The notes under the pieces: model-generated | The model's input: the letters and a program-made list of their open reading frames with translations, nothing else | Told to the model about the DNA's origin: nothing | The model's database searches: none | Shown: positions 1 to 47,004 of the stretch, piece by piece | Layout of the letters: every line of letters begins with the position of its first letter | Position numbering within the stretch: position 1 is the first letter of the stretch | Assembly (NCBI GenBank): GCA_902799985.1 | Contig: CADCCR010000001.1 | Span: 1 to 47,004, forward strand | Direction of reading: 5' to 3' | Origin: an uncultured Bacteroidales bacterium | GTDB lineage: Bacteria; Bacteroidota; Bacteroidia; Bacteroidales; Bacteroidaceae | Length of the DNA stretch: 47,004 nucleotides | Made by a program: the position numbers and the translations under genes

Positions 1-371
1 TCTCCGATACTGGTCACGCTGTTTGGGATGGTGATGGAGGTCAGGCTGGTGCAATAATAGAAGGCACTTTCTCCGATACTTGTCACGCTGTTTGGGATGG
101 TGATGGAGGTCAGGCTGGTGCAACCATAGAAGGCATAACCTCCGATGCTTATCACGCTATAAGTCTTGCCATTGTAGGCGACGGACTCAGGAATAACTAC
201 TTCGCCTGAATATTCAGATATATAGGTATCATAGTCATCATCATATTCCTGATAAGTCACCGTTGCATTGTCGCCCGAGAAGTCGTAATAGATGCCGTCA
301 ATTTTGGCTTGGTAGGCACTGGCTATCATTGGCAGCAGAGCCACAAGAAGAAGTAAAAGTTTCCGTTTCAT
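1..371 (-). CDS. BspA-like leucine-rich repeat surface protein, N-terminal part
   Basis: The frame starts at the ATG at 371 and runs off the left edge, so only about 123 residues are visible. Residues 1-19 are a signal peptide ([19 protein letters not shown]), so the product is exported. After a short N-terminal segment come leucine-rich repeats of the LRR_5/BspA type, with the pattern [15 protein letters not shown]. Two nearly identical 69-bp (23-residue) units occupy 1-69 and 70-138, so recent unit duplication is likely. BspA-type proteins are cell-surface adhesins or binding proteins of Bacteroidetes; the ligand cannot be told. It is preceded by a long, apparently structured leader and a promoter on the minus strand near 627-657. 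Confidence 0.9.
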
Positions 372-386
372 ATCCTTTTGTTTTTT

Positions 387-584
387 AAGTTAGTACTACC
401 ATTTTCATTCAAAAGCCTGTACTAACTTATGGGCATAAGAAAAGCGCAGGCCTCTCACATAATTCCCAGACAGGTCTGCAACAACCTCACTACACATTAT
501 GGATTAGCCTGCGCTTAGTGCACAAGCCCCATTCATGTAGTGATTGCCCTTTATTTCCTTTCGGTGTTGCAGTTCGTCTGGGAA
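387..584 (-). promoter_or_regulatory. Structured 5' leader of the BspA-like gene, pseudoknot-like
   Basis: The leader between the promoter (627-657) and the start at 371 is about 250 nt and carries several perfect complementary pairs: 463-471 with 576-584 (9 bp), 476-482 with 566-572 (7 bp), 488-494 with 536-542 (7 bp), 442-451 with 507-516 (10 bp) and 387-396 with 419-428 (10 bp). The first three nest into one long stem. The 442-451/507-516 pair crosses them, so it forms a pseudoknot or a mutually exclusive alternative. I recognise no known riboswitch family. It could be a cis-regulatory RNA, an independent small RNA or a repeat element; no second copy is seen in the window. Confidence 0.5.
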
Positions 585-626
585 AAATTGAGCAATAATG
601 TCATTGCATTCTATGGGAATGTATTG

Positions 627-657
627 CAAAAGTACACATTATTATAAAATCTTGCAA
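627..657 (-). promoter_or_regulatory. Bacteroidetes-type promoter for the BspA-like gene
   Basis: On the minus strand the -7 element TACTTTTG (627-634) has a TTG at 655-657, a 20-bp spacing that fits the TTTG/TAnnTTTG consensus. It points toward the gene starting at 371. Confidence 0.6.
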
Positions 658-770
658 GGAAATAGGCAGAAAAAATATCACGGAGGGCTTTTGCTGCACG
701 CTCGTCTCCGTGCCTAAAACTCCTGATGGGACGAATTATTGTCTGATTTCATGTTTTTATGGTGTTTTAG

Positions 771-801
771 TTTGTCTGTTCAAAAGGTTTATGTAATTTT
801 G
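771..801 (+). promoter_or_regulatory. Bacteroidetes-type promoter for the antitoxin gene
   Basis: TTTG (771-774) and TAATTTTG (794-801) are separated by 19 bp, matching the primary sigma factor consensus. The element lies 29 bp before the ATG at 831. Confidence 0.7.
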
Positions 802-830
802 CAGCATAGAAACATAATGCGAATAGGATT

Positions 831-1070
831 ATGACAGCATTACAATTAAATGTAGAACTCTTTCGCAAGCTGAGCATTATTGCTGAGGATGAGAGTTTGA
901 TGCAGAAAGCCGTGAAGTATCTCAAAAAGCTGACTGCCAAGAAGCAAGCAATGGACGAAACCGAATACCTGATGTCTTCACCGGCTATGGCAGAGATTAT
1001 CCGGCAAGGCCAAGAAGATATTAAAAATGACCGTGGGCGTGTCATTAAGCTTGAAGATATATGGAAATAA
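831..1070 (+). CDS. Type II antitoxin-like protein (orphan)
   Basis: This 79-residue protein resembles the small Bacteroidales antitoxins that precede RelE/YoeB-like toxins: an N-terminal strand (MTALQLNVELFRKLSIIAED), a Lys-rich helical middle and a C-terminal tail ending in KLEDIWK that would wrap the toxin. It has its own promoter 29 bp upstream. The reading frame that follows overlaps its stop codon, as in toxin-antitoxin operons, but is cut short. If the assignment is right, this is an antitoxin without a working partner. The family call rests on sequence style and context, with no visible catalytic or metal-binding motif. Confidence 0.65.
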   Translation: MTALQLNVELFRKLSIIAEDESLMQKAVKYLKKLTAKKQAMDETEYLMSSPAMAEIIRQGQEDIKNDRGRVIKLEDIWK

Positions 1071-1156
1071 AGTTTCTTCCCAAAGCAGAGAGAAGAATCA
1101 AAACATTAGTCAATTTGGTAAATGGCAATAATAAGCTGCTCACTACTACAGAATAG
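1061..1156 (+). pseudogene. Truncated RelE/YoeB-like toxin remnant
   Basis: An ATG at 1061 overlaps the antitoxin stop at 1068-1070. The frame begins MEIKFLPKAERRIKTL, the typical opening of RelE-superfamily toxins (strand, then a helix starting with AER), but ends at a TAG at 1154-1156 after 31 residues. The core sheet and the C-terminal catalytic residues are absent. I read it as a decayed toxin gene. The 100 bp that follow show no continuation in another frame that I can recognise. Confidence 0.55.
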
Positions 1157-1252
1157 GAACCCTTTTCTTACTAAACTTGCAGGGGAAAGATATTAAACTT
1201 CTACTAAAAGGAAATATCGGCACGCAAGTAACAGCTTTTGCAAAATAGTTTG

Positions 1253-1260
1253 TATCTTTG
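1253..1260 (+). promoter_or_regulatory. Promoter -7 element upstream of the sigma chimera
   Basis: TATCTTTG followed by CAAC fits the TAnnTTTG consensus. No well-placed TTTG is seen 19-20 bp upstream. The transcript would carry a leader of about 180 nt that includes the repeat at 1282-1361. Confidence 0.5.
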
Positions 1261-1281
1261 CAACGACAGAATCATTGAACA

Positions 1282-1361
1282 GACCCTCTCCAAACCTCCC
1301 CCTCTATGGGGAGGCTTCCCTTGCCTGGTTTTCTCCCCATAGAGAAGGAGTTAGAGGGGGG
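1282..1361. repeat. GC-rich palindromic repeat pair (intergenic)
   Basis: Two copies in opposite orientation, CCCCCTCTATGGGGAGG and CTCCCCATAGAGAAGGAG, form a long imperfect inverted repeat in the leader before the gene at 1451. It belongs to the family that recurs throughout the window, both between and inside genes. The rest of 1157-1450 holds no recognisable gene. Confidence 0.75.
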
Positions 1362-1450
1362 CTATCTTCAATTTTTCACCTTTTCAAAGCAGTTGGGGTA
1401 TTTGATTTGCCTGTTAGATGGTCTTATAGATGTAACGAGACCAAAAAGAC

Positions 1451-3763
1451 ATGATGGATTACAGTAAACAACAGTTCGAGCGGCTCTTCAAGGACAGCTA
1501 TCCGCACATGTATCGCATGGCGTTCTCCTTGGTAGAGAATGCCGAGGATGCCAAGGACGCGGTGCATCAGGTGTTCGTCAAGCTTTGGAACGGCAAGCCT
1601 GAAATAGCCACGGAAAGCATCCGAGGCTACCTGCTCGCTGCCACAAGGAACCAATGCCTGCACATCCTGCGCGACCGACAGCTGCAAAGGCGGCTGAAGG
1701 AAGAACTTCAGAAGGAAACAGCCTGGCAGAAGGATGAGGAGCGGGAAGAACCGCCTGCGCCTGACCAAAGGGAAGAACTTTTGCAACAGTTGCAGCAAGT
1801 CATCGACCCTCACCAGCAGCCCCCCTCTATGGGGAGGCTTTCTGCCGCGAAAAACTCTCCCCCTCGGGGGAGATGGAGAGGGGTCGGGGGTCTGTTGGGC
1901 ATCGGCATCGCAGCATCCGTGGCGCTACTCATTATATATAATATTGGAAAGACACAGACAGAGCAGCCATTAGTAGCGCAAGTACAACCTGCACAGCCCG
2001 AGCATGTGTCCGAGCCTGCAAGAGTGCCTGCAAAGGAAGTGGTAGCAGAAGTCTCAAAGCCCGTCATTGCTCCACGCAAAGAACTTGCTTTAGCGAAAGC
2101 CAATGCCCCAGCTGCTTCGTCGCTTGATATTCCTGCCCGTGAATATACAGGTGCAGTTCAGAAATTCAAGATGGACGACATCGAAGATCTCGCCTTCGAG
2201 TCTGTTGACCAGGCTCTTCAAGGGCAGATTGCAGAACGGGACATCGCTTCGGCAGACTTAGGTTCAGGCACCACTATGCACCTCCGGGGGATAGGAGATA
2301 GCATCATCGACCAGATTGGCAAAACGGATTCATTTCTCGTGGTGGTCAACGGCAAGACTCTGTTTGACTCACGTGGCATGGCGTCAGAAGAAATCGACAG
2401 ACGCATTGAAGAGTACCTCAAAGAGCAAGGTCTTTTGCAAGACATAAAGATACCTTGTAATAACGGTGCAATAGTAATTATGGCCTCCACTCCAGAGGAA
2501 AGGGAAGAACTTCAACGCATGATAGCCAATGCTACTATCGTTCCCACTTCGGCAGATTTGGGTTCAGGCACCACCATGCGACTTCGGGGAACAGGCAGTG
2601 GGCCAAGCGACAAGGACAGAATCGACTCGACGCTTATCTTGGTGAATGGCGAGCCGCTGCCCGATTCATTAAAGCAAAGGATTATGGGAAACGACATGGA
2701 CGACATTGACACCTACATGCCTCGGTACTTTTCCCAGCAGGGCCTGATGATTGACAGCGTATATGTCCACAAAGACAGTTATTATACCGAAAAGTATGGC
2801 GGACGTGCGAAGTATGGCGTGATCGAGATAACGACCGTGCCCGACACCTATTGCGACACTTATGTCCGCAAGCATCCGAAGCTGATGAAGAAGTACACCA
2901 AAGTTGAGGGATACATGTTTGATAACAACGGCAAGCCTTTGACGGAAGCCTACGTGCATGTAGAACGGGATTTTTTTATAGGTGCTGCAACCGACTCCAC
3001 GGGCCATTTCGTCTTTTGGGTTCCGAAAAAGGATGTCACGCTTTGTGCCGAACAAGCAGGCTACAAGTCCTTCAAGTTCTACCCTTCGGACATGAACCTT
3101 GTCATACATCTCGAGAAGAGCTACAACATGCGGCTTCGCGGAAACTCACAAGAGCAAATCGCCGGTTTGCCTAAATATGTACCCGACGAAAACGAGGTAC
3201 GGCTTCTTCCCCAAGGTGTCATACGTGGTTCACATAACAGTCCTCCCAATGACTCCATCCTTTACCTTATCAACGGAGTGCCTCAACCAAAGGAAAACAA
3301 CAAGTGGTTGGACAAGAGGTCTTATCTCGACTACTTCAAAGGGCAGCATTTGCTTGTCAGCAGAGTAATGAATTACATGAATGTCAAGCAACGCTACATC
3401 GAGAAGTATGGAGAGGCAGCAAAGCACGGCGTCATAGAGTACATCTGTGTAGAGGACACACTATGCGACTACTATATGGACCAGCATGAGGAACTGAAAG
3501 CAAGCCGCCGTCGTGTGACGGGCGTAGTGTATGACGAAAACGACGAGCCTTTAGAGCATACCATGATTCATATATTTCATGATAGAAGGATATGGGGAAC
3601 AGAAACGACTGACTCCACAGGCCATTTCGTCTTCTGGGTTCCTCGCACAGATGCCACGCTTCACTTCAAATACATTGGCTATAAGGCAGTCGTCGTTGAG
3701 GCAACCGATACGTTCCATACAATCTATCTTCTGCCCGAAGCCACGGAGCGGAGCATGAAATAA
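1451..3763 (+). CDS. Chimera: ECF sigma region 2 - TM - receptor-plug and CarboxypepD_reg-like domains
   Basis: 770 residues. Residues 5-120 match an ECF sigma factor N-terminus: a region 2 helix bundle (FKDSYPHMYRMAFSLVENAEDAKDAVHQ...) and the linker up to LLQQLQQVID, where region 4 normally begins. Region 4 (the -35 binding helix-turn-helix) is missing. Instead a palindromic repeat is translated (about 123-147), followed by a TM helix (about 148-165) and a long extracytoplasmic part. That part has segments resembling TonB-receptor plug domains (LGSGTTMRLRG; EKYGGRAKYGVIEITT, also near 650-665) and two CarboxypepD_reg-like modules (about 485-555 and 690-760, each with TDSTGHFVFWVP). The likely origin is fusion of a sigma gene with its downstream membrane partner. 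Loss of region 4 argues against normal promoter recognition. An assembly error is the alternative. Confidence 0.75.
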   Translation: MMDYSKQQFERLFKDSYPHMYRMAFSLVENAEDAKDAVHQVFVKLWNGKPEIATESIRGYLLAATRNQCLHILRDRQLQRRLKEELQKETAWQKDEEREEPPAPDQREELLQQLQQVIDPHQQPPSMGRLSAAKNSPPRGRWRGVGGLLGIGIAASVALLIIYNIGKTQTEQPLVAQVQPAQPEHVSEPARVPAKEVVAEVSKPVIAPRKELALAKANAPAASSLDIPAREYTGAVQKFKMDDIEDLAFESVDQALQGQIAERDIASADLGSGTTMHLRGIGDSIIDQIGKTDSFLVVVNGKTLFDSRGMASEEIDRRIEEYLKEQGLLQDIKIPCNNGAIVIMASTPEEREELQRMIANATIVPTSADLGSGTTMRLRGTGSGPSDKDRIDSTLILVNGEPLPDSLKQRIMGNDMDDIDTYMPRYFSQQGLMIDSVYVHKDSYYTEKYGGRAKYGVIEITTVPDTYCDTYVRKHPKLMKKYTKVEGYMFDNNGKPLTEAYVHVERDFFIGAATDSTGHFVFWVPKKDVTLCAEQAGYKSFKFYPSDMNLVIHLEKSYNMRLRGNSQEQIAGLPKYVPDENEVRLLPQGVIRGSHNSPPNDSILYLINGVPQPKENNKWLDKRSYLDYFKGQHLLVSRVMNYMNVKQRYIEKYGEAAKHGVIEYICVEDTLCDYYMDQHEELKASRRRVTGVVYDENDEPLEHTMIHIFHDRRIWGTETTDSTGHFVFWVPRTDATLHFKYIGYKAVVVEATDTFHTIYLLPEATERSMK
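1819..1891. repeat. Palindromic repeat at the sigma/TM fusion junction
   Basis: A CCCCTCTATGGGGAGG hairpin, a spacer containing CTGCCGCG, then CTCCCCCTCGGGGGAG and a G-rich tail. It is translated in frame (residues about 123-147 of the chimera). The same arrangement occurs in opposite orientation at 39064-39137. A nearby stretch at 1751-1777 matches 38430-38456 at 26 of 27 positions, so the repeat-linked sequence extends upstream of the hairpins. Confidence 0.8.
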
Positions 3764-3776
3764 AAAACTTACGAAC

Positions 3777-4376
3777 ATGAAAAAGCAAATCATTACATTA
3801 GTGACAGCGCTGATGGCGGCAGCCATTGGCGCACAGGCCCAGAGCAGACTGGAACCTATGACACAAACTCAGCAGAAGCTGTGGGGAGAAAAGTATTTCG
3901 GGACTTGGCTGTCCGAGAGAGCAATCCAGCAGATGCTCATATTCCCTTCATTCAGCTTCCCCTCAGCCCTGTATGTGTATTATGGTTATGGAGAAAGCGA
4001 ACGGCTGCAGGTGAAGTGGTGCGAGGTGAAGGAGGCAAGGCCGGATGAGCCGAGACTGAAGTTGGACTCTATAGAGGTCAAGACAGACAAGGCCACGGCT
4101 GTGATGTTTTCCGACTTAATAAAACATGCCGTCGCCACATGTATGTTCAACGATGAACGAATGGGCTTCGACGGAACCACATACTTCTTTGGGAACAGTA
4201 TTCGTGTTGCCACGATATGGTCGCCCGATAGCGGAAGCAACTGCAAGAGGCTGACGGATGTGCTGGAAAAAGCCATGACTGCAGTCAAGCACCAAAACGA
4301 GGAGGAGCTGAAGGCATTGCTGCCCGAGGTGGAGTCCCTGACAGAAGTCTTCAAGAAACTTTACCCCAAAGACTGA
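3777..4376 (+). CDS. Secreted protein of unknown function
   Basis: 199 residues, starting 13 bp after the chimera stop and so probably in the same operon. Residues 1-21 form a signal peptide ending in AQA, which places the mature protein in the periplasm or outside the cell. The mature part (from QSRLEPMTQTQQKLWGEK) is mixed alpha/beta with an acidic, Glu-rich C-terminus and no motif I recognise. Co-location with an ECF/plug-like chimera suggests an envelope role, but this is only context. No cysteine lipobox is present. Confidence 0.7.
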   Translation: MKKQIITLVTALMAAAIGAQAQSRLEPMTQTQQKLWGEKYFGTWLSERAIQQMLIFPSFSFPSALYVYYGYGESERLQVKWCEVKEARPDEPRLKLDSIEVKTDKATAVMFSDLIKHAVATCMFNDERMGFDGTTYFFGNSIRVATIWSPDSGSNCKRLTDVLEKAMTAVKHQNEEELKALLPEVESLTEVFKKLYPKD

Positions 4377-4483
4377 AGCATTTACAGACGCGGCACACGA
4401 CACCCAAAACGCCATCTGCGGCGCTGGCAATCCCCGCACTCGACTTTGAATCCAACTTTTTCGGGAGAAAAAAGCGTGTTTTC

Positions 4484-4514
4484 TTGGAAGATATAGCAAA
4501 ACTCCATATCTTTG
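4484..4514 (+). promoter_or_regulatory. Bacteroidetes-type promoter for the PepSY-like gene
   Basis: TTG (4484-4486) and TATCTTTG (4507-4514) are 20 bp apart. The -7 element lies inside the extended frame that would start at 4484, which supports the downstream ATG at 4556 as the true start. Confidence 0.65.
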
Positions 4515-4555
4515 CAGCAGAAGAAGAAAACTTATCAACCAAAACAAGGAACATT

Positions 4556-4984
4556 ATGAAAAAGATTGCGTTTATCCTCCTGGCTTTTGTGATGACAATG
4601 TGCCTTCCTGCTCAGGCCGACAACGACCGCGTGATTACCTACGACCAACTGCCTGCTCAGGCTCAGACTTTGCTGAAGGACCATTTTGCAAACAAAGTGC
4701 CCCTCATCATCACCATGGACTTCGACGACTATAAGGTCATGTATCAGAGTGGTGAGAAGGTGGAGTTCGACAAGAAAGGCAACTGGAAGGACATCGAATG
4801 CAAGGCGTCTGCCGTTCCTACAGCCATCATTCCCGAACAGATTAAGGCGAATGTAAAGAAGACCTTCCCTGCTGCCACAATCATTAAGATCGACCGTGAC
4901 CGCCGCGGCTACGACGTGAAGCTGAACAACGGGATGGAGATAGAATTTGACAAGAAGTTCAATGTTGTCGATATCGACGACTAA
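4556..4984 (+). CDS. PepSY-like (DUF2874) periplasmic protein
   Basis: 142 residues from the ATG at 4556, chosen because the promoter sits just upstream and a signal peptide (MKKIAFILLAFVMTMCLPAQA) begins there. The mature protein contains two repeats of the PepSY-like fold: each has a helix (QLPAQAQTLLKDHF; IPEQIKANVKKTF), then strands ending in a Gly-X-X-(hydrophobic)-E-F-D-K motif (GEKVEFDKKGNW; GMEIEFDKKFNV). Family members are small secreted Bacteroidetes proteins, sometimes proposed to bind ligands or inhibit proteases; no substrate is known. The gene ends tail to tail with the DUF3667 gene and overlaps its stop codon. Confidence 0.85.
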   Translation: MKKIAFILLAFVMTMCLPAQADNDRVITYDQLPAQAQTLLKDHFANKVPLIITMDFDDYKVMYQSGEKVEFDKKGNWKDIECKASAVPTAIIPEQIKANVKKTFPAATIIKIDRDRRGYDVKLNNGMEIEFDKKFNVVDIDD

Positions 4985-5883
4985 TGTGTAGCTTTCCGTC
5001 TTCGTTCTCCGTATCGATTTATGAAGGTGCCTGCGGCTAACAGGACGATTGTTATGCCGGCTACAATCAGCAATTGATAGCCTCCTTCCCTCAAGTAGGG
5101 ATAGCCCATAATGATGTCGACAGCAATACCCGAGATGAGTATGAGCTCCATGCCCGAAAGCAAGCACAGGAAGAACCGCCACAATGTTCCCCAAATGCCA
5201 TAGCCGAACACCGGACCATAGCAGAACATGATGACGAGGGGCATCAGGCACAGCTGGAACACCTTGAATGATGTGCCGATGGCATCGCCCAGAATCTCAA
5301 GGAACTGCAGAATGGCGCTGATGAATGTGAGGATGAAGAATGTCTCGGGCAAGGTATGCCGGGGGTGGCGGGGCGAATAACGGAAGAGCAACCATGTGGG
5401 CAAGAGCAGGGCGAAGTTGTGGATAACATACGACCAACCTTCGTTTTGCTCACACCATTCCCGAAAGGAGGCAATCGAAGTCGAAAAGAAGTCTGAAGAC
5501 GAAGGATTAGCAGGCTCTCCGACGAACGACTCCACTATGGCATCGGCAATAGCCAGAATGAACACAAGCATCACGGGAGAATAGTACGGACGCCTGCGGC
5601 CATCCAGATAGTCGCAAATCATGTACCCGGGACGCAGCAGGAGGTGCAGGAGGGTAGTGGGCAAAGCATTCTTCTCTACATCCCAGACATCGAACACCTT
5701 CGCGAAGACAGAGTGCCAACCTAACCGACCGGTGTCGCTCTTCTGACCGCAATTGGGGCAGTAGTTTCCCTTATATTGCTGTCCGCAGTTCAAGCATTGA
5801 TGTGCCTCGCGAGCCATCGGCTTGAAGTGAAAGGGATTGCGCTGCCAATCACGAAAGCGCCCGTAGAGTTGTTTCAATTTCAT
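4981..5883 (-). CDS. DUF3667 family zinc-ribbon membrane protein
   Basis: 300 residues. Near the N-terminus is a four-cysteine zinc ribbon (CLNCGQQYKGNYCPNCGQ, Cys 30, 33, 42 and 45), followed by an amphipathic stretch and about five predicted transmembrane helices (around residues 100-120, 150-170, 175-200, 205-255 and 265-290). This is the DUF3667 architecture common in Bacteroidetes; the function is unknown. The stop overlaps the convergent PepSY-like gene. Upstream, the CDP-alcohol phosphotransferase gene ends about 70 bp before this start on the same strand, so the two may be co-transcribed. Confidence 0.85.
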   Translation of the reverse strand: MKLKQLYGRFRDWQRNPFHFKPMAREAHQCLNCGQQYKGNYCPNCGQKSDTGRLGWHSVFAKVFDVWDVEKNALPTTLLHLLLRPGYMICDYLDGRRRPYYSPVMLVFILAIADAIVESFVGEPANPSSSDFFSTSIASFREWCEQNEGWSYVIHNFALLLPTWLLFRYSPRHPRHTLPETFFILTFISAILQFLEILGDAIGTSFKVFQLCLMPLVIMFCYGPVFGYGIWGTLWRFFLCLLSGMELILISGIAVDIIMGYPYLREGGYQLLIVAGITIVLLAAGTFINRYGERRRKATH

Positions 5884-5952
5884 TATCTTGCAGTTTTACT
5901 TCCAACCTTCATGAGCGCGATGCCGATGATGGTTCTGGGTCGTTACCAATTA

Positions 5953-6972
5953 TTAGTTTTCGCTCTTTAAGGAGAGAGCCTTAAATCTTTCCATGATTCT
6001 GCGGCAGCAGGCTTCGTGGTGGCGATTGATGCAATAGGTGAGCAGCCCCAGGGCGAATATCTCGAAGAGGAAGTTGCCGACGGGCAGGTCGACGAGACAG
6101 AAGAGGAAGAACACGGCTGAGCGGAAGTTGAAGGTAAGCATCGCGTTCCAAGGCATGATGCGCCGCGACTCGCGCAGCAGTTCCTGGCGTATCTCTGTGG
6201 GCATGTTGCCTGCGTTGCCGTACTGCTCGCGCAAGGTCTTCAGGAGTTTCTGGAACTCGGGAGTTGACTTCTCCTGCTTTCGCGTATAGTCAACATAGGT
6301 CTTGAGGAAATACTTCCAGAGGCGGTTGCCTTCGGCGGGTGTCTCGTCGTAGGCTTTCTGTTGCTGTTCGGAGCTGTCCAGCTCGCTGCCTTTCTCGCCC
6401 TTGAGCATGAAGAGGTGTATCTGGATGTAGTAGTCGGCCAATCGCTGTTGAGGTCCCATGCAGACGAAGCCCGAATAGAGCGCCAGCGCCGTGACGACGG
6501 CTGTGGCGATGAGGGCGTTCTGCTCGGTGTCGGGGATGCCCAGAAGGCTGAACTCCAACGAGTGGTAGTGGTAGAAGCGGAACATCAGCAGGACGTAGAT
6601 GGGGAAGAACCAAGTGTAGCCAGCCATACCGTCGAGGATGCGTCCCAGGCGGCTCTTCTTGCCAGTCAGACGAGCCAACTGTCCGTCGGTGCAGTCAAAG
6701 ATATCCGCCCAGCAGAGCAGCAGGATGCCGACGACGTTGAGCCAAAGGCCTTGCCAGCCCTCGTAGTAGTAGCTGCCATGCATGAGAAAGATGCTGCTGG
6801 CGGCACCGATAAACATCGAGGCGATGGTGACGGCATTGGGATGAATATTGAGCTTGGCAAAGAACACGGCCAGGAAATAACACAGCGGGCGCACCACGCG
6901 ATAGTCGAGCCAGTCTTCTGTTTCCGGAGACTTTAGCGTAGCAAGGTATCTCTTCTTAAGGTCTTGTAACAT
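5953..6972 (-). CDS. CDP-alcohol phosphotransferase family protein (paralog 1)
   Basis: 339 residues from the ATG at 6972. The longer frame (ATG at 7026) begins upstream of the promoter -7 element at 7004-7011, so the inner start is preferred. It has about six transmembrane helices and the family signature D-x2-DG-x2-AR-x8-G-x3-D (DCTDGQLARLTGKKSRLG followed by RILDG). The fourth signature aspartate, expected four residues after the third, is glycine. The family transfers a phosphoalcohol from a CDP-alcohol to a lipid or alcohol acceptor in the membrane. It is clearly paralogous to the gene at 10476, also in the Ser-Ser-Glu-Gln-Gln-Gln region, and is transcribed divergently from the cluster that contains that gene. 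Confidence 0.88.
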   Translation of the reverse strand: MLQDLKKRYLATLKSPETEDWLDYRVVRPLCYFLAVFFAKLNIHPNAVTIASMFIGAASSIFLMHGSYYYEGWQGLWLNVVGILLLCWADIFDCTDGQLARLTGKKSRLGRILDGMAGYTWFFPIYVLLMFRFYHYHSLEFSLLGIPDTEQNALIATAVVTALALYSGFVCMGPQQRLADYYIQIHLFMLKGEKGSELDSSEQQQKAYDETPAEGNRLWKYFLKTYVDYTRKQEKSTPEFQKLLKTLREQYGNAGNMPTEIRQELLRESRRIMPWNAMLTFNFRSAVFFLFCLVDLPVGNFLFEIFALGLLTYCINRHHEACCRRIMERFKALSLKSEN

Positions 6973-7003
6973 GACTTTTGCGATGAAGTTTTCAATTAAA
7001 TTG

Positions 7004-7011
7004 CAAAAGTA
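7004..7011 (-). promoter_or_regulatory. Promoter -7 element for CDP-alcohol phosphotransferase 1
   Basis: TACTTTTG on the minus strand, 31 bp before the chosen start at 6972. It is back to back with the plus-strand promoter at 7063-7093, forming a divergent control region. Confidence 0.6.
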
Positions 7012-7062
7012 CAACTTCTTTTCCAATAATACGACTTCTTTCCCCCTTTTTTTTCTTTTCGC

Positions 7063-7093
7063 TTTGCTATTCGGAAGAAAAGTTGTACCTTTG
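7063..7093 (+). promoter_or_regulatory. Bacteroidetes-type promoter for the phosphoalcohol cluster
   Basis: TTTG (7063-7066) and TACCTTTG (7086-7093) with 19-bp spacing, a near-perfect consensus. The leader up to the start at 7248 is about 150 nt and contains short repeated words built on ACTATGAAC and ATTATGAAC, plus a GCTCGACG(T)AAGTCAAC motif (7187-7205) also found in the palindromic repeat spacers. Confidence 0.7.
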
Positions 7094-7247
7094 CAATCAA
7101 TTTAGCTCATAGTTATGAGTCCATCATTCAGAGCTGTCGCCACATAGTTGCAAAGCAGAACTATGAACTATGGACTATGAAGCTTTAGCTCGACGTAAGT
7201 CAACTATGAACTGAAAAGCAATGCCATGAATTACGAACTCATTAATT

Positions 7248-8303
7248 ATGAACTTCCTTGACAGAAACGAATTCAACTTCGAACCATCCCAAAAGGTTAT
7301 CGAAGCCATAAAGAACTTCGACCCGCACACACTTTGTTTCTATACCCGCATCTACGACCAGGGCAAGAAGAGCGTCGTCAGCGTTCGCCTAAGCGAAATA
7401 TATAATGTACCCGAAGAGCAGGTGCTGCTAGGCTACGGCGGCGAGGAGATGCTCAAGAACGCTATCCACTACTTCCTCATGGAAGGCGACAACAAGACCA
7501 TCCTGATTCCCGAGTTCTCGTGGTGGTACTACAACCGTGTTGCCGGCGAGTGCGGCGGCTCGTTCGAGATGTACCCGTTGCACGAGACGGGCGACACCTT
7601 TGCCTACGACGTCGATGAGGTCATCGAATACACCAATCGCGTGCATCCCCGGATGCTGCTCCTGGCCTCGCCCAACAACCCGACGGGCAACAGCCTGACG
7701 AGCGAAGAGATAGGTCGCATCATGGAGAACATCCCGTCGGACACAATGGTGCTCGTGGATGAAGCATACGCCTCGTTCATCACGACCGATGTGGACTACA
7801 TCGCTCCTCTTGTGAACAAGTACAACAACCTCATCATCTCCCGCACACTCTCCAAGTTCTACGGACTTCCAGGCCTGCGCGTCGGCTTCGCCTTCATTGG
7901 TGCCGGACACGACCAGTTCCTCAGCTACTGCAACAAGTACTTGGGCTACAACCGCTTTTCGGAGGCCGTAGCGCTGGCTGCCCTTGAGAGCGACGAGCAC
8001 TATCGCCGCGTGGCCGACGAGATGGAGTGGGACCGCCAGCTCTTCTACAAGGAGTTCGCTGGCAAGCCTGGCTTCAAGGTCTATAAGAGCGTGGCCAACT
8101 TCATCCTCATCAAGTATCCGACCGCCATAAAAGAGAAGCTGCAGAAAGCGCTTGCCGACCAGAACTACAAGATTAAGTTCATGACGGACAAGGGCCTTGA
8201 GGACTGCCTGCGCATCACCCTCGGCCGCCGCGAACAGATTCAGACCGTCGTTGACCTTATCAAGAAGACCCTCTCTAACTCTCCCTTAAAGGGAGAGGAC
8301 TAA
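7248..8303 (+). CDS. PLP-dependent aminotransferase, HisC/CobD-like class I/II
   Basis: 351 residues, fold type I. Visible motifs are the substrate and cofactor loop SPNNPTGN, the Asp in VLVDEAY, the PLP-lysine in SRTLSKFYGLPGLRVGF and the C-terminal arginine in LRITLG. The size and motifs match histidinol-phosphate aminotransferase-like proteins, a group that also includes L-threonine/L-serine O-phosphate decarboxylases (CobD type). It is directly followed by a LicC-like nucleotidyltransferase, so a role in making an amino alcohol phosphate for CDP activation is more likely than histidine synthesis; no other his gene is present. The last residues (NSPLKGED) and the stop come from a palindromic repeat. 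Confidence 0.85.
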   Translation: MNFLDRNEFNFEPSQKVIEAIKNFDPHTLCFYTRIYDQGKKSVVSVRLSEIYNVPEEQVLLGYGGEEMLKNAIHYFLMEGDNKTILIPEFSWWYYNRVAGECGGSFEMYPLHETGDTFAYDVDEVIEYTNRVHPRMLLLASPNNPTGNSLTSEEIGRIMENIPSDTMVLVDEAYASFITTDVDYIAPLVNKYNNLIISRTLSKFYGLPGLRVGFAFIGAGHDQFLSYCNKYLGYNRFSEAVALAALESDEHYRRVADEMEWDRQLFYKEFAGKPGFKVYKSVANFILIKYPTAIKEKLQKALADQNYKIKFMTDKGLEDCLRITLGRREQIQTVVDLIKKTLSNSPLKGED

Positions 8304-8387
8304 TCCCCCATACAATACAAGTCTGACTTATGAATAAAGGGACAAAAGTTTCTGATTCCTCCCCATTTAAGGGGGAGCAAGAGGGGA
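8274..8387. repeat. Two palindromic repeats across the gene junction
   Basis: CTCCCTTAAAGGGAGAGG (8281-8298) supplies the C-terminus and is followed by the stop of the aminotransferase gene. CTCCCCATTTAAGGGGGAG (8361-8379) is translated near the N-terminus of the next gene as SSPFKGEQEG. The two genes are thus bordered by repeat-derived sequence. Confidence 0.75.
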
Positions 8388-9235
8388 TTCGTGCCATTAT
8401 CCTTGCAGCGGGCACAGCCTCGCGACTTCGTCCGCTCACATCCAATACGCCAAAGTGCCTGCTTAAGGTTGGCGAACGCACCTTGTTAGAGCGCTCAATG
8501 GACGCACTCATCAAGGCTGGCATACGCGAGTTCGTCATCGTGACGGGCTACCTGCACGAGCAAATCGAAAACTTCGTCCAGCAGACTTATGGCGACCGCA
8601 TCAGCGCATGCTTCATCCACAACAAGGACTACGAGACGACCAATAATATTTATTCGCTCTGGCTGGCTCGTCCAAAGGCTGACGGAGAAGAGGTACTCTT
8701 GCTCGACAGCGACCTGCTCTACGACGGAGAAATCATTGAGCGCGTCCTCACAGACAGTCACGAAAACGTCCTCACCCTCATTCGTCACGAACTTGGGGAG
8801 GAAGAGATGAAGGTCGTAATAGACCCACCCCTGCCCTCCCTTGAAGGGAAAGACCCCTCTAAATCTCCCCTTAAAGGGAAAGACCCCTCTAAATCTCCCC
8901 TTAAAGGGGAGACTTTCTCCCTCCCTTTAAGGGAGGGCTGGGGTGGGTCTATCACCGAAATCAGCAAGACGTGCGACCCATCCCTTGCCGCCGGCGAGAG
9001 TCTCGGCATCGAGCGCATGGGAAAAGCCTATACCACAGCCCTTTACAAGGAGCTGGAAGAGATGATGAACAGCGAGCACCTCGAGAACAAGTTCTACGAG
9101 TTGGCCTTCCAGCGGCTCATCCCAAAAGGTCACACCTTCTCTGTGCTCGACGTCACCGACTTCTTTTCCTGCGAGCTCGATACGATAGAGGACTTCGAGA
9201 ACGCCAAGCAACGCATACCCGCACACCTCTACTGA
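8330..9235 (+). CDS. LicC-like sugar/aminoalcohol-phosphate nucleotidyltransferase with repeat insertions
   Basis: 301 residues. From residue 20 the sequence shows the nucleotidyltransferase signature (RAIILAAGTASRLRPLT, then PKCLL), followed by the metal-binding LLLDSD motif. The family makes NDP-sugars or CDP-choline/ethanolamine-type products (LicC, PntC). Residues 8-19 (SDSSPFKGEQEG) and about 165-205 are translated repeats. The second insert splits a stretch that should read EEMKVVID then ITEISK, so about 40 residues were added to a surface loop without a frameshift. Whether activity survives is not visible, but the flanking signature residues are intact. Neighbours (HisC-like enzyme, LicD, CDP-alcohol transferases) favour CTP as the nucleotide. 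Confidence 0.82.
   Translation: MNKGTKVSDSSPFKGEQEGIRAIILAAGTASRLRPLTSNTPKCLLKVGERTLLERSMDALIKAGIREFVIVTGYLHEQIENFVQQTYGDRISACFIHNKDYETTNNIYSLWLARPKADGEEVLLLDSDLLYDGEIIERVLTDSHENVLTLIRHELGEEEMKVVIDPPLPSLEGKDPSKSPLKGKDPSKSPLKGETFSLPLREGWGGSITEISKTCDPSLAAGESLGIERMGKAYTTALYKELEEMMNSEHLENKFYELAFQRLIPKGHTFSVLDVTDFFSCELDTIEDFENAKQRIPAHLY
8819..8952. repeat. Composite palindromic element inside the nucleotidyltransferase gene
   Basis: An outer inverted repeat (ATAGACCCACCCC at the left, GGGGTGGGTCTAT at the right) encloses two direct 30-bp copies (8851-8880 and 8881-8910) built on CTCCCCTTAAAGGG. The whole block is open in the gene's frame. The nearly perfect outer arms suggest a discrete inserted unit. 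Confidence 0.8.
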
Positions 9236-9257
9236 AAGAGACCCCTTCCGTCTCAAG

Positions 9258-9411
9258 AATAAGCACAGGGCGCTTCGACGATAAGCACAGGGCGCTTCCG
9301 GAATAAGCACGAGGCGCTTCGGCGATAAGCACGGGGCGCTTCGGCAATAAGCACGGGGCGCTTCGGCAATAAGCACGGGGCGCTTCGGCGATAAGCACGG
9401 GGCGCTTCCGG
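9258..9411. repeat. 22-bp tandem array (7 units)
   Basis: Seven contiguous 22-bp units (starts 9258, 9280, 9302, 9324, 9346, 9368, 9390), each of the type AATAAGCACGGGGCGCTTCG plus two bases. There are no spacers, so it is not a CRISPR array. The same family recurs at 27498-27585 after dxr. The array fills most of the gap 9236-9603; the remainder holds the licD promoter and no gene. Confidence 0.9.
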
Positions 9412-9550
9412 AAGACATGCGGGGATTAATCCGACGTGCAACGCTTCGGAATTGTAGGCAAGGCTGGGGCCGTCGGTACACTTACTACTGGACGAGGGCG
9501 AGGCTCTGCCTGCTATTTTCAGCATCTTACCTTACTTTTCTGCCTTATGT

Positions 9551-9582
9551 TTTGGATAATTCTGCCAAAATGAGTATTTTTG
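9551..9582 (+). promoter_or_regulatory. Bacteroidetes-type promoter for licD and downstream genes
   Basis: TTTG (9551-9554) and TATTTTTG (9575-9582) are 20 bp apart, 21 bp before the ATG at 9604. It suggests that the licD half of the cluster can be transcribed separately. Confidence 0.7.
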
Positions 9583-9603
9583 CACTCTTAAAGTGTTACT
9601 GCT

Positions 9604-10455
9604 ATGCAAAGTATCAAATACATCACGGGCGACGAGCTTCGCAGGTTGCAGCTGATGTTGCTGGACTGCCTCGTGGAGATTGACAGGGTGTGCCGCGCCA
9701 ACAACATCCGCTACTGCATCGCATACGGCACTCTGCTGGGAGCTATACGGAACAAGGGATTCATCCCTTGGGACGATGATGCGGACATCGTGATGACGCG
9801 CGAGGAATACGACAAGTTCGCGCGTGTGGCAGACCAGCTCAACCCCGACATCTGTTTCTTTCAGGACAACGACACGGAAGCCACTTATCCCTGGGGATAT
9901 GGCAAGGTTCGTCGTACAGGTACGACGTATATCAGGGCAGGACAGGAGCACCTCAAGCATCGCACGGGCTTCATGATGGACATCTTCCCGATGGACGACC
10001 TCCCGAAGTCTCTCTTCGGGCAAAAGTTGTTCTACGGCATCTGCTTCGTCCTGCGCAAGATGACCTATGCTCAGGTGGGCTGGAAGTCGCAGTCCTCCAC
10101 TTTGTGGCGGACGTGGTTCAAGCTCCTCTCGTTCGTTCCTCCCCGATGGGTGCTTAGGGTGAGCAGGCTCTTGCAGAACCGTCACAACAACTCGACGCCC
10201 AACCGTGCGCACATGATGTTCATCCCTCCCGACGGATTGAGTGTGAGCGAGAATCGTCCCGATGAGCGTTATGGCTGGCGCAAGGAATGGCTCACGGACT
10301 TGACTGAGTATGAGTTCGAGGGCCACATGTTCTACGGTCCGAGGGACTATGCGGCATCGCTGGCATGGAGCTACGGTCCGAACTTCATGACGCCGCCTCC
10401 GCAGACAGAGCGCTGCTCGAACGCACCATGCTCCGACTATAGTTTTGACAAATAA
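9604..10455 (+). CDS. LicD family phosphotransferase
   Basis: 283 residues. The N-terminal half has the LicD signature: a helix with DRVCRANNIRYCIAYGTLLG, then IRNKGFIPWDDDADIVM, with the acidic cluster expected to bind the metal and nucleotide. Further conserved parts are FMMDIFPMDD and the C-terminal YGPNFMTPPP. LicD proteins move phosphocholine, or other phospho-groups carried by a CDP or similar donor, onto surface glycans. No signal peptide or membrane segment is evident, so it probably acts at the inner face of the membrane. It follows its own promoter and precedes the CDP-alcohol phosphotransferase by 20 bp. The acceptor is unknown. Confidence 0.88.
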   Translation: MQSIKYITGDELRRLQLMLLDCLVEIDRVCRANNIRYCIAYGTLLGAIRNKGFIPWDDDADIVMTREEYDKFARVADQLNPDICFFQDNDTEATYPWGYGKVRRTGTTYIRAGQEHLKHRTGFMMDIFPMDDLPKSLFGQKLFYGICFVLRKMTYAQVGWKSQSSTLWRTWFKLLSFVPPRWVLRVSRLLQNRHNNSTPNRAHMMFIPPDGLSVSENRPDERYGWRKEWLTDLTEYEFEGHMFYGPRDYAASLAWSYGPNFMTPPPQTERCSNAPCSDYSFDK

Positions 10456-10475
10456 TTAACCGCGATAAATTAGGT

Positions 10476-11489
10476 ATGGCATCGAAGAAATCAATGAATG
10501 AGTCGTTTCTGGCTTCAATGAAATCCACCGAGGTATGCTCTTGGTTCGAACTGAACGTCATGCGCCGCACGGGATTCTACCTGGCTTGGTTTGCCAACAA
10601 GTTGGACATTCACCCCAACACCATCACCATCCTGTCCATGATTCTTGGTGCCGGCAGCACATGGTTCTTCATGAGCGGAAGCTGGTACTACGGGTATGGC
10701 GAGCAGGGCGACAAGATGCTGGGCGTGGCCTTCAACATCATTGCCATCGGCATGCTCTTCTGGGCCGATGTGCTCGACAATACCGACGGACAGCTGGCAC
10801 GGCTCTCGGGGAAGAGGTCGCGCGTGGGTCGCATCCTGGACGGCGCAGCCGGCTTCGTCTGGATGATTCCCATCTATCTCGGCTTGGCCTGGCGCATCTA
10901 TCAGCATCACAGCATGGAATTCGGATGGTTCGGCATCGACGACACGCCAAGGAACGCTCTCATCTACGGACTTGCCGTTCTCGCCCTGACGTTCTATTCC
11001 GGCTTCGTGGGATGCGGAGGACAGCAACGCGTCGGCGACTACTACATGCAGGTCCACCTGCTCTTCTCGAAAGAGGCCAACGGGACCGAACTCGACAGCT
11101 CCGAGCAGCAACAGCAGGCCTACGACCAGCTCCCCGCCGATGCCAAGTGGTGGGAGCGGCTGTTCATGAAGAACTATATCAACTACACCAAGACGCAGGA
11201 ACGCACCACGCCCAAGCTCCAGAAGCTTCTCGCTAAGCTGAAAGAGAAGTACGGTAGCGTGAACAATATGCCCGAGAGCCTCCGGCAGCAGCTCCACGAC
11301 TACTCCCTGCCCATCATCCACCTCGACTTCACGGGCTTCTCGTACAGAGCTCTCTCGCTCGCCTTCTTCGTCCTCATAGACTTCCCCTTGGGACAGTTCC
11401 TCTTCGAGTCGATTGTGCTGGGCCTTGGGACGCTCTACACGATTAAGCGGCACGAAGCCTTCTGCGAAAAAGTAACCCGCGAGTTATGA
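10476..11489 (+). CDS. CDP-alcohol phosphotransferase family protein (paralog 2)
   Basis: 337 residues, integral membrane protein. The signature reads DNTDGQLARLSGKRSRVG followed by RILDG: the first three aspartates, the AR pair and both glycines are in place, while the fourth aspartate is glycine, exactly as in paralog 1 (5953-6972). The middle of the protein (about 190-250) is a soluble loop or domain, rich in Glu and Gln, shared only with paralog 1. The expected reaction is transfer of a phosphoalcohol from a CDP-alcohol to a membrane acceptor. The stop overlaps the start of the flippase-like gene (ATGA), so translation is coupled. Confidence 0.88.
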   Translation: MASKKSMNESFLASMKSTEVCSWFELNVMRRTGFYLAWFANKLDIHPNTITILSMILGAGSTWFFMSGSWYYGYGEQGDKMLGVAFNIIAIGMLFWADVLDNTDGQLARLSGKRSRVGRILDGAAGFVWMIPIYLGLAWRIYQHHSMEFGWFGIDDTPRNALIYGLAVLALTFYSGFVGCGGQQRVGDYYMQVHLLFSKEANGTELDSSEQQQQAYDQLPADAKWWERLFMKNYINYTKTQERTTPKLQKLLAKLKEKYGSVNNMPESLRQQLHDYSLPIIHLDFTGFSYRALSLAFFVLIDFPLGQFLFESIVLGLGTLYTIKRHEAFCEKVTREL

Positions 11490-12541
11490 AGATTACCAAG
11501 CAGCACATAAACAACTTCCTGTTCCTCCTGGGAATCGTGATGGTCATCATCATGATTTTCACCTTCGACGTGGACTTCCGCGACCTGTGGGGAATGATTC
11601 AGAAGGCAGGCATTTGGATGATACCCATCCTGGCCGTCTGGATTCTCATCTACTTCGTCAACGCCCTGGCTTGGCGCGAGATAATCAAGCACAACCTCGA
11701 CCCTGGCGAACACGTCAGCCTCTGGCGCATCTACCGCCTCACCATCAGCGGCTATGCCCTCAACAACACCACGCCCGTGGGAGGACTCGGAGGAGAACCC
11801 TACCGCATCATCGAGCTGACGAAGGACACCTCGAAGGCTCATGCCACATCCTCGGTCATCCTCTATTCGATGATGCACATCTACTCGCACTTCTGGTTCT
11901 GGTTCACGTCCATCTTCCTCTACATAGCCCTGGTGCTGGCAGGCGACCATCTGCCCATGAACTGGGGGATAGTCTGTGCCCTCCTGCTGCTCACCGTGTT
12001 CTGTCTGGCCGGATTCTACTTCTTCTCCTTAGGCTATCGCAACGGACTGACCGTGAAGGTCATCGGATGGATAGGAAAGATTCCGGGACTCAAGAACTGG
12101 AGCACACACTTCCTGGAACGCCACATCGACACGCTCAAGAACGTAGACCAGCAGATAGCTGCCCTGCAAAGCCAGAACAGCAAAGCCTTCTATCGCTCGC
12201 TCATCCTGGAATACGTGGCACGCCTCATGCTCGGACTGGAAGTGATGTTCATGCTCATCCTCTTCGGCAAGGACTCCGGAGGCGGCTTCAGCGGATACAC
12301 GCTCCTCTTCCTCCATTGCGTCCTGGTGGAAGCCATCACATCCTGGTGCGCCAACATCATCGGCTTCCTGCCCCTGCAGCTGGGCGTGCAGGAGTTGGGA
12401 TATGCCGTCTCGACAAGCGCATTGGGGCTCACCGGCGAGATAGGCTTCTTCGTGAGCATCATAGCCCGCGTACGACAAATCGTCTGGGCAGCCATCGGCA
12501 TCGCCCTGATGAGAGTCAAGCACAAAGGCAAATACGAATAA
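11486..12541 (+). CDS. Flippase-like membrane protein (LPG_synthase_TM/UPF0104)
   Basis: 351 residues with about eight transmembrane helices from residue 10 to the end. It carries the family motif [16 protein letters not shown] in the second loop and a conserved C-terminal bundle ([22 protein letters not shown]). The family is related to the membrane part of lysylphosphatidylglycerol synthase, which flips lipids with modified headgroups. No aminoacyltransferase domain is attached. The 4-nt overlap with the CDP-alcohol phosphotransferase suggests that it moves the product of that enzyme across the inner membrane. This role is inferred from context and homology. Confidence 0.85.
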
Positions 12542-12563
12542 CGACAACCCTACAATTTACAAC

Positions 12564-13652
12564 ATGATTGATACCACATTTCTGAACTTCACCGTAGGAC
12601 CCGTTCAGTCGTCCGAGGAAGTACGGGCCATCGGCATGCAGCAAGTGCCCTACTTCCGCACACCCGAGTTCTCGGAGCTGATGCTGGAGAACGAACAGCT
12701 GGTGAAGAAATTCGCCAAGGCCGACGAGAATGCTCGCGTCTGCTTCATGACCACCTCCGGAACCGGTTCGATGGAAGCAGCACTCATCAACTGCTTCTCG
12801 CAGGAAGACAAGCTCATCGTCGTCAACGGAGGCAGCTTCGGCGAGCGCTTCGAGCAGATGGCCGAACTCTACCGCATCCCACACACCACCATCAAACTCA
12901 GGCATGGCGAGGCACTCAAGGCAGACCATCTGGCACCCCTCGAAGGACAAGGCTTCACAGGCTTCCTCGTCAACATGCACGAGACCTCCACCGGCGTCCT
13001 CTACGACATGCCCATGATATCCGACTTCTGCCGCCGCAACAACATCTTCCTCGTGGCCGACACCATCAGCTCCTTCATGTGCGACCCCTTCAACATGAAG
13101 GAATGGCACGTGGGCGCCATGATAACAGGCTCGCAGAAAGCACTGGCCTGCCCGCCAGGAGTATCCCTCATCGTGCTCTCACCCGAAGCCGTGGAACGCG
13201 TCTACAGCCACAACCCCATGTGCATGTACCTCGACCTGAAGCTCGCCCTCAAGAACGGAGAGCGCGGACAGACACCCTTCACTCCCGCCGTGCAGACCCT
13301 CATACAGATTAACGTACGCCTGCGCGAGATAGAAGCCAAAGGAGGCGTCGATGCCGAAATAAAGCGCTGTGCAGGACAGGCACAAGACTTCCGCAGCCGC
13401 ATCCGGGAGCTGCCCTTCGAGCTCGTCTCCGAAAGTCCCGCCAACGGCGTCACACCCCTCCATCCCCTTCATGCCAACGCCTACGAGATATTCAAGATTC
13501 TCAAGGACGAGTATCGCATCTGGATATGTCCGAACGGCGGCGACATGGCCGACAAGATATTCCGCGTCGGACACATGGGATGCCTCACCCACGACGACAA
13601 CACCACTCTCATCAACGCATTCAAAGACCTACAAAAACGAGGGCTCCTATGA
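12564..13652 (+). CDS. Class V aminotransferase, AGT/AEP transaminase-like
   Basis: 362 residues, PLP fold type I class V. Motifs seen are the N-terminal FTVGPVQ, the phosphate-binding [28 protein letters not shown] with the pyridine-ring Asp, and the PLP-lysine in [12 protein letters not shown]. The family includes alanine-glyoxylate, serine and 2-aminoethylphosphonate:pyruvate aminotransferases. No phosphoenolpyruvate mutase or phosphonopyruvate decarboxylase is in the window, so a phosphonate substrate cannot be claimed. It starts 22 bp after the flippase-like gene, and its stop overlaps the next start (ATGA), so it belongs to the same operon and probably supplies or interconverts the amine-bearing alcohol. 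Confidence 0.85.
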
Positions 13653-14977
13653 AGAAAGTCATCACCTACGGCACCTACGACCTCCTGCACTTCGGGCACA
13701 TCCGGCTCCTGGAACGTGCCCGCGCCCTCGGCGACTACCTCATCGTAGGCGTCACAAGCGACGACTTCGACATCTCGCGCGGCAAAATCAACGTGCAGCA
13801 GTCGCTCATGGAACGCATCGAAGCCGTGCGCGCCACAGGACTCGCCGACGAAATCGTCATAGAACAGTACGAGGGACAGAAGATAGACGACATCCAGAAG
13901 TACGGCATCGACATCTTCACCGTAGGCTCCGACTGGGTGGGCGTCTTCGACTACCTCAAAGAGTACTGCCAGGTGGTCTACCTCGACCGCACACAAGGCG
14001 TCTCCAGCACCGAGATACGCAGCAAAGAGAACGCCCTGCGCTTCGGACTCGTCGGCGACACCGACGTCATCAACAAGTTCGCCCTCGAGTGCAGGAACGT
14101 CAACGGCACAGCAGTCGTCGGCTACCTCACCCTCAACCCCGAACTCAGCAAGGACGGACTCGAGAACGCCACCGCCTACGACTCCTTCGAAGCACTCGTC
14201 AGCGACACCGACGCCCTCTACATACGCTCCCACCCCACCAAACACTACGACCAGATAAAGTACGCCCTGCAGCAGCACAAACACGTGCTATACGAATCGC
14301 CCCTCACACTCTGCCACGCTCAAGCTGAAGAGCTCTTCCGGCTCGCCGACCAGAACGGATGCATCCTCTATGCCGGCATCAAGACGGCCTACAGCACCGC
14401 CTACGCCCGCATGATACTCATGGCCAAGACAGGCAAAATCGGCGACATCGTCAGCATCGATGCCGTATGCACCAGCCTGCAGGACGACCTCACGAAAAAG
14501 GAGATGCAGCACACCTGGAACAGCATCACAGCCTGGGGCCCTACAGCCATGCTGCCCGTCTACCAGCTCCTCGGCACCGAATGCCAGGAGAAACATATCG
14601 TCTCCCGACTCCTCGACGGACACCACCGCTTCGACACCTTCACCAAGATAGACTGGACCTACCCCCATGCCGTCGCCACCATCAAAGTGGGCAAGGGCGT
14701 CAAAGCCGAGGGGCAGCTCATCATCGGAGGAACAAAAGGCTACATCTACGTGCCCGCGCCATGGTGGAAGACCGACTACTTCGAGGTGCGGGCCGAGAAC
14801 CAGTCGCAGAACAAACGCTTCTTCTACCAGCTGGAGGGCGAAGGCATCCCCGGCATGATAGCATCCTTCGTCAAGTCCGTCACCCGCAACAAGCTCGCCT
14901 ACATCGGCGAAAAGATATCCCTCGAGATAGTGCGGACCATGGAAGAATGGCACAGCGGCAGATTCACCTCCATTTAG
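13649..14977 (+). CDS. Fusion: TagD-like cytidylyltransferase - Gfo/Idh/MocA-like domain
   Basis: 442 residues from the ATG at 13649, which overlaps the previous stop; a longer frame upstream lies inside that gene and is rejected. Residues 1-130 are a glycerol-3-phosphate/ethanolamine-phosphate type cytidylyltransferase with [11 protein letters not shown] (HxGH motif) and [11 protein letters not shown]. Residues about 134-440 resemble Gfo/Idh/MocA oxidoreductases, but the Rossmann glycine motif is weak ([12 protein letters not shown]) and the usual Glu-Lys-Pro catalytic motif reads Glu-Ser-Pro (HVLYESPL). The fusion implies that a sugar- or alcohol-phosphate is modified or bound by one domain and activated to a CDP-alcohol by the other. 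It would be the second CDP-activating enzyme of the cluster, beside the LicC-like protein. Confidence 0.85.
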
Positions 14978-15011
14978 TCCAGTCCGCTCAGACGTCTGCA
15001 CAGCAAGCCAG

Positions 15012-15144
15012 CCACTTCCCTCCCGCTGCTGACACAATTTCCCTGCCTCGGCAACGTAAGTTCCCTGCTGCAGCGACACAAAACCTCCGCCTCGGCGGCA
15101 CAAAATCCCTGCTGCAAGGACACAAGTTCCTCATCCCGCAGAAC
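15012..15144. repeat. Second 22-bp tandem array (about 6 degenerate units)
   Basis: Units start near 15012, 15034, 15056, 15078, 15100 and 15122, of the type ACAAAATCCCTGCTGCAAGG plus two bases. Sequence unlike the 9258 array but with the same 22-bp period, and again directly behind an operon end. Together with the inverted repeat at 15171-15233 it fills the gap 14978-15302; no gene is seen there. Confidence 0.75.
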
Positions 15145-15170
15145 AAAACTTTTTTAGTGGCACGGAAATA

Positions 15171-15233
15171 TATTTCAAAGGCTTGGAAATATATTTTCGT
15201 GCCTTTGAAATATATTTCCAAGCCTTTGAAATA
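15171..15233. terminator. Perfect 26-bp inverted repeat between convergent genes
   Basis: Arms 15171-15196 and 15208-15233 are perfectly complementary around an 11-nt loop. The arms are built from 21-bp units centred on GAAATATATTTC. It lies between the convergent genes ending at 14977 and 15303 and could act as a bidirectional terminator, although no clean T-run follows the stem. Confidence 0.55.
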
Positions 15234-15302
15234 ATTTTATTGCAGGGAGCGGAGCATTTATATTGTAGGAGAAAGGATTTTGTCCCCCTGAGCCTCGCGC
15301 TT

Positions 15303-16298
15303 TTATCTGCGACCGCTGCGGCTGCTGCCGCCGCCACGAGTGCCACTGCTGTGCGACATGCTGCCACCACGACTGCCGCCGCTGAAGCCTGCACCGCTGC
15401 TGCGCGTCATCCCACCACCGCGACTGCTACCGCCACTGTAGCTGCGCGTCATGCCACTGCCACGGCCGTAATCTGTGCGTGTGCTGCTGCTGCCGAAGGA
15501 GTTGCCACGTGCTGCCGGGCTACCGGAGCCGTAGCTGCCACGACTGTGGTCGTGCTGGCCGGATACGATGCCACGAGAACTGCTGCCAGGATTGTGCTGA
15601 CCGGACATGGTGCCACGGGAGCTGCTGCCAGGATTGTGTTGACCGGATACAATGCCGTGGGAGCCGTTGCCGCCATGCTGGCGGGGAGCTGTGCCGTAGC
15701 CTGCGCTGCCGCTATGATAATGACGGTTGGAGCCGCCTCCCATACGTCCGTTCGTGTCGAAGTGATAGCCTCTGCCATGGGAGCTGTGGATGCCTGCACC
15801 CGGACGGTACATGTCGCGACCGCGAAGGCCTCCGTTCCATACTGGACGACGATGCATGTAGTAGCCTGCGGAGTGGTAGAAGCGGCTGTGACCGCCACGA
15901 TAGGTTACCCATACGCGAGGACGTCCGTAGAAGTAGCTGCCGCGGCCATAGTAGCTGTAGATGGGGAAGAACCAGCTGCCGGCTCGCCATGTGATGGGGC
16001 GGAGGAAGTAATCGGCTGCGAGCAGGAGGCTGTACTGCCAGTCGTGGAGGATGCAGCGCAGGTCGCTCAGGCGATAGTTATAGTAGTAGCCGTAGACGTC
16101 GGAGGGCGACTCCATCCGCAGGAAGTAGTCGAGGTTGATTTCGTAGGCGTCGTTGTACTGCTGGTCGTTGAGGTTGAGCTCGTAGGCCATCTTGTCCGTG
16201 AGGTAGAGTGCTTCTGCCTGTGCGCGACTGAAGCTCATTGCGTTGGCGCCGGCGATGGCTGCCACGGAGAGTACGAGGGAAAGTAAAATCTTTTTCAT
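15303..16298 (-). CDS. Secreted Gly/Ser-rich repeat protein
   Basis: 331 residues. A signal peptide covers residues 1-20 (MKKILLSLVLSVAAIAGANA). Residues 21-100 form a compact helical part (RAQAEALYLTDKMAYELNLNDQQYNDAYE), then a Tyr/Arg-rich segment (PIYSYYGRGSYFYGRPRVW), then a low-complexity tail of about 170 residues rich in Gly, Ser, Arg and His with tandem units such as SGQHNPGSSSRG. Similar proteins occur in Bacteroidetes without known function. The tail should be disordered and basic and might bind polyanions or cell wall; that is a guess. It is convergent with the phosphoalcohol cluster. Confidence 0.8.
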   Translation of the reverse strand: MKKILLSLVLSVAAIAGANAMSFSRAQAEALYLTDKMAYELNLNDQQYNDAYEINLDYFLRMESPSDVYGYYYNYRLSDLRCILHDWQYSLLLAADYFLRPITWRAGSWFFPIYSYYGRGSYFYGRPRVWVTYRGGHSRFYHSAGYYMHRRPVWNGGLRGRDMYRPGAGIHSSHGRGYHFDTNGRMGGGSNRHYHSGSAGYGTAPRQHGGNGSHGIVSGQHNPGSSSRGTMSGQHNPGSSSRGIVSGQHDHSRGSYGSGSPAARGNSFGSSSTRTDYGRGSGMTRSYSGGSSRGGGMTRSSGAGFSGGSRGGSMSHSSGTRGGGSSRSGRR

Positions 16299-16349
16299 AG
16301 CTGTATCGTTTTGATGTTGTTAATGCACTTTTGTTTTTTAATCACAGTG

Positions 16350-16357
16350 CAAAGGTA
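16350..16357 (-). promoter_or_regulatory. Promoter -7 element for the Gly/Ser-rich protein
   Basis: TACCTTTG on the minus strand, about 50 bp before the start at 16298, fits TAnnTTTG. No clear TTTG was found at the expected upstream distance. Confidence 0.55.
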
Positions 16358-16419
16358 CGACGGAATCGATACATGCGGAAAGGATTTCTCCTAAACGGAA
16401 GAGGAAAAACCCTATACCA

Positions 16420-16503
16420 ATTTATAATTCATAATTTATAATTCACAGTTATTTCATTGCGAAATCGGGGCGTAGCCTAATTATGAATTATGAATTATGA
16501 ATT
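16420..16503. repeat. AT-rich hairpin with GGGCGTAGCC loop (copy 1)
   Basis: Arms of repeated AATTCATAATT / AATTATGAATT words (16420-16445 and 16480-16503) enclose GGGCGTAGCC at 16468-16477. The same loop word occurs in otherwise different hairpins at 29586-29595 (reverse) and 46021-46030. It lies just behind nspC. Confidence 0.75.
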
Positions 16504-16507
16504 GCCA

Positions 16508-17656
16508 TTAGTCCATCCGGTCGCGGTAGTCTTCGTAGCTGTAGCGTCGGAGGGTCTGGCGGGTGCCGTCGGGGTGCTCGAGGACGATGGAGGGGTGCAT
16601 GATGCCGTTGAACATGGTGGTCTTCACGGTGGTGTAGTGTATCATGTCCTCGAAGATGATTTCCTGTCCCACTTCAAGAGGTTTGGGAAAACGCCAGCTG
16701 CCCATGTAGTCGCCGCTCAGACAGCTATTGCCGCCCAGACGATAGATGTTCTGCCGGAGGGCATCGGGCTGGGAGGCTGCGTCGAAGGGAAGACTCTCGG
16801 CTCCGCGCACTTCGGGCTGGTAGGGCATCTCCAGGCAGTCGGGCATGTGGCAGGTGAAGGAGACGTTGAGGATGGCGGTCTGTATGCCATGATTCTCGAC
16901 GATGTCGACCACCTGAGCCACCAGCGGACCTGTCTGCCAGGCAAAGGCGCTGCCGGGCTCGAGGATGATGTGCAGGTAGGGATGGCGCTGGCGAAGGCTC
17001 TTTAATATATATATAAGGTGTTCCACGTCGTAGTCCTTGCGCGTCATCAAGTGTCCGCCGCCAAGATTGAGCCACTTGATTTGTGGGAACCAGCGGCCGA
17101 ACTTCTGCTCCAGATGCTCGAGCGTGTGCTCCAGGGCCGAGGCGGGACTCTCGCAATGGCAATGGCAATGGAAGCCCTCGATGCCTTGGGGGAGCTGCTC
17201 GGGAAGCTGCTCGGCCAGCACGCCGAAGCGACTGCCGGGTGCACAGGGATTGTAGAGCTCGGTCTCTATCTCGCTGTACTCGGGGTTGACGCGAAGGCCG
17301 TAGGAGACGGGATGCTCGTGGAAGCGCTGGCAGACGGGGCGCAACCGCTCGTACTGCGAGAGGGAGTTGAAGGTGAGGTGGCCGCTGCAATGCAGTAGCT
17401 CGGGCATCTCGTCCTCCTCGTAGGCAGGGCTGTAGGTATGGGCCAGCGAACCGAACTCTTCGAGGGCAAGGCGTGCCTCGCAGAGACTGCTGGCCGTGGT
17501 GTGACGTATATACTGGCGGAAGATGTGGAAGGTGCGCCAAAGGGCAAAGGCCTTGAAGGCGAGGATGATTTCCACATCGGCTGCTTCAGCCACATGCTTG
17601 ATAAGCTCCAGGTTGCGGCGAAGCAGAGATTCTTGAACAAGATAATACGGACGCAC
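16508..17656 (-). CDS. nspC: Carboxynorspermidine decarboxylase
   Basis: 382 residues, alanine racemase-like PLP-binding barrel. Visible family features are the PLP lysine in EIILAFKAFALW, HTTASSLCEARLA, SRFGVL, the glycine loop LNLGGGHLMTRKDYD and the C-terminal catalytic cysteine region around GNSCLSGDYMG. NspC removes CO2 from carboxynorspermidine or carboxyspermidine in the alternative polyamine pathway used by many Bacteroidetes for (nor)spermidine; the partner dehydrogenase is not in the window. It lies downstream of the PCMD gene on the same strand, across a repeat-filled gap, so the link to its neighbours is probably not functional. Confidence 0.92.
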   Translation of the reverse strand: MRPYYLVQESLLRRNLELIKHVAEAADVEIILAFKAFALWRTFHIFRQYIRHTTASSLCEARLALEEFGSLAHTYSPAYEEDEMPELLHCSGHLTFNSLSQYERLRPVCQRFHEHPVSYGLRVNPEYSEIETELYNPCAPGSRFGVLAEQLPEQLPQGIEGFHCHCHCESPASALEHTLEHLEQKFGRWFPQIKWLNLGGGHLMTRKDYDVEHLIYILKSLRQRHPYLHIILEPGSAFAWQTGPLVAQVVDIVENHGIQTAILNVSFTCHMPDCLEMPYQPEVRGAESLPFDAASQPDALRQNIYRLGGNSCLSGDYMGSWRFPKPLEVGQEIIFEDMIHYTTVKTTMFNGIMHPSIVLEHPDGTRQTLRRYSYEDYRDRMD

Positions 17657-17701
17657 GGTGAAAGTTGAAAAGTTAAAAGGTTAAAAGGTTGATAATCTCC
17701 G

Positions 17702-17764
17702 TTCCCCCCTCCTTTGGAGGGGACGGGGGAGGCTTTTCCTTCGGAGGGGACGGGGGAGGCTGTT
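17702..17764. repeat. Tandem palindromic repeats (intergenic)
   Basis: Two G-rich units in tandem: CCCCCCTCCTTTGGAGGGG with a GGGGGAGGCT tail, then CCTTCGGAGGGGACGGGG. Just before them (17660-17695) is a second short family built on GTTAAAAGG, also seen near 19365-19420 and 43218-43245. Confidence 0.8.
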
Positions 17765-17771
17765 CCTTTTC

Positions 17772-18740
17772 TTAATACTCCAGCTTTATGTTATCGAGCC
17801 AAAGGGTGTTTCCTACCGTTCCGGTATAGTCGCTGCCATGGCTGCTGTCGAACTTCAGGATGATGTGGGTGGGCACTTCGTCGGGTTTTGCCCATCCCTC
17901 TTCCTGCACGGGAACTATCTTCCCCTTGCTGTTCTTGGCGCAGAAGGCTTTGGTGCCGGTCTGCAGGCCCATCCAGTCCTGGTAGAAGCTCTCTTTGGTG
18001 ATGTCGCCATAGTGTATGGCGAAGGTCTGTCCTTCCTTCCACTCTGTCATGTTCTGCGAGAACCGCTGATGCATGGAGCCGACACGAAGGGCATGGATGT
18101 TGCCGTCGGCATCTTCCCACCGCTTCTGCAACATGCAGACACACTGGGCCATGTCCCTGCCACTCACTTCCTGCCTTCGGCTCAGGCCCGTCTCGCGAAT
18201 GCGCTTTGTGCCGGGCGAGTAGAATTTATAGTCGAACTTCACGGCCTTTGGTCGACGGCCGAAAGGGATGCCCATGTCCATCTTCATCAGCGGATTGGCT
18301 GTGTCGGTGATGGGTTCCAGGAGTGTTCCCAGGAAGATGCAGCCGGTAGCAAGGGCGCTGATGTTGATGATGCCCATGGCTTTGCAAGTGGAGACATGCG
18401 TCATGAGCTTGGCACAACGTCCGTTGCCATGCGCTTCGGGGAAGACGCTCACGTTGGTCTTGACCACACCATACACCTTGGCATAGACATTGCTGCATGC
18501 CCAAGGCGACCCGCCCTGATTGGTATAGGCGCGAGCTCCGTCGAATGTTCCGGTGGGCCCCACCTCGAAGAGCTTCTGCGTCTTGCCGCCTACGATGGCA
18601 CTTTCCTTGATGCTACGCGTAATCCACGACTCGAAGTCGCCGAACTTGACCAACTCTTCTTCTGCCCGAACCTCGGCAGAAAACAGGCAGCAGAGCATCG
18701 CCAAGAGCACTGCCACACATCTTTTATCTTTCAACATCAT
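17772..18740 (-). CDS. Secreted PCMD-domain-like protein
   Basis: 322 residues with a signal peptide (residues 1-26, ending SAEVRA). The rest reads like the putative carbohydrate metabolism domain (PCMD) of Bacteroidetes: an opening DFESW, a central IFLGTLLEPITDTANPL, GIPFGRRPKAVKFDYKFY, and a jelly-roll-like end GTVGNTLWLDNIKLEY. PCMD proteins are periplasmic or surface proteins tied to glycan use, with no defined enzyme activity. No SusC/D pair is nearby, so the substrate is unknown. The stop is bordered by palindromic repeats. Confidence 0.65.
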   Translation of the reverse strand: MMLKDKRCVAVLLAMLCCLFSAEVRAEEELVKFGDFESWITRSIKESAIVGGKTQKLFEVGPTGTFDGARAYTNQGGSPWACSNVYAKVYGVVKTNVSVFPEAHGNGRCAKLMTHVSTCKAMGIINISALATGCIFLGTLLEPITDTANPLMKMDMGIPFGRRPKAVKFDYKFYSPGTKRIRETGLSRRQEVSGRDMAQCVCMLQKRWEDADGNIHALRVGSMHQRFSQNMTEWKEGQTFAIHYGDITKESFYQDWMGLQTGTKAFCAKNSKGKIVPVQEEGWAKPDEVPTHIILKFDSSHGSDYTGTVGNTLWLDNIKLEY

Positions 18741-18779
18741 ACGAAAACTTGCTTTTTGCCGTGCAAAGTTACATGCTTT

Positions 18780-19364
18780 TTACGACTTGACAAACTTTTT
18801 GAGGCCTTTTTTCTTGATTTCCCGCCAAACAGCCGGACACAATCCTTCGCCGTTATAATCGGGGCAGGAAAGGCGCCGGCGTATCTCGGTGCTGCTGATG
18901 TCGTAGAGAGGCGTATCGGCCACGGTGACGCTTTCCGGCACATCCCGAAGGACATAGCCTGGGCGCGGATAGATGATGATGCGGTAGGAAGCGAGGATGT
19001 CCTGGCTGCGATACCATCGGGGAAAGCGCTCCCAGTTGTCGGCTCCGATGACGAGGACAAACTCGCGGTCGGGATGTTCGCGACTCAAGGCTTCGAGCGT
19101 ATAGTACATATAGGAAGGCCGAGGCAGGAAGAACTCGCGGTCGCAGACCTCAACGCCCGGCACATCGGCTACGGCAAGGCGTGCCAAATGCAAGCGCACC
19201 TCGTCGTCCATGAGATGCTCGTCCACCTTGAATGGGTTCTGCGGCGACACCAACAGCCACACCTCATCGACAAGATGGCTCTCGGCAAGTGCCTGTGCCA
19301 AACGGACATGCCCCTCGTGAATGGGGTTGAAGCTGCCACCATAGATGCCGGTCCTTGTTTTCAT
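18780..19364 (-). CDS. nadD: Nicotinate-nucleotide adenylyltransferase
   Basis: 194 residues, the usual length. It carries the nucleotidyltransferase motif GGSFNPIHEGH (HxGH) at the N-terminus and ISSTEIR near the C-terminus, plus the family stretch VIGADNWERFPRW. It adenylates nicotinate mononucleotide to deamido-NAD in NAD synthesis. It lies downstream of yicC and gmk on the same strand, the order commonly seen in Bacteroidetes. The gap to gmk (19365-19411) holds a GTTAAAAGG-type repeat. Confidence 0.95.
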   Translation of the reverse strand: MKTRTGIYGGSFNPIHEGHVRLAQALAESHLVDEVWLLVSPQNPFKVDEHLMDDEVRLHLARLAVADVPGVEVCDREFFLPRPSYMYYTLEALSREHPDREFVLVIGADNWERFPRWYRSQDILASYRIIIYPRPGYVLRDVPESVTVADTPLYDISSTEIRRRLSCPDYNGEGLCPAVWREIKKKGLKKFVKS

Positions 19365-19411
19365 TAAAAAGTTAAAAGGTTAAAAAGTTGAAAGGTTGAA
19401 TCGTTAAAGGT

Positions 19412-20161
19412 TTAAAAGGGTGCTACAGCTTCAAGACTCCCCTCTCCTCGGAGAGGGGTCGGGGGTGAGGCTAGGAACTCCTCCAACATTGCCACGGCCT
19501 CGCGCTTGGCTGTCTCGAGGTCGTCATTGACGAGAATGCGGTCGAACTGCGGAGCAAACGACATCTCGTATTCCGCTTTTGCCAGTCGGCTTTCTATCTG
19601 CTTCATGTCGTCCGTGGCGCGTAGAATCAGGCGTTTTCGCAGAGCCTCGATTGATGGCGGCTGGATGAAGATGCTCAGAGCCTTGTCGCCATAGTGTTTC
19701 TTGATGTTGATGCCGCCCTTGACGTCCACGTCAAACACAACATTCAGGCCTGCAGCCAGTTTCTCCTCGACCTGACTTTTGAGTGTGCCGTAGAAGCGAC
19801 CTTCGTAGACTTCCTCATATTCCAGGAAGTCATCCGCCTTAATGTGGTTGCGGAACTCCTCTTCCGAGAGGAAGTAATACTCCACGCCATTCTGCTCCTC
19901 GCCCCGCGGCGGCCTGCTCGTAGCGCTCACGCTAAAGGCCAGTCGGAACTCCGGATGCTCCTTCATCAAGAAGTTCACGATGGTGCTCTTCCCACTCCCC
20001 GAAGGAGCGGATACGATAAGAAGTTTTCCAGCCTCCCCCGTCCCCTCCAAAGGAGGGGGGAACGGCGAGGAATGAAGATCTTTATCTTTACCAGCCTCCA
20101 CCCGGCCCTCCGAAGGAGGGGGGAACGGCGAGGAATGAAGCTCTTTGTCTATTGTTTCCAT
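19412..20161 (-). CDS. gmk: Guanylate kinase with repeat-derived N- and C-terminal extensions
   Basis: The kinase core begins at GKLLIVSAPSGSGKST (P-loop) and includes SATSRPPRGEEQNGVEYYF and the lid/core residues expected for GMP kinase. It is essential for GDP/dGDP supply. The frame is open upstream through the second half of a DUF559 gene; no start remains directly before the P-loop. I take the ATG at 20161; a TTG at 20317 is the other option. Residues 8-49 are two tandem 21-residue units (HSSPFPPPSEGRVEAGK type) encoded by palindromic repeats, and the last about 20 residues (SPPTPLRGEGSLEAVAPF) are also repeat-derived. The stop lies in a GTTTAAAAGG repeat. Confidence 0.85.
   Translation of the reverse strand: METIDKELHSSPFPPPSEGRVEAGKDKDLHSSPFPPPLEGTGEAGKLLIVSAPSGSGKSTIVNFLMKEHPEFRLAFSVSATSRPPRGEEQNGVEYYFLSEEEFRNHIKADDFLEYEEVYEGRFYGTLKSQVEEKLAAGLNVVFDVDVKGGINIKKHYGDKALSIFIQPPSIEALRKRLILRATDDMKQIESRLAKAEYEMSFAPQFDRILVNDDLETAKREAVAMLEEFLASPPTPLRGEGSLEAVAPF
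20028..20153. repeat. Tandem 63-bp duplication of a palindromic repeat in the DUF559/gmk linker
   Basis: Units 20028-20090 and 20091-20153, each starting CCAGCCTCC and containing a (G)CCCTCC(A/G)AAGGAGGGGGG palindrome. The 63-bp length keeps the frame, giving two 21-residue copies in the protein. Confidence 0.85.
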
Positions 20162-20503
20162 GACTTTATCAAATGCTCCTATTATTTCTTCGTTTCTGAA
20201 TCGTATTACTCGATAACCCAACTGTCTCAAGTCCTCGGTTCTTTGCTCATCCTTTACAATTTGTGAGGTCCTGCCGTGATACCCTCCATCTATTTCGACA
20301 ATGAGTTTCTTCGACAATCACACAAAATCTGCAATGTAGTCTCCTATGATATGCTGTCTTCTGAACCTTACTCCACATTGAGAAGCGCGGATGGCGTTCC
20401 ACAATATGCTTTCTGCTTCTGTCTGATTCTTTCGGTTTTCCTGTGAGAACCGGTGCAACAAATCATATGCCGTACAATTTGCCGTCTCGTAGCCACGTTT
20501 CAT
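20162..20503 (-). pseudogene. DUF559 (Vsr-like endonuclease) gene split by a TGA
   Basis: The first frame (20503-20318) reads MKRGYETANCTAYDLLHRFSQ and on to RFRRQHIIGDYIADFV, then TGA at 20318-20320. The same frame continues LSKKLIVEIDGGYHG...YRVIRFRNEEII, the rest of a DUF559 domain. The PD-(D/E)xK-type residues (Asp in GDYIADF, Glu-x-Asp in VEIDGG) lie on either side of the stop. Homologs usually have Cys or another residue there, so a single TGT/TGC-to-TGA change is the simplest explanation. The gene sits between palindromic repeats (20550-20580 and 20028-20153) at the yicC/gmk junction and runs in frame into gmk. Confidence 0.75.
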
Positions 20504-20549
20504 CTACTTTTCCGCTTCTCTTTTCCAGTCCCAAAATGTAACTTCCACT

Positions 20550-20580
20550 CCCCCCTCCTTTGGAGGGGTCGGGGGAGGCT
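20550..20580. repeat. Palindromic repeat between yicC and DUF559
   Basis: CCCCCCTCCTTTGGAGGGG followed by TCGGGGGAGGCT, abutting the yicC stop codon at 20582. It is the upstream border of the DUF559 segment. Confidence 0.85.
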
Positions 20581-20581
20581 T

Positions 20582-21460
20582 TTACATTACATTCAGCACT
20601 TGTTCCTTTATCTGCTCCAGCTCGTCCTTCATCTTGACCACGATGTTCTGCATCTCGGCCAGATTGCTCTTGCTGCCGGTGGTGTTTATCTCGCGACCCA
20701 TCTCCTGAGCGATGAAGCCCAGCTTCTTGCCTTGCCCGTGACCCTCTTGCATCGTCTTTCGGAAGTACTGGAGATGATTGGCGAGGCGTTGCTTCTCCTC
20801 GCTGATGTCGAGCTTTTCGATGTAGTATATCATCTCCTGCTCCAGGCGGTTCTTGTCGTACTGCACATCGGGGATGGCTGCAAGCCCTTCCATGATGCGC
20901 TGCCGTATCTTCTCCACGCGCTGCTTCTCATAGGGCTCGATGCTTGAGAGCAAAGCGGCGATGTTGTCCAGCTTCTCCTCGAACTTCTTCTGCAGAGCCT
21001 CGCCTTCCTGTTTGCGGAATGCCACGAGCTGACCGACAGCCTGCTGCACCACCTCGCGAGCCACTTGCCACTCCTCTTCCGTGAGTTCCTGCTGCACCTC
21101 GCCGCGCGAGAGCACATCGGGCATGCGGACCAATGTGTGCCAATAGTCGTCGGGCTCGGGGATGCCGTACTTCTTCGAGATGTCGAGCATCTGACGATAG
21201 TAGGCAGCCACCAGCTCGTCGTTGATGGGACAGGCACCTGCCTGGTCCTGCTGCTCCGTCCAAAGGTTGAACTCCACTTTGCCGCGCTCCAAAGCTTGCG
21301 TTATCATGGCTCGCACCTCCATCTCCTTCTCGCGATAGACAGATGCCACGCGCGTGGAGAGATCGAGAGCCTTGCTGTTGAGCGACTTCACCTCTGCTAG
21401 AATCTTCTTTCCCTGGTATTCGGCCGAGGCCTTGCCGTATCCAGTCATCGATAGTATCAT
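20582..21460 (-). CDS. yicC: YicC/YloC family endoribonuclease
   Basis: 292 residues. N-terminal MILSMTGYGKA and the C-terminal block EINTTGSKSN with QNIVVKMKDELEQIKEQVLNV are diagnostic of YicC. Residues 150-260 form long helices (QRVEKIRQRI; NRLEQEMIYYIEKLDISEE). YicC is an RNase that helps turn over small RNAs and structured RNA. It has its own promoter and heads the yicC-gmk-nadD order; in related genomes gmk follows directly, whereas here a repeat and a DUF559 gene intervene. Confidence 0.93.
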   Translation of the reverse strand: MILSMTGYGKASAEYQGKKILAEVKSLNSKALDLSTRVASVYREKEMEVRAMITQALERGKVEFNLWTEQQDQAGACPINDELVAAYYRQMLDISKKYGIPEPDDYWHTLVRMPDVLSRGEVQQELTEEEWQVAREVVQQAVGQLVAFRKQEGEALQKKFEEKLDNIAALLSSIEPYEKQRVEKIRQRIMEGLAAIPDVQYDKNRLEQEMIYYIEKLDISEEKQRLANHLQYFRKTMQEGHGQGKKLGFIAQEMGREINTTGSKSNLAEMQNIVVKMKDELEQIKEQVLNVM

Positions 21461-21483
21461 ATATTCGTTTGGCTATTTGCGTG

Positions 21484-21515
21484 CAAAATTACAGAAAATA
21501 AACGAGACCGCCAAA
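21484..21515 (-). promoter_or_regulatory. Bacteroidetes-type promoter for yicC
   Basis: On the minus strand TTTG (21515-21512) and TAATTTTG (21491-21484) are 20 bp apart, about 25 bp before the start at 21460. Confidence 0.7.
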
Positions 21516-21594
21516 GAATTATCTGTTTTGAATTGTTCAGCTCTGCCAATTTTGATTTTCGTCTTCATTAATTTTGAATTTTGAATTTATTAAT

Positions 21595-21625
21595 TTTGAA
21601 TTTCCATTTACCTTTCGTACCTTTG
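21595..21625 (+). promoter_or_regulatory. Bacteroidetes-type promoter for the S11 peptidase
   Basis: TTTG (21595-21598) and TACCTTTG (21618-21625) are 19 bp apart. The -7 element ends only 4 bp before the ATG at 21630, so the transcript would be nearly leaderless unless translation starts at the Met codon at 21657. The upstream 60 bp hold ATTAATTTTGAATTT-type repeats. Confidence 0.65.
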
Positions 21626-21629
21626 CGGC

Positions 21630-22553
21630 ATGAAACGGACTAAAACATTATTGATAATGCTGTGGGCGATGCTGCTGCTCGCCTGCTTTGCCTGTGAACA
21701 CGGAGACACGCTCACCCACGAGGAGCTGCGATTGCAGAAGATTGCTTTGATGGACTCCGCTCTATCGGACTATGTGCAGCTCGATTCCATCGATGGCTAC
21801 GACCGCCTGGCTGGTCTCTCGGCCGAGGCATGGATGCTCATCGACGATTCCACCGGCTTCATCATCAGCCAGAAGAATGCCAACAGCAAGCGCTTCATCG
21901 CCTCCATCACGAAGATAATGACTTGTCTGCTGGCTTTGGAAAACGCAAACCCGTACGATACCGTCTGCATCACAGCCGACGACTGCGTTACCCGCGATTC
22001 GTGGATAAAGGCGGGCGACACTTATCTGCTCTGCGACCTTGTCCGCGAGATGATGCTCGTCAGCGACAACAACGCGGCCTATGCTTTGGCCAGACACATC
22101 GGGGGCGACACGCTGGCGTTCTATGCCATGATGAACGACAAGGCTCAGTATCTGGGTATGGACAGCACACACTTCGCCAACCCCAACGGGATGCCCGCCG
22201 ACAGCAACTACAGCTCGGCCAGCGACCTCGTCCGTCTGTCGAGATATTGCCTGAGCGACAGCGTCTTCAGCGAGATAGTCAGCACGGCGGAAGCTGATAT
22301 TCCTCTCCTCGACGGACGCCATCTTCCCTGCTACAACACCAATCTCCTGCTCGCCAGCTACGAGGGTTGCATCGGCATCAAGACCGGCTACACCCGCCAA
22401 GCCGCTGGTTGTCTGGCCTCAGCTGCCAGGCGCGACGGCACAACTCTCTGCCTTGTCCTGCTGGGCAGCCCGGGTCGCTCGGCACGCTTCCGCGAGTCGG
22501 CCATTCTCCTCGACTACGGCTTCAACGTCATGAAAGCCTTTGACCATCTGTAG
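21630..22553 (+). CDS. D-alanyl-D-alanine carboxypeptidase, S11 family lipoprotein
   Basis: 307 residues. The N-terminus is a lipoprotein-like signal (LLLACFAC, lipobox Cys at 19 or 22). All three penicillin-binding protein motifs are present: SITK (92-95, catalytic Ser and Lys), SDN (145-147) and KTG (251-253). The enzyme trims the terminal D-Ala of peptidoglycan stem peptides in the periplasm. The C-terminal beta-sandwich of longer DacA/DacF enzymes is absent, so it is the short form. Start choice is uncertain because the promoter is very close to the first ATG. Confidence 0.9.
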   Translation: MKRTKTLLIMLWAMLLLACFACEHGDTLTHEELRLQKIALMDSALSDYVQLDSIDGYDRLAGLSAEAWMLIDDSTGFIISQKNANSKRFIASITKIMTCLLALENANPYDTVCITADDCVTRDSWIKAGDTYLLCDLVREMMLVSDNNAAYALARHIGGDTLAFYAMMNDKAQYLGMDSTHFANPNGMPADSNYSSASDLVRLSRYCLSDSVFSEIVSTAEADIPLLDGRHLPCYNTNLLLASYEGCIGIKTGYTRQAAGCLASAARRDGTTLCLVLLGSPGRSARFRESAILLDYGFNVMKAFDHL

Positions 22554-22554
22554 G

Positions 22555-22606
22555 ATTTAGGATTAAAGATTAAGGATTAAAGATTAAAGATTAAGGATTA
22601 GGGATT
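22555..22606. repeat. GATTAAG-type tandem repeat
   Basis: About seven short direct repeats of GATTAAG/GATTAAA directly after the S11 peptidase stop. Low-complexity, with no coding sense. Confidence 0.8.
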
Positions 22607-22817
22607 GGTTGTATCGGGATTCTGACACTTCCTCCTTTTCTTCTGTTGTAGAGGAAGTAATTTCCCTTTATCTTCCGAACCTTTCAGGGAAGGATTCTGT
22701 CCTTTTCCACGAGTACTGGCATCAGGACAGGGGGCGTTTTGTCAGACCTAATGGAACACTTCGCGTACCTATTTACATTTTTGCGCGAAAAAGCACGGGA
22801 AATTGGCAATTATTTAG
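22607..22817. other. Intergenic stretch without recognisable gene
   Basis: This part of the 470-bp gap between the S11 peptidase and tsaB has only short frames without family resemblance. It contains an imperfect inverted element (GAGGAAGTAATTTCCC with GGGAAGGATTCTGTCC) that may be a decayed repeat. Confidence 0.5.
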
Positions 22818-22825
22818 TACCTTTG
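22818..22825 (+). promoter_or_regulatory. Promoter -7 element for the tsaB operon
   Basis: TACCTTTG followed by CAGCG fits the consensus. Between it and tsaB lies about 200 bp that includes palindromic repeats, giving a long leader. Confidence 0.55.
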
Positions 22826-22851
22826 CAGCGCGATAAAAGGAAGCCATGCCA

Positions 22852-22985
22852 TGTCCCCTCCCAGGGAAAAAGGAAAAGCCTCACCCCTAAGCAAGGCTCG
22901 ACGACAGTCAACTCCTCTCCGGAGAGAGGGAAGGACAGACGCGAAAAGTCTCTCCCCTCGGAGAGAGATTTGGAGAGAGGGCTGG
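22852..22985. repeat. Palindromic repeat cluster in the tsaB leader
   Basis: Several hairpins (CCCCTCCCAGGG; CCTCTCCGGAGAGAGG; CTCTCCCCTCGGAGAGAG) and the spacer word GGCTCGACGACAGTCAACT (22895-22913), which recurs in the repeats at 32036-32053 and 36868-36883. Confidence 0.75.
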
Positions 22986-23024
22986 TCTATACTGCTAATG
23001 AAAAAAGATTAAATCGTAAATATA

Positions 23025-23735
23025 GTGTCCTGTATACTACATATCGAGACGAGCACGAAGGTGTGTTCGGTAGCCCTGAGCGAGAACGGCAGCCTCATCT
23101 TCCACAAAGAGGATATGGAGGGGCCGAACCATGCGGTCGTCTGCGGCGTGTTCGTGGACGAAGCCCTGTCCTTTGCCAACTCCCATGCCATCCCCGTGGA
23201 TGCCGTGGCCGTAAGCGAAGGGCCTGGCAGCTACACAGGTCTGCGCATCGGCGTCTCGCTGGCAAAAGGCGTCTGCTACGGGCGCGACCTGCCGCTGCTT
23301 GCCGTGCCCACGCTCAAACTGCTTTGCGTCCCTGTCCTATTGAACGACTCACATTTTCCCCCTCCCTTGGAGGAGACGGGGGAGGCTTTGCTCGTGCCGA
23401 TGATAGACGCACGCAGAATGGAGGTGTATAGTGCCGTCTACGACCGAGCCCTGCGCGAGGTGCGCCCCGTGGGAGCCGACATTGTGGAGGCCGACACCTA
23501 TCTGCCCTATCTCGAGGAACACCCCGTCTACTTCTTCGGCGACGGAGCCGCAAAGTGCCGGAGCGTCATCCAGCACCCCAATGCCCACTTCATCGATGGC
23601 ATCCTGCCGCTGGCAAAGTGGATGTTCCCCTTGGCAGAACGCTCCCTGCACCTCGGCGAGAAGCAGGATGTAGCATACTTCGAACCCTTCTATCTGAAGG
23701 AGTTCGTCGCAATAAAGTCTAAAAACCTACTGTAA
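23025..23735 (+). CDS. tsaB: tRNA t6A threonylcarbamoyl transferase subunit TsaB, with repeat insertion
   Basis: 236 residues from a GTG at 23025 (SCILHIETSTKVCSVAL). The ASKHA-fold features of TsaB are present: SEGPGSYTGLRIGVSLAKG and MIDARRMEVYSAVYD. TsaB scaffolds TsaD for t6A37 modification of tRNA and is essential in most bacteria. At about residues 107-122 the sequence NDSHFPPPLEETGEA is encoded by a palindromic repeat, sitting right before the LLVPMIDARR strand where relatives continue directly. The stop overlaps the next start (TAATG), so the gene heads the operon with DUF4290 and murA. Confidence 0.9.
   Translation: MSCILHIETSTKVCSVALSENGSLIFHKEDMEGPNHAVVCGVFVDEALSFANSHAIPVDAVAVSEGPGSYTGLRIGVSLAKGVCYGRDLPLLAVPTLKLLCVPVLLNDSHFPPPLEETGEALLVPMIDARRMEVYSAVYDRALREVRPVGADIVEADTYLPYLEEHPVYFFGDGAAKCRSVIQHPNAHFIDGILPLAKWMFPLAERSLHLGEKQDVAYFEPFYLKEFVAIKSKNLL
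23355..23388. repeat. Palindromic repeat inside tsaB
   Basis: CCCCCTCCCTTGGAGGAG with a GGGGGAGGCT tail, translated in frame as FPPPLEETGEA. Confidence 0.85.
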
Positions 23736-24331
23736 TGCAATACAATACACAAAGAGAACAACTCGTGATGCCGGAATACGGCCGAGGCGTGCAGATGATG
23801 GTCGACATGGCCGTCGGAATAGAGGACCGCGAAGAGCGACAGCGTTGTGCCGCCACGATAGTCAAGATCATGTCGAACCTGCTGCCCTCGTCGGCCAGCA
23901 AGAGCGACGACGAACACCGCCTCTGGAACCACCTGGCACGCATCTCCCACTACAAGCTCGACGTCGACTATCCCGTCGACATACTGCCGCAGGAAGAGGT
24001 GCAGGCACATCCTGACCCGCTGCCCTACCCCATGAAGCCCATCCGCCGACGCCACTACGGTTACCTCGTGGAACAGGCCTTGGAATATGCACAGACTCTG
24101 GAGGACGAGGAGCAACGGCAGTTCATCACCGAATGTGTGGCCAATCAGATGAAGCAAGACCTCTTCATCTGGAACCGCGACTCGATGGACGAATCCCTCG
24201 TGGCGCAGGACATCGAGCACTACTCCCACGGGAAACTCCGTCTGGACCAGGAAAACTTCATCTTCGACCCCGTGGAAGAGTCGCCCCTCCAGCACAGCGA
24301 CAGTCAGAGGAAACGCAAACGGAAGAAGTAA
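23735..24331 (+). CDS. DUF4290 family protein
   Basis: 198 residues. The N-terminus (QYNTQREQLVMPEYGRGVQ) and KIMSNLLP match DUF4290, a Bacteroidetes-specific family that regularly lies directly upstream of murA, as here. It is predicted to be soluble, helical and cytoplasmic, with a very basic end (QRKRKRKK). Function is unknown; the constant position between tsaB and murA suggests a link to cell-wall precursor synthesis or translation, by context only. The start overlaps the tsaB stop, and murA follows after 6 bp. Confidence 0.9.
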   Translation: MQYNTQREQLVMPEYGRGVQMMVDMAVGIEDREERQRCAATIVKIMSNLLPSSASKSDDEHRLWNHLARISHYKLDVDYPVDILPQEEVQAHPDPLPYPMKPIRRRHYGYLVEQALEYAQTLEDEEQRQFITECVANQMKQDLFIWNRDSMDESLVAQDIEHYSHGKLRLDQENFIFDPVEESPLQHSDSQRKRKRKK

Positions 24332-24337
24332 GCAAGC

Positions 24338-25651
24338 ATGGCATCATTCATCATCGAAGGCGGCCACAGGCTCCAAGGCGACATCATGCCCCAGGGCGCT
24401 AAGAACGAAGCGCTCCAGGTGCTTTGCGCCTTATTGCTGACCAACGAGCCGGTGCGCATCAAGAACCTCCCCGACATCGCCGACGTGAACAACCAGATAC
24501 AGCTGTTGCACGAAATGGGCGTGGAGGTGACGCGACACGATGCACACGACTACACCTTCACCGCCTCGTCCCTCGACGACCAATACCTCAGCAGCGAGGC
24601 CTACATCAAGCGATGCCAGCAACTGCGCGGCAGCGTGATGATGCTCGGTCCCTTGCTGGCTCGACGCGGACGGGCCATCGTGCCGAAGCCCGGAGGCGAC
24701 CAGATAGGCCGGCGCCGACTCGACACACACTTCCTGGGCATGCAAAGGCTGGGCAGCCAGTTCACCTATGACGAAAACCTACATATATATAATGTAACCG
24801 CAGAGAAACTCACCGGCTCGTACATGCTTCTGGACGAAGCCTCTGTGACTGGCACAGCCAACATCATCATGGCTGCAGTACTGGCTCAAGGCACCACCAC
24901 CATCTACAACGCGGCTTGCGAGCCATACATCCAGCAACTCTGCCGCATGCTCTGCCGCATGGGAGCACGCATCGCAGGCATCGGCTCGAACCTGCTCACC
25001 ATCGAGGGCGTCACCTCGCTCCACGGCACCGAGCACACCATCCTGCCCGACATGATTGAGGTGGGCTCCTTCATCGGCATGGCTGCCATGGTGGGCAACG
25101 GCGTACGCATTCGCGAGGTAGGCCTGCAGCACCTTGGCATCATCCCCGACACATTCCGAAGGCTGGGCATCTGCATCGAGACGGACGGCCCGGACCTCTT
25201 CATCCCCCGACAGGAACACTACGAGATAGAGAGCTTCATCGACGGCTCGTTCATGACACTCAGCGATGCTCCGTGGCCCGGCTTCACGCCCGACCTGCTC
25301 AGCGTCCTGCTCGTCGTCAGTACACAGGCCAAAGGTTCGGTGCTCATCCACCAGAAGATGTTCGAGAGCCGACTGTTCTTCGTGGACAAGCTCATCGACA
25401 TGGGCGCACAAATCATCCTGTGCGACCCGCACCGCGCCGTTGTCGTCGGTCACGACCACCAGCGGCAACTCCGTGCCGGACGCATGACGAGTCCCGACAT
25501 CCGCGCCGGCATCGCCCTGCTCATCGCTGCCATGAGTGCCGAAGGCACCAGCTGCATCGACAACATCGGGCAGATAGACCGCGGCTACGAGAACATCGAG
25601 GGACGGCTCTGTGCCCTCGGAGCAAAGATAAAGAGAGTAGAGACCACCTAA
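24338..25651 (+). CDS. murA: UDP-N-acetylglucosamine 1-carboxyvinyltransferase with Asp in place of the active-site Cys
   Basis: 437 residues, two-domain EPSP synthase-like fold. Lys22-Asn23 (GAKNEAL) is conserved. In the catalytic loop the sequence is PKPGGDQIGRRRLDTH, so residue 121 is Asp where many bacteria have the fosfomycin-reactive Cys (E. coli Cys115). The enzyme adds enolpyruvate to UDP-GlcNAc, the first committed step of peptidoglycan synthesis in the cytoplasm. An Asp at this position is known to keep activity and give fosfomycin insensitivity in other MurA proteins. It lies between DUF4290 and rimM in the standard Bacteroidetes order. Confidence 0.95.
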   Translation: MASFIIEGGHRLQGDIMPQGAKNEALQVLCALLLTNEPVRIKNLPDIADVNNQIQLLHEMGVEVTRHDAHDYTFTASSLDDQYLSSEAYIKRCQQLRGSVMMLGPLLARRGRAIVPKPGGDQIGRRRLDTHFLGMQRLGSQFTYDENLHIYNVTAEKLTGSYMLLDEASVTGTANIIMAAVLAQGTTTIYNAACEPYIQQLCRMLCRMGARIAGIGSNLLTIEGVTSLHGTEHTILPDMIEVGSFIGMAAMVGNGVRIREVGLQHLGIIPDTFRRLGICIETDGPDLFIPRQEHYEIESFIDGSFMTLSDAPWPGFTPDLLSVLLVVSTQAKGSVLIHQKMFESRLFFVDKLIDMGAQIILCDPHRAVVVGHDHQRQLRAGRMTSPDIRAGIALLIAAMSAEGTSCIDNIGQIDRGYENIEGRLCALGAKIKRVETT

Positions 25652-25670
25652 CCCCCTTTTAGGAGAAATA

Positions 25671-25711
25671 CAATGGTCAACGTTCAATGGTCAATGTTCA
25701 ATGTTCAATGA
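25671..25711. repeat. GTTCAATG-type direct repeats before rimM
   Basis: Repeats of GGTCAATGTTCAATG end at the rimM start codon. A related stretch in reverse sense (GAGCATTGAACATTGAGC) is at 43419-43438 before rmuC. Confidence 0.7.
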
Positions 25712-26217
25712 TTAAGGAAGACGAAGTCTATAAGATAGGACAGATAGGGCGGACGCATGGCGTGAAGGGCGAAGTGACGCTGAGCTTCACCGACGATGTC
25801 TGGGACCGCGCCGAGGCGGAGTACCTCTTCCTCCGCGTGGATGGCATCCTCGTGCCGTTCTTCCTCGAGGAATACCGCTTCCGGAGCGACACGACGGCAC
25901 TCCTGAAGTTCCTCGACTACGACTCCGCCAACGACGTGCAGTTCCTTGTGGGCTGCGACGTGTTCTTCCCTCATGCGCTGACCCCCGAAGCGAGCGAAGA
26001 GGATGAGTACACTTGGCGGTACTTCACGGGCTTCCGTCTCTTCGACGAAAAGGCCGGCCTCATCGGCACCATCGACAGCGTGGACGACTCGACACAGAAC
26101 ATCCTCTTCCAAGTCGGCAAGCAGCTCATCCCTGCTGCCGAGGCTTGGATAAAGGACATCAACCACAAGGAGCGCACCATCAGCATGTCGCTGCCGGAGG
26201 GCTTACTTGACCTGTAA
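25708..26217 (+). CDS. rimM: Ribosome maturation factor RimM
   Basis: 169 residues from the ATG at 25708. Seven extra upstream codons (from 25687) lie in a simple repeat and are not counted. Signature parts are YKIGQIGRTHGVKGEV at the N-terminus and the PRC-barrel-like C-terminal half with YTWRYFTGFRLFD, GLIGTIDSVDD and IPAAEAWIKDINH. RimM assists 30S subunit assembly. No trmD or rpsP is adjacent; the setting between murA and dxr is typical of Bacteroidetes. Confidence 0.92.
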   Translation: MIKEDEVYKIGQIGRTHGVKGEVTLSFTDDVWDRAEAEYLFLRVDGILVPFFLEEYRFRSDTTALLKFLDYDSANDVQFLVGCDVFFPHALTPEASEEDEYTWRYFTGFRLFDEKAGLIGTIDSVDDSTQNILFQVGKQLIPAAEAWIKDINHKERTISMSLPEGLLDL

Positions 26218-26218
26218 G

Positions 26219-26250
26219 GCCCCCTCTAACTCCCCCTCTATGGGGAGAAA
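26219..26250. repeat. Palindromic repeat before dxr
   Basis: CCCCCTCTAACTCCCCCTCT then ATGGGGAGAA. The same block stands at 38381-38410 before purE, also just upstream of the 78-bp shared repeat. Confidence 0.85.
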
Positions 26251-26251
26251 C

Positions 26252-26329
26252 AAATGGTAAATGGAACTCCGCGCATTAAAAGCGCGCCTTGTTTCTAAAG
26301 AATACAAGAAATGATAAAATGGTAAATGA
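26252..26329. repeat. 78-bp shared block, copy 1 (dxr leader)
   Basis: Matches 38473-38550 at 77 of 78 positions. It contains a CGCGCATTAAAAGCGCG hairpin and ends 4 bp before the dxr start codon. Its last part contains ATGGTAAATGA, which could add the residues MVNEI in frame. Confidence 0.9.
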
Positions 26330-26333
26330 AATA

Positions 26334-27524
26334 ATGAAAAGGGTTTGTATCCTTGGCTCCACGGGTAGCATCGGCACTCAGACGCTGGAGGTCATTGCCG
26401 AGCACCCCGACCTCTTCGAGGCATACGTGCTGACGGCAGGACGAAACGCCGACCTGCTCATCCGGCAGGCCAAGGAGTACCAGCCGCAATGCGTAGTCAT
26501 CGCCGACGAGAGCAAGTACGACTACGTCTGCGAAGCCTTGAAGGACGAACCGATACAGGTCTATGCGGGAGCCGATGCCCTCTGCCAAGTGGTGCAGATG
26601 GAGCCGGTGGACATCGTACTGACGGCTCTTGTGGGCTTCAGCGGTCTGCGCCCCACCATCAGCGCCATCGAGGCGGGCAAGCCCATCGCCCTGGCCAACA
26701 AGGAGACATTGGTGGTGGCCGGCGAGCTCATCACACAGCTCTGCCTGGAGCACAAGGTGCCCCTGTTGCCCGTCGATAGCGAGCACAGCGCCATCTTCCA
26801 AAGCCTCATGGGCGAAGTAAGCCCAATAGAAAAACTCATCCTGACAGCCAGCGGCGGCCCCTTCCGCACGTTCACGCTCGACCAGCTGCAGGGCGTCACA
26901 CCTGCCCAGGCCCTGAAGCATCCCAACTGGGACATGGGGGCGAAGATAACCATCGACAGCGCTTCGATGATGAACAAAGGCTTCGAGGTCATCGAGGCCC
27001 GATGGCTGTTCGACGTCACACCGGAGAAGATTCAGGTCGTCGTCCATCCGCAAAGCATCCTCCACAGCGCTGTGCAGTTCGAGGACGGTGCCGTGAAGGG
27101 ACAGATGGGCATGCCCGACATGCGCGTCCCCATCCAGCTGGCCCTCTCCTACCCCGAGCGCCTCAAGAGCAACTTCCCGCGCATCGACTGGTGGGACCTC
27201 AAGGACCTGACCTTCGAGAAGCCCGACCCCGAGAAGTTCCGCTGCCTCCAGATGGCCTACGAAGCCATCCGTCTGGGCGGCAACGCTGCCTGCATCGTCA
27301 ATGCCGCCAACGAGGTGGTGAACCTGGCCTTCCGACAGGAGCGTTGCAGCTTCCTCCAGATGGCCGACATCATCGAGGAGACGCTCCAACGCATGCCGCA
27401 TCAGGAGAAACCCACCCTGCAGGACTACCTTGACTGCGACCGCGAGACACGCGAGATGGCGAACGCCGTGTTGGAAGAAACCGCACGCCGCGTCAGCCAT
27501 AAGGGCCCTGCGCTTCCAAAATAA
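26334..27524 (+). CDS. dxr: 1-deoxy-D-xylulose-5-phosphate reductoisomerase
   Basis: 396 residues from the ATG at 26334 (MKRVCILGSTGSIGTQTLEV, the NADPH-binding loop). Starts further upstream (26319, or TTG 26289) lie in the 78-bp repeat. Core motifs are LANKETLVVAGE, PVDSEHSAIFQ, LTASGGPFR, NMG-type metal site PNWDMGAKITIDSASMMNKG, and VVHPQSI. It makes MEP in isoprenoid synthesis; ispG of the same pathway is at 39157. The last residues (about RVSHKGPALPK) and the stop codon lie inside a 22-bp repeat array, so the C-terminus is repeat-derived. Confidence 0.95.
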   Translation: MKRVCILGSTGSIGTQTLEVIAEHPDLFEAYVLTAGRNADLLIRQAKEYQPQCVVIADESKYDYVCEALKDEPIQVYAGADALCQVVQMEPVDIVLTALVGFSGLRPTISAIEAGKPIALANKETLVVAGELITQLCLEHKVPLLPVDSEHSAIFQSLMGEVSPIEKLILTASGGPFRTFTLDQLQGVTPAQALKHPNWDMGAKITIDSASMMNKGFEVIEARWLFDVTPEKIQVVVHPQSILHSAVQFEDGAVKGQMGMPDMRVPIQLALSYPERLKSNFPRIDWWDLKDLTFEKPDPEKFRCLQMAYEAIRLGGNAACIVNAANEVVNLAFRQERCSFLQMADIIEETLQRMPHQEKPTLQDYLDCDRETREMANAVLEETARRVSHKGPALPK

Positions 27525-27585
27525 GCGCCTCGCGCTTCCGGAATAAGCGCCTTGCGCTTCGGCAATAAGCGCACGCCGCTTCTGC
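27498..27585. repeat. 22-bp tandem array after dxr (4 units)
   Basis: Units start at 27498 (degenerate), 27520, 27542 and 27564, of the type AATAAGCGCCTTGCGCTTCG plus two bases, the same family as 9258-9411. Each unit can form an AAGCGC/GCGCTT hairpin. The TAA in the second unit is the dxr stop codon. Confidence 0.88.
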
Positions 27586-27659
27586 CGACACGACACGCCA
27601 CAAGTAAAACAACAGCCCTCGGAAAGAGAGCGAGACAGACATAAGATAATACACAACGA

Positions 27660-29198
27660 ATGGAAACAGTACTCATAAAATCCCTGCAGCTGCTCTGCTG
27701 CCTCAGTATTCTGGTCGTCCTGCACGAAGGCGGACACTTCGGTTTCGCCAAGCTGTTCAAGACCCGCGTCACACGCTTCTACATGTTTGCCAACTATGGC
27801 TTCCACCTCTTCAGCACCTACGACAACTGGTTCCGCCGGCTCATCGGCAAGCCTCTCGTCACAAAACGCGGAAACGAAGGCAAGAACTTCTTCGCCTGGC
27901 TCCGCAACCAGTACTACCTCCACACCGGACAGAAGGACAAAGTGGTGACGGAAAACATCGGCAATAAAGAATACGACGACGCCGTAGGCACCGAATATGG
28001 CATCGGATGGCTGCCCATAGGCGGATACGTTGCCATCGACGGCATGATAGACGAGACCAACCAGAAGCTCTCCAGCGAACCCAAACCCTGGGAGTTCCGC
28101 TCGAAGAAGATCTGGCAGCGCTTCCTCATCATGTTCGGCGGCGTGCTGATGAACCTCATCACAGCATGGGTCATCTACTCCGTCGTCCTCTTTGCTTGGG
28201 GGCGCGACTACATCCCCATGACCAGCATCGAACGCGGCTTCCAGTACAACGAACAGGCTCACGGCATCGGCTTCCAGGACGGCGACATACCCATCCGAGC
28301 CGACGGCAAGGACATCGTGGAGTACAATGGCGGCGCCGTGATGCGCACCATCTCCAATGCCACGACCGTCACCGTGCTGCGCGGAGAAGAGGAAATCGAA
28401 CTGACGATGCCCGAAGAGGGACTCTCCATGCTGAAGATGATCCAGGCACAGCCGCTGTTCCTCGCACCGCTGGCCGAGTCCATCATCGACTCTGTCATGC
28501 CCGGCTCGGCCGCAGACAAGGCCGGCATCGAGAAAGGCATGAGGTTGGTGGCCGTGAACGGGAAAGACATCAACACCTGGGCCGACTTCGACTACGAGGT
28601 GACGCTTCGCCGACAGGACGTGCTCGGCTCGCCCGACTGCACCGCAGCCGACAGCCTCCGCTGGCGTACGCTCAATGCCGTCGTCGCATCGGCCGACATG
28701 AACCGCATGGACACAGTCAGCCTGCAACTCGACGAGAACTATCTGATGGGCGTCACACGTCACGTGCCCGACTTCCAGACCGTCCACCTCGACTACAGCC
28801 TCGCCTCCAGCATCCCCGCCGGACTGAGCTACGGCTGGCGCGTGCTCAAGAACTACGTGAGCGACCTCCGCTACGTGGCAAGTGCCGACGGAGCAAAGAG
28901 CGTCGGCTCCTTCATCACCATCGGCAACATCTTCCCCGAAGCTTGGGACTGGCACCAGTTCTGGCTGCTCACAGCTCTCATCAGCATCATCCTGGCCGTC
29001 ATGAACATCCTGCCCATTCCAGGCCTTGACGGCGGACACATCGTGCTGCTCCTCTACGAAGGCATCACAGGCCATCAGCCCTCCGAGAAAGCAATGATAT
29101 GGATCGAGCGAATCGGCCTCGGCTTCCTCATGGCACTCATGCTGCTTGCCATCAGCAACGACTTCCGCAACTTCGTACTGCCACTCTTCGGACTATAA
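27660..29198 (+). CDS. rseP: RIP site-2 protease RseP
   Basis: 512 residues, integral inner-membrane metalloprotease. The zinc motif HEGGH is at residues 22-26 in the first transmembrane helix (LSILVVLHEGGHFGFAKLF), and the second metal motif is in NILPIPGLDGGH near residue 455. Further transmembrane helices are near 165-185, 440-460 and 485-505. Two PDZ-like regions lie between (GIGFQDGDIPIRADGKDI; PGSAADKAGIEKGMRLVAVNG). It cleaves membrane-embedded anti-sigma factors and remnant signal peptides. In Bacteroidetes it commonly follows dxr, as here. Confidence 0.93.
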   Translation: METVLIKSLQLLCCLSILVVLHEGGHFGFAKLFKTRVTRFYMFANYGFHLFSTYDNWFRRLIGKPLVTKRGNEGKNFFAWLRNQYYLHTGQKDKVVTENIGNKEYDDAVGTEYGIGWLPIGGYVAIDGMIDETNQKLSSEPKPWEFRSKKIWQRFLIMFGGVLMNLITAWVIYSVVLFAWGRDYIPMTSIERGFQYNEQAHGIGFQDGDIPIRADGKDIVEYNGGAVMRTISNATTVTVLRGEEEIELTMPEEGLSMLKMIQAQPLFLAPLAESIIDSVMPGSAADKAGIEKGMRLVAVNGKDINTWADFDYEVTLRRQDVLGSPDCTAADSLRWRTLNAVVASADMNRMDTVSLQLDENYLMGVTRHVPDFQTVHLDYSLASSIPAGLSYGWRVLKNYVSDLRYVASADGAKSVGSFITIGNIFPEAWDWHQFWLLTALISIILAVMNILPIPGLDGGHIVLLLYEGITGHQPSEKAMIWIERIGLGFLMALMLLAISNDFRNFVLPLFGL

Positions 29199-29220
29199 GT
29201 CCCATAAGCCTATAAGCCCC

Positions 29221-29565
29221 ATGAGAACATCACTCCTACTTTCCCTGCTGGCAGCCTGTCTGCTGACAGCCTGCACACAAGAGACCACCGACGAGCGTGC
29301 CGCCAACATGCTCAAAGAGGCACGCTATGCCCTGCATCATCACCTCTACGACGAGGCGCGCGACACCATCCTCTCGCTCCGACGCAACTGCCCCACAGCC
29401 ATCGAAGCACGCCGGCAAGCCATCCTCCTGCTCGACAGCATCGAGATGAATGCCGCTGCCGACAGCTGCAAGCTTGCCACAGGCGAAGAATGGAAACGGC
29501 TCAACGTGAAACGACAGTTCTTCGAACGCAAACTGCAGGAAGACCTGAAGTCAATTCACAATTAA
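29221..29565 (+). CDS. Small predicted lipoprotein
   Basis: 114 residues from the ATG at 29221, chosen because a lipoprotein signal begins there (MRTSLLLSLLAACLLTAC, lipobox Cys at 18). The upstream extension to 29146 overlaps rseP and is rejected. The mature part is helical and charged, with a possible TPR-like helix pair (AANMLKEARYALHHHLYDEARDTI) and a long C-terminal helix that may form a coiled coil. Function unknown. It probably shares the rseP transcript. The last two codons and the stop lie at the edge of an AT-rich hairpin repeat. Confidence 0.75.
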   Translation: MRTSLLLSLLAACLLTACTQETTDERAANMLKEARYALHHHLYDEARDTILSLRRNCPTAIEARRQAILLLDSIEMNAAADSCKLATGEEWKRLNVKRQFFERKLQEDLKSIHN

Positions 29566-29637
29566 GAATTCATAATTCATAATTAGGCTACGCCCTGAGT
29601 TTATGATTATGAATTGAGAATCATGAATTATGAATTA
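29553..29637. repeat. AT-rich hairpin with GGGCGTAGCC loop (copy 2, reverse)
   Basis: AATTCATAATTCATAATTAG arm, GGCTACGCCC (29586-29595, reverse complement of the shared loop), then a TTATGAATTG / ATGAATTATGAATT arm. It ends just before the cca start and could supply an alternative ATG at 29623. Confidence 0.8.
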
Positions 29638-29643
29638 AAAGAG

Positions 29644-31311
29644 ATGGACTTAGTTGACGCCATAAAGGAATACGACAGCTTCTGCCAGCGGACACGCCGG
29701 ACAGACCCGCTCCGCCTTATCGACAACCCGCTGCTGAGGCGCATCGGTGGGAAGGCCGACGAGCTGGGGCTGGAATGCTACGTCGTGGGCGGCTACGTGA
29801 GGGACATCATCCTGGAACGTCCGTCGAAGGATATTGATGTGGTGGTAACAGCCCCCTCCCCCGTCCCCTCCAAAGGAGGGGGGAACCTTCCAGATACACG
29901 CCGTCCGTTCTCCCCTCCTTTGGAGGGGTTGGGGGAGGCTTTAGGTCCTGGCATCCGCCTTGCCCAAGCCCTTGCCAAAGACATGGGGCGCGGCGCTCAC
30001 GTCAGCATCTACCGCAGCTTCGGCACAGCACAACTCAAGTGGCACGACCAGGAGATTGAGTTCGTCGGCGCACGGCGCGAAAGCTATCAGCGAGACAGCC
30101 GGAAGCCCATCGTGGAGGACGGCACACTCGACGACGACCTGCACCGACGCGACTTCACCATCAATGCCCTCGCCTTCTGCCTCAACGCAAAACGCTATGG
30201 CGAGTTCATCGACCTCTTCGAAGGACTGCTCGACCTCGAGGACGGCATCATCGCCACGCCACTCGACCCCGACATCACCTTCAGCGACGACCCTCTGCGC
30301 ATGATGCGATGCATCCGCTTCGCCACACAACTGCGTTTCCAGATAGAGGAAGAGACAGCGGAAGCCCTCAAGCGCAACGCCGAACGCATCAAAATCATCT
30401 CGCAGGAACGCATCACCGACGAACTGAACAAAATCATGATGACCTCGGCACCCAGCATCGGCTTCATCGAACTGAGCCGCTGCGGACTGCTGCCCATCAT
30501 CCTGCCCGAAGTGGCTGCCCTCGAAGGCGTAGAGACACGCAACGGCCGCGCCCATAAGGACAACTTCTACCACACGCTCGAGGTGCTGGATAATGTGTGT
30601 CAGGAGCAAGGGGCAAGGAGCAAGGAGCAGGAGATTAGTGACTGCTCCCAAGGCTTTTCCGAAGGCAATCCTCTTGCCCCTTGCCCCTTGCCCCCTGCTC
30701 CTCTCTTTTTGCGTTGGGCCGCCCTCCTGCACGACATCGGCAAGCCGCGCAGCAAGCGATGGGACAACCAGGCTGGCTGGACGTTCCACAACCACAACTA
30801 CATCGGGCAGAAGATGGTGGCGCCACTCTTCCGGCGCATGAAGCTGCCGACGGACGAACGCATGGCCTACGTAGAGAAGCTCGTGGGACTGCACATGCGA
30901 CCCATCGCCATAGCCGACGACGTGGTGACCGACAGCGCCGTCCGCCGCCTGCTCTTCGAGGCCGGAGAGGACATCGACGACCTGATGCGCCTCTGCGAAG
31001 CCGACATCACCAGCAAGAACCGCGAGAAGAAGCGGCGCTTCCTCGAGAACTTCCAGCTCGTGCGCGAGAAGCTCATCGACCTGCAGGCACGCGACAACTA
31101 CCGCACCTGGCACAACCCCATCACGGGCGAGGAAATCATGCAAACCTTCGGCCTCAAGCCCTGCCGCGAGATAGGCGTGCTCAAGCAAGCCGTCAAGGAC
31201 GCCATCTGGGACTCCGTCATCCCCAACGACCACGACGCAGCCTTCCAGTTCATGCTCGCGAAGGCAAAAGAGATGAACCTTACACCCGTTCCCACGAAAA
31301 CAAACAAATAA
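29644..31311 (+). CDS. cca: CCA tRNA nucleotidyltransferase (HD domain) with two repeat insertions
   Basis: 555 residues from the ATG at 29644 (preceded by AAAAGAG); an earlier ATG (29623) lies in a repeat. Class II features are CYVVGGYVRDIILERPSKDIDVVV with the catalytic Asp-x-Asp, then RRDFTINALAF, and an HD domain with LLHDIGKP. The enzyme adds CCA to tRNA 3' ends. Residues about 69-101 (PSPVPSKGGGNLPDTRRPF and on) come from an inverted pair of palindromic repeats placed immediately after the Asp-x-Asp strand. Residues about 319-355 come from a different inverted repeat just before the HD motif. Both inserts keep the frame. Relatives without inserts are about 475-490 residues. Confidence 0.92.
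   Translation: MDLVDAIKEYDSFCQRTRRTDPLRLIDNPLLRRIGGKADELGLECYVVGGYVRDIILERPSKDIDVVVTAPSPVPSKGGGNLPDTRRPFSPPLEGLGEALGPGIRLAQALAKDMGRGAHVSIYRSFGTAQLKWHDQEIEFVGARRESYQRDSRKPIVEDGTLDDDLHRRDFTINALAFCLNAKRYGEFIDLFEGLLDLEDGIIATPLDPDITFSDDPLRMMRCIRFATQLRFQIEEETAEALKRNAERIKIISQERITDELNKIMMTSAPSIGFIELSRCGLLPIILPEVAALEGVETRNGRAHKDNFYHTLEVLDNVCQEQGARSKEQEISDCSQGFSEGNPLAPCPLPPAPLFLRWAALLHDIGKPRSKRWDNQAGWTFHNHNYIGQKMVAPLFRRMKLPTDERMAYVEKLVGLHMRPIAIADDVVTDSAVRRLLFEAGEDIDDLMRLCEADITSKNREKKRRFLENFQLVREKLIDLQARDNYRTWHNPITGEEIMQTFGLKPCREIGVLKQAVKDAIWDSVIPNDHDAAFQFMLAKAKEMNLTPVPTKTNK
29851..29941. repeat. Inverted pair of palindromic repeats inside cca
   Basis: A reverse copy (CCCCTCCAAAGGAGGGGGG) and a forward copy (CCCCTCCTTTGGAGGGG with G-rich tail) about 35 bp apart. 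Together they can fold into one long hairpin. Confidence 0.88.
30602..30703. repeat. Second-type inverted repeat inside cca
   Basis: Left arm 30602-30633 with GGAGCAAGGGGCAAGGAGC, right arm 30671-30703 with CTTGCCCCTTGCCCCTTG. The sequence differs from the main palindromic family but is likewise open in frame. Translated as SKEQEISDCSQGFSEG and flanks. Confidence 0.8.
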
Positions 31312-31315
31312 CACT

Positions 31316-31810
31316 ATGGAAGTTATTCAAAGTTTCACCATCGACCACACCAAGCTGAAACCCGGCATCTATGTGTCGAGACAAGACAAAGGCTTCACGA
31401 CGTTCGACCTCCGCATCACGGAGCCCAACAAGGAACCTGCCGTCGCACCCGCTGCCATGCACAGCATGGAGCACCTGATGGCAACATGGTTCCGCAACTC
31501 GCGGGCAAAGGATGATGTCGTATATGTAGGCCCCATGGGATGCCTTACGGGTATGTATATCGTGATGACCGGAGACTACTCCGTGCAGGACATGCGCTCC
31601 CTGACCATCCAATGCCTGGAGTGGATGCTCACCCAGGAGAGTGTCCCTGCCACAGAACCCGAGACGTGCGGAAACTATCTGCTCCACGACCTGCCCATGT
31701 GCAAGTGGGAGGCCAGACGCTACCTCGACCGCCTGAAGAATGACTTCCACTGCGAATACTCCAAGCTGCAAGTAACGCTGGCGGACGGCAAGGTCTTTGC
31801 CGACGCATAG
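31316..31810 (+). CDS. luxS: S-ribosylhomocysteine lyase
   Basis: 164 residues, standard length. The metal-binding HSMEH (49-53), Cys76 in PMGCLTG and the ETCGNY segment with the third ligand are present. LuxS splits S-ribosylhomocysteine to homocysteine and DPD, the AI-2 precursor, in the activated methyl cycle. It starts 4 bp after cca and 21 bp before rpoN, so it is likely co-transcribed with them. No mtnN (Pfs) is in the window. No repeat insertion is seen in this gene. Confidence 0.96.
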   Translation: MEVIQSFTIDHTKLKPGIYVSRQDKGFTTFDLRITEPNKEPAVAPAAMHSMEHLMATWFRNSRAKDDVVYVGPMGCLTGMYIVMTGDYSVQDMRSLTIQCLEWMLTQESVPATEPETCGNYLLHDLPMCKWEARRYLDRLKNDFHCEYSKLQVTLADGKVFADA

Positions 31811-31831
31811 CACAGCACACACAGAAGCATC

Positions 31832-33286
31832 ATGGCCCAAAGAAACCTACAGACACAGGAACAGGCACAGACACAGCAGCAGACCCAGGTGCAGCAACTC
31901 TTGCCGCAGCATGTCCTGCTAGTCCGCCTGACGGAAATGCCCGTCGAGGCCCTGCAGCACCGCGTAGAGCTGGAGTGCATGGAGAATCCCTGGCTGGAAA
32001 CCTCCCCCAACCCCTCCGAAGAAGGGGAGAAGCAACTACTCGACGAAGTCAACGGCGGCGAGGGAGGCGATCTGTGCTCCCCTCCTTCGGAGGGGTCGGG
32101 GGAAGCCTCTGATGCTCTATACGACTACCGCTCGGAAGAGGACATGCCCGACTTCCTGACGGGTGCCAGCCACAGCAACAATGCCGCTGAGTACATGTCC
32201 TACGACGACACGCTCTCCCTCACCGACCGCCTCCGCGAACAGATGGCCGACTTCGAGCTCACCGACCACGAGAAGGAGCTCATGGAGTACCTCATCGGCT
32301 CGCTCGACGAGGACGGACTGCTGAAGAAGTCGCTCGCCGTCCTGGCCGACGAAGCGGAAATCTATCAGGGCCTCAACACGAGCGCCGAGGAGCTGGAGAA
32401 GGCCCTCAACATCCTCCAACAGTTCGACCCGCCCGGCATCGGAGCACGTTCCTTGCAGGAGTGCCTCCTCATACAAGTCAAGAGGAACGAGAACATCCCC
32501 GGCCGCGAACAGCTTATCAAAATTTTTGATAACCTCTTCGACGACTTCATCCACAAGCGCTGGCAACGCATCGAGCAGCGGCTCCACATCAACCATGCAC
32601 AGGCGGAACAGCTGCAGCACGAAATACTGAAACTCAACCCGAGGCCCGGCGGCTCCATCGGAGCAAAGACGTCCGACCGCGCACAAAGCATACAGCCGGA
32701 CTTCCTGGTCGATACCGACGAGGACGGCACCATCACCGTCACCCTCGCTCAAGGCAACCAGCCATCGCTCGTCATCAGCTCCGATGCCGACGGACAACAG
32801 GATGCCTTCGTCCGTCAGTACGTGGAGCGCGGGCAGATGTTCATCAATGCCCTGCAACAAAGGGCAGAGACCATGACGCGCACCATGCAGGCCATCGTCA
32901 AGTTGCAGAAACCTTTCTTCCAGACGGGCGACGAGACGCGGCTGCGCCCCATGCGGCTCGAAGATGTTGCCACCGCCACCGGCTACGACATCAGCACCAT
33001 CAGCCGCGTCGCCAACAGCAAATACGTAGAGACCTCTTTCGGCACCTACCCGCTGAGATGGTTCTTCACCCATAAAGCCACACAGAACAACGAAGGCGAC
33101 GACGTCACAGCCCGACAGGTGATGGCAGCCCTGCGCAAACTCATAGAACAGGAGGACAAACAGCAGCCGCTCAGCGACGAACGTCTGGCACAGATGCTCC
33201 ATGACGAAGGCTTCAACATCGCCCGACGCACCGCCAGTAAGTACCGCGAACAGATGGGAATACCTGTAGCACGCATGAGAAAATGA
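31832..33286 (+). CDS. rpoN: RNA polymerase sigma-54 factor with repeat insertion
   Basis: 484 residues. A Gln-rich N-terminal activator-interacting region (QEQAQTQQQTQVQQLLPQHV) is followed by the core-binding and DNA-binding domains. The C-terminus has the RpoN box (ARRTASKYREQMGIP). Residues about 57-92 (TSPNPSEEGEK to PPSEGSGEAS) are translated palindromic repeats, placed in the variable linker between region I and the core-binding domain, where acidic low-complexity sequence is usual, so function is probably kept. The 4-nt overlap with the PAP2 gene implies coupling. Confidence 0.95.
   Translation: MAQRNLQTQEQAQTQQQTQVQQLLPQHVLLVRLTEMPVEALQHRVELECMENPWLETSPNPSEEGEKQLLDEVNGGEGGDLCSPPSEGSGEASDALYDYRSEEDMPDFLTGASHSNNAAEYMSYDDTLSLTDRLREQMADFELTDHEKELMEYLIGSLDEDGLLKKSLAVLADEAEIYQGLNTSAEELEKALNILQQFDPPGIGARSLQECLLIQVKRNENIPGREQLIKIFDNLFDDFIHKRWQRIEQRLHINHAQAEQLQHEILKLNPRPGGSIGAKTSDRAQSIQPDFLVDTDEDGTITVTLAQGNQPSLVISSDADGQQDAFVRQYVERGQMFINALQQRAETMTRTMQAIVKLQKPFFQTGDETRLRPMRLEDVATATGYDISTISRVANSKYVETSFGTYPLRWFFTHKATQNNEGDDVTARQVMAALRKLIEQEDKQQPLSDERLAQMLHDEGFNIARRTASKYREQMGIPVARMRK
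32001..32108. repeat. Palindromic repeat pair inside rpoN
   Basis: A reverse copy (CCCAACCCCTCCGAAGAAGG), a spacer with CTCGACGAAGTCAACG (32039-32054), and a forward copy (CCCCTCCTTCGGAGGGG with G-rich tail). The spacer word is shared with intergenic copies at 22895 and 36868, so it belongs to the element and not to rpoN. Confidence 0.88.
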
Positions 33287-33894
33287 AAAACCTCATCTTC
33301 ATAGCCCGCATCTTCTCTGTCGTCTTCCGACCGTCGTACTATCCGACTGTCGGGACACTCATTCTGCTCAGCTTTACCTTTCTGAACCAGTTCCCGTGGG
33401 TCTTCAGGCTTTGGCTGCTCTCGCTTGTCTACATCTTCACGTTCTGTCTGCCTGCCCTTTCTGTCTACCTCTATCGCCGTGCCCACGGCTGGAGTGCGCA
33501 GGAACTGCGCAAGAGGCACAAGCGTGCCATACCATACATTATATATATATGTAGCTACCTCTGCCTGATGCACATCCTTTCCGTCACCCACATGCCGCAT
33601 TTCCTCATGGCGATTGTCGGCATCTCGCTGCTCATCCAGTGCGTCTGCGTCGTGGTCAACATCTGGTGGAAGGTGAGCATGCACTCGGCAGGCTCGGGCG
33701 GAGTAATCGGTGCCCTGGTGGCCTACGCCAGCATCTTCGGCTTCAACCCCATCTGGTGGCTCTCGCTGGCCATCCTCGTCTCGGGCTGCGTCATGACAAG
33801 CCGCATGGTGCTCCGCCAACATACATTGGGGCAAGTCCTGGGCGGCACCCTCATCGGCATCGTCTGCGGCATCGTCGGAACAATACTCATGTAA
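33283..33894 (+). CDS. PAP2 superfamily membrane protein
   Basis: 203 residues with about five or six transmembrane helices. The second and third PAP2 motifs are recognisable as SMHSAGSGG (with the proton-donor-type His) and SRMVLRQHTLGQVLGG (Arg and His of the phosphate site). The first motif (KxxxxxxRP) is not obvious, so activity is less certain. The family dephosphorylates lipid phosphates or diphosphates such as undecaprenyl-PP at the membrane. It overlaps the rpoN stop by 4 nt and ends the plus-strand housekeeping run. Confidence 0.8.
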   Translation: MKNLIFIARIFSVVFRPSYYPTVGTLILLSFTFLNQFPWVFRLWLLSLVYIFTFCLPALSVYLYRRAHGWSAQELRKRHKRAIPYIIYICSYLCLMHILSVTHMPHFLMAIVGISLLIQCVCVVVNIWWKVSMHSAGSGGVIGALVAYASIFGFNPIWWLSLAILVSGCVMTSRMVLRQHTLGQVLGGTLIGIVCGIVGTILM

Positions 33895-33958
33895 AGCCCC
33901 CAATGCCCTCATCCTGCTAACGAATAAACACTATTATAATCACATAAAACTAAAACGT

Positions 33959-36688
33959 ATGAAACGACTGGACCTATTGTTTGCAATGTTATTGACCATC
34001 GTTCTGCCAATGAAGGTGTGGGCAGGCGACACGGAAGTGAAGACAAACGGCAATAACTGTATCGTATCGGACTTCATAGGTTTTGATACAGACACCTATG
34101 CCCTGAAGGCAGAGGATAAGGCATACAACTGGCTAATGGCTTTGCCCTATTCCGGTGTGACACTCGACAATGCCACTCCCACAACTTGGAACGGCGAGCA
34201 GTGCCTTCACATGCATCTGTCAATCAGAAACGATGCCTACACGACGCTGACATTCACATCGGCTTTCACCGTGCTTGGCAAGGTGAAGAAGATTATCCTC
34301 AAGGCAGGAGGAGACATCAAAGTGTTCTACTCTATGAAGGAAAACGGAGATATTATTTGGAGCGACCGTGCGATAAACGAGGTGACCTACTGCAAAGACT
34401 GGGTTCTGGACTTTGGCAACGGCATCGATGCGAACGACGTCCTCACGTTCTACCTCGACACAGGCTGGGACGTCTACTTCAAGAGCGTCACCATCGTGAT
34501 GGACGATGGGGAAGAAATAGAAATAGATGGCATCATGTCCACATTCTATGACTGGGAGGAAGAGAATGTAACAGATTCCTATAAGGATGGCCGTCTGAAA
34601 TCAAAGGAAGATACTCCTTGGTACACAAAGTTCTATGACCCCACTACCAAGGTGTATTCAACGATGCTTATGGAGGGTAACGATGAATCGACGCTGCAGC
34701 AATGCATGGTCATTAGCAATTCCGGCAACGTCGAAGCCAAGATGATGAACATGTTTGACGTTTCCGGTACGATAAAGAAGATTATCGTGCGCTATAGCGG
34801 CGTGATTGAGAATATGGAAGCCACCATTTTCGAATCGGGAACAGAGGGAGAAGCCGAACAATACTTCAGTCTGGCGCCCGTCACAGGAAGTGGCATGTTC
34901 TCCGAGACAGAGCTGCTCTTCGACGGCACCACGAAATACACGAATGCCAGCATCACGCTATCCTTCTATGGCAGTTCGCCTCTGTTCTTGCAAAGCATCA
35001 CCATCTTGCAGGAAGACGATAATGGCGGCGGTGATGGACCTGACCCCAACAGCAAGTGCGGCGACAACCTGTACTACACCATCACGCAACTGCCCTACAA
35101 TACTGTTCTCTGGGACGAAGTGGCCTCTGACTACGTTGAAGTGCCTGCCAACAAGCTCACCATCACCGGCACAGGCGAGATGTACGACTACTGGGACAAC
35201 CCAGCTCCCTGGATAGAAACGTATCAGAAAACCCTCACAGAGATTGTATTACCCGAAGGCATGACGCATGTGGGCATTTCTGCATTCTACGGTTGTTACA
35301 AAGCAAAAGCCAACATTCCATCCACACTGACCAGCATTGGCGCATACGCTTTCTACAATCTGCTGGAGTGGCCGGACGAAGACCTGCGGCTCCCCGAAGA
35401 CCTCACTTTTGTCGGCGACTATGCCTTCACCTTCGGACTAGGCTTCAAGAACCTCTATGTGCCCAAGAACCTGACCTACATCGGCGAAGCTGCATTCAGC
35501 GGTATCAACGGCTTGGAGAACTTCTATGTTGATAATGCCAACCCTGTCTATAAAGCCGACGGCAACGCCATCATAGAGGAGAAAAGCAAGAAGCTGATAG
35601 CAGGCAACGCATATACCGTCATTCCCGACTACGTGGAGACCATCGGCAGCTATGCCTTCGCAGGTCTTCGGATGGAGACGATAGCCATTCCGGGCAGCTT
35701 GATTGCCATCGACCCGTATGCATTCAGCAGTTCCTACATAACCCGTATCGACATCCCATCCAACGTGAAGACCATCGGCTCTGGTGCCTTCAACAGCTGT
35801 CGCACGCTGCTCAGCGTCACTATCGGCAGCGGCGTCACCTCAATCGGCTACTATGCCTTCAACTACTGCAAAAATATCCTCGACGTCTACTGCTATGCCG
35901 ACCCCGATGCCTTGACTTGGACAACCTATGGCAACGAGAACAATTCCTTCAAGCCCGACAAGATGACGAAGATGCACGTCCGCGCTGCCGACCTGGAGAA
36001 GTGGCAAGAGAAGTTCGACTTCCTCAACGTCACCTTCGTGGGCGACCTGGGCGGCTCTGTTGCTCCCATCATCCAGGAGACCACGGTGGCTGTTTCGTCA
36101 CTGGCAAACGAGGACCTGACCGACAACGTCGTGGATGGCATCTACTACAACCTCGATGCAAGCACCGGCAACGGCTACATGAACGGATGTCTTTGCATCA
36201 AGCAAACCACCGACATGTCGCTCATCAGTGACGCCAATCCGGGCAGCAGCGACGTCTCCAACAACTTCACCGGCATCATCCTTCAGGTCGCTCCCGGGAA
36301 GGGCGTCATTGCCATCAACGCCAGGGCATTCGGCAACGTACAGCTGGCAGTGCGCATCGGAAACGGCACACCTACATACGCTCCCTTCAACGAACGAATG
36401 GAGACATACATCAGCTACAACGTCACAGTGCCTACCTACGTTTACATCTATGCTGTCGACAGCGGCACAGCCCTGGTCAAAGCCTTCGCTAACGGGGATT
36501 CCGGCTCCAACGACAACGCCCTGCTCATCTATGGCATCTCCGTCATCCCAGGTGCCGACGAAGACGGCATCAAAGACGTTAAGGCCGACGACGACACATG
36601 GTTCGACCTCAGCGGCAATAAGCTGCAAGGCATGCCCTCAAAGCGTGGAATATTCATCCAGAACGGGAGAAAGATAATGATTAAGTAG
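33959..36688 (+). CDS. Large secreted BspA-like leucine-rich repeat protein
   Basis: 909 residues with a signal peptide (1-22, ending KVWA). Residues 30-200 and 200-355 look like two beta-rich modules of similar size (FIGFDTDTYALKAED; TFYDWEEENVTDS). After a Gly/Asp linker (EDDNGGGDGPDPNSK), residues 370-680 contain BspA/LRR_5 repeats (IPSTLTSIGAYAFYN; IPSNVKTIGSGAFNSC; VTIGSGVTSIGYYAFNYC). A further beta module follows. The C-terminus (WFDLSGNKLQGMPSKRGIFI then NGRKIMIK) is a tail common in Prevotella secreted proteins and may be a sorting or anchoring signal. Probably surface-exposed; ligand unknown. It is the second BspA-type protein of the window. Confidence 0.87.
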   Translation: MKRLDLLFAMLLTIVLPMKVWAGDTEVKTNGNNCIVSDFIGFDTDTYALKAEDKAYNWLMALPYSGVTLDNATPTTWNGEQCLHMHLSIRNDAYTTLTFTSAFTVLGKVKKIILKAGGDIKVFYSMKENGDIIWSDRAINEVTYCKDWVLDFGNGIDANDVLTFYLDTGWDVYFKSVTIVMDDGEEIEIDGIMSTFYDWEEENVTDSYKDGRLKSKEDTPWYTKFYDPTTKVYSTMLMEGNDESTLQQCMVISNSGNVEAKMMNMFDVSGTIKKIIVRYSGVIENMEATIFESGTEGEAEQYFSLAPVTGSGMFSETELLFDGTTKYTNASITLSFYGSSPLFLQSITILQEDDNGGGDGPDPNSKCGDNLYYTITQLPYNTVLWDEVASDYVEVPANKLTITGTGEMYDYWDNPAPWIETYQKTLTEIVLPEGMTHVGISAFYGCYKAKANIPSTLTSIGAYAFYNLLEWPDEDLRLPEDLTFVGDYAFTFGLGFKNLYVPKNLTYIGEAAFSGINGLENFYVDNANPVYKADGNAIIEEKSKKLIAGNAYTVIPDYVETIGSYAFAGLRMETIAIPGSLIAIDPYAFSSSYITRIDIPSNVKTIGSGAFNSCRTLLSVTIGSGVTSIGYYAFNYCKNILDVYCYADPDALTWTTYGNENNSFKPDKMTKMHVRAADLEKWQEKFDFLNVTFVGDLGGSVAPIIQETTVAVSSLANEDLTDNVVDGIYYNLDASTGNGYMNGCLCIKQTTDMSLISDANPGSSDVSNNFTGIILQVAPGKGVIAINARAFGNVQLAVRIGNGTPTYAPFNERMETYISYNVTVPTYVYIYAVDSGTALVKAFANGDSGSNDNALLIYGISVIPGADEDGIKDVKADDDTWFDLSGNKLQGMPSKRGIFIQNGRKIMIK

Positions 36689-36713
36689 TCCGCAGGCACA
36701 GCACATTTCGCTA

Positions 36714-36779
36714 TGGGAAGGCCGGAAGGCAGCAACCAACAACGACGACATCAACCTTCAAGATTTAGGAGGAATATGA
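36714..36779 (+). pseudogene. Remnant of a CotH gene 3' end
   Basis: The frame reads WEGRKAATNN then DDINLQDLGGI and a TGA. The intact CotH gene downstream ends WEGQKAQPQQ, LVNS, DDINLQDLGGI and TGA (38274-38349). Nucleotide identity continues to the stop codon, with a small deletion in the middle. Only this tail remains, so a former tandem CotH copy was probably lost or replaced. Confidence 0.8.
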
Positions 36780-36828
36780 TGTCCGTATCGCTCAACAACT
36801 TAATGAAATGGTAAATGATTAAATAGGA

Positions 36829-36885
36829 GACCCACCTCTGACTTCCCCTCTATGGGGAGAAGCAAAAGCTCGACGAAGTCAATTC
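36829..36885. repeat. Palindromic repeat before cotH
   Basis: CCCCTCTATGGGGAGAAGC followed by the spacer AGCTCGACGAAGTCAATTCC (36868 onward). Preceding it, 36788-36825 carries ATGAAATGGTAAATGATTAAA, related to the start of the 78-bp block. The gap 36689-36957 otherwise holds the CotH remnant only. Confidence 0.8.
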
Positions 36886-36957
36886 CAGGCGAGGGAAGAC
36901 CGAGCAATTCAACCAAACGGACGGCCTGTTTAAGTTTGAGAAGAAAATACAGTAGCA

Positions 36958-38349
36958 TTGAAAAAGGTTCTTCATATAATAGTTATAGCTCTTTGCCTTA
37001 TCGTGTCATCATGCAACACGAAAGGGCAGACGTCTCCCCGTGAGGAGAGCGATTACTCTGAGGCTCTCTTTGCGCTGGGCGAACTGGCTTCCGTAGATAT
37101 CAAGATGCCGGCAGACACTTGGCAGAAGATTCTCTCCAAAGCCCCGGACAAGACATATTATAAATGTAGCGTCACCATCAACGGAGAGCAGTTCGACAAT
37201 GTCAGCATCCGCACGAAAGGAGCAAGCAGCCTCGACGACGTGATGCTGATGAAGTCCGACCGCTACAGCTTCACGCTGAAGCTGAACAAACATGAGAAAG
37301 GACAGACGTATCACGGCCTGTCGAAACTCCTGCTCAACAATAACATTTGGGATGCCACGCAGATGAAGGATGCCATCGTCTATGACATGTGTCGCTTCAT
37401 CGGGTTGCCAGCGCCATTGACCAACTATGCCCGAGTCACGCTCAACGGAAAACTCTTCGGCTATTACCTGATGGTGGAACCCGTTGACAAGAACTTCTGC
37501 CATCGCAACTGGCCCGACGAGGTCTCGAACATCTACAAGCCATACCACAACCTTGCCTACAATGGCGAGGACATGAAAGACTATGCCGACATCGCGGACT
37601 TCGCAAAGGTGAAGGGCGGAGAGGCTTCCATGCAGCGCGTCGTGGCAGCACTGAAAAGCGTCCACGAAGGGAAGGACATCGAGGAACACGTCGATGTGGA
37701 AAGCATAACGAAGTATATGGCATTGCAGACAGTAGTTGTCAACTTCGACTGCATGACTGGTCGTAACACGCAGAATTACTATCTGCGCGAGGCTGATGGC
37801 ATGATTAGCCTCATCCCTTGGGACTACAATCTGGCATGGGGCGGCTATCCTGAGGATGAAGACATGGAGGGCGAGGACATGCTTGAGGGACAAGGGGAGC
37901 CAATGCTGCCCGAGAATGCAGGAATGCGGAGCAAGGAAGAGGTCAGCCGCGTGGTGAACTTCCCTATCGACACGCCGTTCTCTGCCGGCCTCAACGAACG
38001 TACCTTCTTCATGAAGCTGCTTGCCAACGAACAGTTCAAGGCACGATACTATCATTACCTCGACATGCTCTGCAACCAATACATCCTTGGCGGCGAGTTT
38101 GGCAAGACGCTGTCCTTGATAAACGAAGAGATAGGACAGCTTGCCGGCACGGAAGCCAACGCCTTCTACAATAACGACCGTTTCCACAAGGCACAACAGA
38201 CATTCCGACTCATGCTTGAGAGGCGTGCCGCTTCTGTTCTCGGACAGATAAAAGGCTCCATACCCTCCACATGGGAAGGCCAGAAGGCACAGCCGCAACA
38301 GCTCGTCAACAGCGACGACATCAACCTGCAAGATTTAGGAGGGATATGA
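36958..38349 (+). CDS. CotH kinase family lipoprotein
   Basis: 463 residues from a TTG at 36958, chosen because a lipoprotein signal follows directly (KKVLHIIVIALCLIVSSC, Cys at 19). CotH-family features are the beta-rich N-part (KCSVTINGEQFDNVSIRTKG with GASS), SFTLKLNKHEKGQTYHGLSKL, NYARVTLNGKLFGYYLMVEPVDKNF, and the acidic catalytic-type stretch LIPWDYNLAWGG near 285. Spore CotH is an atypical protein kinase; the role in Gram-negative anaerobes is unknown. An acidic low-complexity insert (EDEDMEGEDMLEGQGEP) follows. Tail sequence is duplicated upstream as a remnant. Confidence 0.85.
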   Translation: MKKVLHIIVIALCLIVSSCNTKGQTSPREESDYSEALFALGELASVDIKMPADTWQKILSKAPDKTYYKCSVTINGEQFDNVSIRTKGASSLDDVMLMKSDRYSFTLKLNKHEKGQTYHGLSKLLLNNNIWDATQMKDAIVYDMCRFIGLPAPLTNYARVTLNGKLFGYYLMVEPVDKNFCHRNWPDEVSNIYKPYHNLAYNGEDMKDYADIADFAKVKGGEASMQRVVAALKSVHEGKDIEEHVDVESITKYMALQTVVVNFDCMTGRNTQNYYLREADGMISLIPWDYNLAWGGYPEDEDMEGEDMLEGQGEPMLPENAGMRSKEEVSRVVNFPIDTPFSAGLNERTFFMKLLANEQFKARYYHYLDMLCNQYILGGEFGKTLSLINEEIGQLAGTEANAFYNNDRFHKAQQTFRLMLERRAASVLGQIKGSIPSTWEGQKAQPQQLVNSDDINLQDLGGI

Positions 38350-38354
38350 AAGGA

Positions 38355-38456
38355 CCCCTAGCCCCCTATTAAATGGGAGACCCCCTCTAACTCCCCCTCT
38401 ATGGGGAGAACCGAAGGTCGGCGGCCGTTCCGCCTGCGCCTGACCGAAGGGAAGAA
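38355..38456. repeat. Palindromic repeat and linked sequence between cotH and purE
   Basis: CCCCTAGCCCCCTATTAAATGG, a block CCCCCTCTAACTCCCCCTCT with ATGGGGAGAA (as before dxr), and CCGCCTGCGCCTGACCGAAG (38430-38456), which matches 1751-1777 inside the sigma chimera at 26 of 27 positions. Confidence 0.82.
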
Positions 38457-38472
38457 GGGTAAGCCAACTATT

Positions 38473-38550
38473 AAATGGTAAATGGAACTCCGCGCATTAA
38501 AAGCGCGCCTTGTTTCTAAAGAATACAAGAAATGATTAAATGGTAAATGA
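38473..38550. repeat. 78-bp shared block, copy 2 (purE leader)
   Basis: Differs from 26252-26329 at one base. It ends 4 bp before the purE start and contains an in-frame ATG (38540), which would add MVNDI, paralleling MVNEI at dxr. Confidence 0.9.
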
Positions 38551-38554
38551 CATT

Positions 38555-39061
38555 ATGAATCCTATCGTAAGCATCATCATGGGCAGTACAAGCGACCTGC
38601 CCGTTATGGAGAAAGCAGCCAAGTTTCTCGATGAAATGGGCATTCCTTTCGAGATGAATGCCTTCTCTGCTCATCGTACACCAACAGAAGTCGAGACCTT
38701 CGCCCGCACAGCAGAAGAGCGAGGTCTGAAGGTCATCATTGCAGGAGCCGGCATGGCTGCGGCCTTGCCTGGCGTTGTGGCAGCCAGCACGACGCTACCC
38801 GTCATCGGTGTCCCCATCAAGGGAATGCTCGACGGCCTCGACGCGATGCTGAGCATCATACAGATGCCTCCCGGCATACCCGTGGCCACAGTCGGCGTGA
38901 ATGGCGCACAGAACGCCGCCATCCTTGCTGCCGAAATGCTTGCCTTGAGCGATGAAGCACTTGCAGGGAAGCTTCGCGACTACAAGCTGAGCCTCAAGGA
39001 GAAGATTGTCAAGGCAAACGAAGAACTGAAGGAAGTGAAATATAACTATAAAACTAACTAA
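38555..39061 (+). CDS. purE: N5-carboxyaminoimidazole ribonucleotide mutase
   Basis: 168 residues from the ATG at 38555 (MNPIVSIIMGSTSDLPVMEKA). The class I PurE motifs are present: GSTSDL, SAHRTP, AGAGMAAALPGVVA and the GVPI / ATVGVNGAQNAAILAAEML region. It interconverts N5-CAIR and CAIR in purine synthesis. The alternative ATG at 38540 lies in the shared 78-bp block. No other pur gene is nearby; ispG follows after a palindromic repeat. Confidence 0.95.
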   Translation: MNPIVSIIMGSTSDLPVMEKAAKFLDEMGIPFEMNAFSAHRTPTEVETFARTAEERGLKVIIAGAGMAAALPGVVAASTTLPVIGVPIKGMLDGLDAMLSIIQMPPGIPVATVGVNGAQNAAILAAEMLALSDEALAGKLRDYKLSLKEKIVKANEELKEVKYNYKTN

Positions 39062-39063
39062 AG

Positions 39064-39137
39064 ACCCCTCTCCTTCTCCCCCGAGGGGGAGTGACTGCCG
39101 CTGCGAAGAAGCCTCCCCTCGGGGAGGTTTGGATGGG
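39064..39137. repeat. Palindromic double-hairpin repeat between purE and ispG
   Basis: CTCCCCCGAGGGGGAG, spacer GACTGCCGCTGCGAAGAAGC, then CTCCCCTCGGGGAGG. It is the reverse orientation of the element at the sigma chimera junction (1819-1891). Its frame is open toward ispG. Confidence 0.85.
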
Positions 39138-39156
39138 GTCGCAATTAGTACTTATT

Positions 39157-40323
39157 ATGCGAAGAAAGACTCACGAAGTAAAGATAGGCAAGCTGCGCAT
39201 CGGTGGCGAGAACCGCGTGGCTGTGCAGAGCATGACGACTTGTTCAACCCTCGATACGGAGGGCTGCATCGAGCAAGCCATACGCATCATCGAGGCAGGC
39301 GGACAGCTGGTTCGCCTCACCACTCAAGGCACGCGCGAGGCCGAGAACTTGCGCAACATCAAGGCTGGACTGATAGCACGTGGCTACGGCGACGTGCCTC
39401 TCTGTGCTGATGTTCACTTCAACCCCAATGTGGCCGATGTGGCCGCCACGATTGTCGAGAAGGTGCGCATCAATCCGGGCAACTACGTTGACCCGGCCCG
39501 TCAGTTCAAGACGCTGGAATACACCGACGAGGAGTACAAGCAAGAGTTAGAAAGCTTCTGCCGCTTCCTTAATATCTGTCGCGAGCATGGCACAGCCATC
39601 CGCATCGGCGTGAACCACGGCTCGCTCTCAGACCGCATCATGTCGCGCTATGGCGACACGCCCGAAGGCATCGTCGAGTCATGCATGGAGTTCCTCCGCA
39701 TTGCCGAACGCGAACAGTTCCGCGATGTGGTGGTGAGCATCAAGGCATCGAACACGGTCATCATGGTGCAGAGTGTCCGTTTGCTCTGTCAGCAGATGGA
39801 GAAGGAAGGCATGGACTACCCCTTGCACCTGGGCGTGACGGAAGCCGGCGAGGGCGAGGACGGCAGGCTGAAGAGCGCTGTGGGCATCGGTGCCTTGCTT
39901 ATCGACGGCATCGGCGACACCATCCGTGTCAGCCTAAGCGAGGAGCCGGAATGCGAGATTCCTGTTGCCCAAAGCATCCTGCAAGCAGCACGTGTGCAGA
40001 TGCACAAGACGGAGTACATCTCCTGCCCGGGCTGCGGACGCACGCTTTATGACTTGCAGGACACGATTCGCCGCATCAAGACTGCTGTCGAGGAGAAAGC
40101 CAAGACAGACCCTCGCTACCGCACACTCAAGATAGGCATCATGGGCTGCATCGTCAATGGCCCAGGCGAGATGGCAGATGCCGATTATGGTTATGTAGGC
40201 GCAGCAAGAGGCAAGGTCTCTTTATATAAGAATAAGGAATGTATCGAGAAGAACATCCCCGAGGAGGAAGCCGTGGAGCGCCTCATCCAGTTCATCGACA
40301 AAGACCTCCAGAATAATTCATAA
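39157..40323 (+). CDS. ispG: 4-hydroxy-3-methylbut-2-enyl diphosphate synthase, short form
   Basis: 388 residues from the ATG at 39157 (MRRKTHEVKIGKLRIGG); 22 extra upstream codons (from 39091) are repeat-derived. The TIM-barrel part (VQSMTTCSTLDTE; ADVHFNPNVAD; VEKVRINPGNYVD) runs to EEPECEIPVAQS, and the iron-sulfur domain begins at TEYISCPGCGRTLYDL, with the third Cys in MGCIVNGPGE. It makes HMBPP in the MEP pathway. Sequence style matches the large three-domain IspG of Bacteroidetes, but the insert domain usually found between these two parts is missing, leaving about 18 residues (ILQAARVQMHK). Confidence 0.93.
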   Translation: MRRKTHEVKIGKLRIGGENRVAVQSMTTCSTLDTEGCIEQAIRIIEAGGQLVRLTTQGTREAENLRNIKAGLIARGYGDVPLCADVHFNPNVADVAATIVEKVRINPGNYVDPARQFKTLEYTDEEYKQELESFCRFLNICREHGTAIRIGVNHGSLSDRIMSRYGDTPEGIVESCMEFLRIAEREQFRDVVVSIKASNTVIMVQSVRLLCQQMEKEGMDYPLHLGVTEAGEGEDGRLKSAVGIGALLIDGIGDTIRVSLSEEPECEIPVAQSILQAARVQMHKTEYISCPGCGRTLYDLQDTIRRIKTAVEEKAKTDPRYRTLKIGIMGCIVNGPGEMADADYGYVGAARGKVSLYKNKECIEKNIPEEEAVERLIQFIDKDLQNNS

Positions 40324-40424
40324 TTCACAATTCATTTTAACGTCCATAAGAACTTCTTGTTTACTCTTAACATTCCATTACAATTATTTAACGAGGCAGG
40401 TGGCGAAGGTTGCGAAAATACTCC

Positions 40425-40432
40425 TACCTTTG
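40425..40432 (+). promoter_or_regulatory. Promoter -7 element for the gene at 40463
   Basis: TACCTTTG followed by CTGTCG, 30 bp before the ATG at 40463. No TTTG at the usual 19-20 bp is seen. An AATTCATAATTC-type repeat lies just behind ispG (40315-40340). Confidence 0.55.
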
Positions 40433-40462
40433 CTGTCGATTTTGTGAAAAAGGACATACACA

Positions 40463-41527
40463 ATGAGACGACTAACCCTTTGCCTCCTGCTTCTGTGCCC
40501 TCTTTGGGCTATTGCGCAAGAAGAAGACGACACCACCTTTCAGATAGCACGTGTACGCACGTTGCAGGAGGTTTTGATTAAGGCCGAAGAGCCTGCGTGG
40601 ATAAGAGAGAAACTGAAACTTTTCATTCAGAAACGAGAAGAAAACTATCAGCAGGAGCCGTGCTTTCGCGCGTATGACTTCTTCTTCCAAGACACAGGCT
40701 CCGACCTCCTGCGTGGCTCCCAACGCACCGTTACGGACTCTCTGACGGCCTATCGGTTCCAGAGCCAAGGCGTGCTATTCTCGCCCTCAACAGCGCAGAT
40801 GCAGCAGGACAGCGTCTTTCAGGTGGCCCCCGAACGAAACACAGTCTTCGGCACCGATACGGCTTGTGTAAACCAGCCCGACAGCGCCTATGTGCGTTGG
40901 AGCAATCTCGACGAGATGCTTTACCAGAACCTCGTCCTCTCCCTGGACAAGCACTTCCTCAAGCAACATCGTTTTGCCGTAAACGGGGAGTTCGAGCACC
41001 CGAATCCCAACGTCGTGCAGCTCGTCTTCTGGTCAACCAAGTACGAGTTGGACCGTGGCTATCTGAACCTCGACACAGCCCGTTGCATGGTCTTGGAGGC
41101 AGAGCGCCACAGCGGTTTGGATTGTGTGAAGCACGAGTTCATCAACGGTTTTGCCCTCTGGGCATTAGGTCGGTTTATAAAGCTCCAGCTAAAGGACTGG
41201 ACCATCCTGCTGCGTGCCGCCTATACCGAGGAGGGGCAGCCCAAGGAGTTCCAATATCAGTCTTGCAGGCATTTCGCCTCGTGGAGCGACGTGAAGAAGA
41301 AACGTCGCGAATGGATGGACAACAAGACCACTTGCCGAGTCTCGCTCCACCTCCAGCCCACCTCGCGAAAGGCTCAGTTCCCCGATCTCATAGACATCTA
41401 TCCCCCGAAAAGCATCGAGATAGCGAACGCCAAAAGCCGCCGCTACCAGATGCGGGAACGCCTCAGCAAAGTTCCCAGACAATACGTCCTGCTGAAGGAG
41501 GATACGCTGACACCCAGTGGCGAGTAG
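40463..41527 (+). CDS. Secreted protein of unknown function
   Basis: 354 residues with a signal peptide (1-18, ending AIA). The N-terminal stretch LQEVLIKAEEPAWIREKL with FIQKREENY resembles the segment that follows the CarboxypepD_reg-like domain in some Bacteroidetes outer-membrane-associated proteins (DUF5686-like), but that domain itself is missing, so this is weak. The rest is beta-rich with a Lys/Arg-rich C-terminal part. It has its own promoter and ends convergent with the anti-sigma gene. I cannot name a function. Confidence 0.7.
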   Translation: MRRLTLCLLLLCPLWAIAQEEDDTTFQIARVRTLQEVLIKAEEPAWIREKLKLFIQKREENYQQEPCFRAYDFFFQDTGSDLLRGSQRTVTDSLTAYRFQSQGVLFSPSTAQMQQDSVFQVAPERNTVFGTDTACVNQPDSAYVRWSNLDEMLYQNLVLSLDKHFLKQHRFAVNGEFEHPNPNVVQLVFWSTKYELDRGYLNLDTARCMVLEAERHSGLDCVKHEFINGFALWALGRFIKLQLKDWTILLRAAYTEEGQPKEFQYQSCRHFASWSDVKKKRREWMDNKTTCRVSLHLQPTSRKAQFPDLIDIYPPKSIEIANAKSRRYQMRERLSKVPRQYVLLKEDTLTPSGE

Positions 41528-41550
41528 AAACACGGCACGTTATGATTGCG

Positions 41551-41580
41551 AACTTAACGTGTTAAGTTGGCCAACTTAAC
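41551..41580. repeat. Nested palindromes (three-arm switch-like)
   Basis: AACTTAAC (41551-41558), GTTAAGTTGG (41561-41570) and CCAACTTAAC (41571-41580). The middle arm can pair with either neighbour; the right pair forms a perfect 20-bp palindrome. It lies directly after the gene ending at 41527 and may act in termination. Confidence 0.65.
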
Positions 41581-41690
41581 GTGGAGTGTAGGCATTTACT
41601 CCGTGGAGTGTTTTTGATTTCATTTTTCATCCATGCCCAAGTTGGACAAACATCTGGCAAAGGGCGCAAATTCTTTTCTCTGACGCATAA

Positions 41691-41720
41691 AGGCTCCCGC
41701 ATCTCACGACGCAGGAGCCT
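41691..41720 (-). terminator. Likely terminator behind the anti-sigma gene
   Basis: On the minus strand AGGCTCCTGC and GCGGGAGCCT pair (10 bp with G-U) around a short loop, followed by TTTATG. It lies about 40 bp after the stop of the gene at 41757. Confidence 0.5.
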
Positions 41721-41756
41721 GTTGGCGCACCATTTTATTAACTTCAAAAAACCATT

Positions 41757-42683
41757 TTATTGCTTTACGATTTCGTAGTTCTTCACGCCGCATTCCTTCA
41801 TGATGCTCTTGATGCGGTCGATGTGCTTCTGCGGAGTGCCCTTGCAGACGTTGATGCGGACATGATGGTCTTTGCGGTTGACTGCCTCCTTCAGATGGAT
41901 GCGGATGTTCTCCCATTGACCAGTCCACGAGGTGTAGATGTAGTCGTGCCAGTCATAGCTCTCCTTGATGCCCTTGCTCTTCCAGATGGTGACAGGCTGG
42001 TAGGCTCCCTTGGGCACAGTGCCCGTCAGCAGGATGGTCAGTTCGGGATTGACGTTGCCCTTCACATCGGCGGGTATCTGCACGGGCTTGGTGACGAGGT
42101 TGATAGTCCTCGTACTCATGTCTAGCTCTACCTTCTTCGCGATGGAGGCTGGCTTGTCGAGCAGTTCATGGATGTCATGCTCTGTGCCGTCAATCTTTAT
42201 CTTGACCCCGTTTGGCCTCAAGGAGGGGGAATGTCGTACCAGAGCATCTTCTCTAAAGGAGTCCCCAAAAGCATTCACCACCCACGAGCCTCGTGTCCAG
42301 GTCACGAAAAAGGCTTCCCCATCCTTTGACAAACTGATGAGCTTCTCATTGGCAATTGCCAAACTATCCGCTATTTCTTCAGCGGTTTTCCTTGATGAAA
42401 TGGCATGGTAAGCTGCAAAGGACAGTCCACAGAGGAAGGCGGTGGCGATGAAGATGGCGGCAGTCTTCCAAAGTGAAGAAGCAAAGCTCGGGCGCAGCAC
42501 TCTTCTCTCTTCACTCTTCACTTCTTTAGGCTGGAGCATGTCGAAGGTTCCGCGAAGCTCCTCATAATATGCCTTACACTCAGGGCAAATCTTCATGTGC
42601 TCGCTCAGTTGGGCCTGAGTCTGCATGTCGATAGTCTTGTCGAAAAGGTCGGCAACCTTTTCCTTGAATTCATTGCACTTCAT
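41757..42683 (-). CDS. Zinc-finger anti-sigma factor, membrane-bound
   Basis: 308 residues. The N-terminus is an anti-sigma zinc-binding domain with His29-x3-Cys33-x2-Cys36 (EHMKICPECK). A single transmembrane helix covers about 73-94 (TAAIFIATAFLCGLSFAAYHA), so the C-terminal 210 residues are periplasmic and presumably sense the signal. It follows the ECF sigma gene by about 25 bp on the same strand and should hold that sigma factor at the membrane. The short stretch VKSEERRVLRPS is encoded by GAAGAGTGAAGAGAGAAGAG-like repeat sequence and may be a small insertion. Confidence 0.85.
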   Translation of the reverse strand: MKCNEFKEKVADLFDKTIDMQTQAQLSEHMKICPECKAYYEELRGTFDMLQPKEVKSEERRVLRPSFASSLWKTAAIFIATAFLCGLSFAAYHAISSRKTAEEIADSLAIANEKLISLSKDGEAFFVTWTRGSWVVNAFGDSFREDALVRHSPSLRPNGVKIKIDGTEHDIHELLDKPASIAKKVELDMSTRTINLVTKPVQIPADVKGNVNPELTILLTGTVPKGAYQPVTIWKSKGIKESYDWHDYIYTSWTGQWENIRIHLKEAVNRKDHHVRINVCKGTPQKHIDRIKSIMKECGVKNYEIVKQ

Positions 42684-42707
42684 AATCTTTTTCCTTTCTA
42701 ATCGTTG

Positions 42708-43220
42708 TTAATTGTTTTGTTTCATGCCCCGACGGAGCTTCTCCAGTCCGTAGAGGAAGCGGGATTTGACCGTCGGGAGCGGTAGGGAGAGGATTTCGGC
42801 AACTTGGGCAAAGCTGTTGTCGCCGTAGATGCGGAGGCGGATGACCTCGGCCTGTTCGTCGGGTATCTCCTTCAGCAGAAGGGCGATGCGTTTGTAGTCG
42901 TCCTCGTTTTGTTTGTCGGGAACGGTGTCGGCCACATCGACTCTTGTGTCAAGGGGAACGGTCTTGATGCGGTTGGCATTTGTCTGCCACTTGGTGCAGA
43001 CGTTCGCAAGCGTCCGAAACAAATAGCTCGGCAGGTCGTTTATCTGTCCGCTCTCTTTGTTGGAGAGCCTCGCGTGCAGTTTCAGGAACGTCTCTTGCAA
43101 AACGTCTTCCGCGTCATCGCTGCAAGCCATCCTGTAGCAGGCGTACCTCAGCAGTCGCGGCCGCTCAGCCTTGAACACTTCTGCGAGTTCATCTTTGGAG
43201 ATGTCATTGGGTTTCTTCAT
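42708..43220 (-). CDS. ECF-type RNA polymerase sigma factor
   Basis: 170 residues from the ATG at 43220; the 39 upstream codons of the open frame lie partly upstream of the promoter and in a GTTAAAAGG repeat. Region 2 (FKAERPRLLRYACYRMACSDDAEDVLQ...) and region 4 (LLLKEIPDEQAEVIRLRIYG then FAQVAEILSLPLPTVKSRF) are both complete, in contrast to the chimera at 1451. It directs RNA polymerase to its own regulon, controlled by the anti-sigma factor encoded next. Confidence 0.93.
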   Translation of the reverse strand: MKKPNDISKDELAEVFKAERPRLLRYACYRMACSDDAEDVLQETFLKLHARLSNKESGQINDLPSYLFRTLANVCTKWQTNANRIKTVPLDTRVDVADTVPDKQNEDDYKRIALLLKEIPDEQAEVIRLRIYGDNSFAQVAEILSLPLPTVKSRFLYGLEKLRRGMKQNN

Positions 43221-43272
43221 CTTTAACCTTTTAACCTTTTCACTTTTTTTAGATGCATCTACTATTAAGACC

Positions 43273-43280
43273 CAAAAGTA
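43273..43280 (-). promoter_or_regulatory. Promoter -7 element for the ECF sigma operon
   Basis: TACTTTTG on the minus strand, 53 bp before the start at 43220, with a TTG at 43303-43305 (22-bp spacing). Confidence 0.55.
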
Positions 43281-43430
43281 AGCAAAAAGATTTAACCAGC
43301 GGCAACTTTTTGCAAGAAAAAGAAACTTCGCCTGCATTATGCGAACAATGTCCCATCATCATACTTCTCTCTATACCTTATATTAATATAGTTGAACAGA
43401 TAAGCTTCGAAAATTATTGAGCATTGAACA

Positions 43431-43460
43431 TTGAGCATTAATGTTTTTTTCGTATCTTTG
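43431..43460 (+). promoter_or_regulatory. Bacteroidetes-type promoter for rmuC
   Basis: TTG (43431-43433) and TATCTTTG (43453-43460) are 19 bp apart, 27 bp before the ATG at 43487. The upstream TTG lies in a GAGCATTGAACATTGAGC repeat, so the repeat supplies the promoter's distal element. Confidence 0.6.
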
Positions 43461-43486
43461 CACTGAACAATCATCAAACAACAACT

Positions 43487-44896
43487 ATGGAACTCATATA
43501 TCTTCTGTATCTCATCATCGGCATCGCCTTGGGAGCGGTTGCTGTTTTTTTTGCCATGCGGTCGCAAGTGCAGGCAGGCAAGGAACGTATCGCCCTGACC
43601 GAACAGCAGAAACAGCAGGAAGGAGATGCGCTCCGCCAGCAGATGCGCGACCAGCAGGAAACGTTCCGGCAGCAGATGCAAGCGATGCAGGAGTCGCAGC
43701 AGCAACAGGTGCGTGAGCAACGCGAATCCCTTCAGCAGCAACTGCGTACTCAGCAGGAAGCCCAACAGCAGCAGATGCAGCAGCAAAAGGAGCAAATGGC
43801 GCAACAGATGGCTTTGCTGCGCGAACAGATGAGCACCACTTCCGAGCGCGTCCTCAAGGAGCGTGCGGCAGAGCTCTCGGCCGTCAACAGCGAACAGCTC
43901 TCGAAGATACTCAATCCCCTCCAGCAGAACCTCCAGCTGATGCGGACGCAGACGGAGAAGATGCAGAAGGACCACGACGACTCGCTGCGCGAACTGAAGA
44001 CTGCCATACAGGTCAACATGGAGCGTGAGCGGGCAATGGGCGAGCAGACGGAACGCCTGGCTCAGGCACTCACGGGGCAGAACAAGATACAGGGCAACTT
44101 CGGCGAACTCAAGCTGACACAGATACTGGAGCAGATGGAACTGGAGCGCGGCTTGCAATACGACACGCAGGAGACGATGCGCGACGAGCAGGGACGCACC
44201 ATCACGAGCGACGAAGGCCGACGCATGGTGCCCGATGCCGTACTGCATTTCCCCGACGGGCGCGACGTCATCATCGACAGCAAGATGTCCTTCACGGCCT
44301 TCGTAGATTACATGAATGCTGAGGACGAGACTGAGCGCGAGGCAGCCCTCCGTCGCCACCTTGCCAGCATGAGGCAGCACGTCCGCGAACTCGCTCAGAA
44401 GCAATACTTCCGTTATGCCAAGAGCGACAAGGGCAGGCTCGACTTCGTGCTGATGTACGTCTTTCAGGAGAGCGCCCTGCAACTCGCCCTGCAAAGCGAC
44501 ACGACGCTCTGGAAGGAAGCCTACGACCAAGGCGTCGTCATCTCAGGCAGTCAGTCGCTCTACATGACCCTTCGCGTGCTCGAACTCACATGGAAGCAGA
44601 CACGGCAGGTGGAGAACCAGGAGAAGATGATGCAATGCGCCAACACCCTCGTGGAGCGCGTACAGCTCTTTGCCGAGCGCTTTGCTCGCGTCGGCGAAAT
44701 GCTCGACAAGACACGTCGCAGCTTCGACGACCTCAACACCGTCACAGCCCCCTCCGGCCCCAGCATCACCACCGCCGCCCGCAACCTCCTCCGCTTCGGT
44801 GCACAGGAGAACAAGAAGAAGAAATCCTTGGGCTCGTCCTCGCTCTTCGAAGACAAAGAGGAAGGCAACGCCCCAGTTCTGCCATTGGAAGAATGA
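43487..44896 (+). CDS. rmuC: DNA recombination protein RmuC
   Basis: 469 residues. A transmembrane helix (5-24) anchors the protein; residues 38-190 are a very Gln-rich coiled coil (QQQMRDQQETFRQQMQAMQE); from about 195 comes the RmuC domain (NKIQGNFGELKLTQILEQ; PDAVLHFPDGRDVIIDSKMS; a nuclease-fold core with Asp and Lys) up to 420. RmuC limits recombination at inverted repeats in E. coli. That is of interest in a genome so rich in palindromes, but it is a standard gene. rhuM follows after about 36 bp. Confidence 0.93.
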   Translation: MELIYLLYLIIGIALGAVAVFFAMRSQVQAGKERIALTEQQKQQEGDALRQQMRDQQETFRQQMQAMQESQQQQVREQRESLQQQLRTQQEAQQQQMQQQKEQMAQQMALLREQMSTTSERVLKERAAELSAVNSEQLSKILNPLQQNLQLMRTQTEKMQKDHDDSLRELKTAIQVNMERERAMGEQTERLAQALTGQNKIQGNFGELKLTQILEQMELERGLQYDTQETMRDEQGRTITSDEGRRMVPDAVLHFPDGRDVIIDSKMSFTAFVDYMNAEDETEREAALRRHLASMRQHVRELAQKQYFRYAKSDKGRLDFVLMYVFQESALQLALQSDTTLWKEAYDQGVVISGSQSLYMTLRVLELTWKQTRQVENQEKMMQCANTLVERVQLFAERFARVGEMLDKTRRSFDDLNTVTAPSGPSITTAARNLLRFGAQENKKKKSLGSSSLFEDKEEGNAPVLPLEE

Positions 44897-44932
44897 TATA
44901 AAACAAACACACATAGACGTGAGAAAGATGAT

Positions 44933-45892
44933 ATGACAAACGATAAAGGACAAATACTATTATATCAGACTCCCGATGGTGAGTCGCGCATTGAGGTGAG
45001 GCTGCAAGGGGAGACCGTGTGGCTGAGCCTTGACCAAATGGCAGAGCTGTTCCAGCGCAACAAATCCACCATCTCCCGACACATCAAGAATGTGTTTGAG
45101 GAAGGGGAACTACAGCCAGATACAACTGTTGCATTTTTTGCAACAGTTCAAATGGAGGGTAAAAGGAAGGTGGAGCGTGACATCGCTTACTACAACCTCG
45201 ATATGATTATCAGCGTCGGCTATCGCGTGCATTCCTATCGTGGCGTGCAGTTCCGCATGTGGGCGACAAAGGTTCTGAAGGAATACATCGTGAAAGGCTT
45301 TGCCCTTAACGATGACTTGCTGAAACGTGCAGGCGGCGGCAACTATTTCGACGAACTGTTGGCCCGCATTCGAGACATCCGCTCATCGGAAAAGGTATTC
45401 TACAGGAAGGTGCTCGAAATCTATGCACTCAGCATTGACTACGACCCTCGCGTGGAGATGACGCAGGAGTTTTTCAAGACCGTGCAGAACAAGATGCACT
45501 TTTCCGTGCATGGGCATACAGCGGCTGAGATTATCTACGAAAGGGCTGATGCGCAAAAGGACTTCATGGGGCTGACCACCTGGACAGGTGCGATGCCCAA
45601 AAGAACTGACGCGGAGATTGCAAAGAACTATCTGTCGCAGGAAGAGGTCACAACACTCAACCGCATCGTCAGCCTGTACCTCGACTTCGCCGAACTCCAA
45701 GGCATCTCAAGGAAAGATATTCTGACTCATGCCGGACGTGTCTCTGCCCAGTTGGCGAAAGCAAAAGCCGATGCAGAGTACGACAAATTCAAGGAGAGGA
45801 CAAAGAACGACCTGTCGGCCGTCGAGATTCACTTCCTTGAGCAGTTTGAAAGGGAGCAGAAGAAGCTGACGAACAAGAGAGACAATAAATAA
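44933..45892 (+). CDS. RhuM family protein
   Basis: 319 residues. The N-terminal half has a helix-turn-helix-like segment (WLSLDQMAELFQRNKSTISRHIKNVFEEGEL) and the family stretch YYNLDMIISVGYRVHS with RGVQFRMWATKVLKEYIVKGFALND. The C-terminal half includes HGHTAAEIIYERADAQKDFMGLTTW and ends in a charged coiled coil. RhuM proteins (named from Salmonella SPI-3) are common on islands and near mobile or defence genes; the biochemical role is unknown. It is probably an accessory gene attached behind rmuC. Confidence 0.88.
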   Translation: MTNDKGQILLYQTPDGESRIEVRLQGETVWLSLDQMAELFQRNKSTISRHIKNVFEEGELQPDTTVAFFATVQMEGKRKVERDIAYYNLDMIISVGYRVHSYRGVQFRMWATKVLKEYIVKGFALNDDLLKRAGGGNYFDELLARIRDIRSSEKVFYRKVLEIYALSIDYDPRVEMTQEFFKTVQNKMHFSVHGHTAAEIIYERADAQKDFMGLTTWTGAMPKRTDAEIAKNYLSQEEVTTLNRIVSLYLDFAELQGISRKDILTHAGRVSAQLAKAKADAEYDKFKERTKNDLSAVEIHFLEQFEREQKKLTNKRDNK

Positions 45893-45970
45893 ACCACATC
45901 AGATTTGGAAAATGAGATAGAGAGACGTGATGGGTTAATAAACCTCTTGCAACAAACTGACGAAGATATT

Positions 45971-46061
45971 TAACCACGAACCAGCACGAATTACACGAAT
46001 CTCGTCTTTACCTTTTCTAAGGGCGTAGCCAATTCGTGTAATTCGTGCAATTCGTGGTTTA
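45971..46061. repeat. Long hairpin with GGGCGTAGCC loop (copy 3)
   Basis: Arms 45971-46000 and 46032-46061 are almost perfectly complementary, built on ACGAATTACACGAAT / ATTCGTGTAATTCGTG. The loop side carries GGGCGTAGCC (46021-46030). It lies between convergent genes and may also terminate transcription. Confidence 0.85.
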
Positions 46062-46102
46062 TATATTATTGATGTCTTCTGTCAAATGGGACGTGCTCTC
46101 CG

Positions 46103-47004
46103 TCAGAAGTGCTTTAGCTGCATGAGGAGCAGGACGGGACTTCCCTTGATGTCGAGTTGCTTTATGAAGGCCAGTGTCTCGTCGTCTAGTTCGTACGTCT
46201 CTGGGTGCGAGGCGTAGTATTTCATCTGGGCGGGCGTATGGAACGAGATGAGGGTGCCGTCTTCCGCAAGTGCCTTTGCTGAGGTTAGGCAAAGGCCTCG
46301 CAGCTTAAACTTATACTGGTCGATTCTCCAAGCCCAACAATTATGGCCAGAGACGCGGTCATGGACGAGACAAGTATACATGTTGCTGTGAGTCCATTTG
46401 AACGTGCTGTCTGTTTCTTCCTCAATCCTGATATCGTAATGTTGCTTATAGCGGCGCAACAAGAAGTCGGGTGAGACGAGCAGCGACTGGTCGATTCCGG
46501 GTTCGGGAATAAAGAAGTTCTCGGTGGCAAGCACGCGCTGGGACTTCGTAAGGGTGGAGTCGAAAGCCACAGAGCATATACCGACGCTATCGGCGCGCAC
46601 TAGATAGCGGGCAAAGGCTCCTTCGGGCGTCACTTGCCAAATGGTGTCGGAGTATTCGGCAGCATAGAAGAGTTCGTTGCCAGAACTGACGAGCGCGGCC
46701 TCCAATTCGCAGTTGTAAACCGGCGAGGGACGGGAGAGGCAGAAGCCCCCGGGCAAAAGTTCCTTGTTGTAAATCGTAAGCTGCGGAGCAAAATCATGTA
46801 ACGGCGGACGCTCATTGCTGACCAGATGATTCTGCGTATAGCCCATGATGTTGGCATAATCATAATAGGTTACTTCGTGACGCAGCAGGTTGCCTTCGTA
46901 GTCGTAGGAAAGGAGGTCGCCCCAACAATCTCTCCATCTTTCCCAATACATCAGGCTTATCTCCTTTGCCTCTCGGTTCACAGCCATAGCGACCATGTCC
47001 TTGT
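46103..47004 (-). CDS. Probable 6-bladed beta-propeller-like protein, partial
   Basis: The frame is open to the right edge of the window, so the N-terminus is missing; about 299 residues are visible. The sequence has blade-like segments (DLLSYDYEGNLLRHEVTY; LFYAAEYSDTIWQVTPEGAFARYLV) as in 6-bladed beta-propeller/DUF4934-type Bacteroidetes proteins, which are usually lipoproteins. The first visible residues (KDMVAMAVNREAKEISLMYW) are already inside the domain. The end is KGSPVLLLMQLKHF. Assignment is by pattern and moderately sure; the ligand is unknown. Confidence 0.6.
   Translation of the reverse strand, partial: KDMVAMAVNREAKEISLMYWERWRDCWGDLLSYDYEGNLLRHEVTYYDYANIMGYTQNHLVSNERPPLHDFAPQLTIYNKELLPGGFCLSRPSPVYNCELEAALVSSGNELFYAAEYSDTIWQVTPEGAFARYLVRADSVGICSVAFDSTLTKSQRVLATENFFIPEPGIDQSLLVSPDFLLRRYKQHYDIRIEEETDSTFKWTHSNMYTCLVHDRVSGHNCWAWRIDQYKFKLRGLCLTSAKALAEDGTLISFHTPAQMKYYASHPETYELDDETLAFIKQLDIKGSPVLLLMQLKHF

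Follow-up and report, generated by a model that had tools for sequence, protein, structure and literature searches.

Palindromic units in the window

The window, by which we mean the whole 47,004-nucleotide stretch of contig CADCCR010000001.1 from an uncultured Bacteroidales bacterium, contains gmk, tsaB, cca and rpoN, ORFs for a nucleotidyltransferase (8330), a sigma chimera (1451) and GcpE, and a DUF559 nuclease gene, with a family of head-plus-hairpin units dispersed among them. The source genome (G000) is a draft in 215 contigs, 79% complete. From 26 candidate units listed in the window, 23 related units were aligned, and three (17734, 22914 and 8361) were left out of the alignment as doubtful. 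The core CCCCTCCNNNGGAGGGG has 6 exact matches in the window and 14 at three or fewer mismatches, as compared to a mean of 2.33 (standard deviation of 1.47, largest 7) in 100 shuffles, which confirms the palindromic family at more than 15 places reported in the first-pass annotation. The units fall into three subfamilies, A (GCCTCCCCCGTCCCCTCCAAAGGAGGGG), B (..CTCTATGGGGAG) and C (..CTTAAAGGGGAG). The features are as follows.

1281..1317, + strand: subfamily B unit
1804..1890, + strand: opposed units in the sigma chimera ORF (1451)
8262..8299, + strand: subfamily C unit at the end of the upstream ORF
8816..8954, + strand: subfamily C-type array with inverted outer ends, in frame in the nucleotidyltransferase ORF (8330)
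17703..17764, - strand: subfamily A unit and a partial unit, between ORFs
19436..19475, - strand: weaker related unit coding the gmk C-terminal tail (E 0.0035, alignment)
20027..20124, + strand: two subfamily A units that flank the DUF559 gene on one side and precede the gmk fold
20138..20452, - strand: DUF559 nuclease gene with one in-frame TGA
20549..20583, - strand: subfamily A unit on the far side of the DUF559 gene, in the opposite orientation
23356..23390, - strand: lone subfamily A unit, in frame in tsaB (model matches, ortholog alignment)
26216..26251, + strand: subfamily B unit
29850..29943, + strand: subfamily A inverted pair, in frame in cca, site 1 (model matches, ortholog alignment)
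about 30605..30706, + strand: second cca palindrome, site 2, of another family (ortholog alignment)
31996..32110, + strand: subfamily A inverted pair, in frame in rpoN (model matches, ortholog alignment)
36829..36864, + strand: subfamily B unit
38378..38413, + strand: subfamily B unit
39059..39145, + strand: two related units in opposite orientations, where the GcpE ORF begins

The units of the sigma chimera have Sigma70_r2 upstream and a Plug domain downstream, and the GcpE domain starts at residue 27 of the ORF that carries the last two units. Neighboring units were arranged 14 times in the '+-' orientation and never in the '-+' orientation. The complete insert is thus an inverted pair with its heads outward; 11 compact pairs span 87-129 bp.

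A covariance model was built from nine units of subfamily A only, because MAFFT left the hairpins of different subfamilies out of register. It identified 39 units in the genome at E<1e-4 (30 of them outside the window, 9 inside it), a lower bound for which 150 of 768 candidates were scored. All 30 units outside the window fall in some ORF of at least 100 amino acids, which is weak evidence given that the frames are GC-rich, and counts of Pfam-supported hosts were used in place of this census. Pfam named no host at 7 of 24 subfamily A sites, and the GcvT site has an apparent frame shift at the element. The elements do read as open peptide, as originally described, and composition alone gives as much: 37 of 139 elements taken from DUF559 flanks were free of stops in all six frames, as compared to a mean of 39 after shuffling. 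Selection for stop-free ends was therefore rejected.

In-frame insertion in tsaB, cca and rpoN

Alignment to orthologs, the test set in advance, identified the inserts in tsaB, cca and rpoN as insertions that keep the frame and that only some relatives share. In tsaB, neither the unit nor the pair is found in six of seven relatives (G005, G008, G012, G017, G022 and G024), and the half-element of the window corresponds to a full pair at the same position in G013. The rpoN insert is shared with G013 and G020 and is absent from G005, G008, G012 and G024 (four of six relatives). The insert at cca site 1 maps between chain residues 51 and 54 of the solved Cca structure 4wby, and at cca site 2 other inserts occupy the identical place in other relatives. 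At the two cca loops, relatives either lack any insert or carry a short loop or different palindromes. The insert sites are in loops and several of the host proteins are usually essential, as had been proposed. Neither an exact empty site nor a target-site duplication could be read, relatives being too diverged and loops often replaced. That the residues are native loops is highly improbable: these loops do vary, and certain relatives carry different short insertions in them, but the same repeats recur in many unrelated genes and the alignments include relatives that lack the inserts.

A DUF559 nuclease gene between inverted repeats

The palindrome first placed inside gmk does not split the kinase. 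Its units are upstream of the kinase fold, in the stretch from the broken DUF559 gene to gmk, and in the C-terminal tail, and the ORF shared with gmk contains DUF559 positions 52-108. The first reading, a palindromic family inserted in frame in loops, was correct as far as it went, and it missed both the link to DUF559 and the in-frame insertion of DUF559 itself.

In Pfam, DUF559 is still named as a domain of unknown function. Among its nearest solved relatives, by both sequence profile and fold, is the homing endonuclease I-Bth0305I (3r3p; E of 2.5e-7 by profile and 1.5e-5 by fold), and 1vsr was matched by fold at 0.018. Across 50 aligned DUF559 domains (of 80), E15, D43, E54, D56, H60 and D69 are invariant and are candidate active-site residues. 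The EDxHD homing endonuclease family includes a DUF559 gene, according to the available part of PMC9403480, and Caulobacter VsrA, a Vsr-like DUF559 protein, is linked to DNA damage in cells in the available part of PMC12907096.

DUF559 was found in 171 of 296 sampled Bacteroidota genomes. Inverted head-hairpin repeats bracket the gene with a flank score of at least 18 at 31 of 42 loci of relatives and at 43 of 79 loci of the Bacteroidota sample, and this score was reached by 5 of 800 random control windows (2/400 and 3/400). Among genomes of the genus, DUF559 is present in 11 of 12 with at least 20 R1 matches vs 3 of 13 with fewer; the draft G018 gave no DUF559 match despite 106 R1 matches (E<=1). 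Similarity of the elements tracks similarity of the nucleases across 70 loci (Spearman 0.274, reached in 0 of 2000 permutations), with relatedness uncontrolled. The element type at the DUF559 gene of C88 has 42 copies in its genome and its reversed-pattern control has none. The gene's own arm is one base shorter than the 42-copy type. In 40 stretches within long pairs at C83 and C103, no DUF559 remnants were identified besides two known DUF559 genes.

DUF559 could instead be a passenger homing endonuclease that enters or adjoins existing palindromes while another agent moves them. A passenger would likewise be found between repeats, and the nearest solved relatives of DUF559 do include a homing endonuclease; however, individual DUF559 copies tend to be flanked on either side by a matching element variant of their own, and element-rich genomes tend to have DUF559, so that we regard a passenger as unlikely. 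We give still less weight to a RAYT-like Y1 transposase that would move the palindromes in the manner of REPIN-RAYT systems. The outward inverted head-plus-hairpin pairs resemble REPINs and the genome has two weak Y1 matches, one cut by a contig end, but 29 Y1 loci from the 25 genomes searched contained no R1 match using the subfamily A model only. Moreover, the Y1 gene at L039 leaves 8 bp upstream and that at L025 adjoins a different palindrome. As the scan of the 29 Y1 loci provided no link to the units, a RAYT origin was rejected.

DUF559 within host proteins

DUF559 forms an in-frame part of a longer protein at 42 of 80 loci, as compared to 0 of 10 for the Y1 control. Pfam names a host domain for all 42 embedded loci, including RecG, LeuRS, ValRS, MetH and Cca among others, and in several genomes the sole full ValRS match is the one that bears DUF559. 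Flanks scoring at least 18 were found at 15 embedded loci (of 42), and all 10 RecG insertions scored between 8 and 13. Embedded copies mostly occupy different branches of the tree from free copies. No intein or Hint family was among the Pfam matches (E<=1e-5) at any of the 42 embedded loci, and a search for intron RNA at 20 DUF559 loci with long frames yielded no Rfam gathering match. At long-frame loci the reading frames continue through the element. DUF559 insertions also occur in isolates, such as Flavobacterium cucumis, and the window's inserts recur in other assemblies. Together with the excess of core matches over shuffled DNA (14 vs 2.33), this makes an artefact of composition or assembly extremely improbable, even with a draft source genome.

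Proposed element

The palindromes of the window probably represent the termini of a DUF559 mobile element together with its shortened, non-autonomous copies, and we infer that DUF559 mobilizes them. The full form would consist of a head, a GC-rich hairpin, the DUF559 nuclease gene, a second hairpin and a second head, with the heads outward. DUF559 may recognize the hairpin ends and cut either these ends or the target; the element would then be copied into the cut site during repair of the break. With no splicing, an element within an ORF would stay in the host protein. The short pairs of the window would be non-autonomous copies, perhaps derived by deletion. The in-frame pattern may reflect selection rather than targeting, because the survivors would be insertions with a frame-keeping length and a peptide accepted in a tolerant loop.

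We know of no enzyme for palindromes of the window's kind. If DUF559 and the palindromes belong together, both gain a function, and the pairing may explain many enzyme-less GC-rich palindromes in Bacteroidota and perhaps also those of Cyanobacteria, Deinococcus and Alphaproteobacteria. A mobile element could then inhabit essential ORFs unspliced, the tolerance of proteins to inserted peptides or domains would become directly testable, and such insertion would be one route to the origin of loops and domains.

Comparison with known systems

We lean slightly towards an element class that was not found in the literature searched, in which hairpin-head terminal repeats enclose a homing-type DUF559 nuclease (EDxHD/Vsr-like) and which would spread through coding genes in frame, unspliced, and spawn short palindromes that add peptides to essential proteins. 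Rickettsia palindromic elements, to which the units were initially likened, are palindromic DNA of several families located in frame in protein genes, as described in the available parts of PMC3733652 and PMC10969869. The likeness is one of behavior, since the window family is likewise inserted in frame in protein genes. An Rfam scan of the window gave no match. In the available text on those elements no linked enzyme is described, whereas here a nuclease gene is located between repeats.

REPIN-RAYT systems and REPtrons, as portrayed in the parts of PMC3733652 and PMC6006769 available, share with the present element an inverted pair built of asymmetric hairpins, dispersal of the copies and a single gene between copies. 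They differ in that the enzyme here is a Vsr-like nuclease rather than a Y1 tyrosine transposase and in that many copies here are intragenic. Caulobacter VsrA is also a Vsr-like DUF559 protein, but the proposal in the available portion of PMC12907096 is that it acts in mismatch repair and is tied to a methyltransferase rather than to repeats. Inteins similarly carry an endonuclease domain in frame within conserved host proteins, whereas the embedded DUF559 loci (42/42) are without a splicing domain in Pfam. The EDxHD homing endonuclease I-Bth0305I matches DUF559 in both profile and fold; in contrast, the DUF559 genes here, for which no intron was found at the 20 loci scanned, are flanked by hairpin repeats and accompanied by dispersed short copies.

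Architecture and abundance of the palindromic repeats

The first-pass annotation had described a GC-rich palindromic family dispersed across the window, and its abundance was confirmed by counting: exact copies of the core palindrome number 6, and allowing up to three mismatches raises the count to 14, versus 2.33 expected. The window repeats form a single superfamily, in which a C/T-rich head precedes a GC-rich hairpin. Using R1, a covariance model built from 9 units of subfamily A, at least 39 units were identified at E<1e-4 in the genome carrying the window (G000; 150 of 768 candidates scored); at weaker scores a related 40-nt kind is also matched, giving at least 85 matches at E<=0.1 from the same 150 of 768. 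Units within 600 bp of each other are arranged as 14 "+-", 3 "++", 1 "--", and 0 "-+" neighbors. Of the 14 opposed pairs, 11 cover 87-129 bp and three extend over 367-513 bp, one of the long pairs enclosing the window's gene for DUF559, a nuclease family. The elements had also been said to read without stops; 37 of 139 elements from DUF559 flanks are indeed open in six frames, versus 39 after shuffling, so this openness is nothing special.

Other repeats were observed in the window. A 22-bp unit of the GATAAGCACGGGGCGCTTCGGC type forms tandem arrays at two distant places (9255-9410 and 27457-27607), and an 87-bp sequence containing a GC-rich inverted repeat occurs twice at 97% identity (26252-26338 and 38473-38559), with related copies seemingly present on contig C39 of G000.

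Palindromes within host genes

Ortholog alignments upheld the proposal that palindromes lie in frame within tsaB, cca, and rpoN: the reading frame is preserved and relatives without the inserts exist. The tsaB insert is missing from 6 of the 7 relatives seen and the rpoN insert from 4 of 6. At Cca site 1, which maps between residues 51 and 54 of the solved Cca structure 4wby, the window carries subfamily A, G013 another palindrome, G017 a short GC-rich insert, G012 and G024 a short loop, and G005, G008, and G022 few residues or none. At site 2, four distinct palindromes are found (in G000, G020, G013, and G012/G024), with shorter, different inserts in G017 and G022 and next to nothing in G005 and G008. 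These differences indicate that the same loops were struck repeatedly by different sequences. When a 5.8 kb stretch was aligned to G005, the alignment was interrupted at five places, and repeats sat within these interruptions.

The site 2 palindromes (window 30605-30706; locus L155, G020:C177) differ between genomes, one being AT-rich (GAAGAATTAAGAATG..CATTCTTCATTCTTC), and no partner is known here for such families.

Of the 24 subfamily A sites beyond the window, 17 fall within Pfam-supported ORFs and 7 have no Pfam host.

Pfam hosts of subfamily A sites outside the window
Aminoacyl-tRNA synthetases: ValRS, SerRS
Others: TrpF, MutS2, OPT, V-ATPase I, two GH43, TonB-type receptor, GcvT, RbfA/FtsX, rhamnosidase, CbiJ, MatE, PLD, PurD, topoisomerase

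The elements at RbfA and MatE are terminal tails. The GcvT domain is split across two frames at the palindrome (L118, G000:C199:2119-2153), possibly reflecting a broken gene or an assembly error. Intragenic REPs and RPEs are already known (PMC3733652 and PMC10969869).

Inverted repeats bracket many DUF559 genes

The first candidate tested as mover, the Y1/RAYT transposase family, showed no link to the repeats: no R1 match was found in 29 Y1 loci. Among Y1 genes themselves, a 398-aa Y1-like protein lies between hflX and a fumarase-like gene (L039:1252-2448, G000:C5) and could represent a domesticated transposase. In G003, G010, and G013, too, weak Y1 matches come with long frames. Another Y1 gene (L025:1000-2150, G013:C4) adjoins a different palindrome, AGCCCAGGGC..GCCCTGGG, apparently a separate REPtron.

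The window's DUF559 gene, which has one in-frame TGA, lies between outward-facing A units. Across 41 genomes, 51 DUF559 matches were found; the gene in the window and eight matches that were partial or truncated were set aside, and the remaining 42 were examined. When the left flank was compared with the reverse-complemented right flank, 31 of 42 scored at least 18 and 36 of 42 at least 15; random 315-bp windows reached 18 in 2/400 and 3/400 cases, and Y1 loci gave 5/24. A profile scan of genome contigs with the DUF559 alignment A4 yielded 584 confirmed stretches, the best 80 of which, titled as Bacteroidota or its groups, constitute a sample of near relatives; among the 79 usable, 43 scored at least 18, 48 at least 15, and 56 at least 13. 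Of 38 plasmid records with DUF559, seven were analyzed, which come from Cyanobacteria, Deinococcus, and Alphaproteobacteria. Flank scores range from 17 to 63 in five of them and are 12.5 and 10 in the other two, the random control being drawn from other genomes.

Within the genus, DUF559 is present in 11 of 12 genomes with at least 20 R1 matches and in 3 of 13 with fewer, G018 being the exception to this co-occurrence. Nuclease and element similarity correlate at 0.274 (0 of 2000 permutations), a statistic that ignores relatedness. Elements of the type at the DUF559 gene on contig C88 have 42 copies in the genome (reversed-pattern control, 0); those of the DUF559 gene on C34 have 6, counting that gene's own flank.

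The DUF559 structure model (mean pLDDT 84.4) matches 3hrl and 3r3p, the latter being the homing endonuclease I-Bth0305I, and shows a weak match to Vsr; E15, D43, E54, D56, H60, and D69 are invariant in 50 aligned domains, including embedded ones. Published work describes EDxHD as a homing endonuclease family (PMC3943268), assigns a DUF559 gene to it (PMC9403480), and ties a Caulobacter DUF559 protein to DNA damage (PMC12907096). DUF559, repeat, and palindromic co-occur as terms in PMC8861277 and PMC9454445; among the open-licence papers listed in further searches, none was on point in linking DUF559 with repeats, which is no proof of absence.

We infer a mechanism in which the DUF559 nuclease would recognize the hairpin ends and, in steps following cutting, would promote copying of the element; the short pairs would be non-autonomous copies, and the insertions that survive would be those that keep the frame and fall in loops. 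At the sites inspected, where relatives are too diverged and loops often replaced, a target duplication could not be made out.

DUF559 embedded in host proteins

Among the best 80 of 584 loci, 42 have an open frame of at least 60 aa on both sides of DUF559 (Y1 control, 0/10), 11 downstream only, 1 upstream only, and 26 neither. Pfam named a host domain in all 42, from one side only at L228 and L276 because contig ends cut both loci.

Hosts of the 42 embedded DUF559 domains
RecG: 10
LeuRS: 9
ValRS: 7
Other class I synthetases of IleRS type: 3
MetH: 3
GH31: 2
UvrD: 2
MazG, DegT, Cca, urocanase, Lhr, ABC-F: 1 each

Beyond these, IspF, Gmk, and RNase H-like domains are fused on the C-terminal side of DUF559, and GcpE, phosphoglycerate mutase, and epimerase on the N-terminal side; in G026, DUF559 lies within LeuRS. 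In ValRS, the insert falls between YYLRY and AVVATTRPET with palindromes coding the linkers, and G041, G042, and G043 have no other full-length match to ValRS. The site in the Cca of L260 is distinct from both window Cca sites. On the DUF559 tree, whose resolution is poor (stars on 9 of 77 branches), 3 changes account for the embedded or free state of the copies and 16 for the 14 host labels. These counts indicate that insertions persist in hosts and that embedded copies make up separate lineages. In the phylum sample, DUF559 occurs in 171 of 296 genomes, with an open frame of at least 300 aa in 43 of the best 150 matches listed.

Ten RecG records (L207, L214, L216, L226, L231, L238, L239, L243, L249, and L269), from Bacteroidota and mostly Flavobacteriaceae by title, carry DUF559 at the same position without clear flanking repeats, and here it may be a domesticated nuclease domain.
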